46,204 nucleotides of DNA from Paludibacteraceae bacterium (GTDB lineage: Bacteria > Bacteroidota > Bacteroidia > Bacteroidales > Paludibacteraceae): NCBI GenBank assembly GCA_017384225.1, contig JAFNUD010000049.1, positions 1 through 46,204 of the forward strand, read 5' to 3'. Numbering within the stretch: the stretch's first letter is position 1; every line of letters starts with the position of its first letter. The position numbers and the translations under genes were made by a program. The notes under the pieces are model-generated. The model saw only the letters and a program-made list of their open reading frames with translations. It had not been told where the DNA came from and ran no database searches. Shown here piece by piece: positions 1 to 46,204 of this stretch.

Positions 1-130
1 GGTCCATGCTGCGCCAGCCATTGTCCCGCACGCTGATCAGATCCACGATGGGAGCAGGTTCTTTTTTGGCGAACCACGCAGCTATCCCTTGGGAGATAAA
101 ACTGTTTTTTCCAACGATCAGAATTTTCAT
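1..130 (-). CDS. NAD-dependent epimerase/dehydratase-like protein, N-terminal fragment
   Basis: Only the first 43 codons are in the window; the gene runs off the left edge. The product begins MKILIVGKNSFISQGIAAWF, a Rossmann beta-alpha-beta start with a glycine pattern (G-K-N-S-F-I-S-Q-G) typical of extended SDR sugar epimerases and dehydratases, so a nucleotide-sugar role is likely (inference). The ATG lies one base after the TGA of the reading frame to its right, which suggests translational coupling in an operon. The rest of the protein, including the YxxxK motif that would settle the family, is outside the window. Confidence 0.55.
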   Translation of the reverse strand, partial: MKILIVGKNSFISQGIAAWFAKKEPAPIVDLISVRDNGWRSMD

Positions 131-131
131 A

Positions 132-256
132 TCAATCAAAATAGGCATCCGGATCCGCCTGGATCGAATTTGTGTCTGTTAACGGTCTGTTTCCTGCGGG
201 CCGCAGCAATTGGTAAAGCAATATACATCTGTATCGAATGGGACGATTCAGCATCA
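132..256 (-). pseudogene. C-terminal tail of an unidentified protein, upstream partner of the epimerase-like gene
   Basis: The last ~40 codons of a minus-strand frame end in TGA at 132-134, one base before the ATG of the epimerase-like gene. That is the spacing of two operon genes. The tail reads ...NRPLTDTNSIQADPDAYFD and was not recognised. To the right the frame stays open by chance to 578, but it crosses DNA that clearly encodes an SDR on the other strand, so only the part left of about 257 can be real. The N-terminal part of this gene is missing; see the junction at the EcoRI site (257-262). Confidence 0.35.
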
Positions 257-257
257 G

Positions 258-551
258 AATTCTAAAGAGATTACCAATGTGCATTTCACCACCATCGCCC
301 CCTACTATATCAATACGGGCATGTTCAACGGTGTGCACTCCAGCATCTTCCCTATCCTCAAACCCGAACCAACGGCCAAGAAGATCCTGCATGCTATTGA
401 GCGCAACCAAATCTTCCGTGGCATACCTTTCGGTTTCCATTTCATTCGTTTCTGGCAAGCCATACTGCCCTTCCGTGTCTTTGACTTCGTTTTTGGCACA
501 GTTTTTGGTATTTATCATGCAATGGACAACTTTACTGGTCGCACTAAATAA
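258..551 (+). pseudogene. Truncated short-chain dehydrogenase (SDR16C/HSD17B-like), C-terminal part only
   Basis: About 97 codons encode the C-terminal end of a short-chain dehydrogenase. FTTIAPYYINTGMFNGV matches the region after the catalytic Tyr in retinol/17-beta-HSD-like SDRs (consensus P-x(3)-N/D-T-G-M-F), and the hydrophobic FHFIRFWQAILPFRVFDFVF tail is typical of the membrane-associated members. The Rossmann N-terminus and YxxxK catalytic motif are absent because the frame meets an unrelated minus-strand gene at about 257. The downstream neighbour is an aldehyde dehydrogenase, so the intact pair would be a lipid alcohol/aldehyde oxidation unit (inference). Whether the truncation is biological or a chimera cannot be decided here. 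Confidence 0.6.
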
Positions 552-562
552 ACCCTTTACTT

Positions 563-630
563 GCCACCTATCTGCCACCTATCTCCATTGGAACCTCATT
601 GGAATCTGATTGGAACCTCATTGGAATCTC
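563..630 (+). repeat. Short tandem repeats upstream of the aldehyde dehydrogenase
   Basis: An 11-nt unit GCCACCTATCT occurs twice in tandem (563-573, 574-584). It is followed by two tandem copies of a 22-nt unit that differ at one base (587-608 and 609-630); each unit is itself a doubled ATTGGAA(C/T)CT. They lie between the SDR remnant and the aldehyde dehydrogenase start. Confidence 0.8.
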
Positions 631-685
631 ACCGAAGGATTACTAAGAGAAAATAGGCAGATTTGTGCAGAAAACACATAAGAAT

Positions 686-2080
686 ATGAAAGAATATATT
701 TCCACTACACGAAGCAAGCAGCGTGCCTATTTCCGTTCGGGTGCTACCCTGCCCCTCTGCTTCCGTCGCCAGATGCTGCGCAAGCTCTCTGATGCCATGC
801 ACCAATACGAGAAACCACTCACCGAGGCGCTGTGGACTGACCTCCACAAGTCTTACGAGGAGGCATACCTCACCGAACTGAGTATTGTCTATGGCGAGAT
901 ACGCAATCACCTCCGCCATCTCTCTGGGTGGGCAAAGCCCGAACGCAAGTCCTCTCCTATTGCCATTATGCCTGCTACCAGCAAAGTGGTCAAGCAGCCA
1001 TTGGGTAATACGCTCATTATAGCGCCTTGGAATTATCCCGTTCAGTTGTTGCTCAATCCATTGGTAGGTGCCATATCGGCTGGTTGCACGGCTATGCTCA
1101 AGCCATCGCCTTATGTGCCGAATGTATCTAAAGTACTTAGCGATATGATTCGCAACACTTTTCCTGAAGAGTATATTGCCATCGTTGAGGGCAATCGTGA
1201 AGTCAATCAGATGTTGCTTGCCGAGCGATGGGATTTGATTTTCTTCACAGGTAGTCCATCATTGGGTAAAATGGTTATGGAAGCTGCTGCCAAGACTCTA
1301 ACTCCTGTAGTGTTGGAGTTGGGTGGTAAGAGTCCGTGTATCATTGATAAGGATGCCAATCTGGCAGTAGCGGCCAAGCGTGTAGCGTGGGGTAAGGCGC
1401 TCAATGCGGGTCAAACCTGTATTGCACCCGACTATCTGATGCTCCACGAAGACATCAAAGACCAGTTCCTTCAGTTGCTTGTCAAAGAATGGGAACATCT
1501 TCTGACTAAGGACTCTAAACAGGCCAAGCACTTCGTCCGCATTGTCAATGACAAAGCCCTCAATCGCTTGATTAGTTACCTACCATCTCCTTCGCCTAAT
1601 AGCCCTATCGCCTCATCGCCTAATGGTCGCCTTTACTACGGCGGTCATTACGACCGTGCCGAGCGATATCTAAGTCCGACTATATTGACGGACGTTAGCC
1701 CAGAAGCGCCTGTGATGCAAGAGGAGATTTTTGGTCCGATCTTCCCTGTGATGACATTCAAACAGATTGAAGAGGTCACTACTTTTGTTATGGGTCGTGA
1801 ACGTCCGTTGGCATTGTACTATTTTGGTAATCAAGGCGATTATGTGCTTCGTCATACAATTTCAGGAGGGGCTTGTATCAACGATGTAATCATGCACATT
1901 GTCAATCACAACATGCCATTTGGTGGTGTAGGCAATTCGGGTATGGGGTCATACCACGGAAAAGAAAGCTTCATGACATTTTCTCATCGCCGTTCGGTGG
2001 TCACAACGCCTACCCTTGTGGATATGCCATTCCGCTATATGCCGTACCAGTTATTCCGCCTTATCAAGCGTTTGGTATAA
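686..2080 (+). CDS. NAD(P)-dependent aldehyde dehydrogenase (ALDH3-like)
   Basis: A 464-residue aldehyde dehydrogenase that oxidises an aldehyde to the acid, probably a fatty or aromatic aldehyde given its short ALDH3-type length. Visible motifs are APWNYPVQL (cofactor pocket, ~113-121), FFTGSPSLGK (~186-195), VLELGGKSP with general-base Glu211, and GQTCIAPDY with nucleophile Cys245. EEIFGPIFPV and PFGGVGNSGMG lie toward the C-terminus. The ATG at 686 is preferred; a GTG at 665 would add seven residues. The preceding gene remnant is an SDR, a plausible functional partner. A Ser/Pro-rich stretch at residues ~299-314 looks like an in-frame repeat insertion and is listed separately. Confidence 0.93.
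   Translation: MKEYISTTRSKQRAYFRSGATLPLCFRRQMLRKLSDAMHQYEKPLTEALWTDLHKSYEEAYLTELSIVYGEIRNHLRHLSGWAKPERKSSPIAIMPATSKVVKQPLGNTLIIAPWNYPVQLLLNPLVGAISAGCTAMLKPSPYVPNVSKVLSDMIRNTFPEEYIAIVEGNREVNQMLLAERWDLIFFTGSPSLGKMVMEAAAKTLTPVVLELGGKSPCIIDKDANLAVAAKRVAWGKALNAGQTCIAPDYLMLHEDIKDQFLQLLVKEWEHLLTKDSKQAKHFVRIVNDKALNRLISYLPSPSPNSPIASSPNGRLYYGGHYDRAERYLSPTILTDVSPEAPVMQEEIFGPIFPVMTFKQIEEVTTFVMGRERPLALYYFGNQGDYVLRHTISGGACINDVIMHIVNHNMPFGGVGNSGMGSYHGKESFMTFSHRRSVVTTPTLVDMPFRYMPYQLFRLIKRLV
1580..1627 (+). repeat. In-frame repeat insert inside aldehyde dehydrogenase
   Basis: Family members run from this surface loop directly to the YYGG motif. Here there is an extra PSPSPNSPIASSPNG, encoded by reiterated (A/T)(A/C)TCGCCTCATCGCC-type DNA. 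The same CTCATCGCC units, read in the same frame (IASSP), occur in the epimerase at 5750, the FemAB-like gene and a GT2 gene of this window. This looks like half of the palindromic coding element described at 6380-6505. Confidence 0.65.
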
Positions 2081-2133
2081 GCCCATTAGGTGCGTCTGTG
2101 TGAGAGAACTATTCAACAAACGTGGGGAATTAA

Positions 2134-3408
2134 CTACCCCAACTTCAGTTCAAAGACCTTCTGTCCCACTTCGCAGTTGATACAGCGTTCGTGTTGGCAA
2201 TAGTGTTGATACAGATGAATCAATGCTTGTGAATCGGCAGCAGAGTTTACCTGCTGACCGATCAGACGCCATTGACGAATGATTATATTATCTTCTGCTG
2301 GCAGTTGCCTCATCAATGCTATTGTTTGCTTCGCTGTAGCATAGTCATGCCTTTCTTGTGCATAAGCATAGCGATAGGGCAAGAGGGTATTGATAAGCAA
2401 GATATCCAACGAAGCTTTGCCAATCTTAGGTGGCGATATTAGCAGTGGATGGTGATTATCGCAATCATTTAGTAGTATCAATGAGCGCAGTTGTTGTATG
2501 CTGCTATTCTCTTGTATTTTGGAGAATAGCCATTCTGTTTGGCACATCAGTTGAGCAAACTGTCGTATTCGCACTTCAGGAAAATTCTGCGGACGCATAC
2601 GCGATCTCTTCCACATCTTAGCATCAATAGGAATCAAATTGAATTTCTTTTGCAGAAACAGATACTCACTCCATAATGCCTCTTTCTCTGGGGTGTCAGC
2701 GTTGGCTACATTCAGCAAACCTGACTGTCCTAATAGCATGGCAGTCACTTGAAACAAACTATTTCGGTGCTTCAATATATACAATAGAGGTGTCTGCAAG
2801 GCCAATGATTCAAAGGGCAGACTATTGGTATGAAATCCAAAGTTGTGTGCCAAGGTTATATAGAATGCGTTAGCCCAATCATTATGTGTAATTTTTAGCA
2901 GGCGTTGTATGGCTTCTCTTTTGCATCGCCAACGTTCTTCCAGCAGCATATCGCGCCATCCTTTGGAGAGAAGATCAGGCATCAATAATAGTTGTTGGCT
3001 GCACAGTATATTGGCAAAAGCGCCATCCATTTGTTGTGCTTTCTGTAGTAGACTGCTTAGATAATCATGCCCTTGTGGATAGTGTAGTGCGCATTGTGTC
3101 ACAGCTTCGCCCCGTGAGTTGTATGCCTGTTCATCATCTATGCACACGACATGCAAAATGACATTGTCGTATGCGGGATTGGTGTGATGACGATGTTTTC
3201 TCCAGTCGGATGCACGTACATGTATCTCCACATTGCCTACCCACTCTTGTCCATTGATACACAGATGTACATTGCTAAAATCGGGTCCTGCATCACAGTT
3301 ATGTTGCCCTACGGAGAATATCTCAATGGGCAATCCATCGTTGGTAGATTGCTCTAGCCCAGCCCATAGACCTTGCTGCCATATGTAGTGGAGAAGTATC
3401 TCTGGCAT
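2134..3408 (-). CDS. DUF2851 family protein
   Basis: A 424-residue protein matching the Bacteroidetes DUF2851 family, whose function is unknown. Visible family features are LLHYIWQQGLW at the N-terminus, the GPDFSNV block at residues 40-46, GNVEIHVRASDWRKH (58-71) with conserved E60, H62 and D68, and an acidic/His-rich HHTNPAYDNVILHVV segment. The C-terminus has a cysteine cluster (C-x(5)-C-x(2)-C). The start is ATG at 3408. It lies 26 bp downstream of the mannose-6-phosphate isomerase gene and could be cotranscribed with it. No signal peptide is visible, so it is probably cytoplasmic. Confidence 0.88.
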   Translation of the reverse strand: MPEILLHYIWQQGLWAGLEQSTNDGLPIEIFSVGQHNCDAGPDFSNVHLCINGQEWVGNVEIHVRASDWRKHRHHTNPAYDNVILHVVCIDDEQAYNSRGEAVTQCALHYPQGHDYLSSLLQKAQQMDGAFANILCSQQLLLMPDLLSKGWRDMLLEERWRCKREAIQRLLKITHNDWANAFYITLAHNFGFHTNSLPFESLALQTPLLYILKHRNSLFQVTAMLLGQSGLLNVANADTPEKEALWSEYLFLQKKFNLIPIDAKMWKRSRMRPQNFPEVRIRQFAQLMCQTEWLFSKIQENSSIQQLRSLILLNDCDNHHPLLISPPKIGKASLDILLINTLLPYRYAYAQERHDYATAKQTIALMRQLPAEDNIIIRQWRLIGQQVNSAADSQALIHLYQHYCQHERCINCEVGQKVFELKLG

Positions 3409-3434
3409 AACTATACACTATCTTCCCCATTCTA

Positions 3435-4808
3435 TTACACACTCCAGTGCATAAATTGCGAGATAAGGCGCTTGAATGAGTTTTTAGATGAATTATTGAT
3501 ATATGCCTCAATGAGTTTAGACCCTTCTGTATTTGGGATTATGTCATAATCAGCAATCGCAGCTGGAATCAAGCATGAGAATCCCTCTTGCAGTTGTACC
3601 TCATCTTGCGTACTGCGTATTCGTATAGTACATTTGCCTTTGGTGCAGGTAGTTATAACAAAGGAATCATACTTCACCATATTGCGTCGTATTTCTTTTT
3701 GTATAGATACTACACGCACACTAAAGAACTCTGTATCGATACATGCATTGGCTGTATCAATAGAATCTTGGTAGTTATTTCGATATTCTGGATACACCTG
3801 AAAATCAAGTGCTTGAGCTGCCAATTCCGTATGCAATTCGCGTGGTTGGCCATTGAGGTCTAAGCGATTATAGTCGTAGATACGGTAGGTAATGTCAGAT
3901 GTTTGTTGCACCTCAGCCAACAGTACGCCTTTGCCTATGGCGTGTATGCGTCCAGCAGGCAGGTAGAAGACGTCTCCTGCTTTCACAATATGTTTGGTGA
4001 TTGAGTCTAATATCGTACCATCTGCTACTTTTTGAGCATAGGTTTCGGGTGATAGTAGTTCGTTAAAGCCTGCATATATATACGCATCTGGTTTTGCAGC
4101 TATGACATACCACATTTCTGTTTTACCATTCTCCTGATGCATTTGCTGTGCCATTGTATCATTTGGGTGTACTTGCACACTCAGGTCATCATTGGTATCA
4201 ATTAGTTTTACTAATAGTGGTAAGGTATTGTGGTATTTTGCAGCTACTTGTTTGCCCAACATGGCTTCTGGCATTTTCTGAATAACCTCATTGAGGTTGT
4301 AGCCTGCCCATGTGCCATTCGCGATGATGGATGGTGATTTCTCTACAGCAGAGACTTCCCAACTCTCTCCGATATAGTCTTGTTCGGGCAATTGTTTCCA
4401 GGCTGTCAAATGGTTATTTCCCCACAATTTTTGGTGAAGGTTTGGCTCCATGAGCATAGGATATAGTTTGGTCCGTTGCGCTTCAACCACACATCCTAAT
4501 GCTAACATTTTTACATCTGTGATAGCGTGCAACTCGTAGCTTTTGAGGTGCTCTACGAGCAAGAAATCCTCTGTCGTGCAATGGTGTGTATGCCCATCAA
4601 TGGTAATATCTATTTCTCCACTCAGGATATAGAACATATCTTGCAAGTCTGGGTGTATGTGCTTTGCGCTACGTTCTCCTGCTTTGAGTTCGAGAACAGC
4701 TATCTGTGTGATACTACAGCCACTTTCGTTAGCCGATAGTAGTACGCGCTTGAGTCCCATCTCGTAGGAGGTGGTAGCAGGTTGTATGTCATGTAGATGT
4801 CGTTTCAT
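3435..4808 (-). CDS. manA: Cupin-mannose-6-phosphate isomerase (class I) fusion
   Basis: A 457-residue two-part protein. Residues ~1-110 form a small cupin domain (metal-binding pattern H50-x-H52, then a beta-barrel run MFYILSGEIDITIDG). From ~120 follows a class I phosphomannose isomerase with QVHPND (212-217), the zinc-site Glu231 in KTEMWYV, and YLPAGRIHAIG. The enzyme interconverts mannose-6-P and fructose-6-P, feeding GDP-mannose and so possibly the polysaccharide locus that follows. The start is ATG at 4808; an upstream TTG at 4823 lies in repeat DNA and is unlikely. The cupin may be regulatory or bind sugar; that is inference. Confidence 0.92.
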   Translation of the reverse strand: MKRHLHDIQPATTSYEMGLKRVLLSANESGCSITQIAVLELKAGERSAKHIHPDLQDMFYILSGEIDITIDGHTHHCTTEDFLLVEHLKSYELHAITDVKMLALGCVVEAQRTKLYPMLMEPNLHQKLWGNNHLTAWKQLPEQDYIGESWEVSAVEKSPSIIANGTWAGYNLNEVIQKMPEAMLGKQVAAKYHNTLPLLVKLIDTNDDLSVQVHPNDTMAQQMHQENGKTEMWYVIAAKPDAYIYAGFNELLSPETYAQKVADGTILDSITKHIVKAGDVFYLPAGRIHAIGKGVLLAEVQQTSDITYRIYDYNRLDLNGQPRELHTELAAQALDFQVYPEYRNNYQDSIDTANACIDTEFFSVRVVSIQKEIRRNMVKYDSFVITTCTKGKCTIRIRSTQDEVQLQEGFSCLIPAAIADYDIIPNTEGSKLIEAYINNSSKNSFKRLISQFMHWSV

Positions 4809-4818
4809 AATTTTTTTT

Positions 4819-5248
4819 AACAAAAATACGCTTCGTTACACTCGCTACAAAAATATTCTAAAAATAACAGTTTAATATTAAAAACAATGTACGTCAATTA
4901 TATCGTCAATTATTGTCAATTTAATAGTTGCTATTAGTGAACGATAGACTTAGCGTCTATCTCTGCATAAATACTGCTCTTCGCTCATCGAAGCAAGCTT
5001 CATTCGCTATAACACTATTTATACTACATACCTCCGTTGTCGGTATTGTTCACTAATAATTTTCAGTGCTCTTCGAACTTTTTAATTTTGTTTTGCTCAC
5101 CAATGCAGCGAGCTGCATTTATTTGAGCAAAGACAAAAGATGTTCTTCGATTTTTATTTATTTTTGTAGGCATCGCAGATGCCGTATTTATGTTTCTAAA
5201 AGAATTTGTTTAACAAAAATACGCGGCGCCACGCTTGCTACAAAACAT
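4819..5248. repeat. Intergenic train of palindromic elements (copy near manA)
   Basis: This gene-free stretch is built from repeat modules seen elsewhere in the window. It holds an AACAAAAATACGC...GCTACAAAAATA unit (4819-4855), a (GTCAATTAT)n-like tract (4891-4922), a four-way-junction element (4933-5057, listed separately), a nested hairpin TTTTGCTCA/TGAGCAAA with inner ATGCAGC/GCTGCAT (5090-5137), a hairpin GGCATC/GATGCC (5169-5183) between ATTTTTGTA and GTATTTATG flanks, and a second ACAAAAATACGC...GCTACAAAA unit (5212-5248). Confidence 0.85.
4933..5057. repeat. 125-nt four-way-junction palindromic element (copy H)
   Basis: Perfect 10-bp closing arms ATTAGTGAAC (4933-4942) and GTTCACTAAT (5048-5057) enclose three further stems: ATAGAC/GTCTAT, ATAAATA/TATTTAT capped by GAAGC/GCTTC, and a weak ATACC/GGTAT. 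Size and branching match the elements at 21357-21482 and 33635-33753, although the primary sequence differs. Membership of that family is inferred from geometry. It could act as DNA cruciform or as RNA; the functional strand is unknown. Confidence 0.6.
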
Positions 5249-5262
5249 ACTGACTCCTCGGA

Positions 5263-5724
5263 CTAGAATAGCAAGAGCATCAGTACCGCTATGGGTAGAG
5301 ATCCATCGGTGGTTAGGATAATGTCACCCGAGTAGGTGGACCTACCACGATAGACATATTGTCGATTATAGGTATAGCGTATATCTCCTGAGTAGGTGGA
5401 TTTGCCTTGATATATATAATTGCCATCCCATGTGAGGATAATATCTCCCGAGTAGGTGGACTTGCCATTATGCAAGTACGTCCCATTCCATGTAGATAAG
5501 ATATCTCCAGAGTAAGTAGATTTGCCTTTGTAGATATAGCTACCATCGAAAGTCAATATAATATCCCCTGAATAGGTACTTTTTCCCGTGTACAAATATT
5601 TACCATCCCATGTAAAGAGGATATCTCCCGAATAGGTACTTTTTCCTTTATAGACGTAACTGACAGCAGAAGCTATAGTAGCATATAGCAATAGCGTTAG
5701 GATTATCAGTAATTGTTTTCTCAT
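5263..5724 (-). CDS. Secreted protein of six 20-residue STYSGDI repeats
   Basis: A 153-residue protein with a clear signal peptide (MRKQLLIILTLLLYATIASA). It is followed by six tandem units of 20 residues with consensus xYxYxGKSTYSGDIxxTxDG, then a short hydrophobic end (IAVLMLLLF). The regular Tyr/Gly/Asp pattern suggests a stack of beta-hairpins in an exported or surface protein (inference); I do not recognise the family. At DNA level the repeat is an exact 60-bp period, so copy number could change by slippage or recombination. It lies 26 bp downstream of the wecB-like gene and may be cotranscribed with it. Confidence 0.72.
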   Translation of the reverse strand: MRKQLLIILTLLLYATIASAVSYVYKGKSTYSGDILFTWDGKYLYTGKSTYSGDIILTFDGSYIYKGKSTYSGDILSTWNGTYLHNGKSTYSGDIILTWDGNYIYQGKSTYSGDIRYTYNRQYVYRGRSTYSGDIILTTDGSLPIAVLMLLLF

Positions 5725-5749
5725 AGTTCTGCCTAACTCATTTTTATTT

Positions 5750-6994
5750 CTAAAGGCTCAACAATATCTCCACGATACGTTCTGCGGCGTGGCCATCCCA
5801 GAGTGGTGGGATAGCCCCCAGTTGCCATTGCCCCTCAAAGAGCACATCCAATGCTGGTTTCACCGCTTGTGGATTGGTACCAATCAGTCGGTTCGTACCG
5901 ATAGTGCATGTTTCAGGTCGTTCTGTATTATCGCGCAGGGTGATACATGGCACCCCCATTACCGTGGTCTCCTCGGTGATTCCACCAGAATCGGTCACGA
6001 CCACCTTAGCATGATCTACCAGGTAGTTGAACTCCAGATAGCCCATAGGTGCTACAATATGCAGGTTAGGGAATAGCTCCGCGAGTTGCTCTTCATTTCC
6101 CCAAAGGTTGTAGAATATCTTTGCGGTACGTGGGTGGATTGGGAAGATGATAGGCAGACCATGTACGTTGGTAATGATTTGCTCCATGAGGGCTTTGAGG
6201 TGTTGCTCTTCGTCCACGTTAGCAGGACGGTGCATGGTCATGACCACATAATTTTTCTCTGTGAGTCCCAGCTCATCATAGACGGCAGGCTTGCGGAATC
6301 GTGCGCGATTAGCCAACAATGTATCAATCATCACGTTACCTACCCACCACACACGTTGTACATTGCGCTTAAAAGCGTACTGTTCTTCTTCAAGAACAGG
6401 TAGGTTATGAGGCGATGAGGCGATGAGGCGATAGGCATGTATATCAGCTATGCTGTCCTCCTTGCCTTTAGCCTCTAACCTTTCACCTTTACCCTCTAAC
6501 GACGCTCCCTGCAATAGCAAGTTTTTATTCGCCACTTCGCTGGTGGTGAACATATAGTCGGCGAGGGAGTCGGTGACCATGCGGTTGATTTCTTCGGGCA
6601 TGCTGAGGTCCCAACTGCGGATGCCAGCTTCTACGTGGCAGACGCGGGTATTGAGTTTCTTGGCAACGATGGAGCATGCCATGGTGCTGGTGACATCGCC
6701 TACGACGAGTACCAGATCGGTAGGGTTGGCCATGAGGTCCTTCTCAAATGCAACCATGATGTTGGCGGTTTGCTCGGCTTGTGTGCCGCCACCACAACCG
6801 AGGTTGACGTCGGGCATAGGTATGCCGAGTTCCTCGAAGAAGGTGTCGGACATATTCTTATCGTAGTGCTGACCAGTATGCACGAGACGGTAGTGGATGT
6901 CTTTGCCCGCTTGTGCTGCCGCTTGAATGGCTTTGATAAGTGGCGCAATCTTCATGAAATTGGGGCGTGCGCCTGCGATAAGGGTGATTAACAT
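5750..6994 (-). CDS. wecB: UDP-N-acetylglucosamine 2-epimerase (non-hydrolysing), first paralog
   Basis: A 414-residue non-hydrolysing UDP-GlcNAc 2-epimerase making UDP-ManNAc for surface polysaccharide. It begins MLITLIAGARPNFMK and contains HTGQHYDKNMSD (39-50), GDVTSTMA (99-106), HVEAGIRS (120-127), PEEINR (133-138) and the UDP site TDSGGITEE plus TERPET near the end. Start at 6994 is chosen because family homology begins there; upstream in-frame codons extend into non-family sequence. Residues ~164-205 are an extra segment absent from the family, placed just before VWWVGNVMID and listed separately. A second paralog lies at 29002-30150, with only moderate similarity by eye. Confidence 0.93.
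   Translation of the reverse strand: MLITLIAGARPNFMKIAPLIKAIQAAAQAGKDIHYRLVHTGQHYDKNMSDTFFEELGIPMPDVNLGCGGGTQAEQTANIMVAFEKDLMANPTDLVLVVGDVTSTMACSIVAKKLNTRVCHVEAGIRSWDLSMPEEINRMVTDSLADYMFTTSEVANKNLLLQGASLEGKGERLEAKGKEDSIADIHAYRLIASSPHNLPVLEEEQYAFKRNVQRVWWVGNVMIDTLLANRARFRKPAVYDELGLTEKNYVVMTMHRPANVDEEQHLKALMEQIITNVHGLPIIFPIHPRTAKIFYNLWGNEEQLAELFPNLHIVAPMGYLEFNYLVDHAKVVVTDSGGITEETTVMGVPCITLRDNTERPETCTIGTNRLIGTNPQAVKPALDVLFEGQWQLGAIPPLWDGHAAERIVEILLSL
6380..6505 (-). repeat. In-frame palindromic insert in wecB-like gene
   Basis: The insert encodes LEGKGERLEAKGKEDSIAD and then IHAYRLIASSPHNLP, about 42 residues between the family blocks ANKNLLLQG and VWWVGNVMID. The DNA is a palindrome-like composite: arms of reiterated GAGG(C/T)(G/T)A units flank a hairpin core with AGC-tat-GCT inside GGCA/TGCC. 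Inserts with the same core and frame occur in four other places in the window. Confidence 0.75.
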
Positions 6995-7096
6995 ATATTC
7001 GTAGTTTTTTATTTTAGTTTCAAATGGAAAGTGTATAGTTTCAAGGCAGGGGGACGACACCGCATATCCATGACCTGATTCTGCCTAAACCTTTAG

Positions 7097-8461
7097 TTAA
7101 AACGTAACTGTCTGCAGGGTATTTTTTTGCCATTCTTTATCAAAGAACATTACATAGTATATAGGTAAATAAGCAACTCCATTCTCTACCTTTACATTTC
7201 TCTCATTAGAGAATACAATCGCATTATGTATGCCATAATCTTTATTACTCAATAGCCCATTGAGCGCACTATGAATAGTATAGTCTCTACCCGATTTTAC
7301 TTCTATCGGCAATACAGAAGTATGTTGATAGTCATCAATGATGAAATCCACCTCACCCTTTTGACGATTATCATAATAAAACAATGGATAGCCATGAGTT
7401 GATAATTCTTGTGCAACAACACTTTCATACACTGCCCCAAGATTAATACTTCGTTCATTTTGCAGTATAGGCTGAATATTGGTATCATATAACTTAGCAG
7501 TCAATAATCCAACATCATTTAGGTACAGCTTCAACAGATTTTTTTGTAGCGATTCTGACAAAGGAAATTTGGGATTAGCAATAGCATTCACTCCAAGTGC
7601 TATGGCAGAAGATAATAGATATTCAAACTCATCTACATAACGAGCATATCGGTCCCCTTTCTGTCCCTGTATATCTTTGACGACAACACGTTTTTTCTTA
7701 TTTTCCATTTGCGATACAATCATCGAATAGATGCGATGTATCAACAACTTTCTACTTGCCTTCTCCTCATACTGAGAAGCATCTGCTTCGTACATCGCGG
7801 CAATGGCATTTTGCAATGTGCGTACATTCATTATATTATGGGTTGCCAAATACTCATTTACAACATCAGGCAGCCCACCTACTAATAGATAGCGACGGAA
7901 TAAATCCAACAGTTTATTGTGTTGTTCCTCCGATAAAGATTGCTGTTTATTGAAATGATCATACACATCAGCAATTGCAATTTTTCCATAATTATTTGCC
8001 CAAAGAAATTCTTCAAAATCCAGTGGGTACATCTTCTTGAATATCACACTACCTACTGGTATGGATGTCGTATGACGCAATGCCATTCCCAATGCACTGC
8101 CACTCGCTATAAAATGAAATTTCTTATCTTCTCGCAGGAACTTCAAAAGGGTAAAGTACTGAGGATAGCATTGTATCTCATCAATAAAAATGAGCGTATT
8201 ATTATATTGCCCAAGTTTATCGCCAGCTACAGAACTTAAGCGCAAATAAAACTCATCTATATTATGTACATGCATGAACAATTGTTCACTCTCGTTATCA
8301 GTCACAAAGTTTATCTCTACATAATTGTCAAACAATCGCTTTCCTGCTTCGCGTATCGCATATGACTTACCGACTTGGCGAGCACCTTCTATCAGTAGAA
8401 TTTTATCCGAATTAGAAGTTAAATGCGTTTCTATGTATGTAGTAATCTTGCGCTTCAACAT
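7097..8461 (-). CDS. DUF4143-type AAA ATPase
   Basis: A 454-residue member of the large prokaryotic ATPase family with an N-terminal AAA domain and a C-terminal DUF4143 region. Walker A is GARQVGKS near residue 30, Walker B is LIFIDEIQ near 90, and the sensor-like FIASGSALG follows. The C-terminal part ends with an endonuclease-like KGEVDFII...LPIEVKSG motif (E-V-D-F and E-V-K). Such genes are scattered in many copies in Bacteroidales; their role is unclear and a selfish or DNA-linked function has been suggested. It has its own promoter and three 33-bp-spaced repeats in its leader. It interrupts the polysaccharide locus and is probably an independent unit. Confidence 0.9.
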   Translation of the reverse strand: MLKRKITTYIETHLTSNSDKILLIEGARQVGKSYAIREAGKRLFDNYVEINFVTDNESEQLFMHVHNIDEFYLRLSSVAGDKLGQYNNTLIFIDEIQCYPQYFTLLKFLREDKKFHFIASGSALGMALRHTTSIPVGSVIFKKMYPLDFEEFLWANNYGKIAIADVYDHFNKQQSLSEEQHNKLLDLFRRYLLVGGLPDVVNEYLATHNIMNVRTLQNAIAAMYEADASQYEEKASRKLLIHRIYSMIVSQMENKKKRVVVKDIQGQKGDRYARYVDEFEYLLSSAIALGVNAIANPKFPLSESLQKNLLKLYLNDVGLLTAKLYDTNIQPILQNERSINLGAVYESVVAQELSTHGYPLFYYDNRQKGEVDFIIDDYQHTSVLPIEVKSGRDYTIHSALNGLLSNKDYGIHNAIVFSNERNVKVENGVAYLPIYYVMFFDKEWQKNTLQTVTF

Positions 8462-8466
8462 AGTAA

Positions 8467-8548
8467 ATTACACTTTTCAATAGATTTTTTATGCAATTAA
8501 TTACACTTTTCAATATAATTTGCATCCATTTTATTACACTTTTCAATA
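8467..8548. repeat. Three direct repeats spaced exactly 33 bp (iteron/operator-like)
   Basis: ATTACACTTTTCAATA occurs at 8467-8482, 8500-8515 and 8533-8548, each start 33 bp after the last, about three helical turns. All three lie between the promoter of the DUF4143 ATPase and its start codon, so they would be in its 5' leader. Direct repeats phased on one DNA face suggest binding sites for an autoregulator, perhaps the ATPase itself (inference). Confidence 0.8.
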
Positions 8549-8559
8549 TAATTTTGCTG

Positions 8560-8591
8560 CAAAGGTAAATATTTTTTCGTTTATATGCAAA
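8560..8591 (-). promoter_or_regulatory. Bacteroidales sigma promoter of the DUF4143 ATPase
   Basis: Read on the minus strand: TTTG at 8591-8588, 20 nt, then TACCTTTG at 8567-8560. This is the Bacteroidetes -33/-7 pair. Transcription would start near 8553, just before the three 33-bp repeats. Confidence 0.75.
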
Positions 8592-8658
8592 TTTTGTTGG
8601 ATAAAAATAATATATTTACCATTTTTTTGCATTTTTCATTCTAATCTATGATTTCGTT

Positions 8659-8945
8659 TTTTAACAAAAATACGCTGCGCTACGCTTGCTATATAAATAT
8701 TTAAGAATCACACTTCATACTTTGTTTTGCTCATAGGAGCAACACGTTGCTGGATAGCAAAACAAAGTTATATTCTTGATGTTATTTCTTAATTCATTCT
8801 TTATTTTTAATTATTTTTGTAGGCATTGCAAATGCCGTATTTATGTTTCAAAATAATCGCAACAGCACTAATTGTCTTTATATATAATCGTGCTTATATC
8901 CAATAACCAATATCCAATAGCCCATACCCAATACTCAATCACCAA
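8659..8945. repeat. Intergenic hairpin train and CCAATA-rich tract
   Basis: The gene-free region holds an ACAAAAATACGC...GCTATATAAATA unit (8664-8700) and a nested hairpin TTTTGCT/AGCAAAA with inner AGCAA/TTGCT (8724-8764), where other copies have AGCAG/CTGCT. A GGCATT/AATGCC hairpin follows (8822-8836) in the usual ATTTTTGTA/GTATTTATG frame, and then a tract of CCAATA(A/T)-type units (8899-8940). The first three parts follow the same order as the blocks at 15787 and 16588, but the CACCAATGCAG hairpin is missing. Confidence 0.8.
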
Positions 8946-9030
8946 AAATATAATTACAATGATATTTATCGGCGTTTTTGGCGGTTAAATATAACTATAA
9001 CTACAATTATATTCTTTCCGAGGATACGTA

Positions 9031-10197
9031 TTATTTAAACTGTGCCCAAAAGGCATCGTTCTTTTGGTTCTCGCGGGTCTGTTGTTGACTATCTGGATAG
9101 TTCTCGATGAACCATGTAAGGAACTTAGCATAGTCAATCTTTTCGCTGAGCATTTTCTCGCGGCGTGCTGCATATAGGGCTCGACGCTCTTCCACTGGCA
9201 TAGCCACCAATGTCTCTACAGCATTATATAGCGCCTCTACCCCACTTGGTTGTAGCGAGCCATCATTGCGACGGATCGTAGATTCTTTGCTAAGTGGAGT
9301 GGCATGTATGCCATAACCGAGTTGATAGACATCTTCCAATTCGCGCAGATACCCTATTCGACCCACAAAGTCATTGAATCGTACAAAGGGTGTACCTAAT
9401 ACGCCTGCCTCGGCAGCCATCGTTTGGCTATCGCCAATATAGAGCGAAGCGAAAGCCATCACGTGGTGCATGTCGAGCGGATTAATGCGAATGCGGTATA
9501 GCTCAAATTGTGGTTCTAATTCGCGTTCAGATGTGATATATATCTGTCCATGAGGCATTAGGATATCAATGAGCCGTTGCGCTATTTCTGTGTTTATGCC
9601 ACGTATTCCATCGTCGTGATGAGCATTGAGTGAAGCAAAACGCAAAATAAAATATGGTTTGCTGGTATCTATGCCATAGTTCTCTACGATGGTTTTGTCT
9701 GCTGTAAAATGATTTGGATGAAGATATGCCAATTCGTGGTAGGAGGGGTAATGCACAGAACGCTTTTCAAGAGGTGTATTATCGCATACAACAGGTGATA
9801 GAAGAGTCTGCATAAACGGGCCGGCAATTTTCGCAAAAGCAGGAACAACTGCTATATCATCCTCACCTGTATTGACAGAGTATCGACCTAACGCCTTTGA
9901 TACATGTGCCACTTCAGGAGTTGAACCGCTAAGGATATTGATTTTATGTTTAATACAGAAGCCAAATATCTTCCAATCGCGTACCACCATATCCCATAAT
10001 ACGCTCATTTTGCTTTTGCGATGGGCAATAGGCAGAATATTGTGATAAGAGATTTTACTGTTTTGGCATAGTTCTTCCAATATATCTTTGGTCTTAATCA
10101 GCACATATACTTGATGACCATGGTCTTGCCAGTTTTTGATGGCATTTTTGTAAAGATGAAAATGCGCAGGGTGGCTAAGTTGAACCAGTATATTCAT
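9031..10197 (-). CDS. DUF354 family protein (glycosyltransferase-like)
   Basis: A 388-residue DUF354 protein, a family related in fold to GT-B enzymes such as UDP-GlcNAc 2-epimerases and MurG-like transferases. It starts MNILVQLSHPAHFHLYKN. The C-terminal half has the nucleotide-binding-like IGDSQTMAAEAGVLGTP-FVRF block. DUF354 genes are commonly found in archaeal and bacterial surface-glycan clusters; the activity is not established. It is the last gene of a tight operon (1 bp after the hexapeptide transferase), so it probably acts on the same glycan. Confidence 0.85.
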   Translation of the reverse strand: MNILVQLSHPAHFHLYKNAIKNWQDHGHQVYVLIKTKDILEELCQNSKISYHNILPIAHRKSKMSVLWDMVVRDWKIFGFCIKHKINILSGSTPEVAHVSKALGRYSVNTGEDDIAVVPAFAKIAGPFMQTLLSPVVCDNTPLEKRSVHYPSYHELAYLHPNHFTADKTIVENYGIDTSKPYFILRFASLNAHHDDGIRGINTEIAQRLIDILMPHGQIYITSERELEPQFELYRIRINPLDMHHVMAFASLYIGDSQTMAAEAGVLGTPFVRFNDFVGRIGYLRELEDVYQLGYGIHATPLSKESTIRRNDGSLQPSGVEALYNAVETLVAMPVEERRALYAARREKMLSEKIDYAKFLTWFIENYPDSQQQTRENQKNDAFWAQFK

Positions 10198-10198
10198 A

Positions 10199-10720
10199 CT
10201 ATTTCATTAAAAGTCTAATATTCACTTGTTTTATTTCTTGCTTAAGCGAGCAAATCGTGTACTCAGGTATATCCTTTTCCACAGTTATGCCACTAGAAAT
10301 CACAGCACACTGTCCAATTCTTACACCAGGCATAATAGTGCAACGCACTGCCACAATAGCATTCTTACCTATGACAGTTGGTTTTACCTCTGCTGCAAAT
10401 ACATTTTTCCATGTTTCAAATGGATTAAAGTGTGTCAAGATCATCGAGTCTGCATTAACGCTCGCCCCGTCGCAGATATAGATATACTCAGGATACATAT
10501 TGTCTAGAAAGCAATATCTACCTATATAAACTCCTTTACCGATATGACATCCTCTCCAACGATGGAATAAAATACGTAATGAATTAATTGGACAAGTATA
10601 TGCCCAATGACTCAAAATTGTATTCAGCACTTTTCTACATGCCTGCTTAACTGTACGCTTAGGATGGCCATACGGAATTCGCATAGCTTCTCTTATTACC
10701 CAATCTTGACAATTTGACAT
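10199..10720 (-). CDS. Hexapeptide-repeat (left-handed beta-helix) acyltransferase
   Basis: A 173-residue LbH transferase. Imperfect hexapeptide repeats run from ~55 (GCHIGKGVYIGRYC) through the loop with LTHFNP to VIGKNAIVAVRCTIMPGVRIGQCAVISSG. The His in the LTHF segment is the likely catalytic base, as in maltose/galactoside O-acetyltransferases. The donor may be acetyl-CoA or, given the ACP 5 bp upstream, an acyl-ACP (inference). Operon neighbours are ACP (upstream) and DUF354 (downstream). Confidence 0.85.
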   Translation of the reverse strand: MSNCQDWVIREAMRIPYGHPKRTVKQACRKVLNTILSHWAYTCPINSLRILFHRWRGCHIGKGVYIGRYCFLDNMYPEYIYICDGASVNADSMILTHFNPFETWKNVFAAEVKPTVIGKNAIVAVRCTIMPGVRIGQCAVISSGITVEKDIPEYTICSLKQEIKQVNIRLLMK

Positions 10721-10725
10721 ACTGA

Positions 10726-10944
10726 CTATAATTTAGAGGTTACAATCTCTTCTACATCGTGGTAACTAATCATGCGTCCAATCTCTTCTGGTTCTAATGA
10801 GATACCAAACTCCATCTCCAGTTCTACCACCAGATTAAGATGATTCATTGAATCCCATGCTTTGCAGTTATTTTGCGAACAGGTAATATCAATGGTTGTA
10901 TCATTAAATACATTACGCAATATTGTCAGTATTCTTTCTTCCAT
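10726..10944 (-). CDS. Acyl carrier protein (second of the operon)
   Basis: A 72-residue acyl carrier protein. The phosphopantetheine serine lies in AWDSMNHLNLVVELE, the classic DS(M/L) motif at the start of helix II, followed by the acidic helix EMEFGISLEPEEIG. It sits between the FkbH-like gene (5 bp) and the hexapeptide transferase (5 bp). It probably carries the acyl or glyceryl unit loaded by the FkbH-like protein. It differs clearly from the other ACP of the operon (14335-14565), so the two probably have separate partners. Confidence 0.93.
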   Translation of the reverse strand: MEERILTILRNVFNDTTIDITCSQNNCKAWDSMNHLNLVVELEMEFGISLEPEEIGRMISYHDVEEIVTSKL

Positions 10945-10949
10945 AATCT

Positions 10950-12515
10950 TTATTTTATCGTGAAATAATCTTCAATATGTAAGTTTAAATTATTTATCAA
11001 AGTACTATAGGATTTATGATTATTATCCTCAGCAATACATTTAAATCCTAGTTTGTCATAAAATGTAGCCACTTGTGCATTTTTCTCTGTAGAGTAATAA
11101 TCAGCTAAGACAATCGAATGATTAGGTAAAGTAGATAGTATCTGTTTTGCAAAGGCATATTCTATCCCTTTGCCCAAAATTCTACAACTCAGCAATAGTG
11201 TATCAATCACCCACCCAGTTTCTTTAGGCAACAAAATCATACAACCAGTAATGCCATTATCTCCAAACTTATCAGCAACAGATAGAGTATATACACAAGC
11301 CCCCTTTTCCAACAATCGTTGGATATCATCTTCTGTATAGCGTTTCGTTGTCAGATTAAATTGATTGGTCTTTTGGCTCATCTGTGCCACTCGTTGCAGA
11401 GACATCTCAGAGATTGGTTGAATTGTCAGTTCGATATTGAGCGAACGAACAAAATCCTCAAGCGATGTAAATTGCGACTGCTGTTGTTGGCGTAGGAAAT
11501 TTTGATGATATTGTTCAGTCTTGTTCTTATCTTCCTCTGTAATAGAATATACCTTGAAATATTTCTCAATCAATTCTTTGTATAGCAAAGGAAAATCGTA
11601 TGGATGAGATGACCACTCGGGAACTTCTACCATTGGTAATAATTGACGAACTAATTCGCGCTCAGTAGGATTATCATCTACAAAAACAATGCTGTCTAAT
11701 CCAATATTTAACTCCTTAGCAATAGATTGGATATTTGTAGCCTTATCTTGCCAATTGATACGTTTAGCCACAAAGTCCTCTGCTTTGAGAATCATATTTG
11801 CTCGTTTAATCCATACCTCTTGTACATCTGTCTCATTGTTTTTGCTACATAATGCCAGTATTACGCCCGATTCTTTTAGTTGCTTCAATCCTTCTTGCCA
11901 ATGAGAAAAAGCTTTACCTGGATAGTCTCCATCAAAAGAGATTCCTTCTACACCATCTTCACCCAATATACCAGCCCACAATGTATTATCTAAATCCAAG
12001 ACTAAACATTTTTTGCGTTTTAATGCAATACGGTCTTGCTGCTTATTTAGCCATTGATGGAAATCATTAGCCAACCTTGGATTGAGTGGCATTTGATAAA
12101 GATAATAAAATTTCCAATCGATAAGTTCGTCACAAGAATATCGATTAGCGAAATCCATAAAATCAATCACTTTGACATTACTCTTCTTTTGCGATATGGA
12201 ATACGCTGCGCAGTTGAAATATTCTATTGCTTGCGATATACGTATGTCGCTCATTATTACATTTGGAACATAGATATTCTCAATAGTAATAACATTCAAA
12301 GGTTTGTTACCAATTTGGCTGGCAATGAAACGCAACTTATCTGCAAATAGAATTATTTCATCTGCTAATTGACTGATATTATATTTTATAGGTACTTGAT
12401 ACCACCATAGATATGCATCAGCATCGGGTATAATGGAAAAATCATTATATCCAGAATATTGATATTCACCGCGCAAGAAACGCTCTATCGTATTATTTCG
12501 AAATACGTATGTCAT
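10950..12515 (-). CDS. FkbH-like HAD-IIIC protein with C-terminal GNAT-like domain
   Basis: A 521-residue protein of the FkbH/HAD-IIIC family. An N-terminal region of ~160 residues is followed by the HAD core with the nucleophile loop LVLDLDNTLWAG (D174, D176) and acidic loop FVDDNPTERELVR (279-290). A GNAT-like region follows (~350-515, including TDTLLLSCRILGKGIEYAF-like acyl-CoA binding features). In polyketide systems FkbH proteins dephosphorylate 1,3-bisphosphoglycerate and load glyceryl onto an ACP; in glycan clusters the same family helps build acyl groups. Here it is flanked by an ACP and a KASIII, which fits acyl-ACP formation. Its ATG overlaps the KASIII stop by 4 bp. Confidence 0.9.
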   Translation of the reverse strand: MTYVFRNNTIERFLRGEYQYSGYNDFSIIPDADAYLWWYQVPIKYNISQLADEIILFADKLRFIASQIGNKPLNVITIENIYVPNVIMSDIRISQAIEYFNCAAYSISQKKSNVKVIDFMDFANRYSCDELIDWKFYYLYQMPLNPRLANDFHQWLNKQQDRIALKRKKCLVLDLDNTLWAGILGEDGVEGISFDGDYPGKAFSHWQEGLKQLKESGVILALCSKNNETDVQEVWIKRANMILKAEDFVAKRINWQDKATNIQSIAKELNIGLDSIVFVDDNPTERELVRQLLPMVEVPEWSSHPYDFPLLYKELIEKYFKVYSITEEDKNKTEQYHQNFLRQQQQSQFTSLEDFVRSLNIELTIQPISEMSLQRVAQMSQKTNQFNLTTKRYTEDDIQRLLEKGACVYTLSVADKFGDNGITGCMILLPKETGWVIDTLLLSCRILGKGIEYAFAKQILSTLPNHSIVLADYYSTEKNAQVATFYDKLGFKCIAEDNNHKSYSTLINNLNLHIEDYFTIK

Positions 12516-13570
12516 CCCTTGTATTCAGTCAAAGTTGATATCTTACAATTAGCGAGATTAATCAGTGCACTACCCCAACTCAAGCCAGCTCCAAATCCTG
12601 ATAACACTACTTTATCTCGTTGTGGATAGCCATTCTCCAATTCTGATACTATAGTTAGAGGAATAGATGCAGAACTTGTATTACCATATTTTTGAATACT
12701 ATATGGTGTTTTGTTCTTATCAAATTTCAACCACTTGGTAAAGAAGTTTGTCATGAACTTATTGGCTTGATGATAGATTAGTAGATCTACATCAGTGATA
12801 TTCAACCCAGCAGCTGCAATTAGATTCTTCACATCTCTTGGTTCCTCACTGATACCAAAGTTAAAGACAGCCATACCATCCATACGAAATTGCAATTGAT
12901 TTCGAATATCACCATTGTCATCAGTCTCTTCCGCAAAACTATCAAGTGTTGTAGGTTGTCTAAATCCTCCGTGGGGAATCATCATTACTTCTGCTCCAGA
13001 GCCATCGGAATGCAGATTAAACCATGATTCTCCGAATTCGCCTTTCTCAATTAACGTAGCAGTACCTGCATCACCAAACAATGGTGTATTCACTTTATCC
13101 TGACGCGATACAATTTTGGACATTGTCTCTCCGACAAGCAACAATACGCGATTGATTGTAGGCATATGTGCATATGTATACGCAGTGCTCAATCCATACA
13201 CATAACCTGAGCATGCCAGGTTAATATCAAAGCACAAGGTATCTTTTGACAACCCTAATCGATGTTGCAACATTGGTGCTGTTGCAGGTTGATGATAATC
13301 AGCGGTTTGAGATACAAAAATAAGCGCATCAATCGAATTGCGATCAATATGATTATCCTCTAGCAATTGCTCCGCTGCTTGATAACACAAATCAGACGAG
13401 CATACATCTGCAGGTGCAATACGACGTTCTTCAATACCGATATTGTTGATGGCTTTTTGTATATCTTCTTCCGACATAAAATAGCCCAAGTCAGCATTAC
13501 GTTCTACTTGCTGTGGTACGCATGCAGCCATGGCACTTATACCAATATTTTCAAATTTTAATGTAGCCAT
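12512..13570 (-). CDS. 3-oxoacyl-ACP synthase III-like protein (KASIII/FabH fold)
   Basis: A 352-residue thiolase-fold condensing enzyme. The catalytic triad is complete: Cys120 in DINLACSGYVYG, His267 in IYHQANKFM, Asn297 in KYGNTSSASIP. GFGAGLSWGS near the end is the FabH C-terminal glycine motif. It is unlikely to be the housekeeping FabH because it sits inside a glycan operon between FkbH-like and SDR genes. It probably condenses or transfers an acyl group on one of the two operon ACPs. It overlaps the FkbH-like gene by 4 bp (ATGA) and follows the SDR by 7 bp. Confidence 0.93.
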   Translation of the reverse strand: MATLKFENIGISAMAACVPQQVERNADLGYFMSEEDIQKAINNIGIEERRIAPADVCSSDLCYQAAEQLLEDNHIDRNSIDALIFVSQTADYHQPATAPMLQHRLGLSKDTLCFDINLACSGYVYGLSTAYTYAHMPTINRVLLLVGETMSKIVSRQDKVNTPLFGDAGTATLIEKGEFGESWFNLHSDGSGAEVMMIPHGGFRQPTTLDSFAEETDDNGDIRNQLQFRMDGMAVFNFGISEEPRDVKNLIAAAGLNITDVDLLIYHQANKFMTNFFTKWLKFDKNKTPYSIQKYGNTSSASIPLTIVSELENGYPQRDKVVLSGFGAGLSWGSALINLANCKISTLTEYKG

Positions 13571-13577
13571 ATCATTA

Positions 13578-14330
13578 CTAAATTATAGAGTATCCTCCAT
13601 CTACAACTAATTCTGTACCTGTCACATAACTACTTGCATCGGATAGCAAATAGATAATTGCATATGCGATCTCATCGGGTTGTGCAAAGCGTTTCATTGG
13701 GAACTGTTTAGCTGTTTCGGCTAATTGCTCCTCTGTTACGTTAGCGGTGCGTATCATTGGGGTATCAGTTGTACCTGGGAGTACACAATTCACGCGAATC
13801 TTTTTACCCATCAAGTCGATAGCCATATTGCGAGCCATGCCTACCAAAGCATTTTTGGATGCAGAATAAACACTATTGCCTGCATGTACAACTTTAGGAC
13901 CATCTACAGATGACACAAATACCACAGAAGCACCTTTGAGTATTTTTTTAGCTTTGATTAGTTTATTTATCAACATTACTGGTCCGAAACAATTAGTAGC
14001 AAATACTTTGTTGATTTCATCCTGTGTTACAAATGTGAAAGGATTCATATTTGCAACTCCAGCGCAACATGCTACGCCATCAATTGTAGGTACTGAAGTT
14101 AGCATTTCATCCCAAGTGCTATTATCTGTTAAATTTACTGTATATGCCAAATGTTGCTGTCCGATGTTTTCGATGGCAGATAATACATCATGGATTTTAT
14201 CAGTGTTACGTCCTGCCAATACCACATTTGCTCCCATATTAGCACATATCGTAGCAGTAGATTTTCCTATCCCCGAAGATGCTCCTAATACAAGAATCGT
14301 TTTTCCTTCTATTGAAAAGGGATTGTGCAT
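13578..14330 (-). CDS. SDR-family 3-oxoacyl-ACP reductase-like protein
   Basis: A 250-residue classical short-chain dehydrogenase resembling FabG. Cofactor motif GASSGIG (16-22), the NAG-equivalent CAG (89-91), and catalytic Ser141, Tyr155 and Lys159 (VYSASKN) are all present. The C-terminus VTGTELVVDGGYSII is standard. Operon position between an ACP (4 bp) and KASIII (7 bp) suggests that it reduces a 3-oxoacyl-ACP made by the latter to a 3-hydroxyacyl-ACP (inference). Confidence 0.93.
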   Translation of the reverse strand: MHNPFSIEGKTILVLGASSGIGKSTATICANMGANVVLAGRNTDKIHDVLSAIENIGQQHLAYTVNLTDNSTWDEMLTSVPTIDGVACCAGVANMNPFTFVTQDEINKVFATNCFGPVMLINKLIKAKKILKGASVVFVSSVDGPKVVHAGNSVYSASKNALVGMARNMAIDLMGKKIRVNCVLPGTTDTPMIRTANVTEEQLAETAKQFPMKRFAQPDEIAYAIIYLLSDASSYVTGTELVVDGGYSII

Positions 14331-14334
14331 ATTA

Positions 14335-14565
14335 TTACAAATGAGATAAAACTACATCGTATAATTCTTGGATAGTATTCGCATTACGCATTTCCTCTGC
14401 TGATAACGCTACACCATATTCCTCCATAACCATTGCCATAATAGCAAGAGCAAGGAATGATGACCACTCTTCCAAGTTACGAAAGCGTGTTTCTGGTGTG
14501 AATACTTCCAACTCAGTATCATCAAACTGATTAGCAAAGTTTACTACAAATTCTTGAATTTCCAT
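14335..14565 (-). CDS. Acyl carrier protein (first of the operon)
   Basis: A 76-residue ACP-like protein. The expected phosphopantetheine site is the Ser pair in LEEWSSFLALAIMAMVMEE; the canonical DSL is replaced by W-S-S, which is common in ACPs of specialised pathways. The helix III end (EEMRNANTIQELYDVV) is typical. It is the first gene of the cassette 14565-9031 and has its own promoter overlapping the end of the FemAB-like gene. Confidence 0.87.
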   Translation of the reverse strand: MEIQEFVVNFANQFDDTELEVFTPETRFRNLEEWSSFLALAIMAMVMEEYGVALSAEEMRNANTIQELYDVVLSHL

Positions 14566-14598
14566 ACTTTATATTTTTAGTTATTAATATTTTCGCCA

Positions 14599-14630
14599 CA
14601 AAGGTACTACTTTTTTTTGACACTACCAAA
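14599..14630 (-). promoter_or_regulatory. Promoter of the ACP-SDR-KASIII-FkbH-ACP cassette
   Basis: On the minus strand TTTG (14630-14627), 20 nt, TACCTTTG (14606-14599). It lies across the stop of the FemAB-like gene, so the cassette can be expressed independently of it. Confidence 0.75.
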
Positions 14631-15765
14631 TTTTCCCTAATTTTAGTATGTTCACGCCCCATTCTCCTATCTTGTATAGCAATGGTTTGCGAATGTGCAA
14701 ATAGCGCCCATACTTCACCACTTCGCCACCAAACTCCATCTTAAAGTCGCGTACACCATATGGTTTATCGGGTACGCCCGCTCCCATAAAATCAAACATA
14801 GGTATGCCGTTCTGTTTCGCATACTCTATGGTTGCATACGTAGCCATCACCGATGGGTATTGCTCACGATATTCCTCATCCAATCCACAGACATACCACT
14901 CGTATATCGCTTTGCCAGCAAAGATGGGGCACATCATTCCGCCTATCACTTTACCTTCAAACTTCACCAATAGGTACTTCCCCAATCCATTGCGATAGAA
15001 CTGCAAGAAGAAAGCTTCGCTCCAAAGCGGTGTGCGCACTTTTTGGCGATAGAGTTGCTTGAGAATGCGATACCATTCGCGTATCTCTTGCTCGGATTGG
15101 GGATCAACTATTTTAACCCCATTCTTCATAGCCTTTTTCACCTGGCGATTGCGTTGCTCGCTCATGGTATGTGTAGCAGTGCATGCCACTTGTATGTTCA
15201 AATGTGGTTGATAAGCGAAGCCATTGGCCTCAAATACAGTTCTCCATTTCGAGTAGTCGTGAAAGTTCCGTGTTTCTATGTATATTGGCTTTTTTAGGCG
15301 AGAGGTTAGAGGCAAGAGGCGAAAGGCTTGATTATCAGCTTTGCTGTCCTCCGTGCCTTTACACTTTAAACTTTCAACTTTACATTCCTTCACCGCCTTC
15401 AGCAGTGCTGCCACCTCATCATCTGTTGCATCCTCTGCCAAGAGTGGTCCACCAATGATGATGGCACGACGGGTGAAGAACTGTTTCAGTACACTGCGCT
15501 CACGCGTGATGTAGCCTATGCATACTGCTTTTAGGCGATAAGGCGATGAGGCGATAAGGCGTGAGGCAGGCATATCGGCTTCGCCGTTCTCCGTGCCTTT
15601 AGCCTCTTCTGCAACAGCAAAGACAAACAGCACCATCTCCTCAGGATTGGCCGCATAGAACTGATACGCCTCTGGCGTTTGGAACCAGGTGGCGTAAGGA
15701 GAGCGTTCCACGAGGGATTGCCACTGCTGTGGGTCTATGTCGTTATATGTTAGTATGTTGATCAT
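14623..15765 (-). CDS. FemAB/GNAT-like aminoacyl- or acyltransferase
   Basis: A 380-residue protein of the FemAB-like superfamily (double GNAT fold), which transfers an aminoacyl or acyl group to peptidoglycan or a glycan. Supporting features are the N-terminal WFQTPEAYQFY, the RRAIIIGGPLL block, the C-terminal GNAT-like VIGGMMCPIF, and AKQNGIPMFDFMGAG followed by KMEFGGEVVKYGRY. Start ATG at 15765 is chosen because MINILTYNDIDPQQW begins the family; an in-frame start at 15807 lies in repeat DNA. Residues ~53-79 and ~127-158 are two extra segments of the in-frame palindromic element. It is placed directly upstream of the acyl cassette. Confidence 0.85.
   Translation of the reverse strand: MINILTYNDIDPQQWQSLVERSPYATWFQTPEAYQFYAANPEEMVLFVFAVAEEAKGTENGEADMPASRLIASSPYRLKAVCIGYITRERSVLKQFFTRRAIIIGGPLLAEDATDDEVAALLKAVKECKVESLKCKGTEDSKADNQAFRLLPLTSRLKKPIYIETRNFHDYSKWRTVFEANGFAYQPHLNIQVACTATHTMSEQRNRQVKKAMKNGVKIVDPQSEQEIREWYRILKQLYRQKVRTPLWSEAFFLQFYRNGLGKYLLVKFEGKVIGGMMCPIFAGKAIYEWYVCGLDEEYREQYPSVMATYATIEYAKQNGIPMFDFMGAGVPDKPYGVRDFKMEFGGEVVKYGRYLHIRKPLLYKIGEWGVNILKLGKIW
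15292..15387 (-). repeat. In-frame palindromic insert 2 of the FemAB-like gene
   Basis: The insert encodes CKVESLKCKGTEDSKAD and NQAFRLLPLTSRLK between LLKAV and KPIYIETRNF, which are adjacent in the family. The hairpin core is AGC-ttt-GCT within AGGC/GCCT. Confidence 0.75.
15529..15609 (-). repeat. In-frame palindromic insert 1 of the FemAB-like gene
   Basis: The insert encodes EEAKGTENGEADMPASRL then IASSPYRLKA, between VFAVA and VCIGYI. The hairpin core is GGC-ttc-GCC within GGCA/TGCC, a compensated version of the AGC/GCT core seen at 6380-6505. Confidence 0.75.
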
Positions 15766-15786
15766 CTTTTTAGTGTTATATTTTTC

Positions 15787-16100
15787 TCTAACAAAAATAC
15801 GCTTCATTACACTCGCTACAAAAATATTAAAAATCTCGTTTCATACTTTCTTTTGCTCATAAGGAGCAGCTCACTGCTGGATGAGCAAAACAAAGCTATA
15901 TTCTTGTTGTTATTTCTTAATTTATTCTTTTGATCTTGCTCACCAATGCAGTACGCTGCATTCATTTGAGCCAAGACAAAAGATATGTTCTTTATTTTTA
16001 ATTATTTTTGTAGGCATTGCAAATGCCGTATTTATGTTTCAAAATGTATTCTGTTTTTAACAAAAATACGCTCGTTACACTCGCTACAAAAATATACAAA
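15787..16100. repeat. ~310-bp hairpin-train repeat, left copy flanking GxxExxY gene 1
   Basis: The order of modules is: AACAAAAATACGC...GCTACAAAAATA; nested hairpin TTTTGCTCAT/ATGAGCAAAA with inner AGCAG/CTGCT; hairpin TTGCTCA/TTGAGC with inner ATGCAG/CTGCAT; hairpin GGCATT/AATGCC (16013-16027) in ATTTTTGTA/GTATTTATG flanks; AACAAAAATACGC...GCTACAAAAATA. It is nearly identical, about 801 bp apart, to 16588-16897, so the GxxExxY gene sits between two direct repeats. Confidence 0.88.
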
Positions 16101-16121
16101 ATCTTGTTGTTATATTTTGTT

Positions 16122-16158
16122 TTGCCTATTAGAAGCAGCATACTGCTTAGGTAGGCAA
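16122..16158. repeat. Hairpin just downstream of GxxExxY gene 1
   Basis: TTGCCTA/TAGGCAA enclose AAGCAG/CTGCTT. The second GxxExxY gene has a hairpin at the same place (41952-41994) whose outer stem is TTTTGCATA/TATGCAAAA around the same AAGCAG/CTGCTT, so the outer stem covaries. It could be a terminator or part of the mobile unit. Confidence 0.75.
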
Positions 16159-16170
16159 TACAAAATAATT

Positions 16171-16563
16171 TTAGTTCACAAAATTAGGTACTATCTTGTA
16201 TTTCAACGGTTGTTCACCAAAGTTAATCAATATACCTAACGGCATATTAGTAGCCTTAAGATAATTTAGCAATTGTGCTGTATGCTCCGACTTTAATTTC
16301 TCTACCGATTTTAGCTCCACCACAATATTATCATAGCATACTAAGTCTGCTTTATATGTTCGCTCCAACAAATGGCCCTTGTATGATATTGTTATCAGTT
16401 TTTCTGTTTCAAATGGGATTCCACGTAATCCTAACTCTATATTCAATGCTTCATGATATACCAACTCCAAAAATCCACGCCCCAATTCATTCTGTACTTC
16501 CATAGCAGCGCCTATTATTGCAAACACCTCGTTTTGGAATTGTATGTTATTCGATCTATTCAT
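16171..16563 (-). CDS. GxxExxY protein, copy 1 (PD-(D/E)XK-like)
   Basis: A 130-residue member of the GxxExxY family, named for GRGFLELVYHEAL (G-x-x-E-x-x-Y), followed by ELGLRGIPFE, YKADLVCYDNIVVELKSVE (D and E-x-K of a PD-(D/E)XK-like core) and HTAQLLNYLKAT. The biochemical role is not established; the motif set suggests a nuclease-like fold. ATG at 16563 is chosen because homology begins at QFQNEVF soon after. The gene is flanked by ~310-bp direct repeats full of hairpins, and its paralog at 42000 has related hairpins in the same order, which suggests that gene and hairpins travel together (inference). Confidence 0.9.
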   Translation of the reverse strand: MNRSNNIQFQNEVFAIIGAAMEVQNELGRGFLELVYHEALNIELGLRGIPFETEKLITISYKGHLLERTYKADLVCYDNIVVELKSVEKLKSEHTAQLLNYLKATNMPLGILINFGEQPLKYKIVPNFVN

Positions 16564-16587
16564 TTGTTGTATATAGCTTATTTTCTT

Positions 16588-16897
16588 TTTAACATAAATA
16601 CGCTTCACTTCGTTCGCTACAAAAATATTAAAAAATCTCGTTTCATACTTTCTTTTGCTCATAAGGAGCAGCTCACTGCTGGATGAGCAAAACAAAGTTA
16701 TATTCTTGATGTTATTTCTTAATTTATTCTTTTGGTCTTGCTCACCAATGCAGCGCGCTGCATTCTTTTGAGCGAGAACAAAAGTTAACTTCTTTATTTT
16801 TAATTATTTTTGTAGGCATTGCAAATGCCGTATTTATGTTTCAAAATGTATTCTGTTTTTAACAAAAATACGCTCGTTACACTCGCTACATAAATAT
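16588..16897. repeat. ~310-bp hairpin-train repeat, right copy flanking GxxExxY gene 1
   Basis: It has the same modules and order as 15787-16100. The inner loop of the second hairpin reads ATGCAG-cgcg-CTGCAT here against ATGCAG-tacg-CTGCAT there, and the first unit reads AACATAAATACGC. The two copies could recombine and delete the GxxExxY gene. Confidence 0.88.
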
Positions 16898-16914
16898 CTA
16901 AAATCATGTTTTAT

Positions 16915-18423
16915 TCACCCTACTATCTCCCAATGACCACCTTTGTCAGGACCTATTCGGCGAAGGATTCCTTCTGTTTGCAACTTTGCAATTATTTTTG
17001 CGATTGCACGCCGAGAAATCCCGATACTATCGGCCATCTCCTGTGTAGATATCGTTGTATTAACAGCAATTAGTTCAAGTATTTTCTGTGAACTTTTCTG
17101 TGAACTTTTCTGTGAACTTTTCTGTGAACTTTTCCCTACAATTCCTATAGTATTCGCTATTGACAGATTATCAGCAGATGCATTGGACAGAGAACTCATT
17201 TTTATGGTAAACTCCATCCTCTCTGGCGCAAAGGATTGTTTGTAAGTAGGCATCATACCTGTAACATCGCTCCACACCGCAATAACACTTGGCACACCAC
17301 TACCCGCACGCTCACCTACACCAATAAGACCAAACATCTTCATCAATGTAGTATTGCGCGGATCAGAGATGCCACCTTCCAATGCCGTCTTCAAACTGAT
17401 ACGCATATCACCAGGATTAGCAAAAGACATTTTATCCAATCCTTTAATCACAACAGTGCCTTGACGACCATAATAGTCAGCATGCACAAGCGTGTTAAGC
17501 AATGCTTCGCGGACTGCCTCGTGCAATTTAGTGTCATCTACACGAGTCATACCATCTAAACGGAAAGGAACTGGTAAGTCACTTGTCAAACGATTAATGA
17601 TGCGATAGTAAAAGTCAAATAGATTTCCGCTCCAATCCCCTGATGAAGAAGTGACACGATGTGTCCAACGCATCGTTGGGTCTAACCGTTCTTGATAATC
17701 CAAGAAATACCCAGAAAATTCACGAACAATCTCATATTCATACCCAAACATAAGCAAACCAGCAACAGTAGGATGAATCTTATTATCTTCAGGAGAAAGC
17801 CCCATAGCACCAATGCGGCGTAGGAATAATTCATCCTCCAATTTTGACCAAACATGGTTAGCATGCTTAGCATTGAATCGCATGCGATAGTCTTTGATTG
17901 TATCAGTGCAGAAAACGGAATAATCCATCTCCGTTAACACCTTAGTATCCACACTCACAGGTGAAGCATCGCGGAAGAATGCGGACACTTGCTCGCGCGT
18001 GCAATGAAAATCGCCCTCGTGATTGCGACGATAAGTGCCTTTGATAGGGTCTGTGCCTACATATACAGGACGCATCTCTCTTTCCGCACGAGGAATTTCA
18101 ATCACCACAATCTGTTTATCCTCGACAGTCCTCACCGATACCATCTTATCGGTGAGAATATTAAGACTAATCTTTTGTGGATTATTGATGGTATTCCAAA
18201 AATCCCTAACCAACTCATCGGGATCATTTACACCAGTGATGTGCAATTGATGATTTTTGTCTTCCTCTACACCCAATACTATAAGTCCACCTTCCGAATT
18301 AGCAAACGACGAATATGTCTCCCAAATGCTATTAGGAAGGCTATTGGTTGCTTTCTTAACCTCTAAACAATTATCCTCTCTATACTCAGATAAGTTACTA
18401 ATATCAAAGGTTATTTTTTGCAT
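16915..18423 (-). CDS. AlbA_2/HATPase-type ATP-binding regulator with winged-helix tail
   Basis: A 502-residue protein. The N-terminal AlbA_2 (formerly AAA_4) domain has LEVKKATNSLP and FANSEGGLIVLGVEED (~40-55). A middle HATPase_c-like section has ALLNTLVHADY, PRNTTLMKMFGLIGVGERAGSG-type ATP-lid motifs, and the C-terminus has a winged-helix segment (STQEMADSIGISRRAIAKII). A linker of four SSQK units precedes that helix-turn-helix. Such proteins are taken to be transcription regulators, often accessory. It has its own promoter (18450-18481). Confidence 0.85.
   Translation of the reverse strand: MQKITFDISNLSEYREDNCLEVKKATNSLPNSIWETYSSFANSEGGLIVLGVEEDKNHQLHITGVNDPDELVRDFWNTINNPQKISLNILTDKMVSVRTVEDKQIVVIEIPRAEREMRPVYVGTDPIKGTYRRNHEGDFHCTREQVSAFFRDASPVSVDTKVLTEMDYSVFCTDTIKDYRMRFNAKHANHVWSKLEDELFLRRIGAMGLSPEDNKIHPTVAGLLMFGYEYEIVREFSGYFLDYQERLDPTMRWTHRVTSSSGDWSGNLFDFYYRIINRLTSDLPVPFRLDGMTRVDDTKLHEAVREALLNTLVHADYYGRQGTVVIKGLDKMSFANPGDMRISLKTALEGGISDPRNTTLMKMFGLIGVGERAGSGVPSVIAVWSDVTGMMPTYKQSFAPERMEFTIKMSSLSNASADNLSIANTIGIVGKSSQKSSQKSSQKSSQKILELIAVNTTISTQEMADSIGISRRAIAKIIAKLQTEGILRRIGPDKGGHWEIVG
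17086..17133 (-). repeat. 12-bp tandem repeat encoding (SSQK)4
   Basis: Four perfect copies of CTGTGAACTTTT on the plus strand, read in frame as SSQK. The linker is of the kind seen in this protein family; copy number may vary by slippage without frameshift. Confidence 0.9.
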
Positions 18424-18449
18424 TTTTCGGCATTATCATATTCACGCTG

Positions 18450-18481
18450 CAAAGGTACTAAAAAGTTTTGAATTATGCAAT
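18450..18481 (-). promoter_or_regulatory. Promoter of the AlbA_2 regulator gene
   Basis: Minus strand: ATTG (18481-18478; one mismatch to TTTG), 20 nt, TACCTTTG (18457-18450), 26 bp before the start codon at 18423. Confidence 0.6.
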
Positions 18482-18573
18482 TTTTTATCATTTTATTTTT
18501 TCTTATACAAAAACATCAATCAATCATCTTGCTAAAGTTCCATTAGGCCTACCGCAGGTACATCCATAATCAT

Positions 18574-18890
18574 TCAGCCATGGCTGTGTTTTGCTCAAGA
18601 CGCGTAGCGGATTGGGGAGTTGTGCTGGCACAACGAAGCAAAACCTAATGTCCATTGGACTGATAGACTCCGAAAGACTATGAAAAGTTCGAAGAACATT
18701 ATAAGCCTTTGGTGGCGATTGGCTGCTTAGCAGACAAAGAGTGAGGGAATGATTGTCCGAATCCATGCTTGCATGAGTGAGGGAAATCAGACCAACACTC
18801 GTATGATGAACCTGTTCAGCATTGCCACCAAATATTCGTTGAAATATTTTTGTATATTTTTGTAGCAAGCGAAGCGCAGCGTATTTTTGA
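18574..18890 (-). repeat. Structured repeat, class I variant (copy E)
   Basis: A ~317-bp element nearly identical to 21028-21345. In minus-strand order: a TAGC...GCTACAAAAATA-type unit, closing stem TTTGGTGGC/GCCACCAAA (18832-18824 with 18716-18708), an inner CTGCT/AGCAG hairpin, a GTTC-ttc-GAAC mini-hairpin, GTCC/GGAC, then TTTTGCTT...GAGCAAAA enclosing GTTGTGC/GCACAAC, and a final CAGCC/GGCTG hairpin. It occupies the whole space between the divergent AlbA_2 and hipB promoters. Confidence 0.85.
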
Positions 18891-18927
18891 CTTAAAAATC
18901 TAAAAAGTTTCCTTTTTTGCAAAAACA

Positions 18928-18959
18928 TTTTGTCATATCCAAAAAATATCGTACCTTTG
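18928..18959 (+). promoter_or_regulatory. hipBA promoter
   Basis: TTTTG at 18928-18932, 19 nt, TACCTTTG at 18952-18959; the ATG of hipB follows at 18997. It is a textbook Bacteroidetes promoter. Confidence 0.8.
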
Positions 18960-18996
18960 CAGAAAAATAATACTATAATATCTAAAATCGCATAAT

Positions 18997-19347
18997 ATGG
19001 GAGATATTGAATACAATAGTAGCAATTTACTATACCAGTTTGACACAGAAACACCCGAGGATATCATGCGCCTATTGGCGCAGCAGCTCAAAGCCCGTCG
19101 TCTGGAGCGCGGACTATCGCGCGAGGCACTGTCGTTGATGAGCGGTGTGCCCGTGTCAACAATCACCAAGTTCGAACAGCAAGCCACTCTCTCGCTTCGT
19201 CAGTATGTGGCGATATGCCAAGCATTGGGTTATAAGGAGCCTGTCAAACAACTTATGGCGCAGCCCATATACCATACGATGGAAGAATTAGAAACCATAC
19301 GCAACAACCAAGATCGTAAGCATGGACGCAATACATTCCGTAAATAA
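18997..19347 (+). CDS. hipB: HipB-like XRE-family antitoxin
   Basis: A 116-residue DNA-binding protein with a Cro/C1 helix-turn-helix at ~28-85 (RLLAQQLKARRLERGLSREA, then SGVPVSTITKFEQQA). It pairs with the HipA-like kinase, whose start codon lies 26 bp inside this gene, so translation is coupled. By analogy HipB binds HipA and represses the operon. An N-terminal extension of ~25 residues precedes the HTH. Confidence 0.88.
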   Translation: MGDIEYNSSNLLYQFDTETPEDIMRLLAQQLKARRLERGLSREALSLMSGVPVSTITKFEQQATLSLRQYVAICQALGYKEPVKQLMAQPIYHTMEELETIRNNQDRKHGRNTFRK

Positions 19348-20422
19348 GTTGCTGGTCTTTTACCGTCAGCAATGGGTAGGCACCCTCGGTCGCACACCTG
19401 ACAATACACGTTGTACCTTCCAGTATGCACCCGAATGGCTACAGAGTGGCTTCTCCATCTCCCCCTTGGAGTTACCCCTGCGTGCGGAGCTATTCATTGC
19501 GCAGCCTACGCCGTTCTACGGCAATTTTGGTATCTTTGAGGATAGTCTGCCCGATGGGTATGGTAGGTATCTGCTCAATCGCCTATTGCAGCGACATAGT
19601 GTAGATGAGCTATCGTTGTCGCCTCTTCAGCGTTTGGCAATAGTAGGATCAAGTGGTATGGGCGCATTGCGGTATGAACCAGAGATGTTTGAGGCCGAAA
19701 AGCACTTATTGCCCGAGCTCAACACCCTGCAACAGATGGCCCTGGATGTGCTATCAGAGAAGACAATGGAGGGGGTGGACACATTGTACTACAATAGTGG
19801 CAATAGTGGCGGTTGTCGTCCGAAATGTCTTTATCGCGATGATGAGGGGCAATGGATCGTGAAGTTTCGCCACACATACGACCCAATAGACATGGGAGAG
19901 CAAGAGTATCGATACAACCAGTTGGCTGAAGCCTGCGGCATCATTGTTCCGCAATATAAATTGCTGAGTGGTAGCTATTTTGCCAACAAGCGTTTTGATA
20001 TAGATGCAGCTGGGCAAGCGTTGCATGTGGCAACAGCAGCGGCATTGTTGCGCGAGAACATCCATCCGCCTAAGACGGATTATAAGGTGTTGTTGGCTCT
20101 AACGGGCTACATTACGCAGAGCCCAGGCGAAGTGGAGCAGATGTTCAGACGAATGGTGTTTAATGTGTTGATTGGCAACAAGGATGATCATGCCAAGAAC
20201 TTCTCGTTTATCCATCTGGAGGATGGGTGGCATCTTGCTCCAGCATACGACTTGACACGTTGTGTACAGGGGTACAATGGCGAGCACGCTACCTCTGTGA
20301 TGGGGAATGGGGTTCCCACGGAGAGTGATCTGCTCAAGGCTGCTGAGAGTATCCGTATTTCTCGTGCAAGGGCTATGGAGATTATCCACGAGATGAAAGA
20401 TTGCATTGCTTCCATGAGTTAG
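19322..20422 (+). CDS. hipA: HipA-like serine/threonine kinase toxin
   Basis: A 366-residue HipA-family kinase, somewhat shorter than E. coli HipA (440). The N-terminal HipA_N part (QWVGTLGR, then FGIFEDSLPDGYGRYLL) is followed by SGGCRPKCL (the GG-x-RPK-type ATP loop), WIVKF, the catalytic loop NKDDHAKNFSF and metal-binding PAYDLTR. HipA toxins phosphorylate glutamyl-tRNA synthetase or related targets; the target here is unknown. Start ATG at 19322 overlaps hipB. This is the only plus-strand operon inside the glycan locus, hence probably an insertion. Confidence 0.9.
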   Translation: MDAIHSVNKLLVFYRQQWVGTLGRTPDNTRCTFQYAPEWLQSGFSISPLELPLRAELFIAQPTPFYGNFGIFEDSLPDGYGRYLLNRLLQRHSVDELSLSPLQRLAIVGSSGMGALRYEPEMFEAEKHLLPELNTLQQMALDVLSEKTMEGVDTLYYNSGNSGGCRPKCLYRDDEGQWIVKFRHTYDPIDMGEQEYRYNQLAEACGIIVPQYKLLSGSYFANKRFDIDAAGQALHVATAAALLRENIHPPKTDYKVLLALTGYITQSPGEVEQMFRRMVFNVLIGNKDDHAKNFSFIHLEDGWHLAPAYDLTRCVQGYNGEHATSVMGNGVPTESDLLKAAESIRISRARAMEIIHEMKDCIASMS

Positions 20423-20615
20423 CGTTAGGGATATTCTATAGGCACCACAAGTACTATAGACCAAACCATAGCGTTAGTTCATGGACCACCGGAGGTACAT
20501 GACTCTTGTAAGTGATACTATTTTATACAAAAATACGCTGCGCTTCGCTTGCTACAAAAATTTTTAAAAATATCGGGATTTTGTTTAAGACAATTATAGA
20601 CAATTCCAGGGTGGT
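20423..20615. repeat. Repeat-rich leader of class I element A
   Basis: The stretch contains a GACCACCGGAGGTACA motif (20481-20496) also found at 33168-33183, an ACAAAAATACGC...GCTACAAAAATT unit (20527-20561) and two AGACAATT units (20588-20603). No coding sequence is seen. Confidence 0.7.
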
Positions 20616-20908
20616 ATTTGGTGCTGATGCCACATTACATTTAGGCATCGCCAGATAAATGTCCTAACATAAGTTGCTGATGTGAACATCGCAACTCCTG
20701 TTTGTCCACTTATCTTACGTCCTGCTTTGGCAGTCCGTTGCACCAAATAGATTTCAATGTTCTTCGAACTATTTTAGATGTTCTTCGAACTTTTCACCGA
20801 ATTTATCTCCCCTCGGTCGAACTTATGATGTTCTCCGAACAGACCATCGGTTTTGACTCGCGCTACTTCGTACCGCTTCTACATCTGCCTATGGCATCTG
20901 CGTCACAA
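20616..20908 (+). ncRNA. Class I structured element (copy A), candidate RNA or cruciform
   Basis: Core 20616-20748 is closed by ATTTGGTGC/GCACCAAAT and contains GATGCC/GGCATC, the conserved AGATAAATGTCC, AGTTGC/GCAACT with inner GATGT/ACATC, and CTGC/GCAG. After the core come mini-hairpins of GTTC(T)(T/C)CGAAC type (20759, 20780, 20830 region), CCGA/TCGG, and a terminal TTTTGAC/GTCACAA stem (20851-20908, one mismatch). Copies B (33326) and C (40968, inverted) keep the layout with different stem sequences. Whether it is transcribed is unknown. Confidence 0.65.
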
Positions 20909-21027
20909 CACTGCCTTTGGCAGGGAATGGGCGATAAGGTGAAAGGTTAGAGGCGAAAGGCACGGATAGCGGCACGCCGCAGACTCCAGCCAATAGCCAA
21001 TAACCAATAGCCAATCACCCATAACTT

Positions 21028-21345
21028 CAGCCTCTAAAGGCTGTGTTTTGCTCAAGACGCGTAGCGGATTGGGGAGTTGTGCTGGCACAACGAAGCAAAA
21101 CCTAATGTCCATAGGACTGATAGACTCCGAAAGACTATGAAAAGTTCGAAGAACATTATAAGCCTTTGGTGGCGATTGGCTGCTTAGCAGACAAAGAGTT
21201 AGGGGATAATTGTCCGAATCCATACTTGCATGAGTGTGGGAAATCAGACCAACACTCGTATGGTGAACCTGTTCAGCATTGCCACCAAATATTCGTTGAA
21301 ATATTTTTGTATATTTTTGTAGCTATCTTTAAGATGGCGTATTTT
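21028..21345 (-). repeat. Structured repeat, class I variant (copy D), inverted relative to copy A
   Basis: Nearly identical to 18574-18890. The closing stem is GCCACCAAA (21281-21289)/TTTGGTGGC (21165-21173), one base pair longer and compensated relative to GCACCAAA. At the right end the GC-rich unit is replaced by a clean hairpin ATCTT/AAGAT between the same TTTTTGTAGC and GCGTATTTT flanks. Copies A and D lie in opposite orientations about 120 bp apart. Confidence 0.85.
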
Positions 21346-21356
21346 GTATAAAAAAA

Positions 21357-21482
21357 TAGTGGTAGTGAGTAGCAGCATGCTACGATAGTGGATGGTAGAT
21401 TGGGCGATGGGGAAGTTTACTTGCACAATCAACCAAGAGGCCAGACACAAGAAATATGAGCAGCATATCTCAACTACCGCTA
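21357..21482 (+). repeat. Four-way-junction element (copy F)
   Basis: Closing arms TAGTGGTAGT (21357-21366) and ACTACCGCTA (21473-21482) pair over 10 positions with one G-T. Inside are GTAGCA/TGCTAC, GATTG/CAATC capped by AAGTTTACTT, and ATATG/CATAT. Copy G at 33635-33753 shares GATAGTGGATGG and AAGTTTACTT but has different stems in the same places. Confidence 0.72.
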
Positions 21483-21754
21483 ACATCCTTGAATTGACGT
21501 CTAATTGACGATCATTGTCTTAAAATACAAAACCTGTTATTTTTGAATATTTTTGCAGAAAACACGATCCTGGAATTGTCACCATATTGTCACTAATTGT
21601 CTTAAACAACAATCCCGATTTTGAATATTTTTATAGCAAGCAGAGCGCAGCGAGTAGGATGCTATATTTCCCGCGTATCTGTGCTTATCCGTGTTCTTCC
21701 GTAGGAGATTAGACTCCCGCATGTTCATTGCTAAAGTTTTCTGCAAGACTTATT
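21483..21754. other. Non-coding stretch with AATTGTC-type units
   Basis: The stretch holds short AATTG(A/T)C units (21491-21513, 21574-21605) like those at 4891 and 20588, two GAATATTTTTGCAG/GAATATTTTTATAGC units and a degenerate TAGC...GCGAG unit (21630-21656). No gene or clear promoter was found. Confidence 0.6.
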
Positions 21755-22858
21755 CTACGCGTCTTCATCTAAAGCGCGTTTAAGTGATTCAATATACCCA
21801 TGCCCATATTTCAAACATGGTTCCATATAATTACCTTCCCCCCATTCGTTCCAAGATTTCAGGAATACTACTTTGTTCTGTTTATGTGCAATCATTGAGA
21901 ACACATCTTTGCAGTGTCTATAAAATGCATCTGGTGTCGCTTTATGTAGTACCATCGCCCCTATACCTCGACGGGCGGTATTATCCCAATTAGGTATCAG
22001 TACTGGTGCTATGTTTTCATCTTTGAAACAATCGTCCAATAATTTAGGGCGTATTTTGTCGTAATTATACACACCTAATGGAATATGCGACACACGCGAC
22101 AATAGCGTTTTAGAGAAACGATATAACTTACGCATAAACGATGTACCTCCAATAGATTCAACATTGCTCTTACAGCACACCACTTTTTGCTCGCACAAAT
22201 CATGCACAGGATTATTGACATCCGTTATATCATCTACATACGACATAAAGTAAAAGCTTGGTAGTCCCTCCTGTTTTGCCAATTCTTGCCAGCGCTGCAT
22301 ATATTGCTCCACATGGGGTATATCTGCTGCATGGTATAAGACAAATACCAATCGGCCATCTATTTTGTAGTAGCGCGCATCTTTGAAGGTGTCCAACAAT
22401 GTGTAAAAATGTAAGTCCCAATCTTTCTCGCCAGGGTATTCCTGTGACATTATTGCCTGCATATCCAGCATATTATGCTCGCTACTCCACATCTTCTTAT
22501 ACCATGTATGGTTTGCCCAGCACATGCAGAACGGCAAATCAGAGGTATCGTTTTGCACAACCTCTCGCAATGGCATTTCCAGCAACTGCTTGCCATTACC
22601 AAACCAATAGTGATAGTAGCAAAATGCAGATATACCTGCGTCCTTTGCTAACTCGGCTTGAGCTTCACGCACTTGAGGTAAGCGCAAATCATAATATCCC
22701 AAATCTGCAGGTACAAGTGGTTGATTGTGCCCGCGGAATAAAGGTTGCGCTTTACCGACATTAGTCCACTCAGTAAACCCAGGTCCATACCATTCGTTAT
22801 TCTCGGATACGGGATGATATTGAGGAAGATAAAATGCTATTACTTCGATTCTATTCAT
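21755..22858 (-). CDS. WbsX-like glycosyltransferase/GH99-like protein
   Basis: A 367-residue WbsX family protein (Glyco_tranf_WbsX, related to GH99-like domains) found in O-antigen and capsule clusters. Signature stretches are AFYLPQYHPVSENNEWYGPG (4-23), FTEWTNVGKAQPLF, CYYHYWFGNGK, CMCWANHTWYKKMW and, at the C-terminus, FLKSWNEWGEGNYMEP. The exact reaction is unproven; it probably builds or trims the repeat unit in the cytoplasm. Its ATG overlaps the stop of the GT4 gene by 4 bp. Confidence 0.9.
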   Translation of the reverse strand: MNRIEVIAFYLPQYHPVSENNEWYGPGFTEWTNVGKAQPLFRGHNQPLVPADLGYYDLRLPQVREAQAELAKDAGISAFCYYHYWFGNGKQLLEMPLREVVQNDTSDLPFCMCWANHTWYKKMWSSEHNMLDMQAIMSQEYPGEKDWDLHFYTLLDTFKDARYYKIDGRLVFVLYHAADIPHVEQYMQRWQELAKQEGLPSFYFMSYVDDITDVNNPVHDLCEQKVVCCKSNVESIGGTSFMRKLYRFSKTLLSRVSHIPLGVYNYDKIRPKLLDDCFKDENIAPVLIPNWDNTARRGIGAMVLHKATPDAFYRHCKDVFSMIAHKQNKVVFLKSWNEWGEGNYMEPCLKYGHGYIESLKRALDEDA

Positions 22859-23784
22859 GGCAATATGTTTTCATATATTGTTTTAATGGTTTTTGCGACC
22901 TCTTTATTTGTTAATTGTAAGTGTAAAATACGCTCACGCCCATTCGTTCGTTCACCTGATGCTATCACTTTTTGAATCTTATCTGCTACATCGGCTGGAT
23001 CAAAGGTAGTTACATATGAGTTGCTCACCCCATCCAGCAGATAGGCAATATCCGCCACATCAGTAGCTACTATCGGGCAGTTGTATGCCATGGCTTCTTT
23101 CAGCACCTGTGGTGATCCTTCGCTCTTGGTAGGCAATAGCAGCATATCACAAGCGTTGTACAGTAGCGTTACTTGTTCGCGTGTAAATCCCTTCATCTCA
23201 ATCAAATTAATATCATCTCTATTGAGAATATTCAATGCCGCATTTGCCAATGCCACATTCTTTCTGAGGTTGGAAAATGCCCCACCAAAGAGGATATTTA
23301 TCTTATCCTTGGGCAAATTCATCACATGCTGTGCAGCAGTTTTATCTATCATATCTGTCATCTCTATACCACAAGGTTTGATAGTGTAACTCTTAGGCTT
23401 AAGATATAATTTATCATATATGTGCTGTGCCACACAGATGGTATGCGCTGCGCGTTGTATCGCCAGCGATGTGATGATATTACCATACCATGACAATGTT
23501 TCACCATTATGACATGTTATCACTATGGGCACTTTTGATTGCATTACACACAACGCACCACATAAACCAAAATGAGCATGAATCAAATCGGGTTGAAACT
23601 CCTTGATAACCATCTGCAAGCGTCTATAGTTGCTCAAGTATCCTATGACTCCTTTGCCTACAACCGAAAAGTATCCTATATCGACTCCCAACACGCGCAA
23701 ACTTTCACCTTGTTCACGCACAAAGGTATATTTCTCGCTATTGCCTGCTACGGCATTGCCGCTATGTACCAATAAAACTTTCAT
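22855..23784 (-). CDS. GT4-family glycosyltransferase
   Basis: A 309-residue GT-B glycosyltransferase, short but complete. The N-terminus MKVLLVHSGNAVAGNSEKYT and a Rossmann-like HAHFGLCG segment lead into a C-terminal GT4 domain with LPTKSEGSPQVLKEAMAYN, the E-x(7)-E nucleotide-sugar motif (E-G-S-P...E-A), and CPIVATDVADIAYLLDG. It lies 5 bp after the acetyltransferase gene and overlaps WbsX. The sugar donor is unknown. Confidence 0.9.
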   Translation of the reverse strand: MKVLLVHSGNAVAGNSEKYTFVREQGESLRVLGVDIGYFSVVGKGVIGYLSNYRRLQMVIKEFQPDLIHAHFGLCGALCVMQSKVPIVITCHNGETLSWYGNIITSLAIQRAAHTICVAQHIYDKLYLKPKSYTIKPCGIEMTDMIDKTAAQHVMNLPKDKINILFGGAFSNLRKNVALANAALNILNRDDINLIEMKGFTREQVTLLYNACDMLLLPTKSEGSPQVLKEAMAYNCPIVATDVADIAYLLDGVSNSYVTTFDPADVADKIQKVIASGERTNGRERILHLQLTNKEVAKTIKTIYENILP

Positions 23785-23789
23785 ATCGT

Positions 23790-24416
23790 TTAATTTTTAA
23801 ATCGCGGATGCTTGACTCCGTTTGAATCAATATATGAATAAATGTAACCTTCCGATCCTCTCATAGAGATTACTTTTGCAGGAGAACCAACAACTACCGA
23901 ATTGTCCTGCACATCTCGAGTCACAACACTATTCACACCTATTGCCACATTATTGCCAATTGTTATTCCACCAAAAATTCTCGTCCCTGAACCAATATAG
24001 ACATTATTGCCTATAGTTGGGATTCCTCCTCGATCACCACGATATGCTACTCCAATTGTACATGTTTGAATTATATTTACATTTTCTCCTATTTCACGAG
24101 CATTAATCACTATTGATCCCCAATGTCCAATATAAAATCCTTTGCCGATTTTGATACTTGGAGATATTTGTATACAGGTTTTATTACGTAGATTTTGTAA
24201 TTTTAGATATGCATACATCCTCCATAAAATCATCCAATTTCGACCATAAGTAAACTGAACATGACGCAACCAAAATACATATCTGTAATTAGGGTGGCGC
24301 AAATAATATTTAATCCATTTCAAAGGGTGAATTTCTCCATGATACTCGACATATCTAAAAGCATCTGCATATAGATAATCTTTAAATTCTTTCCATGATC
24401 TAAAATACTTATTCAT
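23790..24416 (-). CDS. Serine-acetyltransferase-like hexapeptide O-acetyltransferase
   Basis: A 208-residue CysE-like LbH acetyltransferase. A helical N-terminal part is followed by hexapeptide repeats (IKIGKGFYIGHWGSIVINA, then TIGVAYRGDRGGIPTIGNNV, SGTRIFGGITIGNNVAIGVN, VVVGSPAKVI). In this setting it probably acetylates a glycan sugar rather than serine. The start codon ATG (24416-24414) is inside the 9-bp target duplication of an IS4-family element that ends at 24418. The gene is therefore intact but cut off from its upstream operon and needs a promoter from the IS or read-through. Confidence 0.88.
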   Translation of the reverse strand: MNKYFRSWKEFKDYLYADAFRYVEYHGEIHPLKWIKYYLRHPNYRYVFWLRHVQFTYGRNWMILWRMYAYLKLQNLRNKTCIQISPSIKIGKGFYIGHWGSIVINAREIGENVNIIQTCTIGVAYRGDRGGIPTIGNNVYIGSGTRIFGGITIGNNVAIGVNSVVTRDVQDNSVVVGSPAKVISMRGSEGYIYSYIDSNGVKHPRFKN

Positions 24417-24417
24417 A
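24409..24417. repeat. Left target-site duplication of the IS element
   Basis: TTATTCATA here and at 25733-25741, immediately outside the inverted repeats. Confidence 0.8.
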
Positions 24418-25732
24418 CACTAGTGTCCCATTAAAAATCGGGAGGTTTAAAAATTAATTAATAATTGCCCATTTGGGTCAAATTGATCTTTGACATTACT
24501 GATTTTAGGTTTAGCGAAAAGTTCTCTCAATGGGATTTTCTCGATAAGAGTAACGCTCAATTTTTGAAGCATCTCATACGTAGAGATTCCAATCTTGAGT
24601 TCCTGCTGAATGATTGCCACTAAGCAATATGTGGTCATCGCAGCATAGACCTGTATCTTTACAGCGTTCTCAGTTGTACCCAAATTTCTTAATCTTAAGG
24701 TGCTGTTTGAGCCACTTAAAGAACAATTCTACCTGCCAACGATTCCGATAGAGATTAGCTATTTCCAATGCGGATAAATTCATTGCATTGGTCAAAAAGA
24801 CTAACTCTCTACCTTATTCTTCATCCCAATAACGTACCATTCGGAGTTCCTCTGGATAACGTTTTGAGCTGTAGTAACCAGTCAAATGGATACGTACATC
24901 GCTTCGTACATTCTTAGGCATTCTGCGTTTCCACTTGGTGATTTCGTAGCGGATATTATCTTTCGCCCGAATCACCAAGTACGCTCCTATTTGATGAATA
25001 TGATAAAGACGTTTAAAGTCATCATATGCTCTGTCAAATATGTAGTAAGCACCTATCTCATAAGGGATTACATCCATCGTATTTACATCATGTACAGATG
25101 CTGCCGTAACGAGAAAGAATGAAGGTATCTGCGTTTCTACATCAAATAAGGTGTGTGCTTTAATACCTCCTTTATGTTTACGAAACGTAGCCCACCAAAA
25201 TACCGCCAAGCAGAGATCTATCGTTGTAGAGTCAAAAGCATATACGTGCCCACTGAGATTAAAAATCACAGTTGCACGTTTGCGTCTTGCTTCATCAATG
25301 ACATAGTAGGCGAACTCCTCAAAGATGCGATAGTCGCGTACTTGGTTGGCGTATGCCAGATTAGTTTTTGAGACATTTTTACCGATGCCAAGATGATAAC
25401 ACTTTCCATGGTGTGCATCTAAAGCAGAGATAAGATCTCGCAGACTTTCACGATTGCATAACTGACCAAACATGAGTGCAAGTAATTGATTCCAGCATGT
25501 AAAATGCTTCACATACTTATCACCATAATAATTGGTTACGATGCGATTGAATTTGCTCCTATTGAGGAAACTTATAAGCTGTGCAAAAACATATTTGTCT
25601 TGATTCATATGCAGAGAATGTTAATCTGCTGCAAAATTACAATTTCAAATCCGTTTGCACAAATTTTCGATATAAATTCCTAATTATCAATAATTTCAAA
25701 GAACACTTTTTGATTTTAATGGGACAGTACTG
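24418..25732 (-). mobile_element. IS4-family insertion sequence (1315 bp), inactivated
   Basis: Terminal inverted repeats are CACTAGTGTCCCATTAAAAA (from 24418) and CAGTACTGTCCCATTAAAAT (from 25732 inward), matching in about 17 of 20. They are flanked by a 9-bp direct duplication TTATTCATA. It contains one transposase gene on the minus strand, broken by a nonsense codon and a frameshift. It is inserted between the membrane glycosyltransferase (25751) and the acetyltransferase (23790). Confidence 0.87.
24447..25608 (-). pseudogene. IS4-family transposase, broken by a stop codon and a frameshift
   Basis: A DDE transposase starting MNQDKYVFAQLISFL. The first catalytic Asp is in YAFDSTTIDLCL, the second in YIFDRAYDDF, and the Glu in YRNRWQVELFFKWLKQH. 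After RYWDEE an in-frame TAA (24814-24816) replaces what is usually a Lys codon. Translation then resumes in the same frame (GRELVFLTNAMN) until a small deletion near KKFG shifts the rest (GTTENAVKIQVYAAM ... LLINF) to another frame ending at 24447. Two independent lesions show that it is dead. Confidence 0.85.
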
Positions 25733-25750
25733 TTATTCATATTAAAAAAA

Positions 25751-27274
25751 TTATATAAATCCTCGACCTTTTAGTTTAAACCAATTCCATGCAAGACAGG
25801 CTAATACTTCTAGAAGCACCACTTGATGAAAACCATTTCGAATATATTTATTCCCTTTAGCCATTTGTACCCCATACGCTGCAAATAGCATTAGCATAGG
25901 CCATATAGGCATATGAAAACGACCCGATTGTGCAAAACCGCTAAACACCAACACGACAAGATATCCACACATATATGCCAAAATAAACACATGCCGTCGC
26001 CAGTCACCACTAATCAGCATCAAAAATAATACCGTAATCACAAAGAACGAAAATAAATTCTTAATATAATTTCCACCAGCCAATTGCACTTGCATCAATT
26101 GCCATTCGTTAGCGACATTCAAGGTAGGAAATGGAATGGTAAAAATCAAAGGTGCAAATATAGCGGCACCAGCATATTTAGCAAAACTATTTCCACCCTC
26201 ACGATTACTTCGCCATTCCATATTTACTTGCTGCGAATCCGAACGAACAACATCTAAATACTCTTTGGATTGCTCAATTAATCGATCGCCCACACCGACA
26301 AATAGTGTAGTAGCAACTAATACACCCGCAATGATTTTTTTTGCCACACTAATAATTTGATTGGATGCCAATACAATATGTGCCAATACACCTATAAATA
26401 AGGCCAATCCAAGTGCTGTACGCATAAAGAATAACATTAAACCAGCCAATAGACCAGGCCATAAAGCACGCAAGGTTAATTTGTTGCCCGATGATAAACC
26501 TTGATCTAACTTATCCACTGCTAAGCAACAAAAGAATACCATCTCTGCCTCCTTCATCATACTACCGCACCAATAAATCATATTAGGATTTAGACAAATA
26601 AACAAGGCAGTTATTCGCGCTGTACCTACACCAAAATGTCGCTTCGCCACATGATATATCATGATTGCACAGCAAGCGCCCATGATAGATTTAACTATCA
26701 TAGGAACAAATACATCGCTCACACCAAATGTTAACACATATTCTATCGCCAATATGAAAGGATATCCGACATCATCAATAGCCGACATATGGAATTCAAT
26801 AACTTGAGGTAATGTTAAATATGAATGACCCGTAATCCAAGCAGCTAAATCTTTTGCAAAAGGTATATACCATTCTACATCTCCCCTAGCACCAACTACA
26901 TCACCAAAATAGGTAGGATTAAAAACATAATATATATATACCACCCATAACATTCGGATAAAGAAGCCAAATTTGAATATATTCTTTAGGAATCGTTTCT
27001 CTGTCACCTTATACCAATTGCGAGATAAGGCATATCCAGCATAGAAAAACAATGCGACTGATACACCCATTACAAATACTAAATCCCAATTTGGTACATG
27101 TCCGAAAATAGCCCAACAAGCAAACATAGCGATAAAAAAGAAAGCAATACACTCTAATAACCATTTAGGTATTATTGCATCTGCTTGATAGGACATATGT
27201 GTACCTATACCATATTTCTGAATCGTGCGTTCACGCCATGTTTTCTGGCGCAAAGAATCATTCCTACTAACCAT
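25751..27274 (-). CDS. Multi-spanning membrane glycosyltransferase/polymerase-like protein
   Basis: A 507-residue membrane protein with about ten hydrophobic segments. The first luminal-side loop carries the acidic GARGDVEWYIPFAKDLA region and a later HMSAIDDVGYPF, reminiscent of GT39/GT83-type lipid-linked sugar transferases. Further features are NPNMIYWCGSMMKEAEMVFF and a C-terminal run of hydrophobic helices. It may attach or polymerise repeat units at the periplasmic side (inference; a Wzy polymerase is the alternative). It was probably followed directly by the acetyltransferase gene before the IS inserted. Confidence 0.7.
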   Translation of the reverse strand: MVSRNDSLRQKTWRERTIQKYGIGTHMSYQADAIIPKWLLECIAFFFIAMFACWAIFGHVPNWDLVFVMGVSVALFFYAGYALSRNWYKVTEKRFLKNIFKFGFFIRMLWVVYIYYVFNPTYFGDVVGARGDVEWYIPFAKDLAAWITGHSYLTLPQVIEFHMSAIDDVGYPFILAIEYVLTFGVSDVFVPMIVKSIMGACCAIMIYHVAKRHFGVGTARITALFICLNPNMIYWCGSMMKEAEMVFFCCLAVDKLDQGLSSGNKLTLRALWPGLLAGLMLFFMRTALGLALFIGVLAHIVLASNQIISVAKKIIAGVLVATTLFVGVGDRLIEQSKEYLDVVRSDSQQVNMEWRSNREGGNSFAKYAGAAIFAPLIFTIPFPTLNVANEWQLMQVQLAGGNYIKNLFSFFVITVLFLMLISGDWRRHVFILAYMCGYLVVLVFSGFAQSGRFHMPIWPMLMLFAAYGVQMAKGNKYIRNGFHQVVLLEVLACLAWNWFKLKGRGFI

Positions 27275-27326
27275 ATCTCAAATGTAGCATTTTTATCCTA
27301 CCTTAAAAATTCTATTTTTCCATCAC

Positions 27327-28064
27327 TTAACTACGCTTCAATACCCTCTTCACTTGCACCAATTTATCTGTTAATTTCGTTCCGAGCACCTTATGCAATA
27401 CAAACTGCTTCACCTTCTGCCACATAGTACGCTCCACCCAGCTACCTGCAAAATGGTGGATGCAGTAGGTATTCTTTGTTAACTTCAGCACGCGTGTACT
27501 AGTCAGTGGGCAGAAGTAATCCACAGGAAACACATGCAAATCGTCCTTATACACCCCATATTCTCCATTGATCACAAAGCCACCATCTACCATGATCTTC
27601 GCTATCGTCTGCGTATTTGGCGTCATATCCAATGTGCCATCCGCCATGCGGAAATGGCGATTCTCATCGTAATATGCCAATTGCTCGGTCACCCATACAC
27701 CATGTGGTGCACTAGCCATCAGCCCTGTAACAGGCGCATTGCTCATACTCGCCTCATAGCCAGTAAAAGCTGGCAGATGCATCAGATCATCCAACGGACG
27801 TAGTATCTCCACATCCGTGTCCATATATACTCCTCCCTCGCGTTCCAATGCCCATAGGCGCACATAATCGGTCACAAAGGCGAACTTACGTGTCTCGTAT
27901 GCCTCTTTCACGTATGGTACGCTATTGATATCGAATGTATCTTCGTTCCATAGACGAAGTTCATACTCTGGAAGATATTTCTTCCAACTCTCAATGCATT
28001 TCAGAGCTAGTTCAGGCATGGGTTTGCCACCAAACCAGCAATAGTGGATTATCTTGGGTATCAT
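27327..28064 (-). CDS. GT32-family glycosyltransferase (DXD, capsular/mannosyl type)
   Basis: A 245-residue glycosyltransferase starting [18 protein letters not shown], the GT32 hallmark, with LRLWNEDTFDIN, the donor-site VTDYVRLWALEREGGVYMDT (D-x-D at its end) and C-terminal HHFAGSW. The start at 28064 is chosen because homology begins there; its ATG overlaps the TGA of the acyltransferase gene by 4 bp. It transfers a hexose, donor unknown, to the growing repeat unit at the inner membrane. Confidence 0.92.
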   Translation of the reverse strand: MIPKIIHYCWFGGKPMPELALKCIESWKKYLPEYELRLWNEDTFDINSVPYVKEAYETRKFAFVTDYVRLWALEREGGVYMDTDVEILRPLDDLMHLPAFTGYEASMSNAPVTGLMASAPHGVWVTEQLAYYDENRHFRMADGTLDMTPNTQTIAKIMVDGGFVINGEYGVYKDDLHVFPVDYFCPLTSTRVLKLTKNTYCIHHFAGSWVERTMWQKVKQFVLHKVLGTKLTDKLVQVKRVLKRS

Positions 28065-29005
28065 AATATTCGTTTTACTAAATTCATCAATTGGTTCAAG
28101 GCATACGACAACACACAAGTGATTATCAAAATCAACAATATATTTATCGTTTTACTTGGCGTAAGAAATAGCAGAGATAATGGTCCTAATATCAATATAT
28201 GATGGACTAGATATACCTCATAGGACATATCATTTACAAATCGTAAACATTTTGGCTGTTTAACATCTATTTTGGTTAAAATAGCATATAGCACACCAAA
28301 TAAGAATATCGCTAATACACAATGTAGCCACACACTATAATGTGCCCACGTAGAATCGGTCAGTCGTGACAATTGAAAAAATACCATTAATATCGCCAAC
28401 CCCACTCCACTGACAACAGTTGTGATTGCATTTACCATTTTAGTATCAAAACGCCCCATGCACATTCCATATATATATAGTACAATCCATGCGGCTATAC
28501 TATACATTTTCTGCACAAATACAAATTCAACCACACTCACCAGTAATAGTAGTGATACAAATAAATATGGTTTATTTTTCAATAGATATTTCGTGATAGG
28601 AGTGACTAAATAACATATCATAATCACCGTCAGGAACCACATGTGATTAAAACCTTCTATTGATTTTGCAAAAGCCTGCAAGTTAAAAACATAAGGTATT
28701 AACTGTTTCCAAGATACTTGTTCAACACCAAAGATCGCATAAACACTAGCAAAGAGCAGTACAACAACAATAAATGGGATATATATTTTTACAACCCTTT
28801 TCTTATAGAAATCCATTGCAGATGATATTTCTACTTTTCCATACAAAAATCCCGATATCAAGAAAAATATTTGTACACCCACATTCAAGATAAACGCAAT
28901 CTGCTGATCATATCCTTGAGTGATATGACATGACACTATCAAAATCATCGCCATGACTCTGATAATTGATATTGCGTTACTTTGTGATGTACTTAATGCT
29001 TTCAT
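28061..29005 (-). CDS. Acyltransferase-3 family membrane protein
   Basis: A 314-residue integral membrane acyltransferase (AT3/OafA-type) with about ten transmembrane segments. It has the N-terminal motif [20 protein letters not shown], carrying the R and H of the family active site, then [11 protein letters not shown] and, further on, HMWFLTVIM. It probably acetylates the surface polysaccharide. It overlaps its neighbours by 4 bp on both sides (ATGA), showing tight operon packing. Confidence 0.9.
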
Positions 29006-30150
29006 CTGCTCGCTAAATATTCAATTATTCGCTCACACGCCTTCCCATCTCCATACGGATTCACCGCTTCGCTCATGTGGCGATAGATGTTGGCATCGTC
29101 AAACAACATACTGACGCCTTGCTCGATCTTCTCGCGATTGGTACCGACGAGCAATACTGTACCTGCCTCCACGGCCTCTGGGCGCTCAGTAGTATCGCGC
29201 ATTACGAGTACAGGTTTGCCTAATCCTGGTGCTTCCTCTTGTACTCCACCCGAGTCGGTGAGAATCAATGTACTATGCTGCATCATATATACGAATGGCA
29301 AATAGTCCAATGGCTCAATCAGGAACACATTCTCCGCCTTCTCGCCCAAGATCTCCAACACGGGCTTGCGCACATTGGGGTTCAAGTGCATTGGATATAC
29401 GAAATCCACATCTTGATACCGCTCTGCCAAGTGCTTGATAGCGTGGCAGATATTCAGGAATCCCTCACCGAAGTTCTCACGGCGATGTCCCGTAATCAGC
29501 ACCATACGACGATTGCCATCCAAACGCAGCACATCATAGCCCATCTGGTTGATCTTAGTAGCTACTTCGCTAGCCAATAGCTCATCGTTCTTCAAACGCT
29601 CCACTACCATCTGCAATGCATCAATCACGGTATTACCCGTCACGATAATCTGCTTCTCATCCACATGCTCACGCAAGAGATTCTCTTTCGCCAATCGAGT
29701 TGGCGAGAAGTGATGAGTGGTAATACGCCCTGTGATGAGGCGGTTCATCTCTTCAGGCCATGGGCTGTAGATATTACCTGTGCGAAGACCTGCCTCCACA
29801 TGCCCTACGGGTATCTGTTGGTAGAACGCTGCTAGGGCAGCTGCCATCGAGGTAGTGGTGTCGCCATGTACTAAGACGATGTCGGGTTGCACCTCACGGA
29901 GCACATCGCGCATGCCGAGTAGTATACGCGAAGTGATATCGTAGAGATCCTGATTGGGTTTCATGATATTGAGGTCATAATCAGGCACTATATCAAATAC
30001 TCTGAGCACCTGATCAAGCATCTCACGATGTTGGCCTGTTACACATACCACAGTCTGAAACTCCTCAGGCATTTCCTGCAGTTTCTTCACCAGTGGCGCC
30101 ATCTTTATCGCCTCTGGACGGGTACCAAATACTAATAATATTTTTTTCAT
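29002..30150 (-). CDS. wecB: UDP-N-acetylglucosamine 2-epimerase (non-hydrolysing), second paralog
   Basis: A 382-residue WecB-type epimerase starting [20 protein letters not shown]. It has [78 protein letters not shown] and TERPEA, all classic. It is more typical than the paralog at 5750-6994 and has no repeat insertion. It makes UDP-ManNAc or a related sugar; two paralogs in one locus suggest two different substrates or products (inference). Confidence 0.96.
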
Positions 30151-30201
30151 TATATCCTTGCCTATAAACTTTAATCTTTAAACTACGCCTTAGCGCTTAA
30201 C

Positions 30202-31251
30202 CTATCTCCACTTCATCACCCAGCAATATACCCTTGCCCCCAGCAGATTAATAATCCTCGCGCGGCGAGCGTAAGTTTTGCCTTGGTCAGCTATCACTAG
30301 TGGAAACACATTCAACTCCTGCAAACGGCGGATATACTCCTTCCGCTCATCATAAAACGACATTGCTACACGAGTCAACACCCCCGCTGCCATACTACTA
30401 ATCATCCTACGGAGCCATTGGCAACTTGGATGCTTTATTATCTGTTTGGATAAACTCTCAATCACAAACAAAAAGTCATTCACATTCTTGCGCAGTTTAT
30501 CCTTATTGCCTTGTGCTTGCGTGATACTTCCTTGACGAACTAGATAATTATACACCACTATCGGCGTACTATTTACTCGTTTAGCAGCTAGCATCATACG
30601 TGGCAACCACTCGGTATCTTCGTAGTGTATGCCAGGCGTAAACGTGCCTGTCAGTTCGCGATTTATCACGAACTGCCAGGCATAACAAGCATACCCCATA
30701 CGCTCATCCAAATACGTCCCCCCATCCACCACTTCGCGGCATGTATCCACTTGATGGGGAAACTTATTTGGCTGAAATACTTCGTATTCTCCTGCTTCTG
30801 CTTGCCTAACATTTTGATAATCAAACCTCAGCACATCCAAATTATCTCGCTCCACTTGTTCCAGCAAAGTCCCTAATACATTTGCTTGCAAATAGTCATC
30901 GCTATCGACGAACATGATGTAGTCGCCCGTTGCAGCCGCTATACCCGCGTTGCGGGCAGCGCTGAGGCCAGCGTTTTCCTGGTGAACCACTTTGATGTTC
31001 AGTTTATAGGTTATAGATGATAGGTTATAGGCGTTGGTATCAGCTTCGCTGTGTTCCTTGCCTTTAACCTTTAAACTATAATCTTTAACCTCATCGCAGA
31101 TTCGATCTGCAATCTCTCCGCTTCCATCAGTGGATCCATCGTCCACCAAAATAATTTCATAATCCTCGATATCTTGTACAAGCAAACTATCCACGCATTT
31201 GCGCAGATAAGGAGCGACGTTGTATATGGGGACGATGATACTAAGTTTCAT
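30202..31251 (-). CDS. GT2-family glycosyltransferase
   Basis: A 349-residue GT-A family 2 transferase. It has SIIVPIYNVAPYLRKCVDSL (4-23), EIILVDDGSTDGS (32-44) and HQENAGLSAARNAGI, followed by the metal-binding FVDSDDYL (D-S-D-D). Residues ~56-85 between ICDEV and IKVVHQENAG are extra relative to the family and belong to the in-frame palindromic element. It is cytoplasmic and adds one sugar to the lipid-linked repeat unit. Confidence 0.92.
   Translation of the reverse strand: MKLSIIVPIYNVAPYLRKCVDSLLVQDIEDYEIILVDDGSTDGSGEIADRICDEVKDYSLKVKGKEHSEADTNAYNLSSITYKLNIKVVHQENAGLSAARNAGIAAATGDYIMFVDSDDYLQANVLGTLLEQVERDNLDVLRFDYQNVRQAEAGEYEVFQPNKFPHQVDTCREVVDGGTYLDERMGYACYAWQFVINRELTGTFTPGIHYEDTEWLPRMMLAAKRVNSTPIVVYNYLVRQGSITQAQGNKDKLRKNVNDFLFVIESLSKQIIKHPSCQWLRRMISSMAAGVLTRVAMSFYDERKEYIRRLQELNVFPLVIADQGKTYARRARIINLLGARVYCWVMKWR
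30997..31086 (-). repeat. In-frame palindromic insert in GT2 gene at 30202
   Basis: The insert encodes KDYSLKVKGKEHSEAD then TNAYNLSSITYKLN. The hairpin core is AGC-ttc-GCT within GGC/GCC. It has the same frame and orientation as the inserts in the epimerase and FemAB-like genes. Confidence 0.75.
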
Positions 31252-31267
31252 TTTTTTAGGCGATTGG

Positions 31268-31645
31268 CTATTGGTTATTGGCTATAGGCGAAGGAACTCG
31301 ATGCATTTTCAATGATCGAATCATCTTGGCTATGGCCGCTATTTCTATATCTAACATTTGTCTCATTTCAAAAGAAATGTATCCTAGGTCAAGAGATATA
31401 TCTAGTTGACAATCAATTTCCATCAGAGATCCATATGCTATATCCAAGAAGTGAGCCTGCTCTTTAGGTGCTGTACGAGATAAACCTTCAGCGATATTAG
31501 AAGGGACTGATATTACCGCACGACGCATTTGATCTCCCAACGCATACTTTTCTTCTGCTGGAAAATGTTTTAACAAAGCATATACTGTCACAACTAATTG
31601 CCGTGACTTTGCATATACTTCTAATTTTTTATAACTGTTGTTCAT
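31268..31645 (-). CDS. Four-helix bundle protein (23S rRNA intervening-sequence protein family)
   Basis: A 125-residue protein of the S23/four-helix bundle family (YKKLEVYAKSRQLVVTVYAL, then MRRAVISVPSNIAEGLSR and FLDIAYGSLMEIDCQLDIS). These small proteins are encoded in rRNA intervening sequences and as stray genes among glycan genes in Bacteroidetes; their function is unclear. The C-terminus (VPSPIANNQ) runs into a (C)CAATA-type repeat tract, which probably altered the stop. It is flanked by such tracts on both sides (31258-31290, 31655-31727). Confidence 0.9.
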   Translation of the reverse strand: MNNSYKKLEVYAKSRQLVVTVYALLKHFPAEEKYALGDQMRRAVISVPSNIAEGLSRTAPKEQAHFLDIAYGSLMEIDCQLDISLDLGYISFEMRQMLDIEIAAIAKMIRSLKMHRVPSPIANNQ

Positions 31646-31654
31646 ATATCCTTT

Positions 31655-31727
31655 GTTGTGGCTATTGGCTATGGGCTATTGGTTTCTTCGCCTATCGCCC
31701 ATATCCTATCGCCTATATCCTATCGCC
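31655..31727. repeat. Tract of TATTGG and TATCGCC units
   Basis: Degenerate tandem GGCTATTGG and CCTATCGCC units lie between the four-helix-bundle gene and the next GT2 gene. The same motifs occur at 8899, 20990 and 31260, and the CATCGCC form also inside genes. Confidence 0.75.
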
Positions 31728-32814
31728 TCAGAAAACCCCACTTCTCCAATTTAAACAGTACCCGCTCCACAAAATACACCACTCCCCACAAATGATACTT
31801 CTTCAATCTTCTATACTGCTCAATAGGCAGTGAAAACATATCATAATCACGCAACACAGCGGCTGGTAATATTGACTCCAGATACTCACGACGTTCTTTC
31901 AAAATGATATCCTTATTCTTACCATTCGACTCCGATATACCCGTCATATCAAACACCGTCACGTCGATATTCGTATAAACCGTCTTCTCTCCTCCCAACA
32001 CAATTGCTCGCACATACCATTCCCAATCTGAGCAGATCTTCATCTCTTCGTTGTACAAGCCATATTTCTCAAATAAATCCCTACGGATATACGCACAGTC
32101 GTGATTCAATGTGCCTCGATAGAAATAGTAAAACGATTCTGGTGTGTAATCGCCACAGCCACAAGTATCCTTCGCCCGACGACCATCAGGATACTCTTTG
32201 ATCATGTTGCCGTACAAAATTGCAGGGCAATTTTCAAGGCGAGAGGCATCAGTTGGTGTAGGGTGTAAGGTGTAAGGTGTAAAGGCTTGTATATCGGCTT
32301 CACCGTTCTCCATGCCTCTAACCTCTAACCTCTCGCCTTTAGCCTCATCCATCATGCCTTTAGCCTTTAACCTTTCGCCTTTAGCCTGCTGCGCTTGAAG
32401 CGCAGCCATCATACGTTCAGTCACATCTGGGGCAGCAAGGATATCGCCTGAGTTGAGGATTTGAATATAATCTGTTTTGACAATTGGTGATTGGCTATCG
32501 GCTATTGCCAATGAAGTGTGATCATCGGTTACGACCCTACGACCAAGTGCAATTTCCAGACCTTTGTTCATGGCGTTGTAGATGCCCGTATCCTTCTCCG
32601 AAATCCACTTTAGGCGAGAGGCGATGAGGCGATGAGGCGATAAGGCGAGGGTAGATTCGTATTCACAAATCACCTTTACGCTATTATCTGTACTACCTCC
32701 ATCCACGATGATATGCTCTATATGCGGATAGGTCTGCGAAGCCACGGAATCAAGCGTTTTCTTTAATCCTGTAGCGTCGTTGTAGTTAATGGTTATGATT
32801 GAGAGTTTTATCAT
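31720..32814 (-). CDS. GT2-family glycosyltransferase with three repeat insertions
   Basis: A 364-residue GT-A family 2 (WcaA-like) transferase. It has LSIITINYNDATGLKKTLDS (4-23), HIIVDGGSTDNS (34-45), then SEKDTGIYNAMNKGLEIA and the metal site ILNSGD. The last block is interrupted by extra segments at ~54-67 and ~91-114, and a longer extra segment sits at ~142-196, giving about 90 more residues than expected. The C-terminal part has CSDWEWYVRA, with the conserved E-D/D-W acceptor motif. It is the first gene of the 32.8-25.7 kb block and has a good promoter at 32914-32945. Confidence 0.9.
   Translation of the reverse strand: MIKLSIITINYNDATGLKKTLDSVASQTYPHIEHIIVDGGSTDNSVKVICEYESTLALSPHRLIASRLKWISEKDTGIYNAMNKGLEIALGRRVVTDDHTSLAIADSQSPIVKTDYIQILNSGDILAAPDVTERMMAALQAQQAKGERLKAKGMMDEAKGERLEVRGMENGEADIQAFTPYTLHPTPTDASRLENCPAILYGNMIKEYPDGRRAKDTCGCGDYTPESFYYFYRGTLNHDCAYIRRDLFEKYGLYNEEMKICSDWEWYVRAIVLGGEKTVYTNIDVTVFDMTGISESNGKNKDIILKERREYLESILPAAVLRDYDMFSLPIEQYRRLKKYHLWGVVYFVERVLFKLEKWGFLRR
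32227..32391 (-). repeat. Large in-frame palindromic insert in GT2 gene at 31720
   Basis: About 55 codons encode AKGERLKAKGMMDEAKGERL, then EVRGMENGEADIQAF and a Thr/Pro-rich arm. The left arm is duplicated (two KGERL units). The core reads GGC-ttcac-CG here, a slightly degraded hairpin. Confidence 0.75.
32473..32655 (-). repeat. Two smaller in-frame repeat tracts in GT2 gene at 31720
   Basis: At 32614-32655 a GGCGATGAGGCGATAAGGCG-type tract encodes LALSPHRLIASRL. At 32473-32544 a tract with TTGGCTATCGGCTATTG encodes SLAIADSQSPI. Both interrupt conserved GT2 blocks without breaking the frame. Confidence 0.65.
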
Positions 32815-32913
32815 CGTTGTAATATTTCCTTAAATACTGTCACTAGTGTTTCAACTCCTCTTCTTTTGAGGTGGTTGCAAGTTCTTACATTTTGGAGAAT
32901 TCACTCCACCGCG

Positions 32914-32945
32914 CAAAGTTACTGCTTTTTTCCGACATTGGCAAA
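32914..32945 (-). promoter_or_regulatory. Promoter of the right-hand glycan operon
   Basis: Minus strand: TTTG (32945-32942), 20 nt, TAACTTTG (32921-32914), 100 bp upstream of the GT2 start at 32814. It is likely to drive the block down to the IS at 25.7 kb. Confidence 0.75.
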
Positions 32946-33325
32946 TTTTAGGCGGATTTTTGGGTGATTTTGGGTGAAAAAAGGGGGATTTTGGGTGGAA
33001 ATGAGTGAAAAAACAAGATGGTTTTCTTTTAAACGGCTAATCTAGGAACATTCTTATTCAACAAAAATTAACCAAAATTGATCCAAAATTTTTCTTACGC
33101 GATTTTAAACAATTATTCATGTACACCGCAGGTACTAAATGACCAACCATTTTGCGAAGCAACGTTGACCACCGGAGGTACACAACTCTGTGTTTATTCT
33201 TCTTAAACAAAAATACGCTTCACTCCGTTCCGCTACAAAAATATTTAAAAATCAAATGATTATTTTAAATTTTTAAGACAATTAAGGTCAATTTGGTTGT
33301 CAATTAACGTCAATTCAAGGGTTAT
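32946..33325. other. Non-coding stretch before class I element B
   Basis: The stretch holds a G/T-rich run of reiterated TTTTGGGTGA units (32954-33000), GACCACCGGAGGTACA (33168-33183), an AACAAAAATACGC...GCTACAAAAATA unit (33206-33243) and GACAATT/GTCAATT units (33277-33316). No gene was found. Confidence 0.65.
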
Positions 33326-33588
33326 ATTTGTTGCTGCTGCCACATTTCATGTAGGCATCGCCAGATAAATGTCCAAACATAGCTGCTCAAATGTGATTTG
33401 ACAGCTCTTTTTTGTACATTTCTCTTCCTCTCATCCTTCGTCTGAGAGCCGCATCAAATAATCTTTAATGTTCTACCGAACTGTTCTATGCTCTTCGAAC
33501 TTTTTTATGTTCTACGAACATTTCTAGTGATTATCCTCTAAAAGAGGATGAGAAGTGTTTTTGACAATTTGTTCAAATTGTCAAAAAC
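33326..33588 (+). ncRNA. Class I structured element (copy B), candidate RNA or cruciform
   Basis: Core 33326-33459: closing stem ATTTGTTGC/GCATCAAAT (one mismatch), conserved AGATAAATGTCC, hairpin AGCTG/CAGCT with inner TCAAAT/ATTTGA, and CTCTCA/TGAGAG. Downstream: GTTC-nn-CGAAC-type mini-hairpins, ATCCTCT/AGAGGAT (33533-33549), and a perfect 14-bp hairpin GTTTTTGACAATTT with loop gttc (33557-33588). It has the same layout as copy A with mostly different stem sequences. Confidence 0.65.
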
Positions 33589-33634
33589 TAATGATATAGA
33601 ATTGAATGGTTTTTAATGCACACCATCGAACAGA

Positions 33635-33753
33635 TTAGTGGTAGAAAACACGCTGCGATAGTGGATGGATAATAGATGATTGGTAAGTTTACTTACAAAA
33701 GCGACTATTAGACCAGACATGATGATATGAGAGACATATCATTTTACCACTAA
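33635..33753 (+). repeat. Four-way-junction element (copy G)
   Basis: Closing arms TTAGTGGTA (33635-33643)/TACCACTAA (33745-33753) pair perfectly. Inside are TAATAG/CTATTA capped by GTAAG-ttta-CTTAC, and GATATG/CATATC. It shares GATAGTGGATGG and CCAGACA with copy F. It directly follows class I element B, as F follows D. Confidence 0.72.
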
Positions 33754-33839
33754 ATACACTAATGAATATTTTATGTGGAAAAGATAGAAAAATACGCAAT
33801 AGGAACATGACAACGCCACAACCCATATATAAAAACAAT

Positions 33840-33876
33840 AACCCCACTCTACCTTAACGATTGGTAAAGTGGGGTT
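33840..33876 (-). terminator. Rho-independent terminator of the DUF5675 operon
   Basis: Minus strand: AACCCCACTTTACC, loop, GGTAGAGTGGGGTT, then ATTGTTTTT. It lies ~60 bp after the DUF5675 stop. A similar hairpin (ATCCCCACTATACC) stands at 38563-38597 at the other end of the module. Confidence 0.8.
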
Positions 33877-33934
33877 ATAACATATGGAGGTACATAGCCA
33901 TTTTTAATGGATATGTTTTACTTAACAAATCCCT

Positions 33935-34684
33935 TTATGAAACCTGCGTTACCTCTCTGAGTTCTTTTGCTCGTCGAAGCGATTCGTAGATGTGCTGTTG
34001 CTGCTCATAAGGGCACGCAAGATCAGCATCAGGATACGGATCAGGGCTCTCCAATTGAATGTAAATTTCTTCATACGGATTCTGATTTGTATAGTTGAAC
34101 AAATAAGTTTTTAACTCCTCTAACCGCCTACGCGAATGGCACAAACGCTGCTCTACATCTCTACACCCTAAACTGTAAGCATCGCTGCCGTTCTCTAACC
34201 TGTAAGCATCGCCTACCAAAATACAACCCGTAGTATGCTCGATCGAATTACCCGCGTGGATGCGAATTCCAGAGCGAAAACCACCACAAACAGGAGTATT
34301 ATTACAACAACCTAAACAACTTTGTTCAACAACATTCCGCTCGCCAACGCCGCGAGCGGCAAGGGAGGTGTTGTCTTCCATGAGCGCGGCAGGATGTTGA
34401 TTGCCGCGCAATGGTTGTTGATTTGTGTTGTTGGAGGTACAAATTCCTATTTGTTTTTGGTAGCCTATCACATTATCAAGAATGGGCAGAATCTCCTGAA
34501 AGCGCGGCGAATAAGTCAGACGCAAGCGGTAGAAGCCATCAGGGATGGCGTAGTCCAAGTGCTCCAAGGTATTCATAGAGAATTGGTAGTGGTGGACTCC
34601 TTCTGTGGTAATGAGACTATCCACGTACAAGCAGCCTGTAATGGCAAGTCCATGAGGGAAATTTCTAAATAATCGGATTAACAT
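33935..34684 (-). CDS. DUF5675 (lysin/L,D-transpeptidase-like) protein with repeat insertions
   Basis: A 249-residue protein. The DUF5675 signature appears as DGFYRLRLTYSPRF, ILPILDNVIG, then RSGIRIHAGNSIEHTTGCIL with VG; this is the H-x-G-N...G-C-I-L pattern of phage-derived lysis or peptidoglycan proteins. Between VIGYQKQIGI and GFRSGIRIHAG about 55 Asn/Cys-rich residues are inserted, partly encoded by a hairpin that is also found twice between genes nearby (36241, 36415). A second small insert (DAYRLENGSDAYSLG) follows the active-site block. Its activity is therefore uncertain. Confidence 0.75.
   Translation of the reverse strand: MLIRLFRNFPHGLAITGCLYVDSLITTEGVHHYQFSMNTLEHLDYAIPDGFYRLRLTYSPRFQEILPILDNVIGYQKQIGICTSNNTNQQPLRGNQHPAALMEDNTSLAARGVGERNVVEQSCLGCCNNTPVCGGFRSGIRIHAGNSIEHTTGCILVGDAYRLENGSDAYSLGCRDVEQRLCHSRRRLEELKTYLFNYTNQNPYEEIYIQLESPDPYPDADLACPYEQQQHIYESLRRAKELREVTQVS
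34337..34359 (-). repeat. In-frame copy of the CCGCT hairpin element
   Basis: CCGCTCGC/GCGAGCGG with flanks CAACAACATT before and CAAGGGA after, matching the intergenic copies at 36225-36446. It is translated as part of the insertion in the DUF5675 protein. Confidence 0.7.
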
Positions 34685-34702
34685 GATTGTTGAATATTAG
34701 AG

Positions 34703-34774
34703 GTGAGGGGTGAGAAGTGAGAGGCGAAAGGGAGCGGCAAAGCCGCATATTTTGCGCCTCTAACCTCTCACCTG
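34703..34774. repeat. GAGGTGAGGGGTGAG-type palindromic tract
   Basis: Left arm of reiterated GAGG(T/C)G(A) units, core hairpin GCGGC-aaa-GCCGC, right arm CCTCTAACCTCTCACC. It has the same architecture as the coding inserts (6380-6505) but is intergenic, between the DUF5675 gene and the next small gene. Confidence 0.75.
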
Positions 34775-34793
34775 TAGGCCACAGCACGCCATT

Positions 34794-35126
34794 CTACGCT
34801 TTATAGGCAGCCCACTCTTGGTTCCAAACGTAGCGATACAAGGTATCGTACTGGGTTTGTGCGCGGAAAGCGGCTTGGTCAGCAGCTTGCTGTGCAGCGT
34901 CTGCCATACGTGCACGGACAGCAGCCGAGACAGCAGCGAAAGCGGTTTTGGTTGCCGTCTCAGCCGAGGTGTACGGATGATCCTTCAGGTTGCGTTGTCC
35001 AGAAGCAGAGCAGCCACGACGACGGTGTCCCCAGTTGCGGGTAACGGCAGTGAATTTCTGTTTTTTTCCAAAGATTTTGCCTGAGGCATTATCCACAGGC
35101 GCAAGATAGGTGATTGTTCCAGCCAT
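34794..35126 (-). CDS. Small phage-module protein, paralog 1
   Basis: A 110-residue protein not recognised by name. It begins MAGTITYLAPVDNASGKIFG. It shares with its three neighbours an N-terminal theme of a short beta-rich start, S/N-G-K-I/V, and then a basic RRRGCSASGQRNL-type middle, with an Ala/Gln-rich helical C-terminus (AQQAADQAAFRAQTQ). Four such paralogs in a row suggest duplicated structural or DNA-associated proteins of a domesticated phage-like module (inference). Confidence 0.6.
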   Translation of the reverse strand: MAGTITYLAPVDNASGKIFGKKQKFTAVTRNWGHRRRGCSASGQRNLKDHPYTSAETATKTAFAAVSAAVRARMADAAQQAADQAAFRAQTQYDTLYRYVWNQEWAAYKA

Positions 35127-35181
35127 AATTTGATTGATGATTAATGTGAATAATTATTTTGATTGTGTGCAAGAGCGGTTT

Positions 35182-35520
35182 TTACGCTGCCTTCAGTTCG
35201 CCGTCAGCATCGTAGAGCGGGCTAATCTTCTTAAATACATATCCACGCAGACTGCCCACTACATGCTGCGCTTTGTACGCTGCCAAGTACTTTGCTTTTT
35301 GTTCTGGATCCTGCAGTATTTCTTCTACAGCCGCTGATACTTTTGCAAAACGCTCTTTCGCCTTAATCTGTGCCGCAGTAGGTTCTGCATCAGAAGGATA
35401 ACATACTTTACCTGTGCTGACAGCCCCTGTTTGGCGGTTGGTACGGAAGTACATGTCGCAGTGTTCGCATACCTTACCGCTCATGGATTGAATGATTGCA
35501 ATTGGTTTGATTTTACTCAT
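35182..35520 (-). CDS. Small phage-module protein, paralog 2
   Basis: A 112-residue protein starting MSKIKPIAIIQSMSGKVCEH, followed by CDMYFRTNRQTGAVSTGKVC, a P-T-A-A-Q-I-K-A-K-E-R-F linker and a helical end (GSLRGYVFKKISPLYD). The cysteines C-x(2)-C and a later C may bind metal. A similar family occurs in Bacteroidales prophage-like loci. The start at 35520 is preferred over an upstream in-frame codon at 35580. A TATCTTTG -7 box lies at 35601-35594. Confidence 0.68.
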   Translation of the reverse strand: MSKIKPIAIIQSMSGKVCEHCDMYFRTNRQTGAVSTGKVCYPSDAEPTAAQIKAKERFAKVSAAVEEILQDPEQKAKYLAAYKAQHVVGSLRGYVFKKISPLYDADGELKAA

Positions 35521-35621
35521 GTAGTGTTGATTTTTTTTGTTAATAAATAAGGTGCACCGCCTTTCGAATGGCGCGCTCATTCAAAAGACGATGCAAAGAT
35601 ACTACATTTTAGATAGCTATT

Positions 35622-35687
35622 GTGGCTTTCTGTGGGACTGTGTGGGATTGCGTTGAAATAATTGTGATTACGTGGGATTGCGTGGGA
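35622..35687. repeat. GTGGGATTGCGTGGGATTAC tandem units
   Basis: Reiterated GTGGGA(T/C)TG/AC units of ~12 nt lie in the gap upstream of the TATCTTTG box. A related AGGATTGTGT tandem occurs at 36781-36803. Confidence 0.7.
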
Positions 35688-35873
35688 TTACGTGGGCAGG
35701 TCGATGTCGTATTTTTCGCATAGGTAGCGTACTACTTTGGGTGGCAGCACCTTGGACTTGGTGGTCACATTGTGCGCTTCTAGAAAGGCTCGATCGCTCA
35801 TCAACCATCTACGAAAAGTCTCCACGCTCACGCCCGCTGCGCGGGCTAGTTCGGTTTTCGTGTAGGATCTCAT
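35688..35873 (-). CDS. DUF4248-like helix-turn-helix protein
   Basis: A 61-residue protein: MRSYTKTELARAAGVSVETF, RRWLMSDRAFLEAH, and LPPKVVRYLCEKYDIDLP at the end. This is the layout of DUF4248 (Y-x-K-x-E-L-A...F-R-R-W...L-x-P-x-x-V), a small Bacteroidales family that accompanies primase, HU-like and amidase genes in degenerate phage-like loci. It probably binds DNA. Its ATG overlaps the stop of the preceding gene by 4 bp. Confidence 0.75.
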   Translation of the reverse strand: MRSYTKTELARAAGVSVETFRRWLMSDRAFLEAHNVTTKSKVLPPKVVRYLCEKYDIDLPT

Positions 35874-36193
35874 ATGTCTATCTCCTTGAGCATATTCATT
35901 AGTTGTGATAGGACATATCCGCGCAAGGTAGCGGGACGTTTTTTGATATTGATTTGCTTGTACGTTTTCATCAACGTTTTCTGCAATTCAGGATGGTTGA
36001 GTACAAGACGAGCTAGCTGTGTAGCGATAGCAAATCGTTTGCGATGACGGAGTTCCTGCTCCGTAGGAGGAGATGTACGAGGATTGCGTTGTTGATAAGC
36101 GATGGTTTTACCCGATGGGGTCTTGCGGTAGATAGTGTCACCTATCTTCCCGTTGATGGACATGATGCCATCCATGAAAGATACTTGTGCCAT
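35870..36193 (-). CDS. Small phage-module protein, paralog 3
   Basis: A 107-residue protein. MSINGKIGDTIYRKTPSGKT near the start is the clearest version of the theme shared by the four paralogs (x-G-K-I-G-x-x-Y-R). It is followed by a Pro/Thr/Glu linker (PRTSPPTEQELRHRKRFAIA), and C-terminal helices (RGYVLSQLMNMLKEIDI). The RGYV near the end is also in paralog 2. The function is unknown; a DNA- or virion-associated role would fit. Confidence 0.68.
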   Translation of the reverse strand: MAQVSFMDGIMSINGKIGDTIYRKTPSGKTIAYQQRNPRTSPPTEQELRHRKRFAIATQLARLVLNHPELQKTLMKTYKQINIKKRPATLRGYVLSQLMNMLKEIDI

Positions 36194-36224
36194 AAGAATT
36201 AATAATTAGGGGGTTAATAAAAAC

Positions 36225-36446
36225 AAGATTAACAACTCTTCCGTTGGGGAACAACACACCCCAACGGCATGGGATTATGTTCTATATATTTCTTCTTAGA
36301 GCGCTCGTTGTGTTGTTACGAGCGCAATGTTGTTGGATTATGTTGTTATTGTTGTTGTAAATAATACAATTCTTTCGTTTTTCTTATTTTTTAAAAACAA
36401 TTTTAACAACTCTTCCGCTGGGGAACAACACACCCCAGCGGCAAGG
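36225..36446. repeat. Two intergenic copies of the CCGCT hairpin element
   Basis: Copy 1: CCGTTGGGG (36241-36249)/CCCCAACGG (36259-36267). Copy 2: CCGCTGGGG (36415-36423)/CCCCAGCGG (36433-36441). Both are preceded by TTAACAACTCTT and share the loop AACAACACA; the stems differ by one compensated pair (T-A to C-G). Between them is a TTGTTGTTA-rich tract. This explains the ~300-bp gap between paralogs 3 and 4. Confidence 0.85.
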
Positions 36447-36494
36447 GAAATAAATAAGACAATATAGACAATTTGAGATAATTGTTTTAAAAAT

Positions 36495-36767
36495 TTATCG
36501 ATTTTCTAAGTAGGTGCAGCTACGGGGTGGTAACGAGGTGGTAACGGTACTGCTTGCATGCGGCTGAAATACCTGTGGTGGTTGTTTAGGATGGGGTGCA
36601 TAGCGCAAAACGAAGTCGCGCTGGGCACGGCGTTGTGCAGTTGTGGGTGGTTTGGTGCGCACTGGGCAACGCTGGATAATCTGTTGGCCATTCAAGATAC
36701 GTGCATAGTACCCTTTGGCTATTTTGCCCTGAACGCTGGCAATAGGAGTGAGCATATTGGCTTTCAT
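36495..36767 (-). CDS. Small phage-module protein, paralog 4
   Basis: A 90-residue protein beginning MKANMLTPIASVQGKIAKGY. It shows the same G-K-I-x-x-G-Y-Y-A-R theme, then PVRTKPPTTAQRRAQRDFVL as in paralog 3. Its C-terminal part (HPKQPPQVFQPHASSTVTTS) does not resemble the others and may have been rewritten by frameshift. ATG at 36767 is preferred; an upstream in-frame extension crosses a repeat tract. Confidence 0.6.
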   Translation of the reverse strand: MKANMLTPIASVQGKIAKGYYARILNGQQIIQRCPVRTKPPTTAQRRAQRDFVLRYAPHPKQPPQVFQPHASSTVTTSLPPRSCTYLENR

Positions 36768-36856
36768 ATTTGGATTGTATAGGGTTGTGTAGGATTGTGT
36801 AGGATGGTTTTTCGAGGTTGAGCGGAGCCGTTGATATGTTTCCGCACAGACCATCT

Positions 36857-36900
36857 AACTACACTTAGTCTATCCCCTCTTTGGAGGGATAGACGTAGTT
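36857..36900 (-). terminator. Strong hairpin downstream of the RepA-like gene
   Basis: AACTAC/GTAGTT enclose GTCTATCCC/GGGATAGAC. It lies 20 bp after the RepA-like stop on the minus strand. No long T-run follows, so it may be an attenuator or a processing site instead of a true terminator. Confidence 0.55.
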
Positions 36901-36919
36901 AGTAGGTCAGGAAACCGTA

Positions 36920-37945
36920 TCAAAATAGTTCTGGTTCGTCATTGATTGGAGGAGTTGCTAATGAGTAATACACCTCACGCTCCGATACTTGACGGCGGAC
37001 GATAAGACCATCGCTTTGTGCAATAGCAAATAAGCGTTTGAATGTATCGTCATTGCGTATCTGGAAGCGTTGTTTGACCTGTGCTCGCAAATCACCAGCG
37101 CGCAATTCTTTGCCTGCAAGAACAGTAGTAAACACCTCTGTAGCATTGAGTGATTGTTCATTGCAACTAATAGAGTCACCGCTGCTCAACAATGGATTAG
37201 CGGATAGCACAGGCAATCCCTCTGCATTGACGGAGAACTCCAGTTTATCGGTGATGTCATACTTGCGGGTAGCGGTTTGACGGAGGGTGAAACGGCGCGT
37301 TTCGGTGTCTTTCTGACACTCGTAGGTCTCGTAGCTCTTGTTCTGGAGCTCGGTACCAAGCGCTCCGCGTAGGGTCTTGTCCTCCAAGGCTTTGTTCTGG
37401 TGGAGTACACAGACGATACAGGCCTGCGTCCAAGAGGCGAGCGAGAGGAGTTTGTCGAGCACCGTTTGGGCTTCGGTGTAGTTGTTGATGTCGCCTACCA
37501 CATCGCGGATACCATCGAAGATCACGAGGTCGGGTTTGGCCTGCACGATGCAGAGTTCTGCCCACGCGAGGCGGTCTTGCCAGTTGTCGCGGCGGAGGTT
37601 GTAAACAAAGAACTGGTCTTCTGGGATAGGTTCACCAATGAGCGAACCTATGCGGTGGCAGAGGATCTCGTGGGTGGAGTCTTCGCTCTGCTCGGTGTCG
37701 ATCCATACAACGCGTAGGGGTTTTTCGTGTAAGCGTGAGAGGCCCATGAGTTGTGGACGCACAGCGAGCGCCATCAGCAGGGAACAGACAAAGGTCTTGC
37801 CCGATTTGGCTTTACCCGTGAGGGCTACCAGTTCGCCACGCGCGTAACAGGGCTGGTTGCCCCAACGAAAGAGGAAGTCATGTTGGGGAACTATCGTGTC
37901 GGGCTTAATACGACGAGCGAGGATTTCTTCGTATGGGAGTGCCAT
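36920..37945 (-). CDS. RepA-like AAA/RecA-fold ATPase (AAA_25)
   Basis: A 341-residue RecA-fold ATPase. Walker A is ALTGKAKSGKTFVCSLL (~38-54), the acidic WIDTEQSED follows, Walker B is DLVIFDGIRDVVGDIN, and the sensor segment is ACIVCVLHQNKALEDKTLRG. It resembles RepA/DnaB-type hexameric helicase cores of plasmids and phages; a C-terminal winged-helix-like region (ELRAGDLRAQVKQRFQIRND) follows. In this locus it is probably the replication/recombination ATPase of the phage-like module. It starts from a promoter with TACCTTTG at 37981-37974. Confidence 0.85.
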   Translation of the reverse strand: MALPYEEILARRIKPDTIVPQHDFLFRWGNQPCYARGELVALTGKAKSGKTFVCSLLMALAVRPQLMGLSRLHEKPLRVVWIDTEQSEDSTHEILCHRIGSLIGEPIPEDQFFVYNLRRDNWQDRLAWAELCIVQAKPDLVIFDGIRDVVGDINNYTEAQTVLDKLLSLASWTQACIVCVLHQNKALEDKTLRGALGTELQNKSYETYECQKDTETRRFTLRQTATRKYDITDKLEFSVNAEGLPVLSANPLLSSGDSISCNEQSLNATEVFTTVLAGKELRAGDLRAQVKQRFQIRNDDTFKRLFAIAQSDGLIVRRQVSEREVYYSLATPPINDEPELF

Positions 37946-37973
37946 AATCTGAGATGTTTTTTGTTTTCATCGG

Positions 37974-38049
37974 CAAAGGTAGTAAAATTGTTTGTGCTGA
38001 CCTTAAAGGTTTGGGTTTAAGGAATATAGCGGTGTTTTTCGTAACTTTG
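37974..38049. promoter_or_regulatory. Divergent promoter region of the phage-like module
   Basis: Minus strand TACCTTTG (37981-37974) for the RepA-like gene; plus strand TAACTTTG (38042-38049) for the 81-aa gene. Clear -33 partners at the usual spacing were not found. Confidence 0.5.
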
Positions 38050-38090
38050 CAAATGGGTTGTAAGTTGCTGCCTATTAACAAAAAACAGTT

Positions 38091-38336
38091 ATGACTATTT
38101 ATCAATTTCTGAAGGTGTTAGACACCCTTGGTGGTATAGAGAGATTGTACCAATTCAACGTCGTTTGCAAGACAAATTGTGCTCGCTATGAGCGTTATAG
38201 ACGTTTTTTGGCGCTAACAGAGACCAATCCTGATGAAAAACGCTACAACATTTTGCTGGACTTGTCCATCGAATTAGGGGTGTCCATACAGACCTTGTAC
38301 AAGGACATTCGGCTGATGGAGACATCAATTTTGTAA
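38091..38336 (+). CDS. Small helix-turn-helix-like protein
   Basis: An 81-residue protein, not assigned to a family. The C-terminal half (LLDLSIELGVSIQTLYKDIR) has the spacing of a helix-turn-helix recognition unit. It is transcribed divergently from the RepA-like gene, the classic position of a regulator. The start ATG at 38091 is 42 bp after a TAACTTTG box. Confidence 0.6.
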   Translation: MTIYQFLKVLDTLGGIERLYQFNVVCKTNCARYERYRRFLALTETNPDEKRYNILLDLSIELGVSIQTLYKDIRLMETSIL

Positions 38337-38562
38337 TGGTGGAGCCACCTTATCAATGGTCAAACAACGCATCCTGTAGGTGAGTCATTGACACCTACGG
38401 GGTGCATTTTGCGCAAATTGTAACGGAAATCGCCTATTTTTAATGCTTTTCATGCTATTGATTAAAGCCCAGCGTTTAAAAAACAGCAAAAAAAGTGCAC
38501 TTTTTTGCAAAATTCTTTGATTTTATGACAGGAAGAGGCGAGAGGCTTTTAGGCAAGGAAAT
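38337..38562. other. Non-coding stretch after the HTH-like gene
   Basis: The stretch contains the inverted repeat GTAGGTG(A)...CACCTAC (38380-38397) and a CAAAAAA-rich run. The start of a GAGGCGAGAGGC-type palindromic tract (38533-38556) surrounds the terminator-like hairpin; its right arm is CTTGCCTCTAAA (38610-38621). No gene was seen. Confidence 0.5.
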
Positions 38563-38597
38563 ATCCCCACTATACCTATAACGGGTATGGTGGGGAT
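38563..38597. terminator. Terminator-like hairpin at the right end of the phage-like module
   Basis: ATCCCCACTATACC-tataac-GGGTATGGTGGGGAT. The CCCCACTnTACC arm matches the terminator at 33840-33876, so similar hairpins bracket the 33.9-38.3 kb module. Confidence 0.65.
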
Positions 38598-38728
38598 ACT
38601 GGTATTAGCTTGCCTCTAAACTCTAAACTGTAGCGCCTTTGGCGTGTCCACTAAACCTGCAGTCTACTGCTTATCGCCTATTGCCAATAGCTGTAGGATG
38701 TTTACTCGATAAAAATCCTAGAAAAAAC

Positions 38729-38758
38729 AGAGCATCTGCCCGTGCAAGCAGATGCTCT
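38729..38758. repeat. GAGCATCTGC hairpin, copy 1
   Basis: AGAGCATCTGC (38729-38739) pairs with GCAGATGCTCT (38748-38758). The identical 11-bp stem with another loop recurs at 43505-43533; a half copy AGCATCTGCC is at 39112-39121. Confidence 0.8.
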
Positions 38759-38790
38759 GCAACAAAAAATGAACATACGCAAGAAAGTGA

Positions 38791-38921
38791 GCAATTATTT
38801 GCAAAAAAAGATAGATTTTATCTATCTGCAATAGACTTTTGCACCAAAATAGGAGCTTGCTCATAATTGTGCATGCAATAGACTATTGCAAAAGGTATCA
38901 CCGATTTTTGCAAATAATTGC
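38791..38921. ncRNA. 131-nt multibranch element closed by a perfect 17-bp stem
   Basis: GCAATTATTTGCAAAAA (38791-38807) pairs perfectly with TTTTTGCAAATAATTGC (38905-38921). Inside are AGATAG/CTATCT, TGCAA/TTGCA, GAGC/GCTC and TGCAATAG/CTATTGCA hairpins. It is the same size as the class I and four-way elements but unrelated in sequence. Three more hairpins follow at 38940-39020 (CTGCAT/ATGCAG, GCTCGTGA/TCACGAGC, GAGG/CCTC). It could be RNA or DNA cruciform. Confidence 0.6.
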
Positions 38922-39021
38922 GAACATATTTGTGTATGGACTGCATTGGGATGCAGTAATTTCGAGGTGGGCTCGTGAGCATGCTTCACGAGCATGCGAA
39001 CGAGGTCGATGTCCTCGACAT

Positions 39022-39425
39022 TACACGAAAATATGCATATACGCAAATTTTTCGGATAAGATTTTTTCTTATATACTTTGTATATAAATTGTTAAGCAAA
39101 ACAATCAAGCATCTGCCCGTATCATCATCCTCTATTCATAATACACTTCGCCTAAAGGTATATCATTGGTTATAATGATTTGATGAAGGTCACGGACCAT
39201 CTGACATTAAGTCATTTACAAATTTATTTGACATCAAAAGCATTCCTATTTTGACGACACCGGCAGACTGTTCTGCCAATCTGTCAGTTTTTAACACTTT
39301 TTGGGTATATGGCATGTAATTTGAATAGTATATAACGTCCTATACCTTACATTTGATCGGCCTATATAGTGTCAGGTATAGCAAAATAATATTAACATTA
39401 GTTGGTCTGAGAAAGAAGGAGATGT
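39022..39425. other. Non-coding stretch upstream of the 46-aa gene
   Basis: The only clear feature is a hairpin GGCAG-actgtt-CTGCC (39271-39286) followed by GTCAGTTTTT, which is terminator-like. AGGAG at 39417-39421 is the ribosome binding site of the next gene. Confidence 0.5.
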
Positions 39426-39566
39426 ATGGCAAATAGAAAACAAACTTCTAAAACTATTGCTACAAAAGCGTCGGAGATTTTACGAGACAACCGATACAGC
39501 AAGACATCAAAGAGTGTTGCTGCAAGTGCACTTGCTCAAACAAAAACAAATAGCAAGAAAAAGTAA
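39426..39566 (+). CDS. 46-residue basic protein rich in Thr-Ser-Lys (small conserved-type)
   Basis: The product begins MANRKQTSKTIATKASEIL and continues RDNRYSKTSKSVAASALAQ, ending in Lys-rich TNSKKK. The S-K-x-x-S-K/A-A-S-x-L pattern is that of a small-protein type found beside phage or nuclease genes in many bacteria; its role is unknown. It has a good ribosome binding site (AGGAG) and lies 95 bp before the HNH gene. Its Lys/Ser composition suggests a nucleic-acid-binding or disordered protein. Confidence 0.72.
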   Translation: MANRKQTSKTIATKASEILRDNRYSKTSKSVAASALAQTKTNSKKK

Positions 39567-39661
39567 AATCACACTCAGGATTCCACTACACCTGAATAAA
39601 GAAACGGGTAATGGACTGAACTATCAGGGAATAGGAATATAACAAGAAAAATCTAACAAAA

Positions 39662-39961
39662 ATGGCAAATTTTACAGAAAAAGAAAAACTTGCTGTCTGG
39701 GAAAAAGGTAAAATAATACCAAACAATGATCCTGCAGTATGGCGAAAAGACGAATGTGGAGCATGGATATGTTATGAATTATATGGAAATCGCGATAGCG
39801 AATATGGTTGGGAAATCGATCATATTACCCCTGTTTCAAAAGGCGGATCCGATTACCTATCAAACCTCCGCCCTCTACAATGGGAGAACAACATGGCTAA
39901 GCTTAATGGACGTCTATCATGTGCAGTCACAACCAATGGAGTTCACAACAAGCACATCTAA
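39662..39961 (+). CDS. HNH endonuclease
   Basis: A 99-residue HNH nuclease. EIDHITPVSKGGSDYLSNLR (51-70) contains the paired D-H and the central Asn68; PLQWENNMAK supplies the last N/H position. Such small HNH proteins cut DNA and are found in phage, defence and mobile contexts. It follows the 46-aa gene in the same direction and ends at a strong terminator (40052-40090). Confidence 0.9.
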   Translation: MANFTEKEKLAVWEKGKIIPNNDPAVWRKDECGAWICYELYGNRDSEYGWEIDHITPVSKGGSDYLSNLRPLQWENNMAKLNGRLSCAVTTNGVHNKHI

Positions 39962-40051
39962 CATCGCAGCGATTGCGATTCGCGCCTAGGGTAATTTGAC
40001 AAACGACATTATATTTGCTACCCTATACCTTATTATCTATAAGGTACAACA

Positions 40052-40090
40052 AAACCCACCGTTCTGATAAGCGGTGGGTTTGATTTTTTT
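40052..40090 (+). terminator. Rho-independent terminator after the HNH gene
   Basis: AAACCCACCG, loop, CGGTGGGTTT, then GATTTTTTTT. It may also act for the convergent gene at 40128. Confidence 0.88.
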
Positions 40091-40127
40091 TGTAATCTCT
40101 GCTACAGGAGGAGACACAAAGTGCTGA

Positions 40128-40475
40128 TTATCGCCATACTATGTAAACATAATATTTTGTAGCATCTTCAGCCATCTGGTCATAGATGCTAGCAGCACCA
40201 TCCTTCTCATTGTCACACCGTGTCCAATGGATGTAAGTGTTAATCAAATGAGCTTCCATTCGACTTACATCATCAGGATTTGAACTTTCGTACAATTGCG
40301 TAATCCATTTGTACTTGTCTGCATAATCTGCAGAATTACCCCTTTCCTTAAGTGTCATACCGGTTTTGCCAATTTTGAAAGACAAGCACTTAAAATCCAC
40401 TTCTTCAATTTTCTTTTTAGCGGGGGCTGATTCCTCAAAAAGCCTCATCAAGTTTTTGTAACCATTTTCTTTCAT
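40128..40475 (-). CDS. GIY-YIG-like small protein
   Basis: A 115-residue protein. The pattern LSFKIGKTGMTLKERGNSAD, then ...KWITQLYESS, then RMEAHLINTYI and a D-N-E-K-D-G segment follows the order of GIY-YIG nuclease motifs (I-G-K-T-x...R; E; N), although the leading GIY strand is not obvious. A divergent member is the best guess. ATG at 40475 is preferred to a TTG two codons upstream. A TATCTTTG box lies at 40544-40537. Confidence 0.5.
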   Translation of the reverse strand: MKENGYKNLMRLFEESAPAKKKIEEVDFKCLSFKIGKTGMTLKERGNSADYADKYKWITQLYESSNPDDVSRMEAHLINTYIHWTRCDNEKDGAASIYDQMAEDATKYYVYIVWR

Positions 40476-40673
40476 AGTCAAAAATTTTTAAAATTCATAT
40501 TTACTCTTCACCTTGGCACTCAATTGCCTTCACGCTGCAAAGATAATATAAATTTTATGACAATCATATTGGTTTAATATAAAAAATGCAAATTTAAGAA
40601 GATTTTCAGCACTTTTTTGCACAAACGTTATTATTTTACCGCTTCACCCCACCAAATAATTCATTGCAACAGT

Positions 40674-40968
40674 GTTTTGACGCAGATGCCATCGGCAGAT
40701 GCACAAGCACTACAAGTAGCGCGAGTCAAAACCGATGGTCTATTCGGCAGAACATCATAAGCTCGACCGAAGGGAGATAAATTCGGTAAACAGTTCGAAG
40801 AACATCTAAAATAGTTCGGAGAACATTGAAATCTATTTGGTGCGACTCTCAGACGAAGGATGAGAGGAAGAGAAATGGATAAAAAAGAGCCGCCAAATCA
40901 CATTTGAGCGGCTATGTTTTGGACATTTATCTAACTATGCGCAGCGATAGCAAGCATAAGCACCAAAT
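40674..40968 (-). ncRNA. Class I structured element (copy C), inverted
   Basis: Minus-strand order: closing stem ATTTGGTGC (40968-40960)/GCACCAAAT (40843-40835); TATGC/GCATA; conserved AGATAAATGTCC; AGCCGC/GCGGCT with CAAAT/ATTTG; CTCTCA/TGAGAG; GTTC-type mini-hairpins; ACCGA/TCGGT; terminal GTTTTGAC/GTCAAAAC (40732-40674). A TTTTTGTAGCGAG...GCGTATTTTTG unit lies outside the closing stem (41010-41038). Together with A and B this gives covariation in at least five stems. Confidence 0.65.
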
Positions 40969-41058
40969 ATAGCCCATTCCTATACCCTCGTTATTTTTGA
41001 ATATTTTTGTAGCGAGTGCATACGAGCGTATTTTTGTATAAAAAAGGGGACTATATAC

Positions 41059-41232
41059 ATGTTGACACAAAATTATCTCCTATGCCCTTCGGGCAAGAAA
41101 TCTTATAAATCTTATTTCGCTCGTTGCACTCGCCCTATGTACTCCGTAATAAATTGCATACCGCTAACTTTCGCTTCACTCAACCGCTAAATCTTAAGTA
41201 AATGTGGCAGTACACACCTAAAAGTGTCAACA
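41059..41232. repeat. 174-bp element closed by TGTTGACAC/GTGTCAACA
   Basis: Nine-base perfect arms enclose GCCC-ttc-GGGC (41092-41102) and other weak stems. No coding sequence was seen. Only one copy is present in the window, so family membership cannot be judged. Confidence 0.45.
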
Positions 41233-41284
41233 GGTATATAAATCCCATAAAAAAAAGTAGATGACTATATATGATGTTAAAGAT

Positions 41285-41320
41285 TTTTTTCCGTAGTCTT
41301 TTCCGTAGTCTTTTTCGTAG
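41285..41320. repeat. Tandem TTTTCCGTAGTC units
   Basis: Three consecutive copies of a ~12-nt unit (TTTTTCCGTAGTC, TTTTCCGTAGTC, TTTTTCGTAGCC) just downstream of the DUF3990 gene. Confidence 0.8.
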
Positions 41321-41353
41321 CCGTTACAGTGCCATCATTTATCGGAAATGGTA

Positions 41354-41842
41354 TCACTTATCTACAATTATTGCTTCCACAAATTGTAATTGCGATAACG
41401 CTTTGTCCGTATGAAACGATACTTGATTAAACAGCACATGCGTTTTCAGTTGCACTACAGCAGCTTCTGCACTTAGTTCTCCATTCTCATACAGACTGAT
41501 GGTTGCATACAAGTTATCATTCGCTACTGGACCAAGCACAATATCATAATCGTGCAACGGAGCAAAGCGACGATTGGCCACAACGAAATCCAACCATTCC
41601 TTGGTTGCACCATTATACTCCATTACTTTCAAAGCTGCATCATTCAATAGATTATCATCCACCTCATATACAGATACAATGGCCTTGCCTTCTCCCGCAC
41701 GGTCGCGACGAATACGCGCCCAGCGGGCTGCTTGGTCGAAATCGACTGTGGTATAAAAGCCCTTGCCATAATCGGTATTGGGCCTACCCTGGCGAAGACT
41801 TGGTTTCTTCACTGTTACTATTGAACCATGATATAGTTTCAT
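41354..41842 (-). CDS. DUF3990 protein (ADP-ribosyltransferase-like)
   Basis: A 162-residue DUF3990 protein starting MKLYHGSIVTVKKPSL, with DYGKGFYTT and RWARIRR, a YEVDDNLL strand, and DIVLGPVAND; the Y-H-G-S...G-F-Y-T-T pattern recalls ADP-ribosyltransferase folds. DUF3990 genes normally sit directly behind a DUF3791 gene in a toxin-antitoxin-like unit. Here the DUF3791 gene (42536-42952) is separated from it by the second GxxExxY gene and its hairpins. ATG at 41842 is chosen from the family start. Confidence 0.87.
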   Translation of the reverse strand: MKLYHGSIVTVKKPSLRQGRPNTDYGKGFYTTVDFDQAARWARIRRDRAGEGKAIVSVYEVDDNLLNDAALKVMEYNGATKEWLDFVVANRRFAPLHDYDIVLGPVANDNLYATISLYENGELSAEAAVVQLKTHVLFNQVSFHTDKALSQLQFVEAIIVDK

Positions 41843-41887
41843 ATTGCTTAATCTATTTTGTAACAATTCGAGGATTACTTTTTTGTT

Positions 41888-41994
41888 AACAAAAATACGC
41901 TTCGTTACTCTACGCTATATAAATAATCAAAAATCTAGGGTTATATTTTATTTTTGCATATAAGAAGCAGTTTAAACTGCTTAAGTATGCAAAA
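41888..41994. repeat. Repeat unit and hairpin downstream of GxxExxY gene 2
   Basis: An AACAAAAATACGC...GCTATATAAATA unit (41888-41925), then the nested hairpin TTTTGCATA (41952-41960)/TATGCAAAA (41986-41994) with inner AAGCAG/CTGCTT. The order is the same as downstream of GxxExxY gene 1. Confidence 0.8.
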
Positions 41995-41999
41995 CAAAA

Positions 42000-42398
42000 T
42001 TATTTTTGGTTGATATAATTAGGAACAATTTTGTATTTCAAAGGCACTTCTCCAAAGTTAATCAATATACCTAGTGGTAAGTTGATTGCTTTTAGATAGT
42101 TTAATAGTTGTGCAGTATGCTCAGTTCTTAATTTTTCAACAGATTTGAGTTCTACAACTATATTGTCATAGCATACTAAATCAGCTTTGTATGTTCGATC
42201 AAGTAAATGTCCTTTATAAGTGATTGTAATTAATTTCTCTGTTTCAAAAGGAATTCCACGTAACCCTAATTCAACATTCAACGCATCATGGTACACCAAC
42301 TCCAAAAAGCCTCGTCCTAAATGATTCTGCACTTCCATAGCAGCACCAATTATATCAAAAACTTCCTGCTGAAATTGTATATCTGTTGACTTAGTCAT
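42000..42398 (-). CDS. GxxExxY protein, copy 2 (PD-(D/E)XK-like)
   Basis: A 132-residue protein, about 85 percent identical by eye to copy 1 at 16171-16563 (same GRGFLELVYHDALNVELGLR, YKADLVCYDNIVVELKSVEK). Start at 42398 (MTKSTDIQFQQEVFDII). It lies between the DUF3791 and DUF3990 genes, which are adjacent elsewhere, with hairpin modules on both sides related to those around copy 1. This is the best evidence in the window that gene and hairpins form one mobile unit. Confidence 0.9.
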   Translation of the reverse strand: MTKSTDIQFQQEVFDIIGAAMEVQNHLGRGFLELVYHDALNVELGLRGIPFETEKLITITYKGHLLDRTYKADLVCYDNIVVELKSVEKLRTEHTAQLLNYLKAINLPLGILINFGEVPLKYKIVPNYINQK

Positions 42399-42421
42399 TT
42401 TTTCTCCAATATTTCTTTTGT

Positions 42422-42519
42422 GCTTGCTCACCAATGCAACTTTGGTTGCATTCATTTGAGCAAAGACAAAAAGATTATCCCCATGATTTTTAATCATTTA
42501 TATAGGGCTTATAAAGCCC
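42422..42519. repeat. Hairpins upstream of GxxExxY gene 2
   Basis: TTGCTCA/TTGAGCAA with inner ATGCAAC/GTTGCAT (other copies have ATGCAGC/GCTGCAT), then GGGCTT (42505-42510)/AAGCCC (42514-42519) between TATA and CGTATTTTTG (other copies have GGCATT/AATGCC). Both stems are compensated variants. Confidence 0.82.
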
Positions 42520-42535
42520 GTATTTTTGTTTCAAA

Positions 42536-42952
42536 TTACTTTTTTCGATTGTTGATAAATATATCTATATCGTGCAAAATCATGTCCTCACCTTGTGTGT
42601 GAAGCATATCAAAGCCATTCACTAGATACTGATCAACTCCATAACGACGGAAGAGAGCGTATGCCTCCAATGAGGTCATATCATGTTTTTTTGCATAATT
42701 TTCCGCACAGAAAGTCAAAAATACGATCACATTATTCGATACGACACGCCCCTGTGACAACCAACTTTGTTCCAGCACACGATAAAGTGATTCTGTATCC
42801 AGATACCACCACTTGGCATTTTCATCGTACAACTTTGCATAAAAGGGCGAGTCATAAATATAGCCCAACGCAGCTCTCACGGGGATATGCTTGCGCTGCG
42901 AAACAAGCAACGCCAACTGTGATATCTTCAATGGAATGATAGATGCACTCAT
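42536..42952 (-). CDS. DUF3791 protein (antitoxin-like partner of DUF3990)
   Basis: A 138-residue protein with two parts. The N-terminal ~65 residues (PLKISQLALLVSQRKHIPV, then DSPFYAKLYDE) resemble a small companion domain. The C-terminal DUF3791 has VIVFLTFCAENYAKKHDMTS, LFRRYGVDQYL and FDMLHTQGEDMILHDIDIFI. DUF3791 usually stands next to DUF3990; here they are split by the GxxExxY unit. The promoter is at 42973-43003. Confidence 0.87.
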   Translation of the reverse strand: MSASIIPLKISQLALLVSQRKHIPVRAALGYIYDSPFYAKLYDENAKWWYLDTESLYRVLEQSWLSQGRVVSNNVIVFLTFCAENYAKKHDMTSLEAYALFRRYGVDQYLVNGFDMLHTQGEDMILHDIDIFINNRKK

Positions 42953-42972
42953 ATTTTTAATATTTTACCCCG

Positions 42973-43003
42973 CAAAGTTACAAAAAATATTCCAAAACAC
43001 AAA
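42973..43003 (-). promoter_or_regulatory. Promoter of the DUF3791 gene
   Basis: Minus strand: TTTG (43003-43000), 19 nt, TAACTTTG (42980-42973), 21 bp before the ATG. Confidence 0.75.
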
Positions 43004-43431
43004 GAAAATGACTCATTTTTTGGTATTTTCACCTATTTTGATACATCTTCTGACTCAAAAGCAGGCATTTTTAAGGGTTTATATATGGTTACATAACCTA
43101 ACATTTCTCAACAAAACTTTCAAGCACTTTATCGGATGGTTACGCCGCATCACCCGCACAGAGTGCAATGCGCTAAATGCTTTGGCAGAGGAGATGGCGG
43201 GGGGATAACGGCAAAATGAGGAAATTTTGCGAAAATTTCCTCATTTTTCCTAATTTCTTGTTTTTTTCTCAAAAAAACTTAGTTGCCATAGTATAATTGC
43301 AATTATATTTAATAGTGTTTTTGCCCTAAAAAATATACTCTAATTATATTTTTCTAGGTTGTTGCATTTTTTGCACATACCAAGAAAATTACCACATTTT
43401 CTACAAATTTACTTATAATCAACTAATAATA
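43004..43431. other. Non-coding, AT-rich stretch
   Basis: A GAGGAAATTTTGCGAAAATTTCCTC palindrome (43219-43243, arms GAGGAAATTTT and its partner) and a half-site TTTGCACATACC (43371-43382) are the only structures seen. A 66-codon plus-strand frame ends at 43207 but shows no family likeness. Confidence 0.5.
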
Positions 43432-43460
43432 GTGGTATGTGCAAAATTTGCACATACCAC
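43432..43460. promoter_or_regulatory. 29-bp near-perfect palindrome (operator- or site-like)
   Basis: GTGGTATGTGCAAA and TTTGCACATACCAC, 14-bp arms around one base. A half-site TTTGCACATACC lies ~62 bp to the left in the same orientation as the right arm. Confidence 0.7.
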
Positions 43461-43500
43461 AGTTTTTTTCTACCTCACGTGCGAGATAATATATAAGGTA

Positions 43501-43567
43501 TAAAAGAGCATCTGCTTGTAAGGCAGATGCTCTAATATGCTGTCAATGCAGAGAGTAATTTCATTTT
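43501..43567 (-). ncRNA. Candidate ~65-nt small RNA
   Basis: A TACCTTTG box (43581-43574) with ATTG 20 nt upstream would start a minus-strand transcript near 43567. About 34 nt later comes the stem AGAGCATCTGC/GCAGATGCTCT (43533-43505) followed by TTTA, a weak terminator. No start codon or gene follows. The same stem occurs at 38729-38758. Confidence 0.45.
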
Positions 43568-43806
43568 TCGCTGCAAAGGTACTGAAAATCTTCGAATTAT
43601 GCAATAGTGTTTGACAATTTTCTATGATTCCCGCAAGATTTTTGAGCACTTTTTCTATAATTCTCGCAAGATTTATCCAAATTTCTGTTTTTTTTCTACC
43701 TTAAGTGTCTACTTTTTCGATAGCAACAGCTTATTCTAGCTTAAGTCGTTACTTTATTTACAAATTTCTTTAGCTATTATAAACTTAGTTCGTATATTTT
43801 TAATCA

Positions 43807-44466
43807 TTACATATTAATTAACTTTTCTACCCACATTCTAAATTTTGGGCAGGCTTTTAAAATTGTTTCTATACCCACTTCCAATGCTACGATGTTGCCA
43901 TCTATAACTTTGTTATAGGATGGATTAATTGCCAACAAGCGTTTAGAAGGAGCTCCTGTTGGACTAGTATTAATATCCTCAGGACACGCAAAAGTTTCTA
44001 TAATTCTTTGAACTTTTTCTACTTGTCTTTCATTCCAATAAGTTGCAAAACCTTGTTTTGAAGAAAACAACAAAGCCTCAAACTCATGCATTTGGATATA
44101 AGGAACAAAACGTCTATCATTGATATCACGTGCTATAGATTCTTCCATCATCTGAACTTGAAGATGATGATTTTGTTCGTCTTTCCACAAGTCGAGTTCT
44201 GGCATATGCTTTTGAGGTATTCGAAAATAATCAACAAAAGTGGTCACTACTAAATCTGTATCTTTAGAATTCAATGAATTATTTATATCATTTTTGAGGT
44301 GCATATAATTCACAAAACCACCACTGCCACCAGACTGTCCAACATGAATAGGTATAGGATAAACAGAACAATTATTATTTAATTTTTCAGTAATATAAGG
44401 AGCTAAAACTTCTTTAACGAATGTCATTTCAGTTGGTCCTTCTACTATGATATCTATTCGTCTCAT
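43807..44466 (-). CDS. DUF4276 protein (TOPRIM-like nuclease)
   Basis: A 219-residue DUF4276 protein. It starts MRRIDIIVEGPTEMTFVKEV, with the TOPRIM-type E-G-x-T-E, followed by VVTTFVDYFRIP (acidic D-Y pair), the FVPYIQMHEFEALLFSS block and the SPTGAPSKRL(L) motif. DUF4276 proteins are encoded next to AAA ATPases in defence islands and are TOPRIM-fold candidates resembling the OLD/PARIS nuclease half. Its ATG overlaps the stop of the ATPase gene by 4 bp. ATG at 44466 is chosen from the family start. Confidence 0.88.
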   Translation of the reverse strand: MRRIDIIVEGPTEMTFVKEVLAPYITEKLNNNCSVYPIPIHVGQSGGSGGFVNYMHLKNDINNSLNSKDTDLVVTTFVDYFRIPQKHMPELDLWKDEQNHHLQVQMMEESIARDINDRRFVPYIQMHEFEALLFSSKQGFATYWNERQVEKVQRIIETFACPEDINTSPTGAPSKRLLAINPSYNKVIDGNIVALEVGIETILKACPKFRMWVEKLINM

Positions 44467-45557
44467 GGTTGTCCTCCTATTATATTCTTTTCCCAAATCG
44501 TTCCTATACTGTAGTCATTCAACCAAGTTCCTAAACTATCCAAATCTAAATGCTTAAATATAGTAGTACCATTCTCTCGGTCTGACACCAAAATATCTTC
44601 AGGTTCAAAACAATTGACCAAGTTCACAGATTGAGTTGCAATTATAACTTGTATTCTATTTGCTGCTGCTTTTTTTATTAGTCCAGCCAACATATTGATA
44701 GCCGCGGGATGTAATCCTAACTCTGGTTCATCAACAATAATTGTTTGTGGTGGATCTGGTTGAAGCAAAAGCGTTGTCAATGCGATAAAACGCAAGGTAC
44801 CGTCAGAGAGATTTGTCGCATCCATATACATATCAGAACCTTTCTCCTCCCACGTTAAACCTATTGTATCAGGTGCTAATTCACGAGGTTGCAAAGTAAA
44901 TCGTTTGAAATATGGAGCTATTAGACGTACCATAGCCTCTATCATCTTGAATTGTTGAGGCGCAGTCTGTTGCAATTTATATAAGAAAGCTGGCAAATTA
45001 CTAGCATCATGTCTGAGCATCAAATTATCATCTAATCTACAAGGTCTACGCATTGAAGAATTCAAACTAGTATCATGAAAGTGATAGACAGTAAAACTCT
45101 TCAAAAAAGATTTAACATATCCAGCCCTCCATTGCTTCATATTTATCATTTCAGATTCTTTTGTAGCACCATCCCAAAAGGTCTTACTCCATAAAGTATT
45201 ATATTCATATTGTTCATCCTTGTCTTTATTAAAATAATCGCCAGTATGCTCTATATATAGCATATCACCAGCTGCAGGTTTCAATGAAAAGAAAAAGGCA
45301 TTAGTGTTACTAAAATTAAACAATCCAGATATAGATTTAGACATCTTACTGCCATTATGTAATAATTTATCCGCGCCACCACGTTCTATCACAAACTCAC
45401 CTAATCGTTGTAGATAAATCTTACTCAATAACTCAAAAAAAGCAATAAAATTACTTTTTCCTACTCCATTACTACCTATGAGAATATTGATATTTCTTAA
45501 TTCAACATCCGCCCTAATAATAGATTTAAAATTTCGGATTTTAACCTGTTTAATCAT
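44463..45557 (-). CDS. AAA_15/21-type ATPase, partner of DUF4276
   Basis: A 364-residue ABC/SMC-like AAA ATPase. It starts MIKQVKIRNFKSI, with Walker A GSNGVGKSNF (28-37), signature-like NLSDGTLRFIAL, Walker B IIVDEPELGLHP, and IATQSVNLVN. With the downstream DUF4276 gene it forms a two-gene system like OLD-family or PARIS-type defence (ATPase + TOPRIM). The start at 45557 is chosen because homology begins there; upstream in-frame codons run through the promoter (45611-45642). Confidence 0.9.
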   Translation of the reverse strand: MIKQVKIRNFKSIIRADVELRNINILIGSNGVGKSNFIAFFELLSKIYLQRLGEFVIERGGADKLLHNGSKMSKSISGLFNFSNTNAFFFSLKPAAGDMLYIEHTGDYFNKDKDEQYEYNTLWSKTFWDGATKESEMINMKQWRAGYVKSFLKSFTVYHFHDTSLNSSMRRPCRLDDNLMLRHDASNLPAFLYKLQQTAPQQFKMIEAMVRLIAPYFKRFTLQPRELAPDTIGLTWEEKGSDMYMDATNLSDGTLRFIALTTLLLQPDPPQTIIVDEPELGLHPAAINMLAGLIKKAAANRIQVIIATQSVNLVNCFEPEDILVSDRENGTTIFKHLDLDSLGTWLNDYSIGTIWEKNIIGGQP

Positions 45558-45610
45558 ATTTATTAACCTGCTTATATTGTTCTTTCGATATATATACAAA
45601 AAACACGCCG

Positions 45611-45642
45611 CAAAGATACAAAAAAACTGCGACATATGCAAA
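45611..45642 (-). promoter_or_regulatory. Promoter of the ATPase-DUF4276 operon
   Basis: Minus strand: TTTG (45642-45639), 20 nt, TATCTTTG (45618-45611), 53 bp upstream of the ATG. Confidence 0.78.
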
Positions 45643-45753
45643 TATATCGCAATTTTTATAGTTTTTTGAAGTAAAGTATGATATTTCAACTTATTGACTA
45701 ATATCAATAGACACAATTAACACACATTCTATACTCTACAAAGCACTTATATA

Positions 45754-46204
45754 TCAAAATGGGATCTCATTTTTAGTTTCTTCTAAAATAATACTAGTAG
45801 CATCTATACTAGGTAATGAAAGTTGAATGTCAATATTATAAATAAAATCATTGGCTACCATAGCAAGTTTTGTAACCATTTCTTTCGTTATACAATGAAC
45901 ATTCCCATCCTTGTCTTTACCATTCCGATGAACAATATCATGTCTGATAATTACAGCTTTTGACAACAGACTTATATCTCCCACATCAATATTTAATATC
46001 CTTATGTATATCTGCTTTACTTGCCATAAATTGTGATATAATATTTTATCCAAAGACTGCTTAACAATATCTTTAATTCTATCGTACTTATCAAATATAT
46101 CACATAATTTAAAATTTTCTTTTTTATAAGGATTATACTCGCTTACAAATTTCCGCAAATAGTTATCATCAATTAGCACTGTACTTTTTAATGTATCACC
46201 CAAA
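45754..46204 (-). CDS. HEPN-domain protein (RiboL-PSP-HEPN-like), C-terminal part
   Basis: The last ~149 codons of a protein that continues beyond the right edge. The segment AVIIRHDIVHRNGKDKDG holds the HEPN R-x(4)-H active motif (R-H-D-I-V-H), in the form typical of RiboL-PSP-HEPN proteins, which are often RNases in defence or toxin systems. The rest is helical. It lies ~200 bp upstream of the ATPase-DUF4276 operon, on the same strand, so it may belong to the same defence island. Confidence 0.65.
   Translation of the reverse strand, partial: LGDTLKSTVLIDDNYLRKFVSEYNPYKKENFKLCDIFDKYDRIKDIVKQSLDKILYHNLWQVKQIYIRILNIDVGDISLLSKAVIIRHDIVHRNGKDKDGNVHCITKEMVTKLAMVANDFIYNIDIQLSLPSIDATSIILEETKNEIPF

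What the first reader, a model, noticed from the sequence alone, without database searches (positions are those of the whole stretch)
5750..32814. A palindromic element translated in frame inside conserved enzymes with a conserved peptide
Seen directly: the wecB-like gene (6380-6505), the FemAB-like gene (15529-15609, 15292-15387) and two GT2 genes (30997-31086, 32227-32391) carry extra segments at loop positions. The encoded peptides share K-G-x-E-(D/N/H)-(S/G)-x-A-D-x-x-A-(Y/F/S), often followed by RLIASSP. All are in the same orientation and frame relative to the host gene. The DNA core is a hairpin with compensated bases (AGC/GCT against GGC/GCC inside GGCA/TGCC). Known parallel: Rickettsia palindromic elements, which also insert in frame. 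A Bacteroidales equivalent with several copies in one glycan locus would be new to me.
Basis: partly seen in the sequence, partly recalled or inferred. Interest (0 to 1): 0.88.

Follow-up and report, generated by a model that had tools for sequence, protein, structure and literature searches.

The report
Translated hairpin repeats in bacterial enzymes
In one lineage of Bacteroidales bacteria, short hairpin-forming DNA repeats sit inside enzyme genes and are read as extra protein loops, much like the palindromic elements of Rickettsia but built from seven- and eight-letter tandem units.

Summary
Observation confirmed. Five copies of a 33-nt core (GGCAnGGAnnACRGYnnARCYGATA...GCC), flanked by G-rich and C-rich 7/8-nt arrays, lie in frame and in one orientation in four glycan genes; no others in the assembled genome at <=3 mismatches. 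FemAB orthologues show clean gaps; solved homologues lack the wecB and GT2a segments. Four congeners carry the core: three at the same wecB loop, one of these also in GT2 and GT4 genes; one copy is intergenic.

The arms reach beyond this locus: without the core they are inserted in frame elsewhere (UvrA, RlmN; PurL- and MnmE-like), and the wecB and RlmN loops hold different repeats in different congeners. In other species the FemAB loop holds a whole in-frame DUF559 nuclease cassette, also found inside DegT aminotransferases.

In wecB the insert is less diverged at synonymous sites and more at protein level than its host gene: DNA-level, not peptide, conservation. Best reading: translated repeats that work like Rickettsia palindromic elements and are tolerated at loops. 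Mobility, and its enzyme, are not shown.

The parts
6403..6496 (-). Element in the wecB-like UDP-GlcNAc 2-epimerase gene (5750-7060): left arm 6467-6496, 33-nt core 6434-6466, right arm 6403-6433
   Evidence: query residues 186 and 236 align to 159 and 163 of 4neq
15534..15609 (-). Element 1 in the FemAB-like gene (14623-15807): short left arm, core 15565-15597, right arm of 8-nt units
   Evidence: 63-nt gap in 6 of 6 orthologues in the DNA alignment (6 of 10 fetched); all 10 in the protein alignment
15292..15387 (-). Element 2 in the same FemAB-like gene: left arm 15358-15387, core 15325-15357, right arm to about 15297
   Evidence: empty in 5 of 6 orthologues of the DNA alignment, the sixth (L060) has a short filler; L062 and L065 hold other palindromic inserts here
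31002..31092 (-). Element in GT2 gene 30202-31251: left arm 31063-31092, core 31030-31062, right arm to about 31002
   Evidence: absent from 5hea and 3bcv
32255..32386 (-). Element with doubled left arm in GT2 gene 31720-32814: left arrays 32317-32386, core 32284-32316, right arm 32255-32283
   Evidence: the L113 orthologue carries a diverged copy at this loop (4 mismatches to the core pattern)
32613..32646 (-). Right-arm-only array at another loop of the same GT2 gene; the L113 orthologue carries a full core element at this loop
1594..1620 (.). Short in-frame array in the aldehyde dehydrogenase gene (665-2080, +)
   Evidence: not compared with orthologues
20930..21019 (.). G-rich array, hairpin core (GGCACGGATAGCGGCACGCCGC...) and C-rich array with the same layout and a different core; taken as intergenic (only a doubtful 139-codon ORF covers it)
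31259..31721 (.). Arrays on both sides of a 23S-rRNA-intervening-sequence-type (four helix bundle) gene at 31268-31645

Best explanation
These are protein-coding palindromic repeats that work like Rickettsia palindromic elements: short hairpin-forming DNA segments that came to lie inside genes and persist because one of their frames is open and the extra peptide falls in a loop. A full copy is a left arm of about four G-rich 7-nt units, a 33-nt hairpin core, and a right arm of about four C-rich 7- or 8-nt units. Shown: presence, in-frame reading, absence from relatives, presence/absence and length polymorphism at the same loop, use of the same loops by unrelated repeats, and one intergenic copy. 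Inferred: that copies spread as DNA (local copying or gene conversion between array-bearing sites) and that the peptides have no selected function. Not known: the enzyme that moves them. That the protein keeps the loop is inferred from the open frames only.
For: Five cores in the window, 0 in 100 shuffles; none elsewhere in G000 at <=3 mismatches. Of 178 genus genomes searched with a 28-nt pattern at <=2 mismatches, 8 had a hit; five hold the element: G000 x5, G259 x3, G138 x1, G262 x1 (10 of 10 in genes and in frame) and G241 x1 (after a stop codon); the hits in G134, G226 and G245 have no arms. G259 has one further diverged copy, in frame, not counted here. Coding frame: 0 stops in 10 of 10 genic copies, 1 in the intergenic copy; no other frame is open in all 11. 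Absent from orthologues and solved homologues; array inserts in RlmN and UvrA are extra residues too. RNA-fold z below -2 in 8 of 11 copies. Inner-stem covariation. The wecB insert evolves unlike its host: dS 0.23-0.28 against 0.78-0.98, dN 0.12-0.13 against 0.035-0.046 in the three closest pairs.
Against: No target-site duplication was seen by eye in the FemAB alignment, and no excision. Ends vary between copies; the two arms of a copy match each other no better than arms of other copies (permutation p = 0.25). 3 of 11 copies have no fold signal (z -1.3, -0.8, +0.3). On covariation, two of five measures are not above shuffles (pairs changed on both sides 137/500, pair types 438/500), and few events may underlie the rest. 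Core copies in G000 (5) and G259 cluster on one contig each, which random mobility would not predict. No PF01797 transposase was found in G000, an 88% complete MAG. The deficit of third-position change in the wecB insert is absent in the G260, G262 and G325 comparisons.
Confidence: 0.68

Rival explanations
1. Tandem-array slippage in place: 7/8-nt G-rich minisatellites arose and grew inside permissive loops without dispersal of any element.
For: Arms are tandem arrays of degenerate units; the G138 wecB copy has an extra block; RlmN loops range from 5 to 26 residues in 30 loci; arm-only copies are common.
Against: A shared 33-nt core in several unrelated gene families cannot arise by slippage. 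The same unit strings recur at unlinked genes.
Confidence: 0.14
2. Contingency loci: 7- and 8-nt units are not multiples of three, so gain or loss of a unit would switch glycan enzymes off and on (phase variation).
For: Core copies lie in glycan genes; units of 7 and 8 nt; array length differs between genomes at wecB.
Against: Arrays are short and imperfect. Similar arrays sit in UvrA and RlmN. No off-frame allele was identified; stops flagged in some wecB rows were not analysed.
Confidence: 0.06
3. The inserts are selected peptides that give the enzymes a new property, such as partner binding.
For: Similar peptide KGxExxxAD in several gene families; same strand and frame.
Against: Only one frame is consistently open, so a shared frame is expected. 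dN/dS 0.44-0.79 in the wecB insert against 0.044-0.047 in the rest. Core sites change amino acids freely.
Confidence: 0.05
4. Non-autonomous partners of the in-frame DUF559 nuclease cassettes that occupy the same FemAB loop in other species; the nuclease cuts the site and repair copies in either cassette or palindrome.
For: Same alignment place in FemAB; DUF559 cassettes have palindromic arms and, in several, ends AGCCTACC...GGGGGTAGGCT, in FemAB and DegT hosts; both kinds of insert are found in glycan genes.
Against: No sequence match between cassette ends and window core was shown; G000 has no DUF559 hit at 1e-10; the loop may simply be permissive, since unrelated repeats share other loops too.
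Confidence: 0.07

Closest known systems
Rickettsia palindromic elements (RPE)
   Same: Palindromic DNA of about 100-150 nt found in frame inside conserved protein genes and also between genes, with a conserved open frame (PMC2229807 and PMC10969869, passages only; a Wolbachia report was seen only as a title in a reference list)
   Different: Different phylum; arms are tandem 7/8-nt arrays whose type and number vary; arm-only inserts are common; core copies cluster on one contig per genome
MITE-type repeats with ORFs (ERIC/RU-1, Correia 107-bp form, YPAL/RU-2)
   Same: Small stem-loop repeats fused in frame to genes (PMC2229807, passages)
   Different: No target-site duplication or related transposon end found for the window element
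BrickBuilt (Porphyromonas gingivalis MITE with a 23-nt minisatellite)
   Same: A Bacteroidales element that holds tandem repeats
   Different: BrickBuilt is reported as always intergenic, with 23-nt repeats (PMC4596501, passages); here 7/8-nt units, mostly in genes
REP/RAYT elements
   Same: Short hairpins in many copies (recalled; the abstract of PMC3733652 was seen in a listing)
   Different: In genes rather than extragenic; no PF01797 match in the own genome
Inteins and other in-frame homing elements (recalled), for the DUF559 cassettes only
   Same: A nuclease domain read in frame inside a host protein
   Different: Pfam listed no splicing domain at E <= 0.001 in the seven ORFs tested

Membership tests
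Rickettsia palindromic elements | Inserted in frame in conserved protein genes | tested here: met
   10 of 10 genic core copies in frame without stop; absent from homologues
Rickettsia palindromic elements | Palindromic, stable stem-loop | tested here: met
   z < -2 in 8 of 11 copies, not in 3 of 11; arms match only loosely
Rickettsia palindromic elements | Also found between genes | tested here: met
   1 of 11 copies, in G241
Rickettsia palindromic elements | Rickettsia host | tested here: not met
   Contigs of G138, G259 and G262 have the lengths of named Bacteroidales/Paludibacteraceae records
Rickettsia palindromic elements | Sequence relatedness to a described RPE family | not tested
   No RPE sequence was in hand
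MITE | Target-site duplication and ends shared with a full transposon | tested here: inconclusive
   No duplication seen by eye in the FemAB alignment; IS ends were not searched
REP/RAYT | Cognate Y1 transposase in the genome | tested here: not met
   0 matches of PF01797 in G000, 88% complete; the search rang in 5 of 14 control genomes
BrickBuilt MITE | 23-nt direct repeats, intergenic only | tested here: not met
   Units are 7-8 nt and copies are in genes
Phase-variable contingency repeats | Unit-number change within a clone | not testable with these tools
   No reads or clonal series available
Known structured RNA family | Match to an Rfam model | tested here: not met
   0 gathering-level matches in the window

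The most novel reading that the evidence does not exclude
This Bacteroidales genus hosts a whole class of translated mobile elements: nuclease-bearing DUF559 cassettes that insert in frame into glycan enzymes and stay in the protein (like inteins without splicing), and short palindromic, array-armed derivatives that use the same loops, so that enzymes accumulate foreign loops as a lasting part of the proteome.
Probability: 0.3. Interest if true: 0.9.

Novelty: new variant of a known kind. Interest (0 to 1): 0.74.

Why it matters
Protein-coding palindromes are best known from Rickettsia. A distant lineage with a different architecture, and with housekeeping enzymes among the hosts, makes the question of how genes acquire and tolerate foreign loops testable by comparing many congeners at the same loop. 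It also corrects annotation: KGERLEVKG- and RLIASSP-type segments are not part of these protein families. The in-frame nuclease cassette at one of the same loops offers a candidate mechanism.

Tried and rejected
A mistyped core pattern gave 25 hits against 33 for its reversed control and was discarded; it was redone correctly. The family-wide search at <=2 mismatches hit 28 of 200 genomes; of 29 hits outside G000, 28 were looked at and only the G138 one has arms, so the rest are taken as chance.

Co-change of both arms of a copy was tested and not supported (p = 0.25). A telomerase-like (DRT10-type) origin of the arrays was considered because units are G-rich and look genome-specific in the listed hits; only passages of the preprint PMC12632851 were seen (9-nt repeats, no 'bacteroid' in the text), and no reverse transcriptase was searched for, so it stays an idea. 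A sister family with a TAGCGGC stem was sought in G000: 4 hits at <=3 mismatches, 1 exact, and two of the other three fall on the FemAB1 element itself.

Phages: no match. Plasmids: one partial match, 32% of the query, in a Rhodococcus record. Viral contigs: 0 exact matches. Literature searches for such elements in Bacteroidales found nothing fitting; they cover only the open-licence library.
Full report
Setting. The window is contig C89 of a 2.17 Mb, 140-contig MAG (completeness 88%, contamination 5.8%). Contigs of congeners with the element have the lengths of named records: 51,981 bases (JAFYWK010000058.1) and 43,513 (JAGBZD010000084.1), both Paludibacteraceae MAGs, and 187,655 (SUXC01000003.1), a Bacteroidales MAG. 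The window holds a glycan locus with two UDP-GlcNAc 2-epimerases, FemAB-like, GT2, GT4, FkbH and acyltransferase genes, some named by weak family hits.

Observation. The five segments exist as described. A 25-nt core pattern gives 5 matches in the window and none in 100 shuffles, and no further match in the genome at <=3 mismatches (reversed control 1). Aligned, the copies show a left arm of 30 nt, a 33-nt core and a right arm of about 30 nt. FemAB copy 1 has a shortened left arm, GT2b a doubled one. RLIASSP follows the core in 2 of 5 copies.

They are insertions. For FemAB, 10 orthologues were fetched and six that lack both elements were aligned as DNA: copy 1 is a 63-nt gap in 6 of 6; for copy 2, 5 of 6 are empty and L060 has a short filler. 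In the protein alignment with all 10, L061 and L064 lack both segments too, while L062 and L065 carry other inserts at both places. In wecB, query residues 186 and 236 align to 159 and 163 of 4neq. In GT2a, residues 49/50 and 85 align to 53/54 and 61 of 5hea and 3bcv. Among 30 wecB loci read (66 of 178 genomes had a match), the loop varies in length and content and is already longer than in 4neq without the element; G000, G259 and G262 carry the core, as does G138, read separately. G260 has a right-arm-like array there without core.

Distribution. In 178 genus genomes the 28-nt pattern at <=2 mismatches hit 8. G000 (5 copies), G259 (3), G138 (1), G262 (1) and G241 (1) hold the element; the hits in G134, G226 and G245 have no arms. 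Ten of the 11 copies are in frame in glycan genes (wecB in four genomes, GT2, GT4, FemAB); the G241 copy lies directly after a stop codon. A twelfth, diverged copy (4 mismatches) lies in frame at the second loop of the G259 GT2 gene; it is not in the counts below. In the family sample (200 genomes, <=2 mismatches) the only exact match outside G000 is G138, and of 29 hits outside G000, 28 were looked at and only G138 has arms. In the order sample (393 genomes, <=1 mismatch) only G000 matched. Both are samples, so copies elsewhere are not excluded.

Frame. Over 65 nt around the core the coding frame has no stop in 10 of 10 genic copies and one in the intergenic copy; no other frame is open in all 11. 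A shared strand and frame is what survival in genes would leave and does not prove a selected peptide.

Structure. 8 of 11 copies fold with z from -2.1 to -6.5; FemAB1, G259 GT2 and FemAB2 do not (-1.3, -0.8, +0.3; RNA parameters, 100 shuffles). For GGC/GCC plus CRGY/RCYG, 96.1% of 77 cells pair (6 of 500 shuffles as high) and the covariation score is reached by 5 of 500; but pairs changed on both sides (2; 137 of 500) and further pair types (4; 438 of 500) are not above shuffles. The copies are related, so this is moderate evidence. The two arms of a copy match each other no better than arms of different copies (p = 0.25): outside the core the palindrome is loose.

Selection. For wecB between G000, G259 and G138, dS in the insert is 0.23-0.28 against 0.78-0.98 in the rest, dN 0.12-0.13 against 0.035-0.046, dN/dS 0.44-0.52 against 0.044-0.047. 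For G000 against G262 the insert has dS 0.40, dN 0.32, ratio 0.79. The insert has only 36 codons (31 with G262). Third positions differ less in the insert than in the rest of the gene without the 15 codons downstream (Fisher p 0.014, 0.029, 0.045 in the three closest pairs, not independent), and 1, 0 and 1 of those 15 differ. G260 and G262 show no significant deficit (p 0.16, 0.44), and G325, which lacks the core, an excess (14 of 16). My reading is DNA-level constraint or recent exchange of this stretch, not peptide conservation.

The arms are genome-wide. The 85-nt query gave 43 matches in G000. A strict array pattern found 25 arrays in 598 kb outside the window: 10 in 198 kb (5 in ORFs of at least 120 codons; every seventh contig) and 15 in 400 kb (12 in ORFs of at least 150 codons). 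The second set is not neutral: its contigs were chosen from those named in earlier hits, and nine hits lie in it. Resampled sequence gave 0.2 (244 kb, window included) and 1 (400 kb). Of the 17 in ORFs, one (L234) is in a repeat-rich ORF that may be no gene and one (L229) may be chance. Coding density was not measured, so no enrichment in genes is claimed. The window has 13 arrays in 46 kb. RlmN has 11 residues more than 3rf9 at its array and UvrA 8 more than 9gxk at the first of its two (the second lies outside the aligned parts). PurL-, MnmE- and RsmE-like are names from recall. The RlmN loop ranges from 5 to 26 residues in the 30 loci read (of 165 genomes with a match) and is filled by unrelated repeats, among them CCCTC...GAGGG palindromes. 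In 149 genomes of the order, 36 match a strict 7-nt array pattern, but the reversed control also hits many and in G000 gives 88 against 84, so the counts do not stand by themselves. In 20 loci from other genomes, 18 of 21 arrays were not in an ORF of 150 codons or more.

A nuclease at the same loop. L062 and L065 carry, at the place of FemAB copy 1, a whole DUF559 domain in frame (Pfam 4e-30 and 6e-32; alignment). A genus search with that domain matched 41 of 178 genomes, G000 not among them at 1e-10. Of 30 loci fetched, six have DUF559 inside a DegT/DnrJ/EryC1 aminotransferase ORF, with both families found by Pfam (L169, L170, L171, L173, L174, L196); L167 and L168 are FemAB and read the same as L062 and L065. 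Most of the rest are short ORFs (about 120-180 codons, one of 318). Five further rows with ORFs above 500 codons were not fetched. Of the nine long ORFs printed, five have GGGGGTAGGCT at the 3' side and four AGCCTACC at the 5' side, with inner CTCCCTAAAGGGAG-type palindromes. Pfam listed no splicing domain in the seven tested. That the window element depends on such a nuclease is conjecture.

Comparison. Anatomy and behaviour match Rickettsia palindromic elements as described in two reviews (passages of PMC2229807 and PMC10969869); relatedness by sequence was not tested. BrickBuilt, a Bacteroidales MITE with tandem repeats, is stated to be always intergenic (passages of PMC4596501). Searches listed no paper on such elements in Bacteroidales.

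Verdict. A real palindromic repeat, open in frame, polymorphic at loops, in a lineage whose genes hold many such inserts. New variant of a known kind; the mechanism of spread is open.

Noticed in passing
L169, L170, L171, L173, L174, L196 (DegT hosts); L062 = L167 and L065 = L168 (FemAB hosts): DUF559 nuclease domain of about 110 residues in frame with palindromic arms inside unrelated glycan enzymes; in several the ends look like inverted repeats AGCCTACC / GGGGGTAGGCT.
   Followed up: partly
window 16171-16695 and 42000-42497: Two GxxExxY (TIGR04256) genes; the first lies between (and overlaps) 93% identical 289-nt repeats at 15820-16108 and 16622-16910 with internal hairpin-type repeats.
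   Followed up: no
window 31268-31645: A 23S-rRNA-intervening-sequence-type four helix bundle gene sits between two GT2 genes with 7-nt arrays on both sides.
   Followed up: partly
window 5263-5724: Short protein with 20-residue repeats matching Pfam Bflower_3, just downstream of the wecB-like gene on the same strand.
   Followed up: no
window 18582-18866 and 21039-21323: 98% identical 285-nt direct repeats either side of two plus-strand ORFs (18997-20422) that look like a HipB/HipA-type pair (name from recall).
   Followed up: no
G408:C201, G488:C13 and C14, G411: Telomere-like G-rich 7-nt arrays in other Bacteroidales, in the listed hits with a unit typical of each genome (GGTTARG, GGTTATR, GGTTAGT); origin unexplained.
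   Followed up: partly
wecB loop in L117-L146; RlmN loop in L242-L271: The same loops are filled by several unrelated kinds of short repeat across the genus, so some loops seem to be general acceptors.
   Followed up: partly
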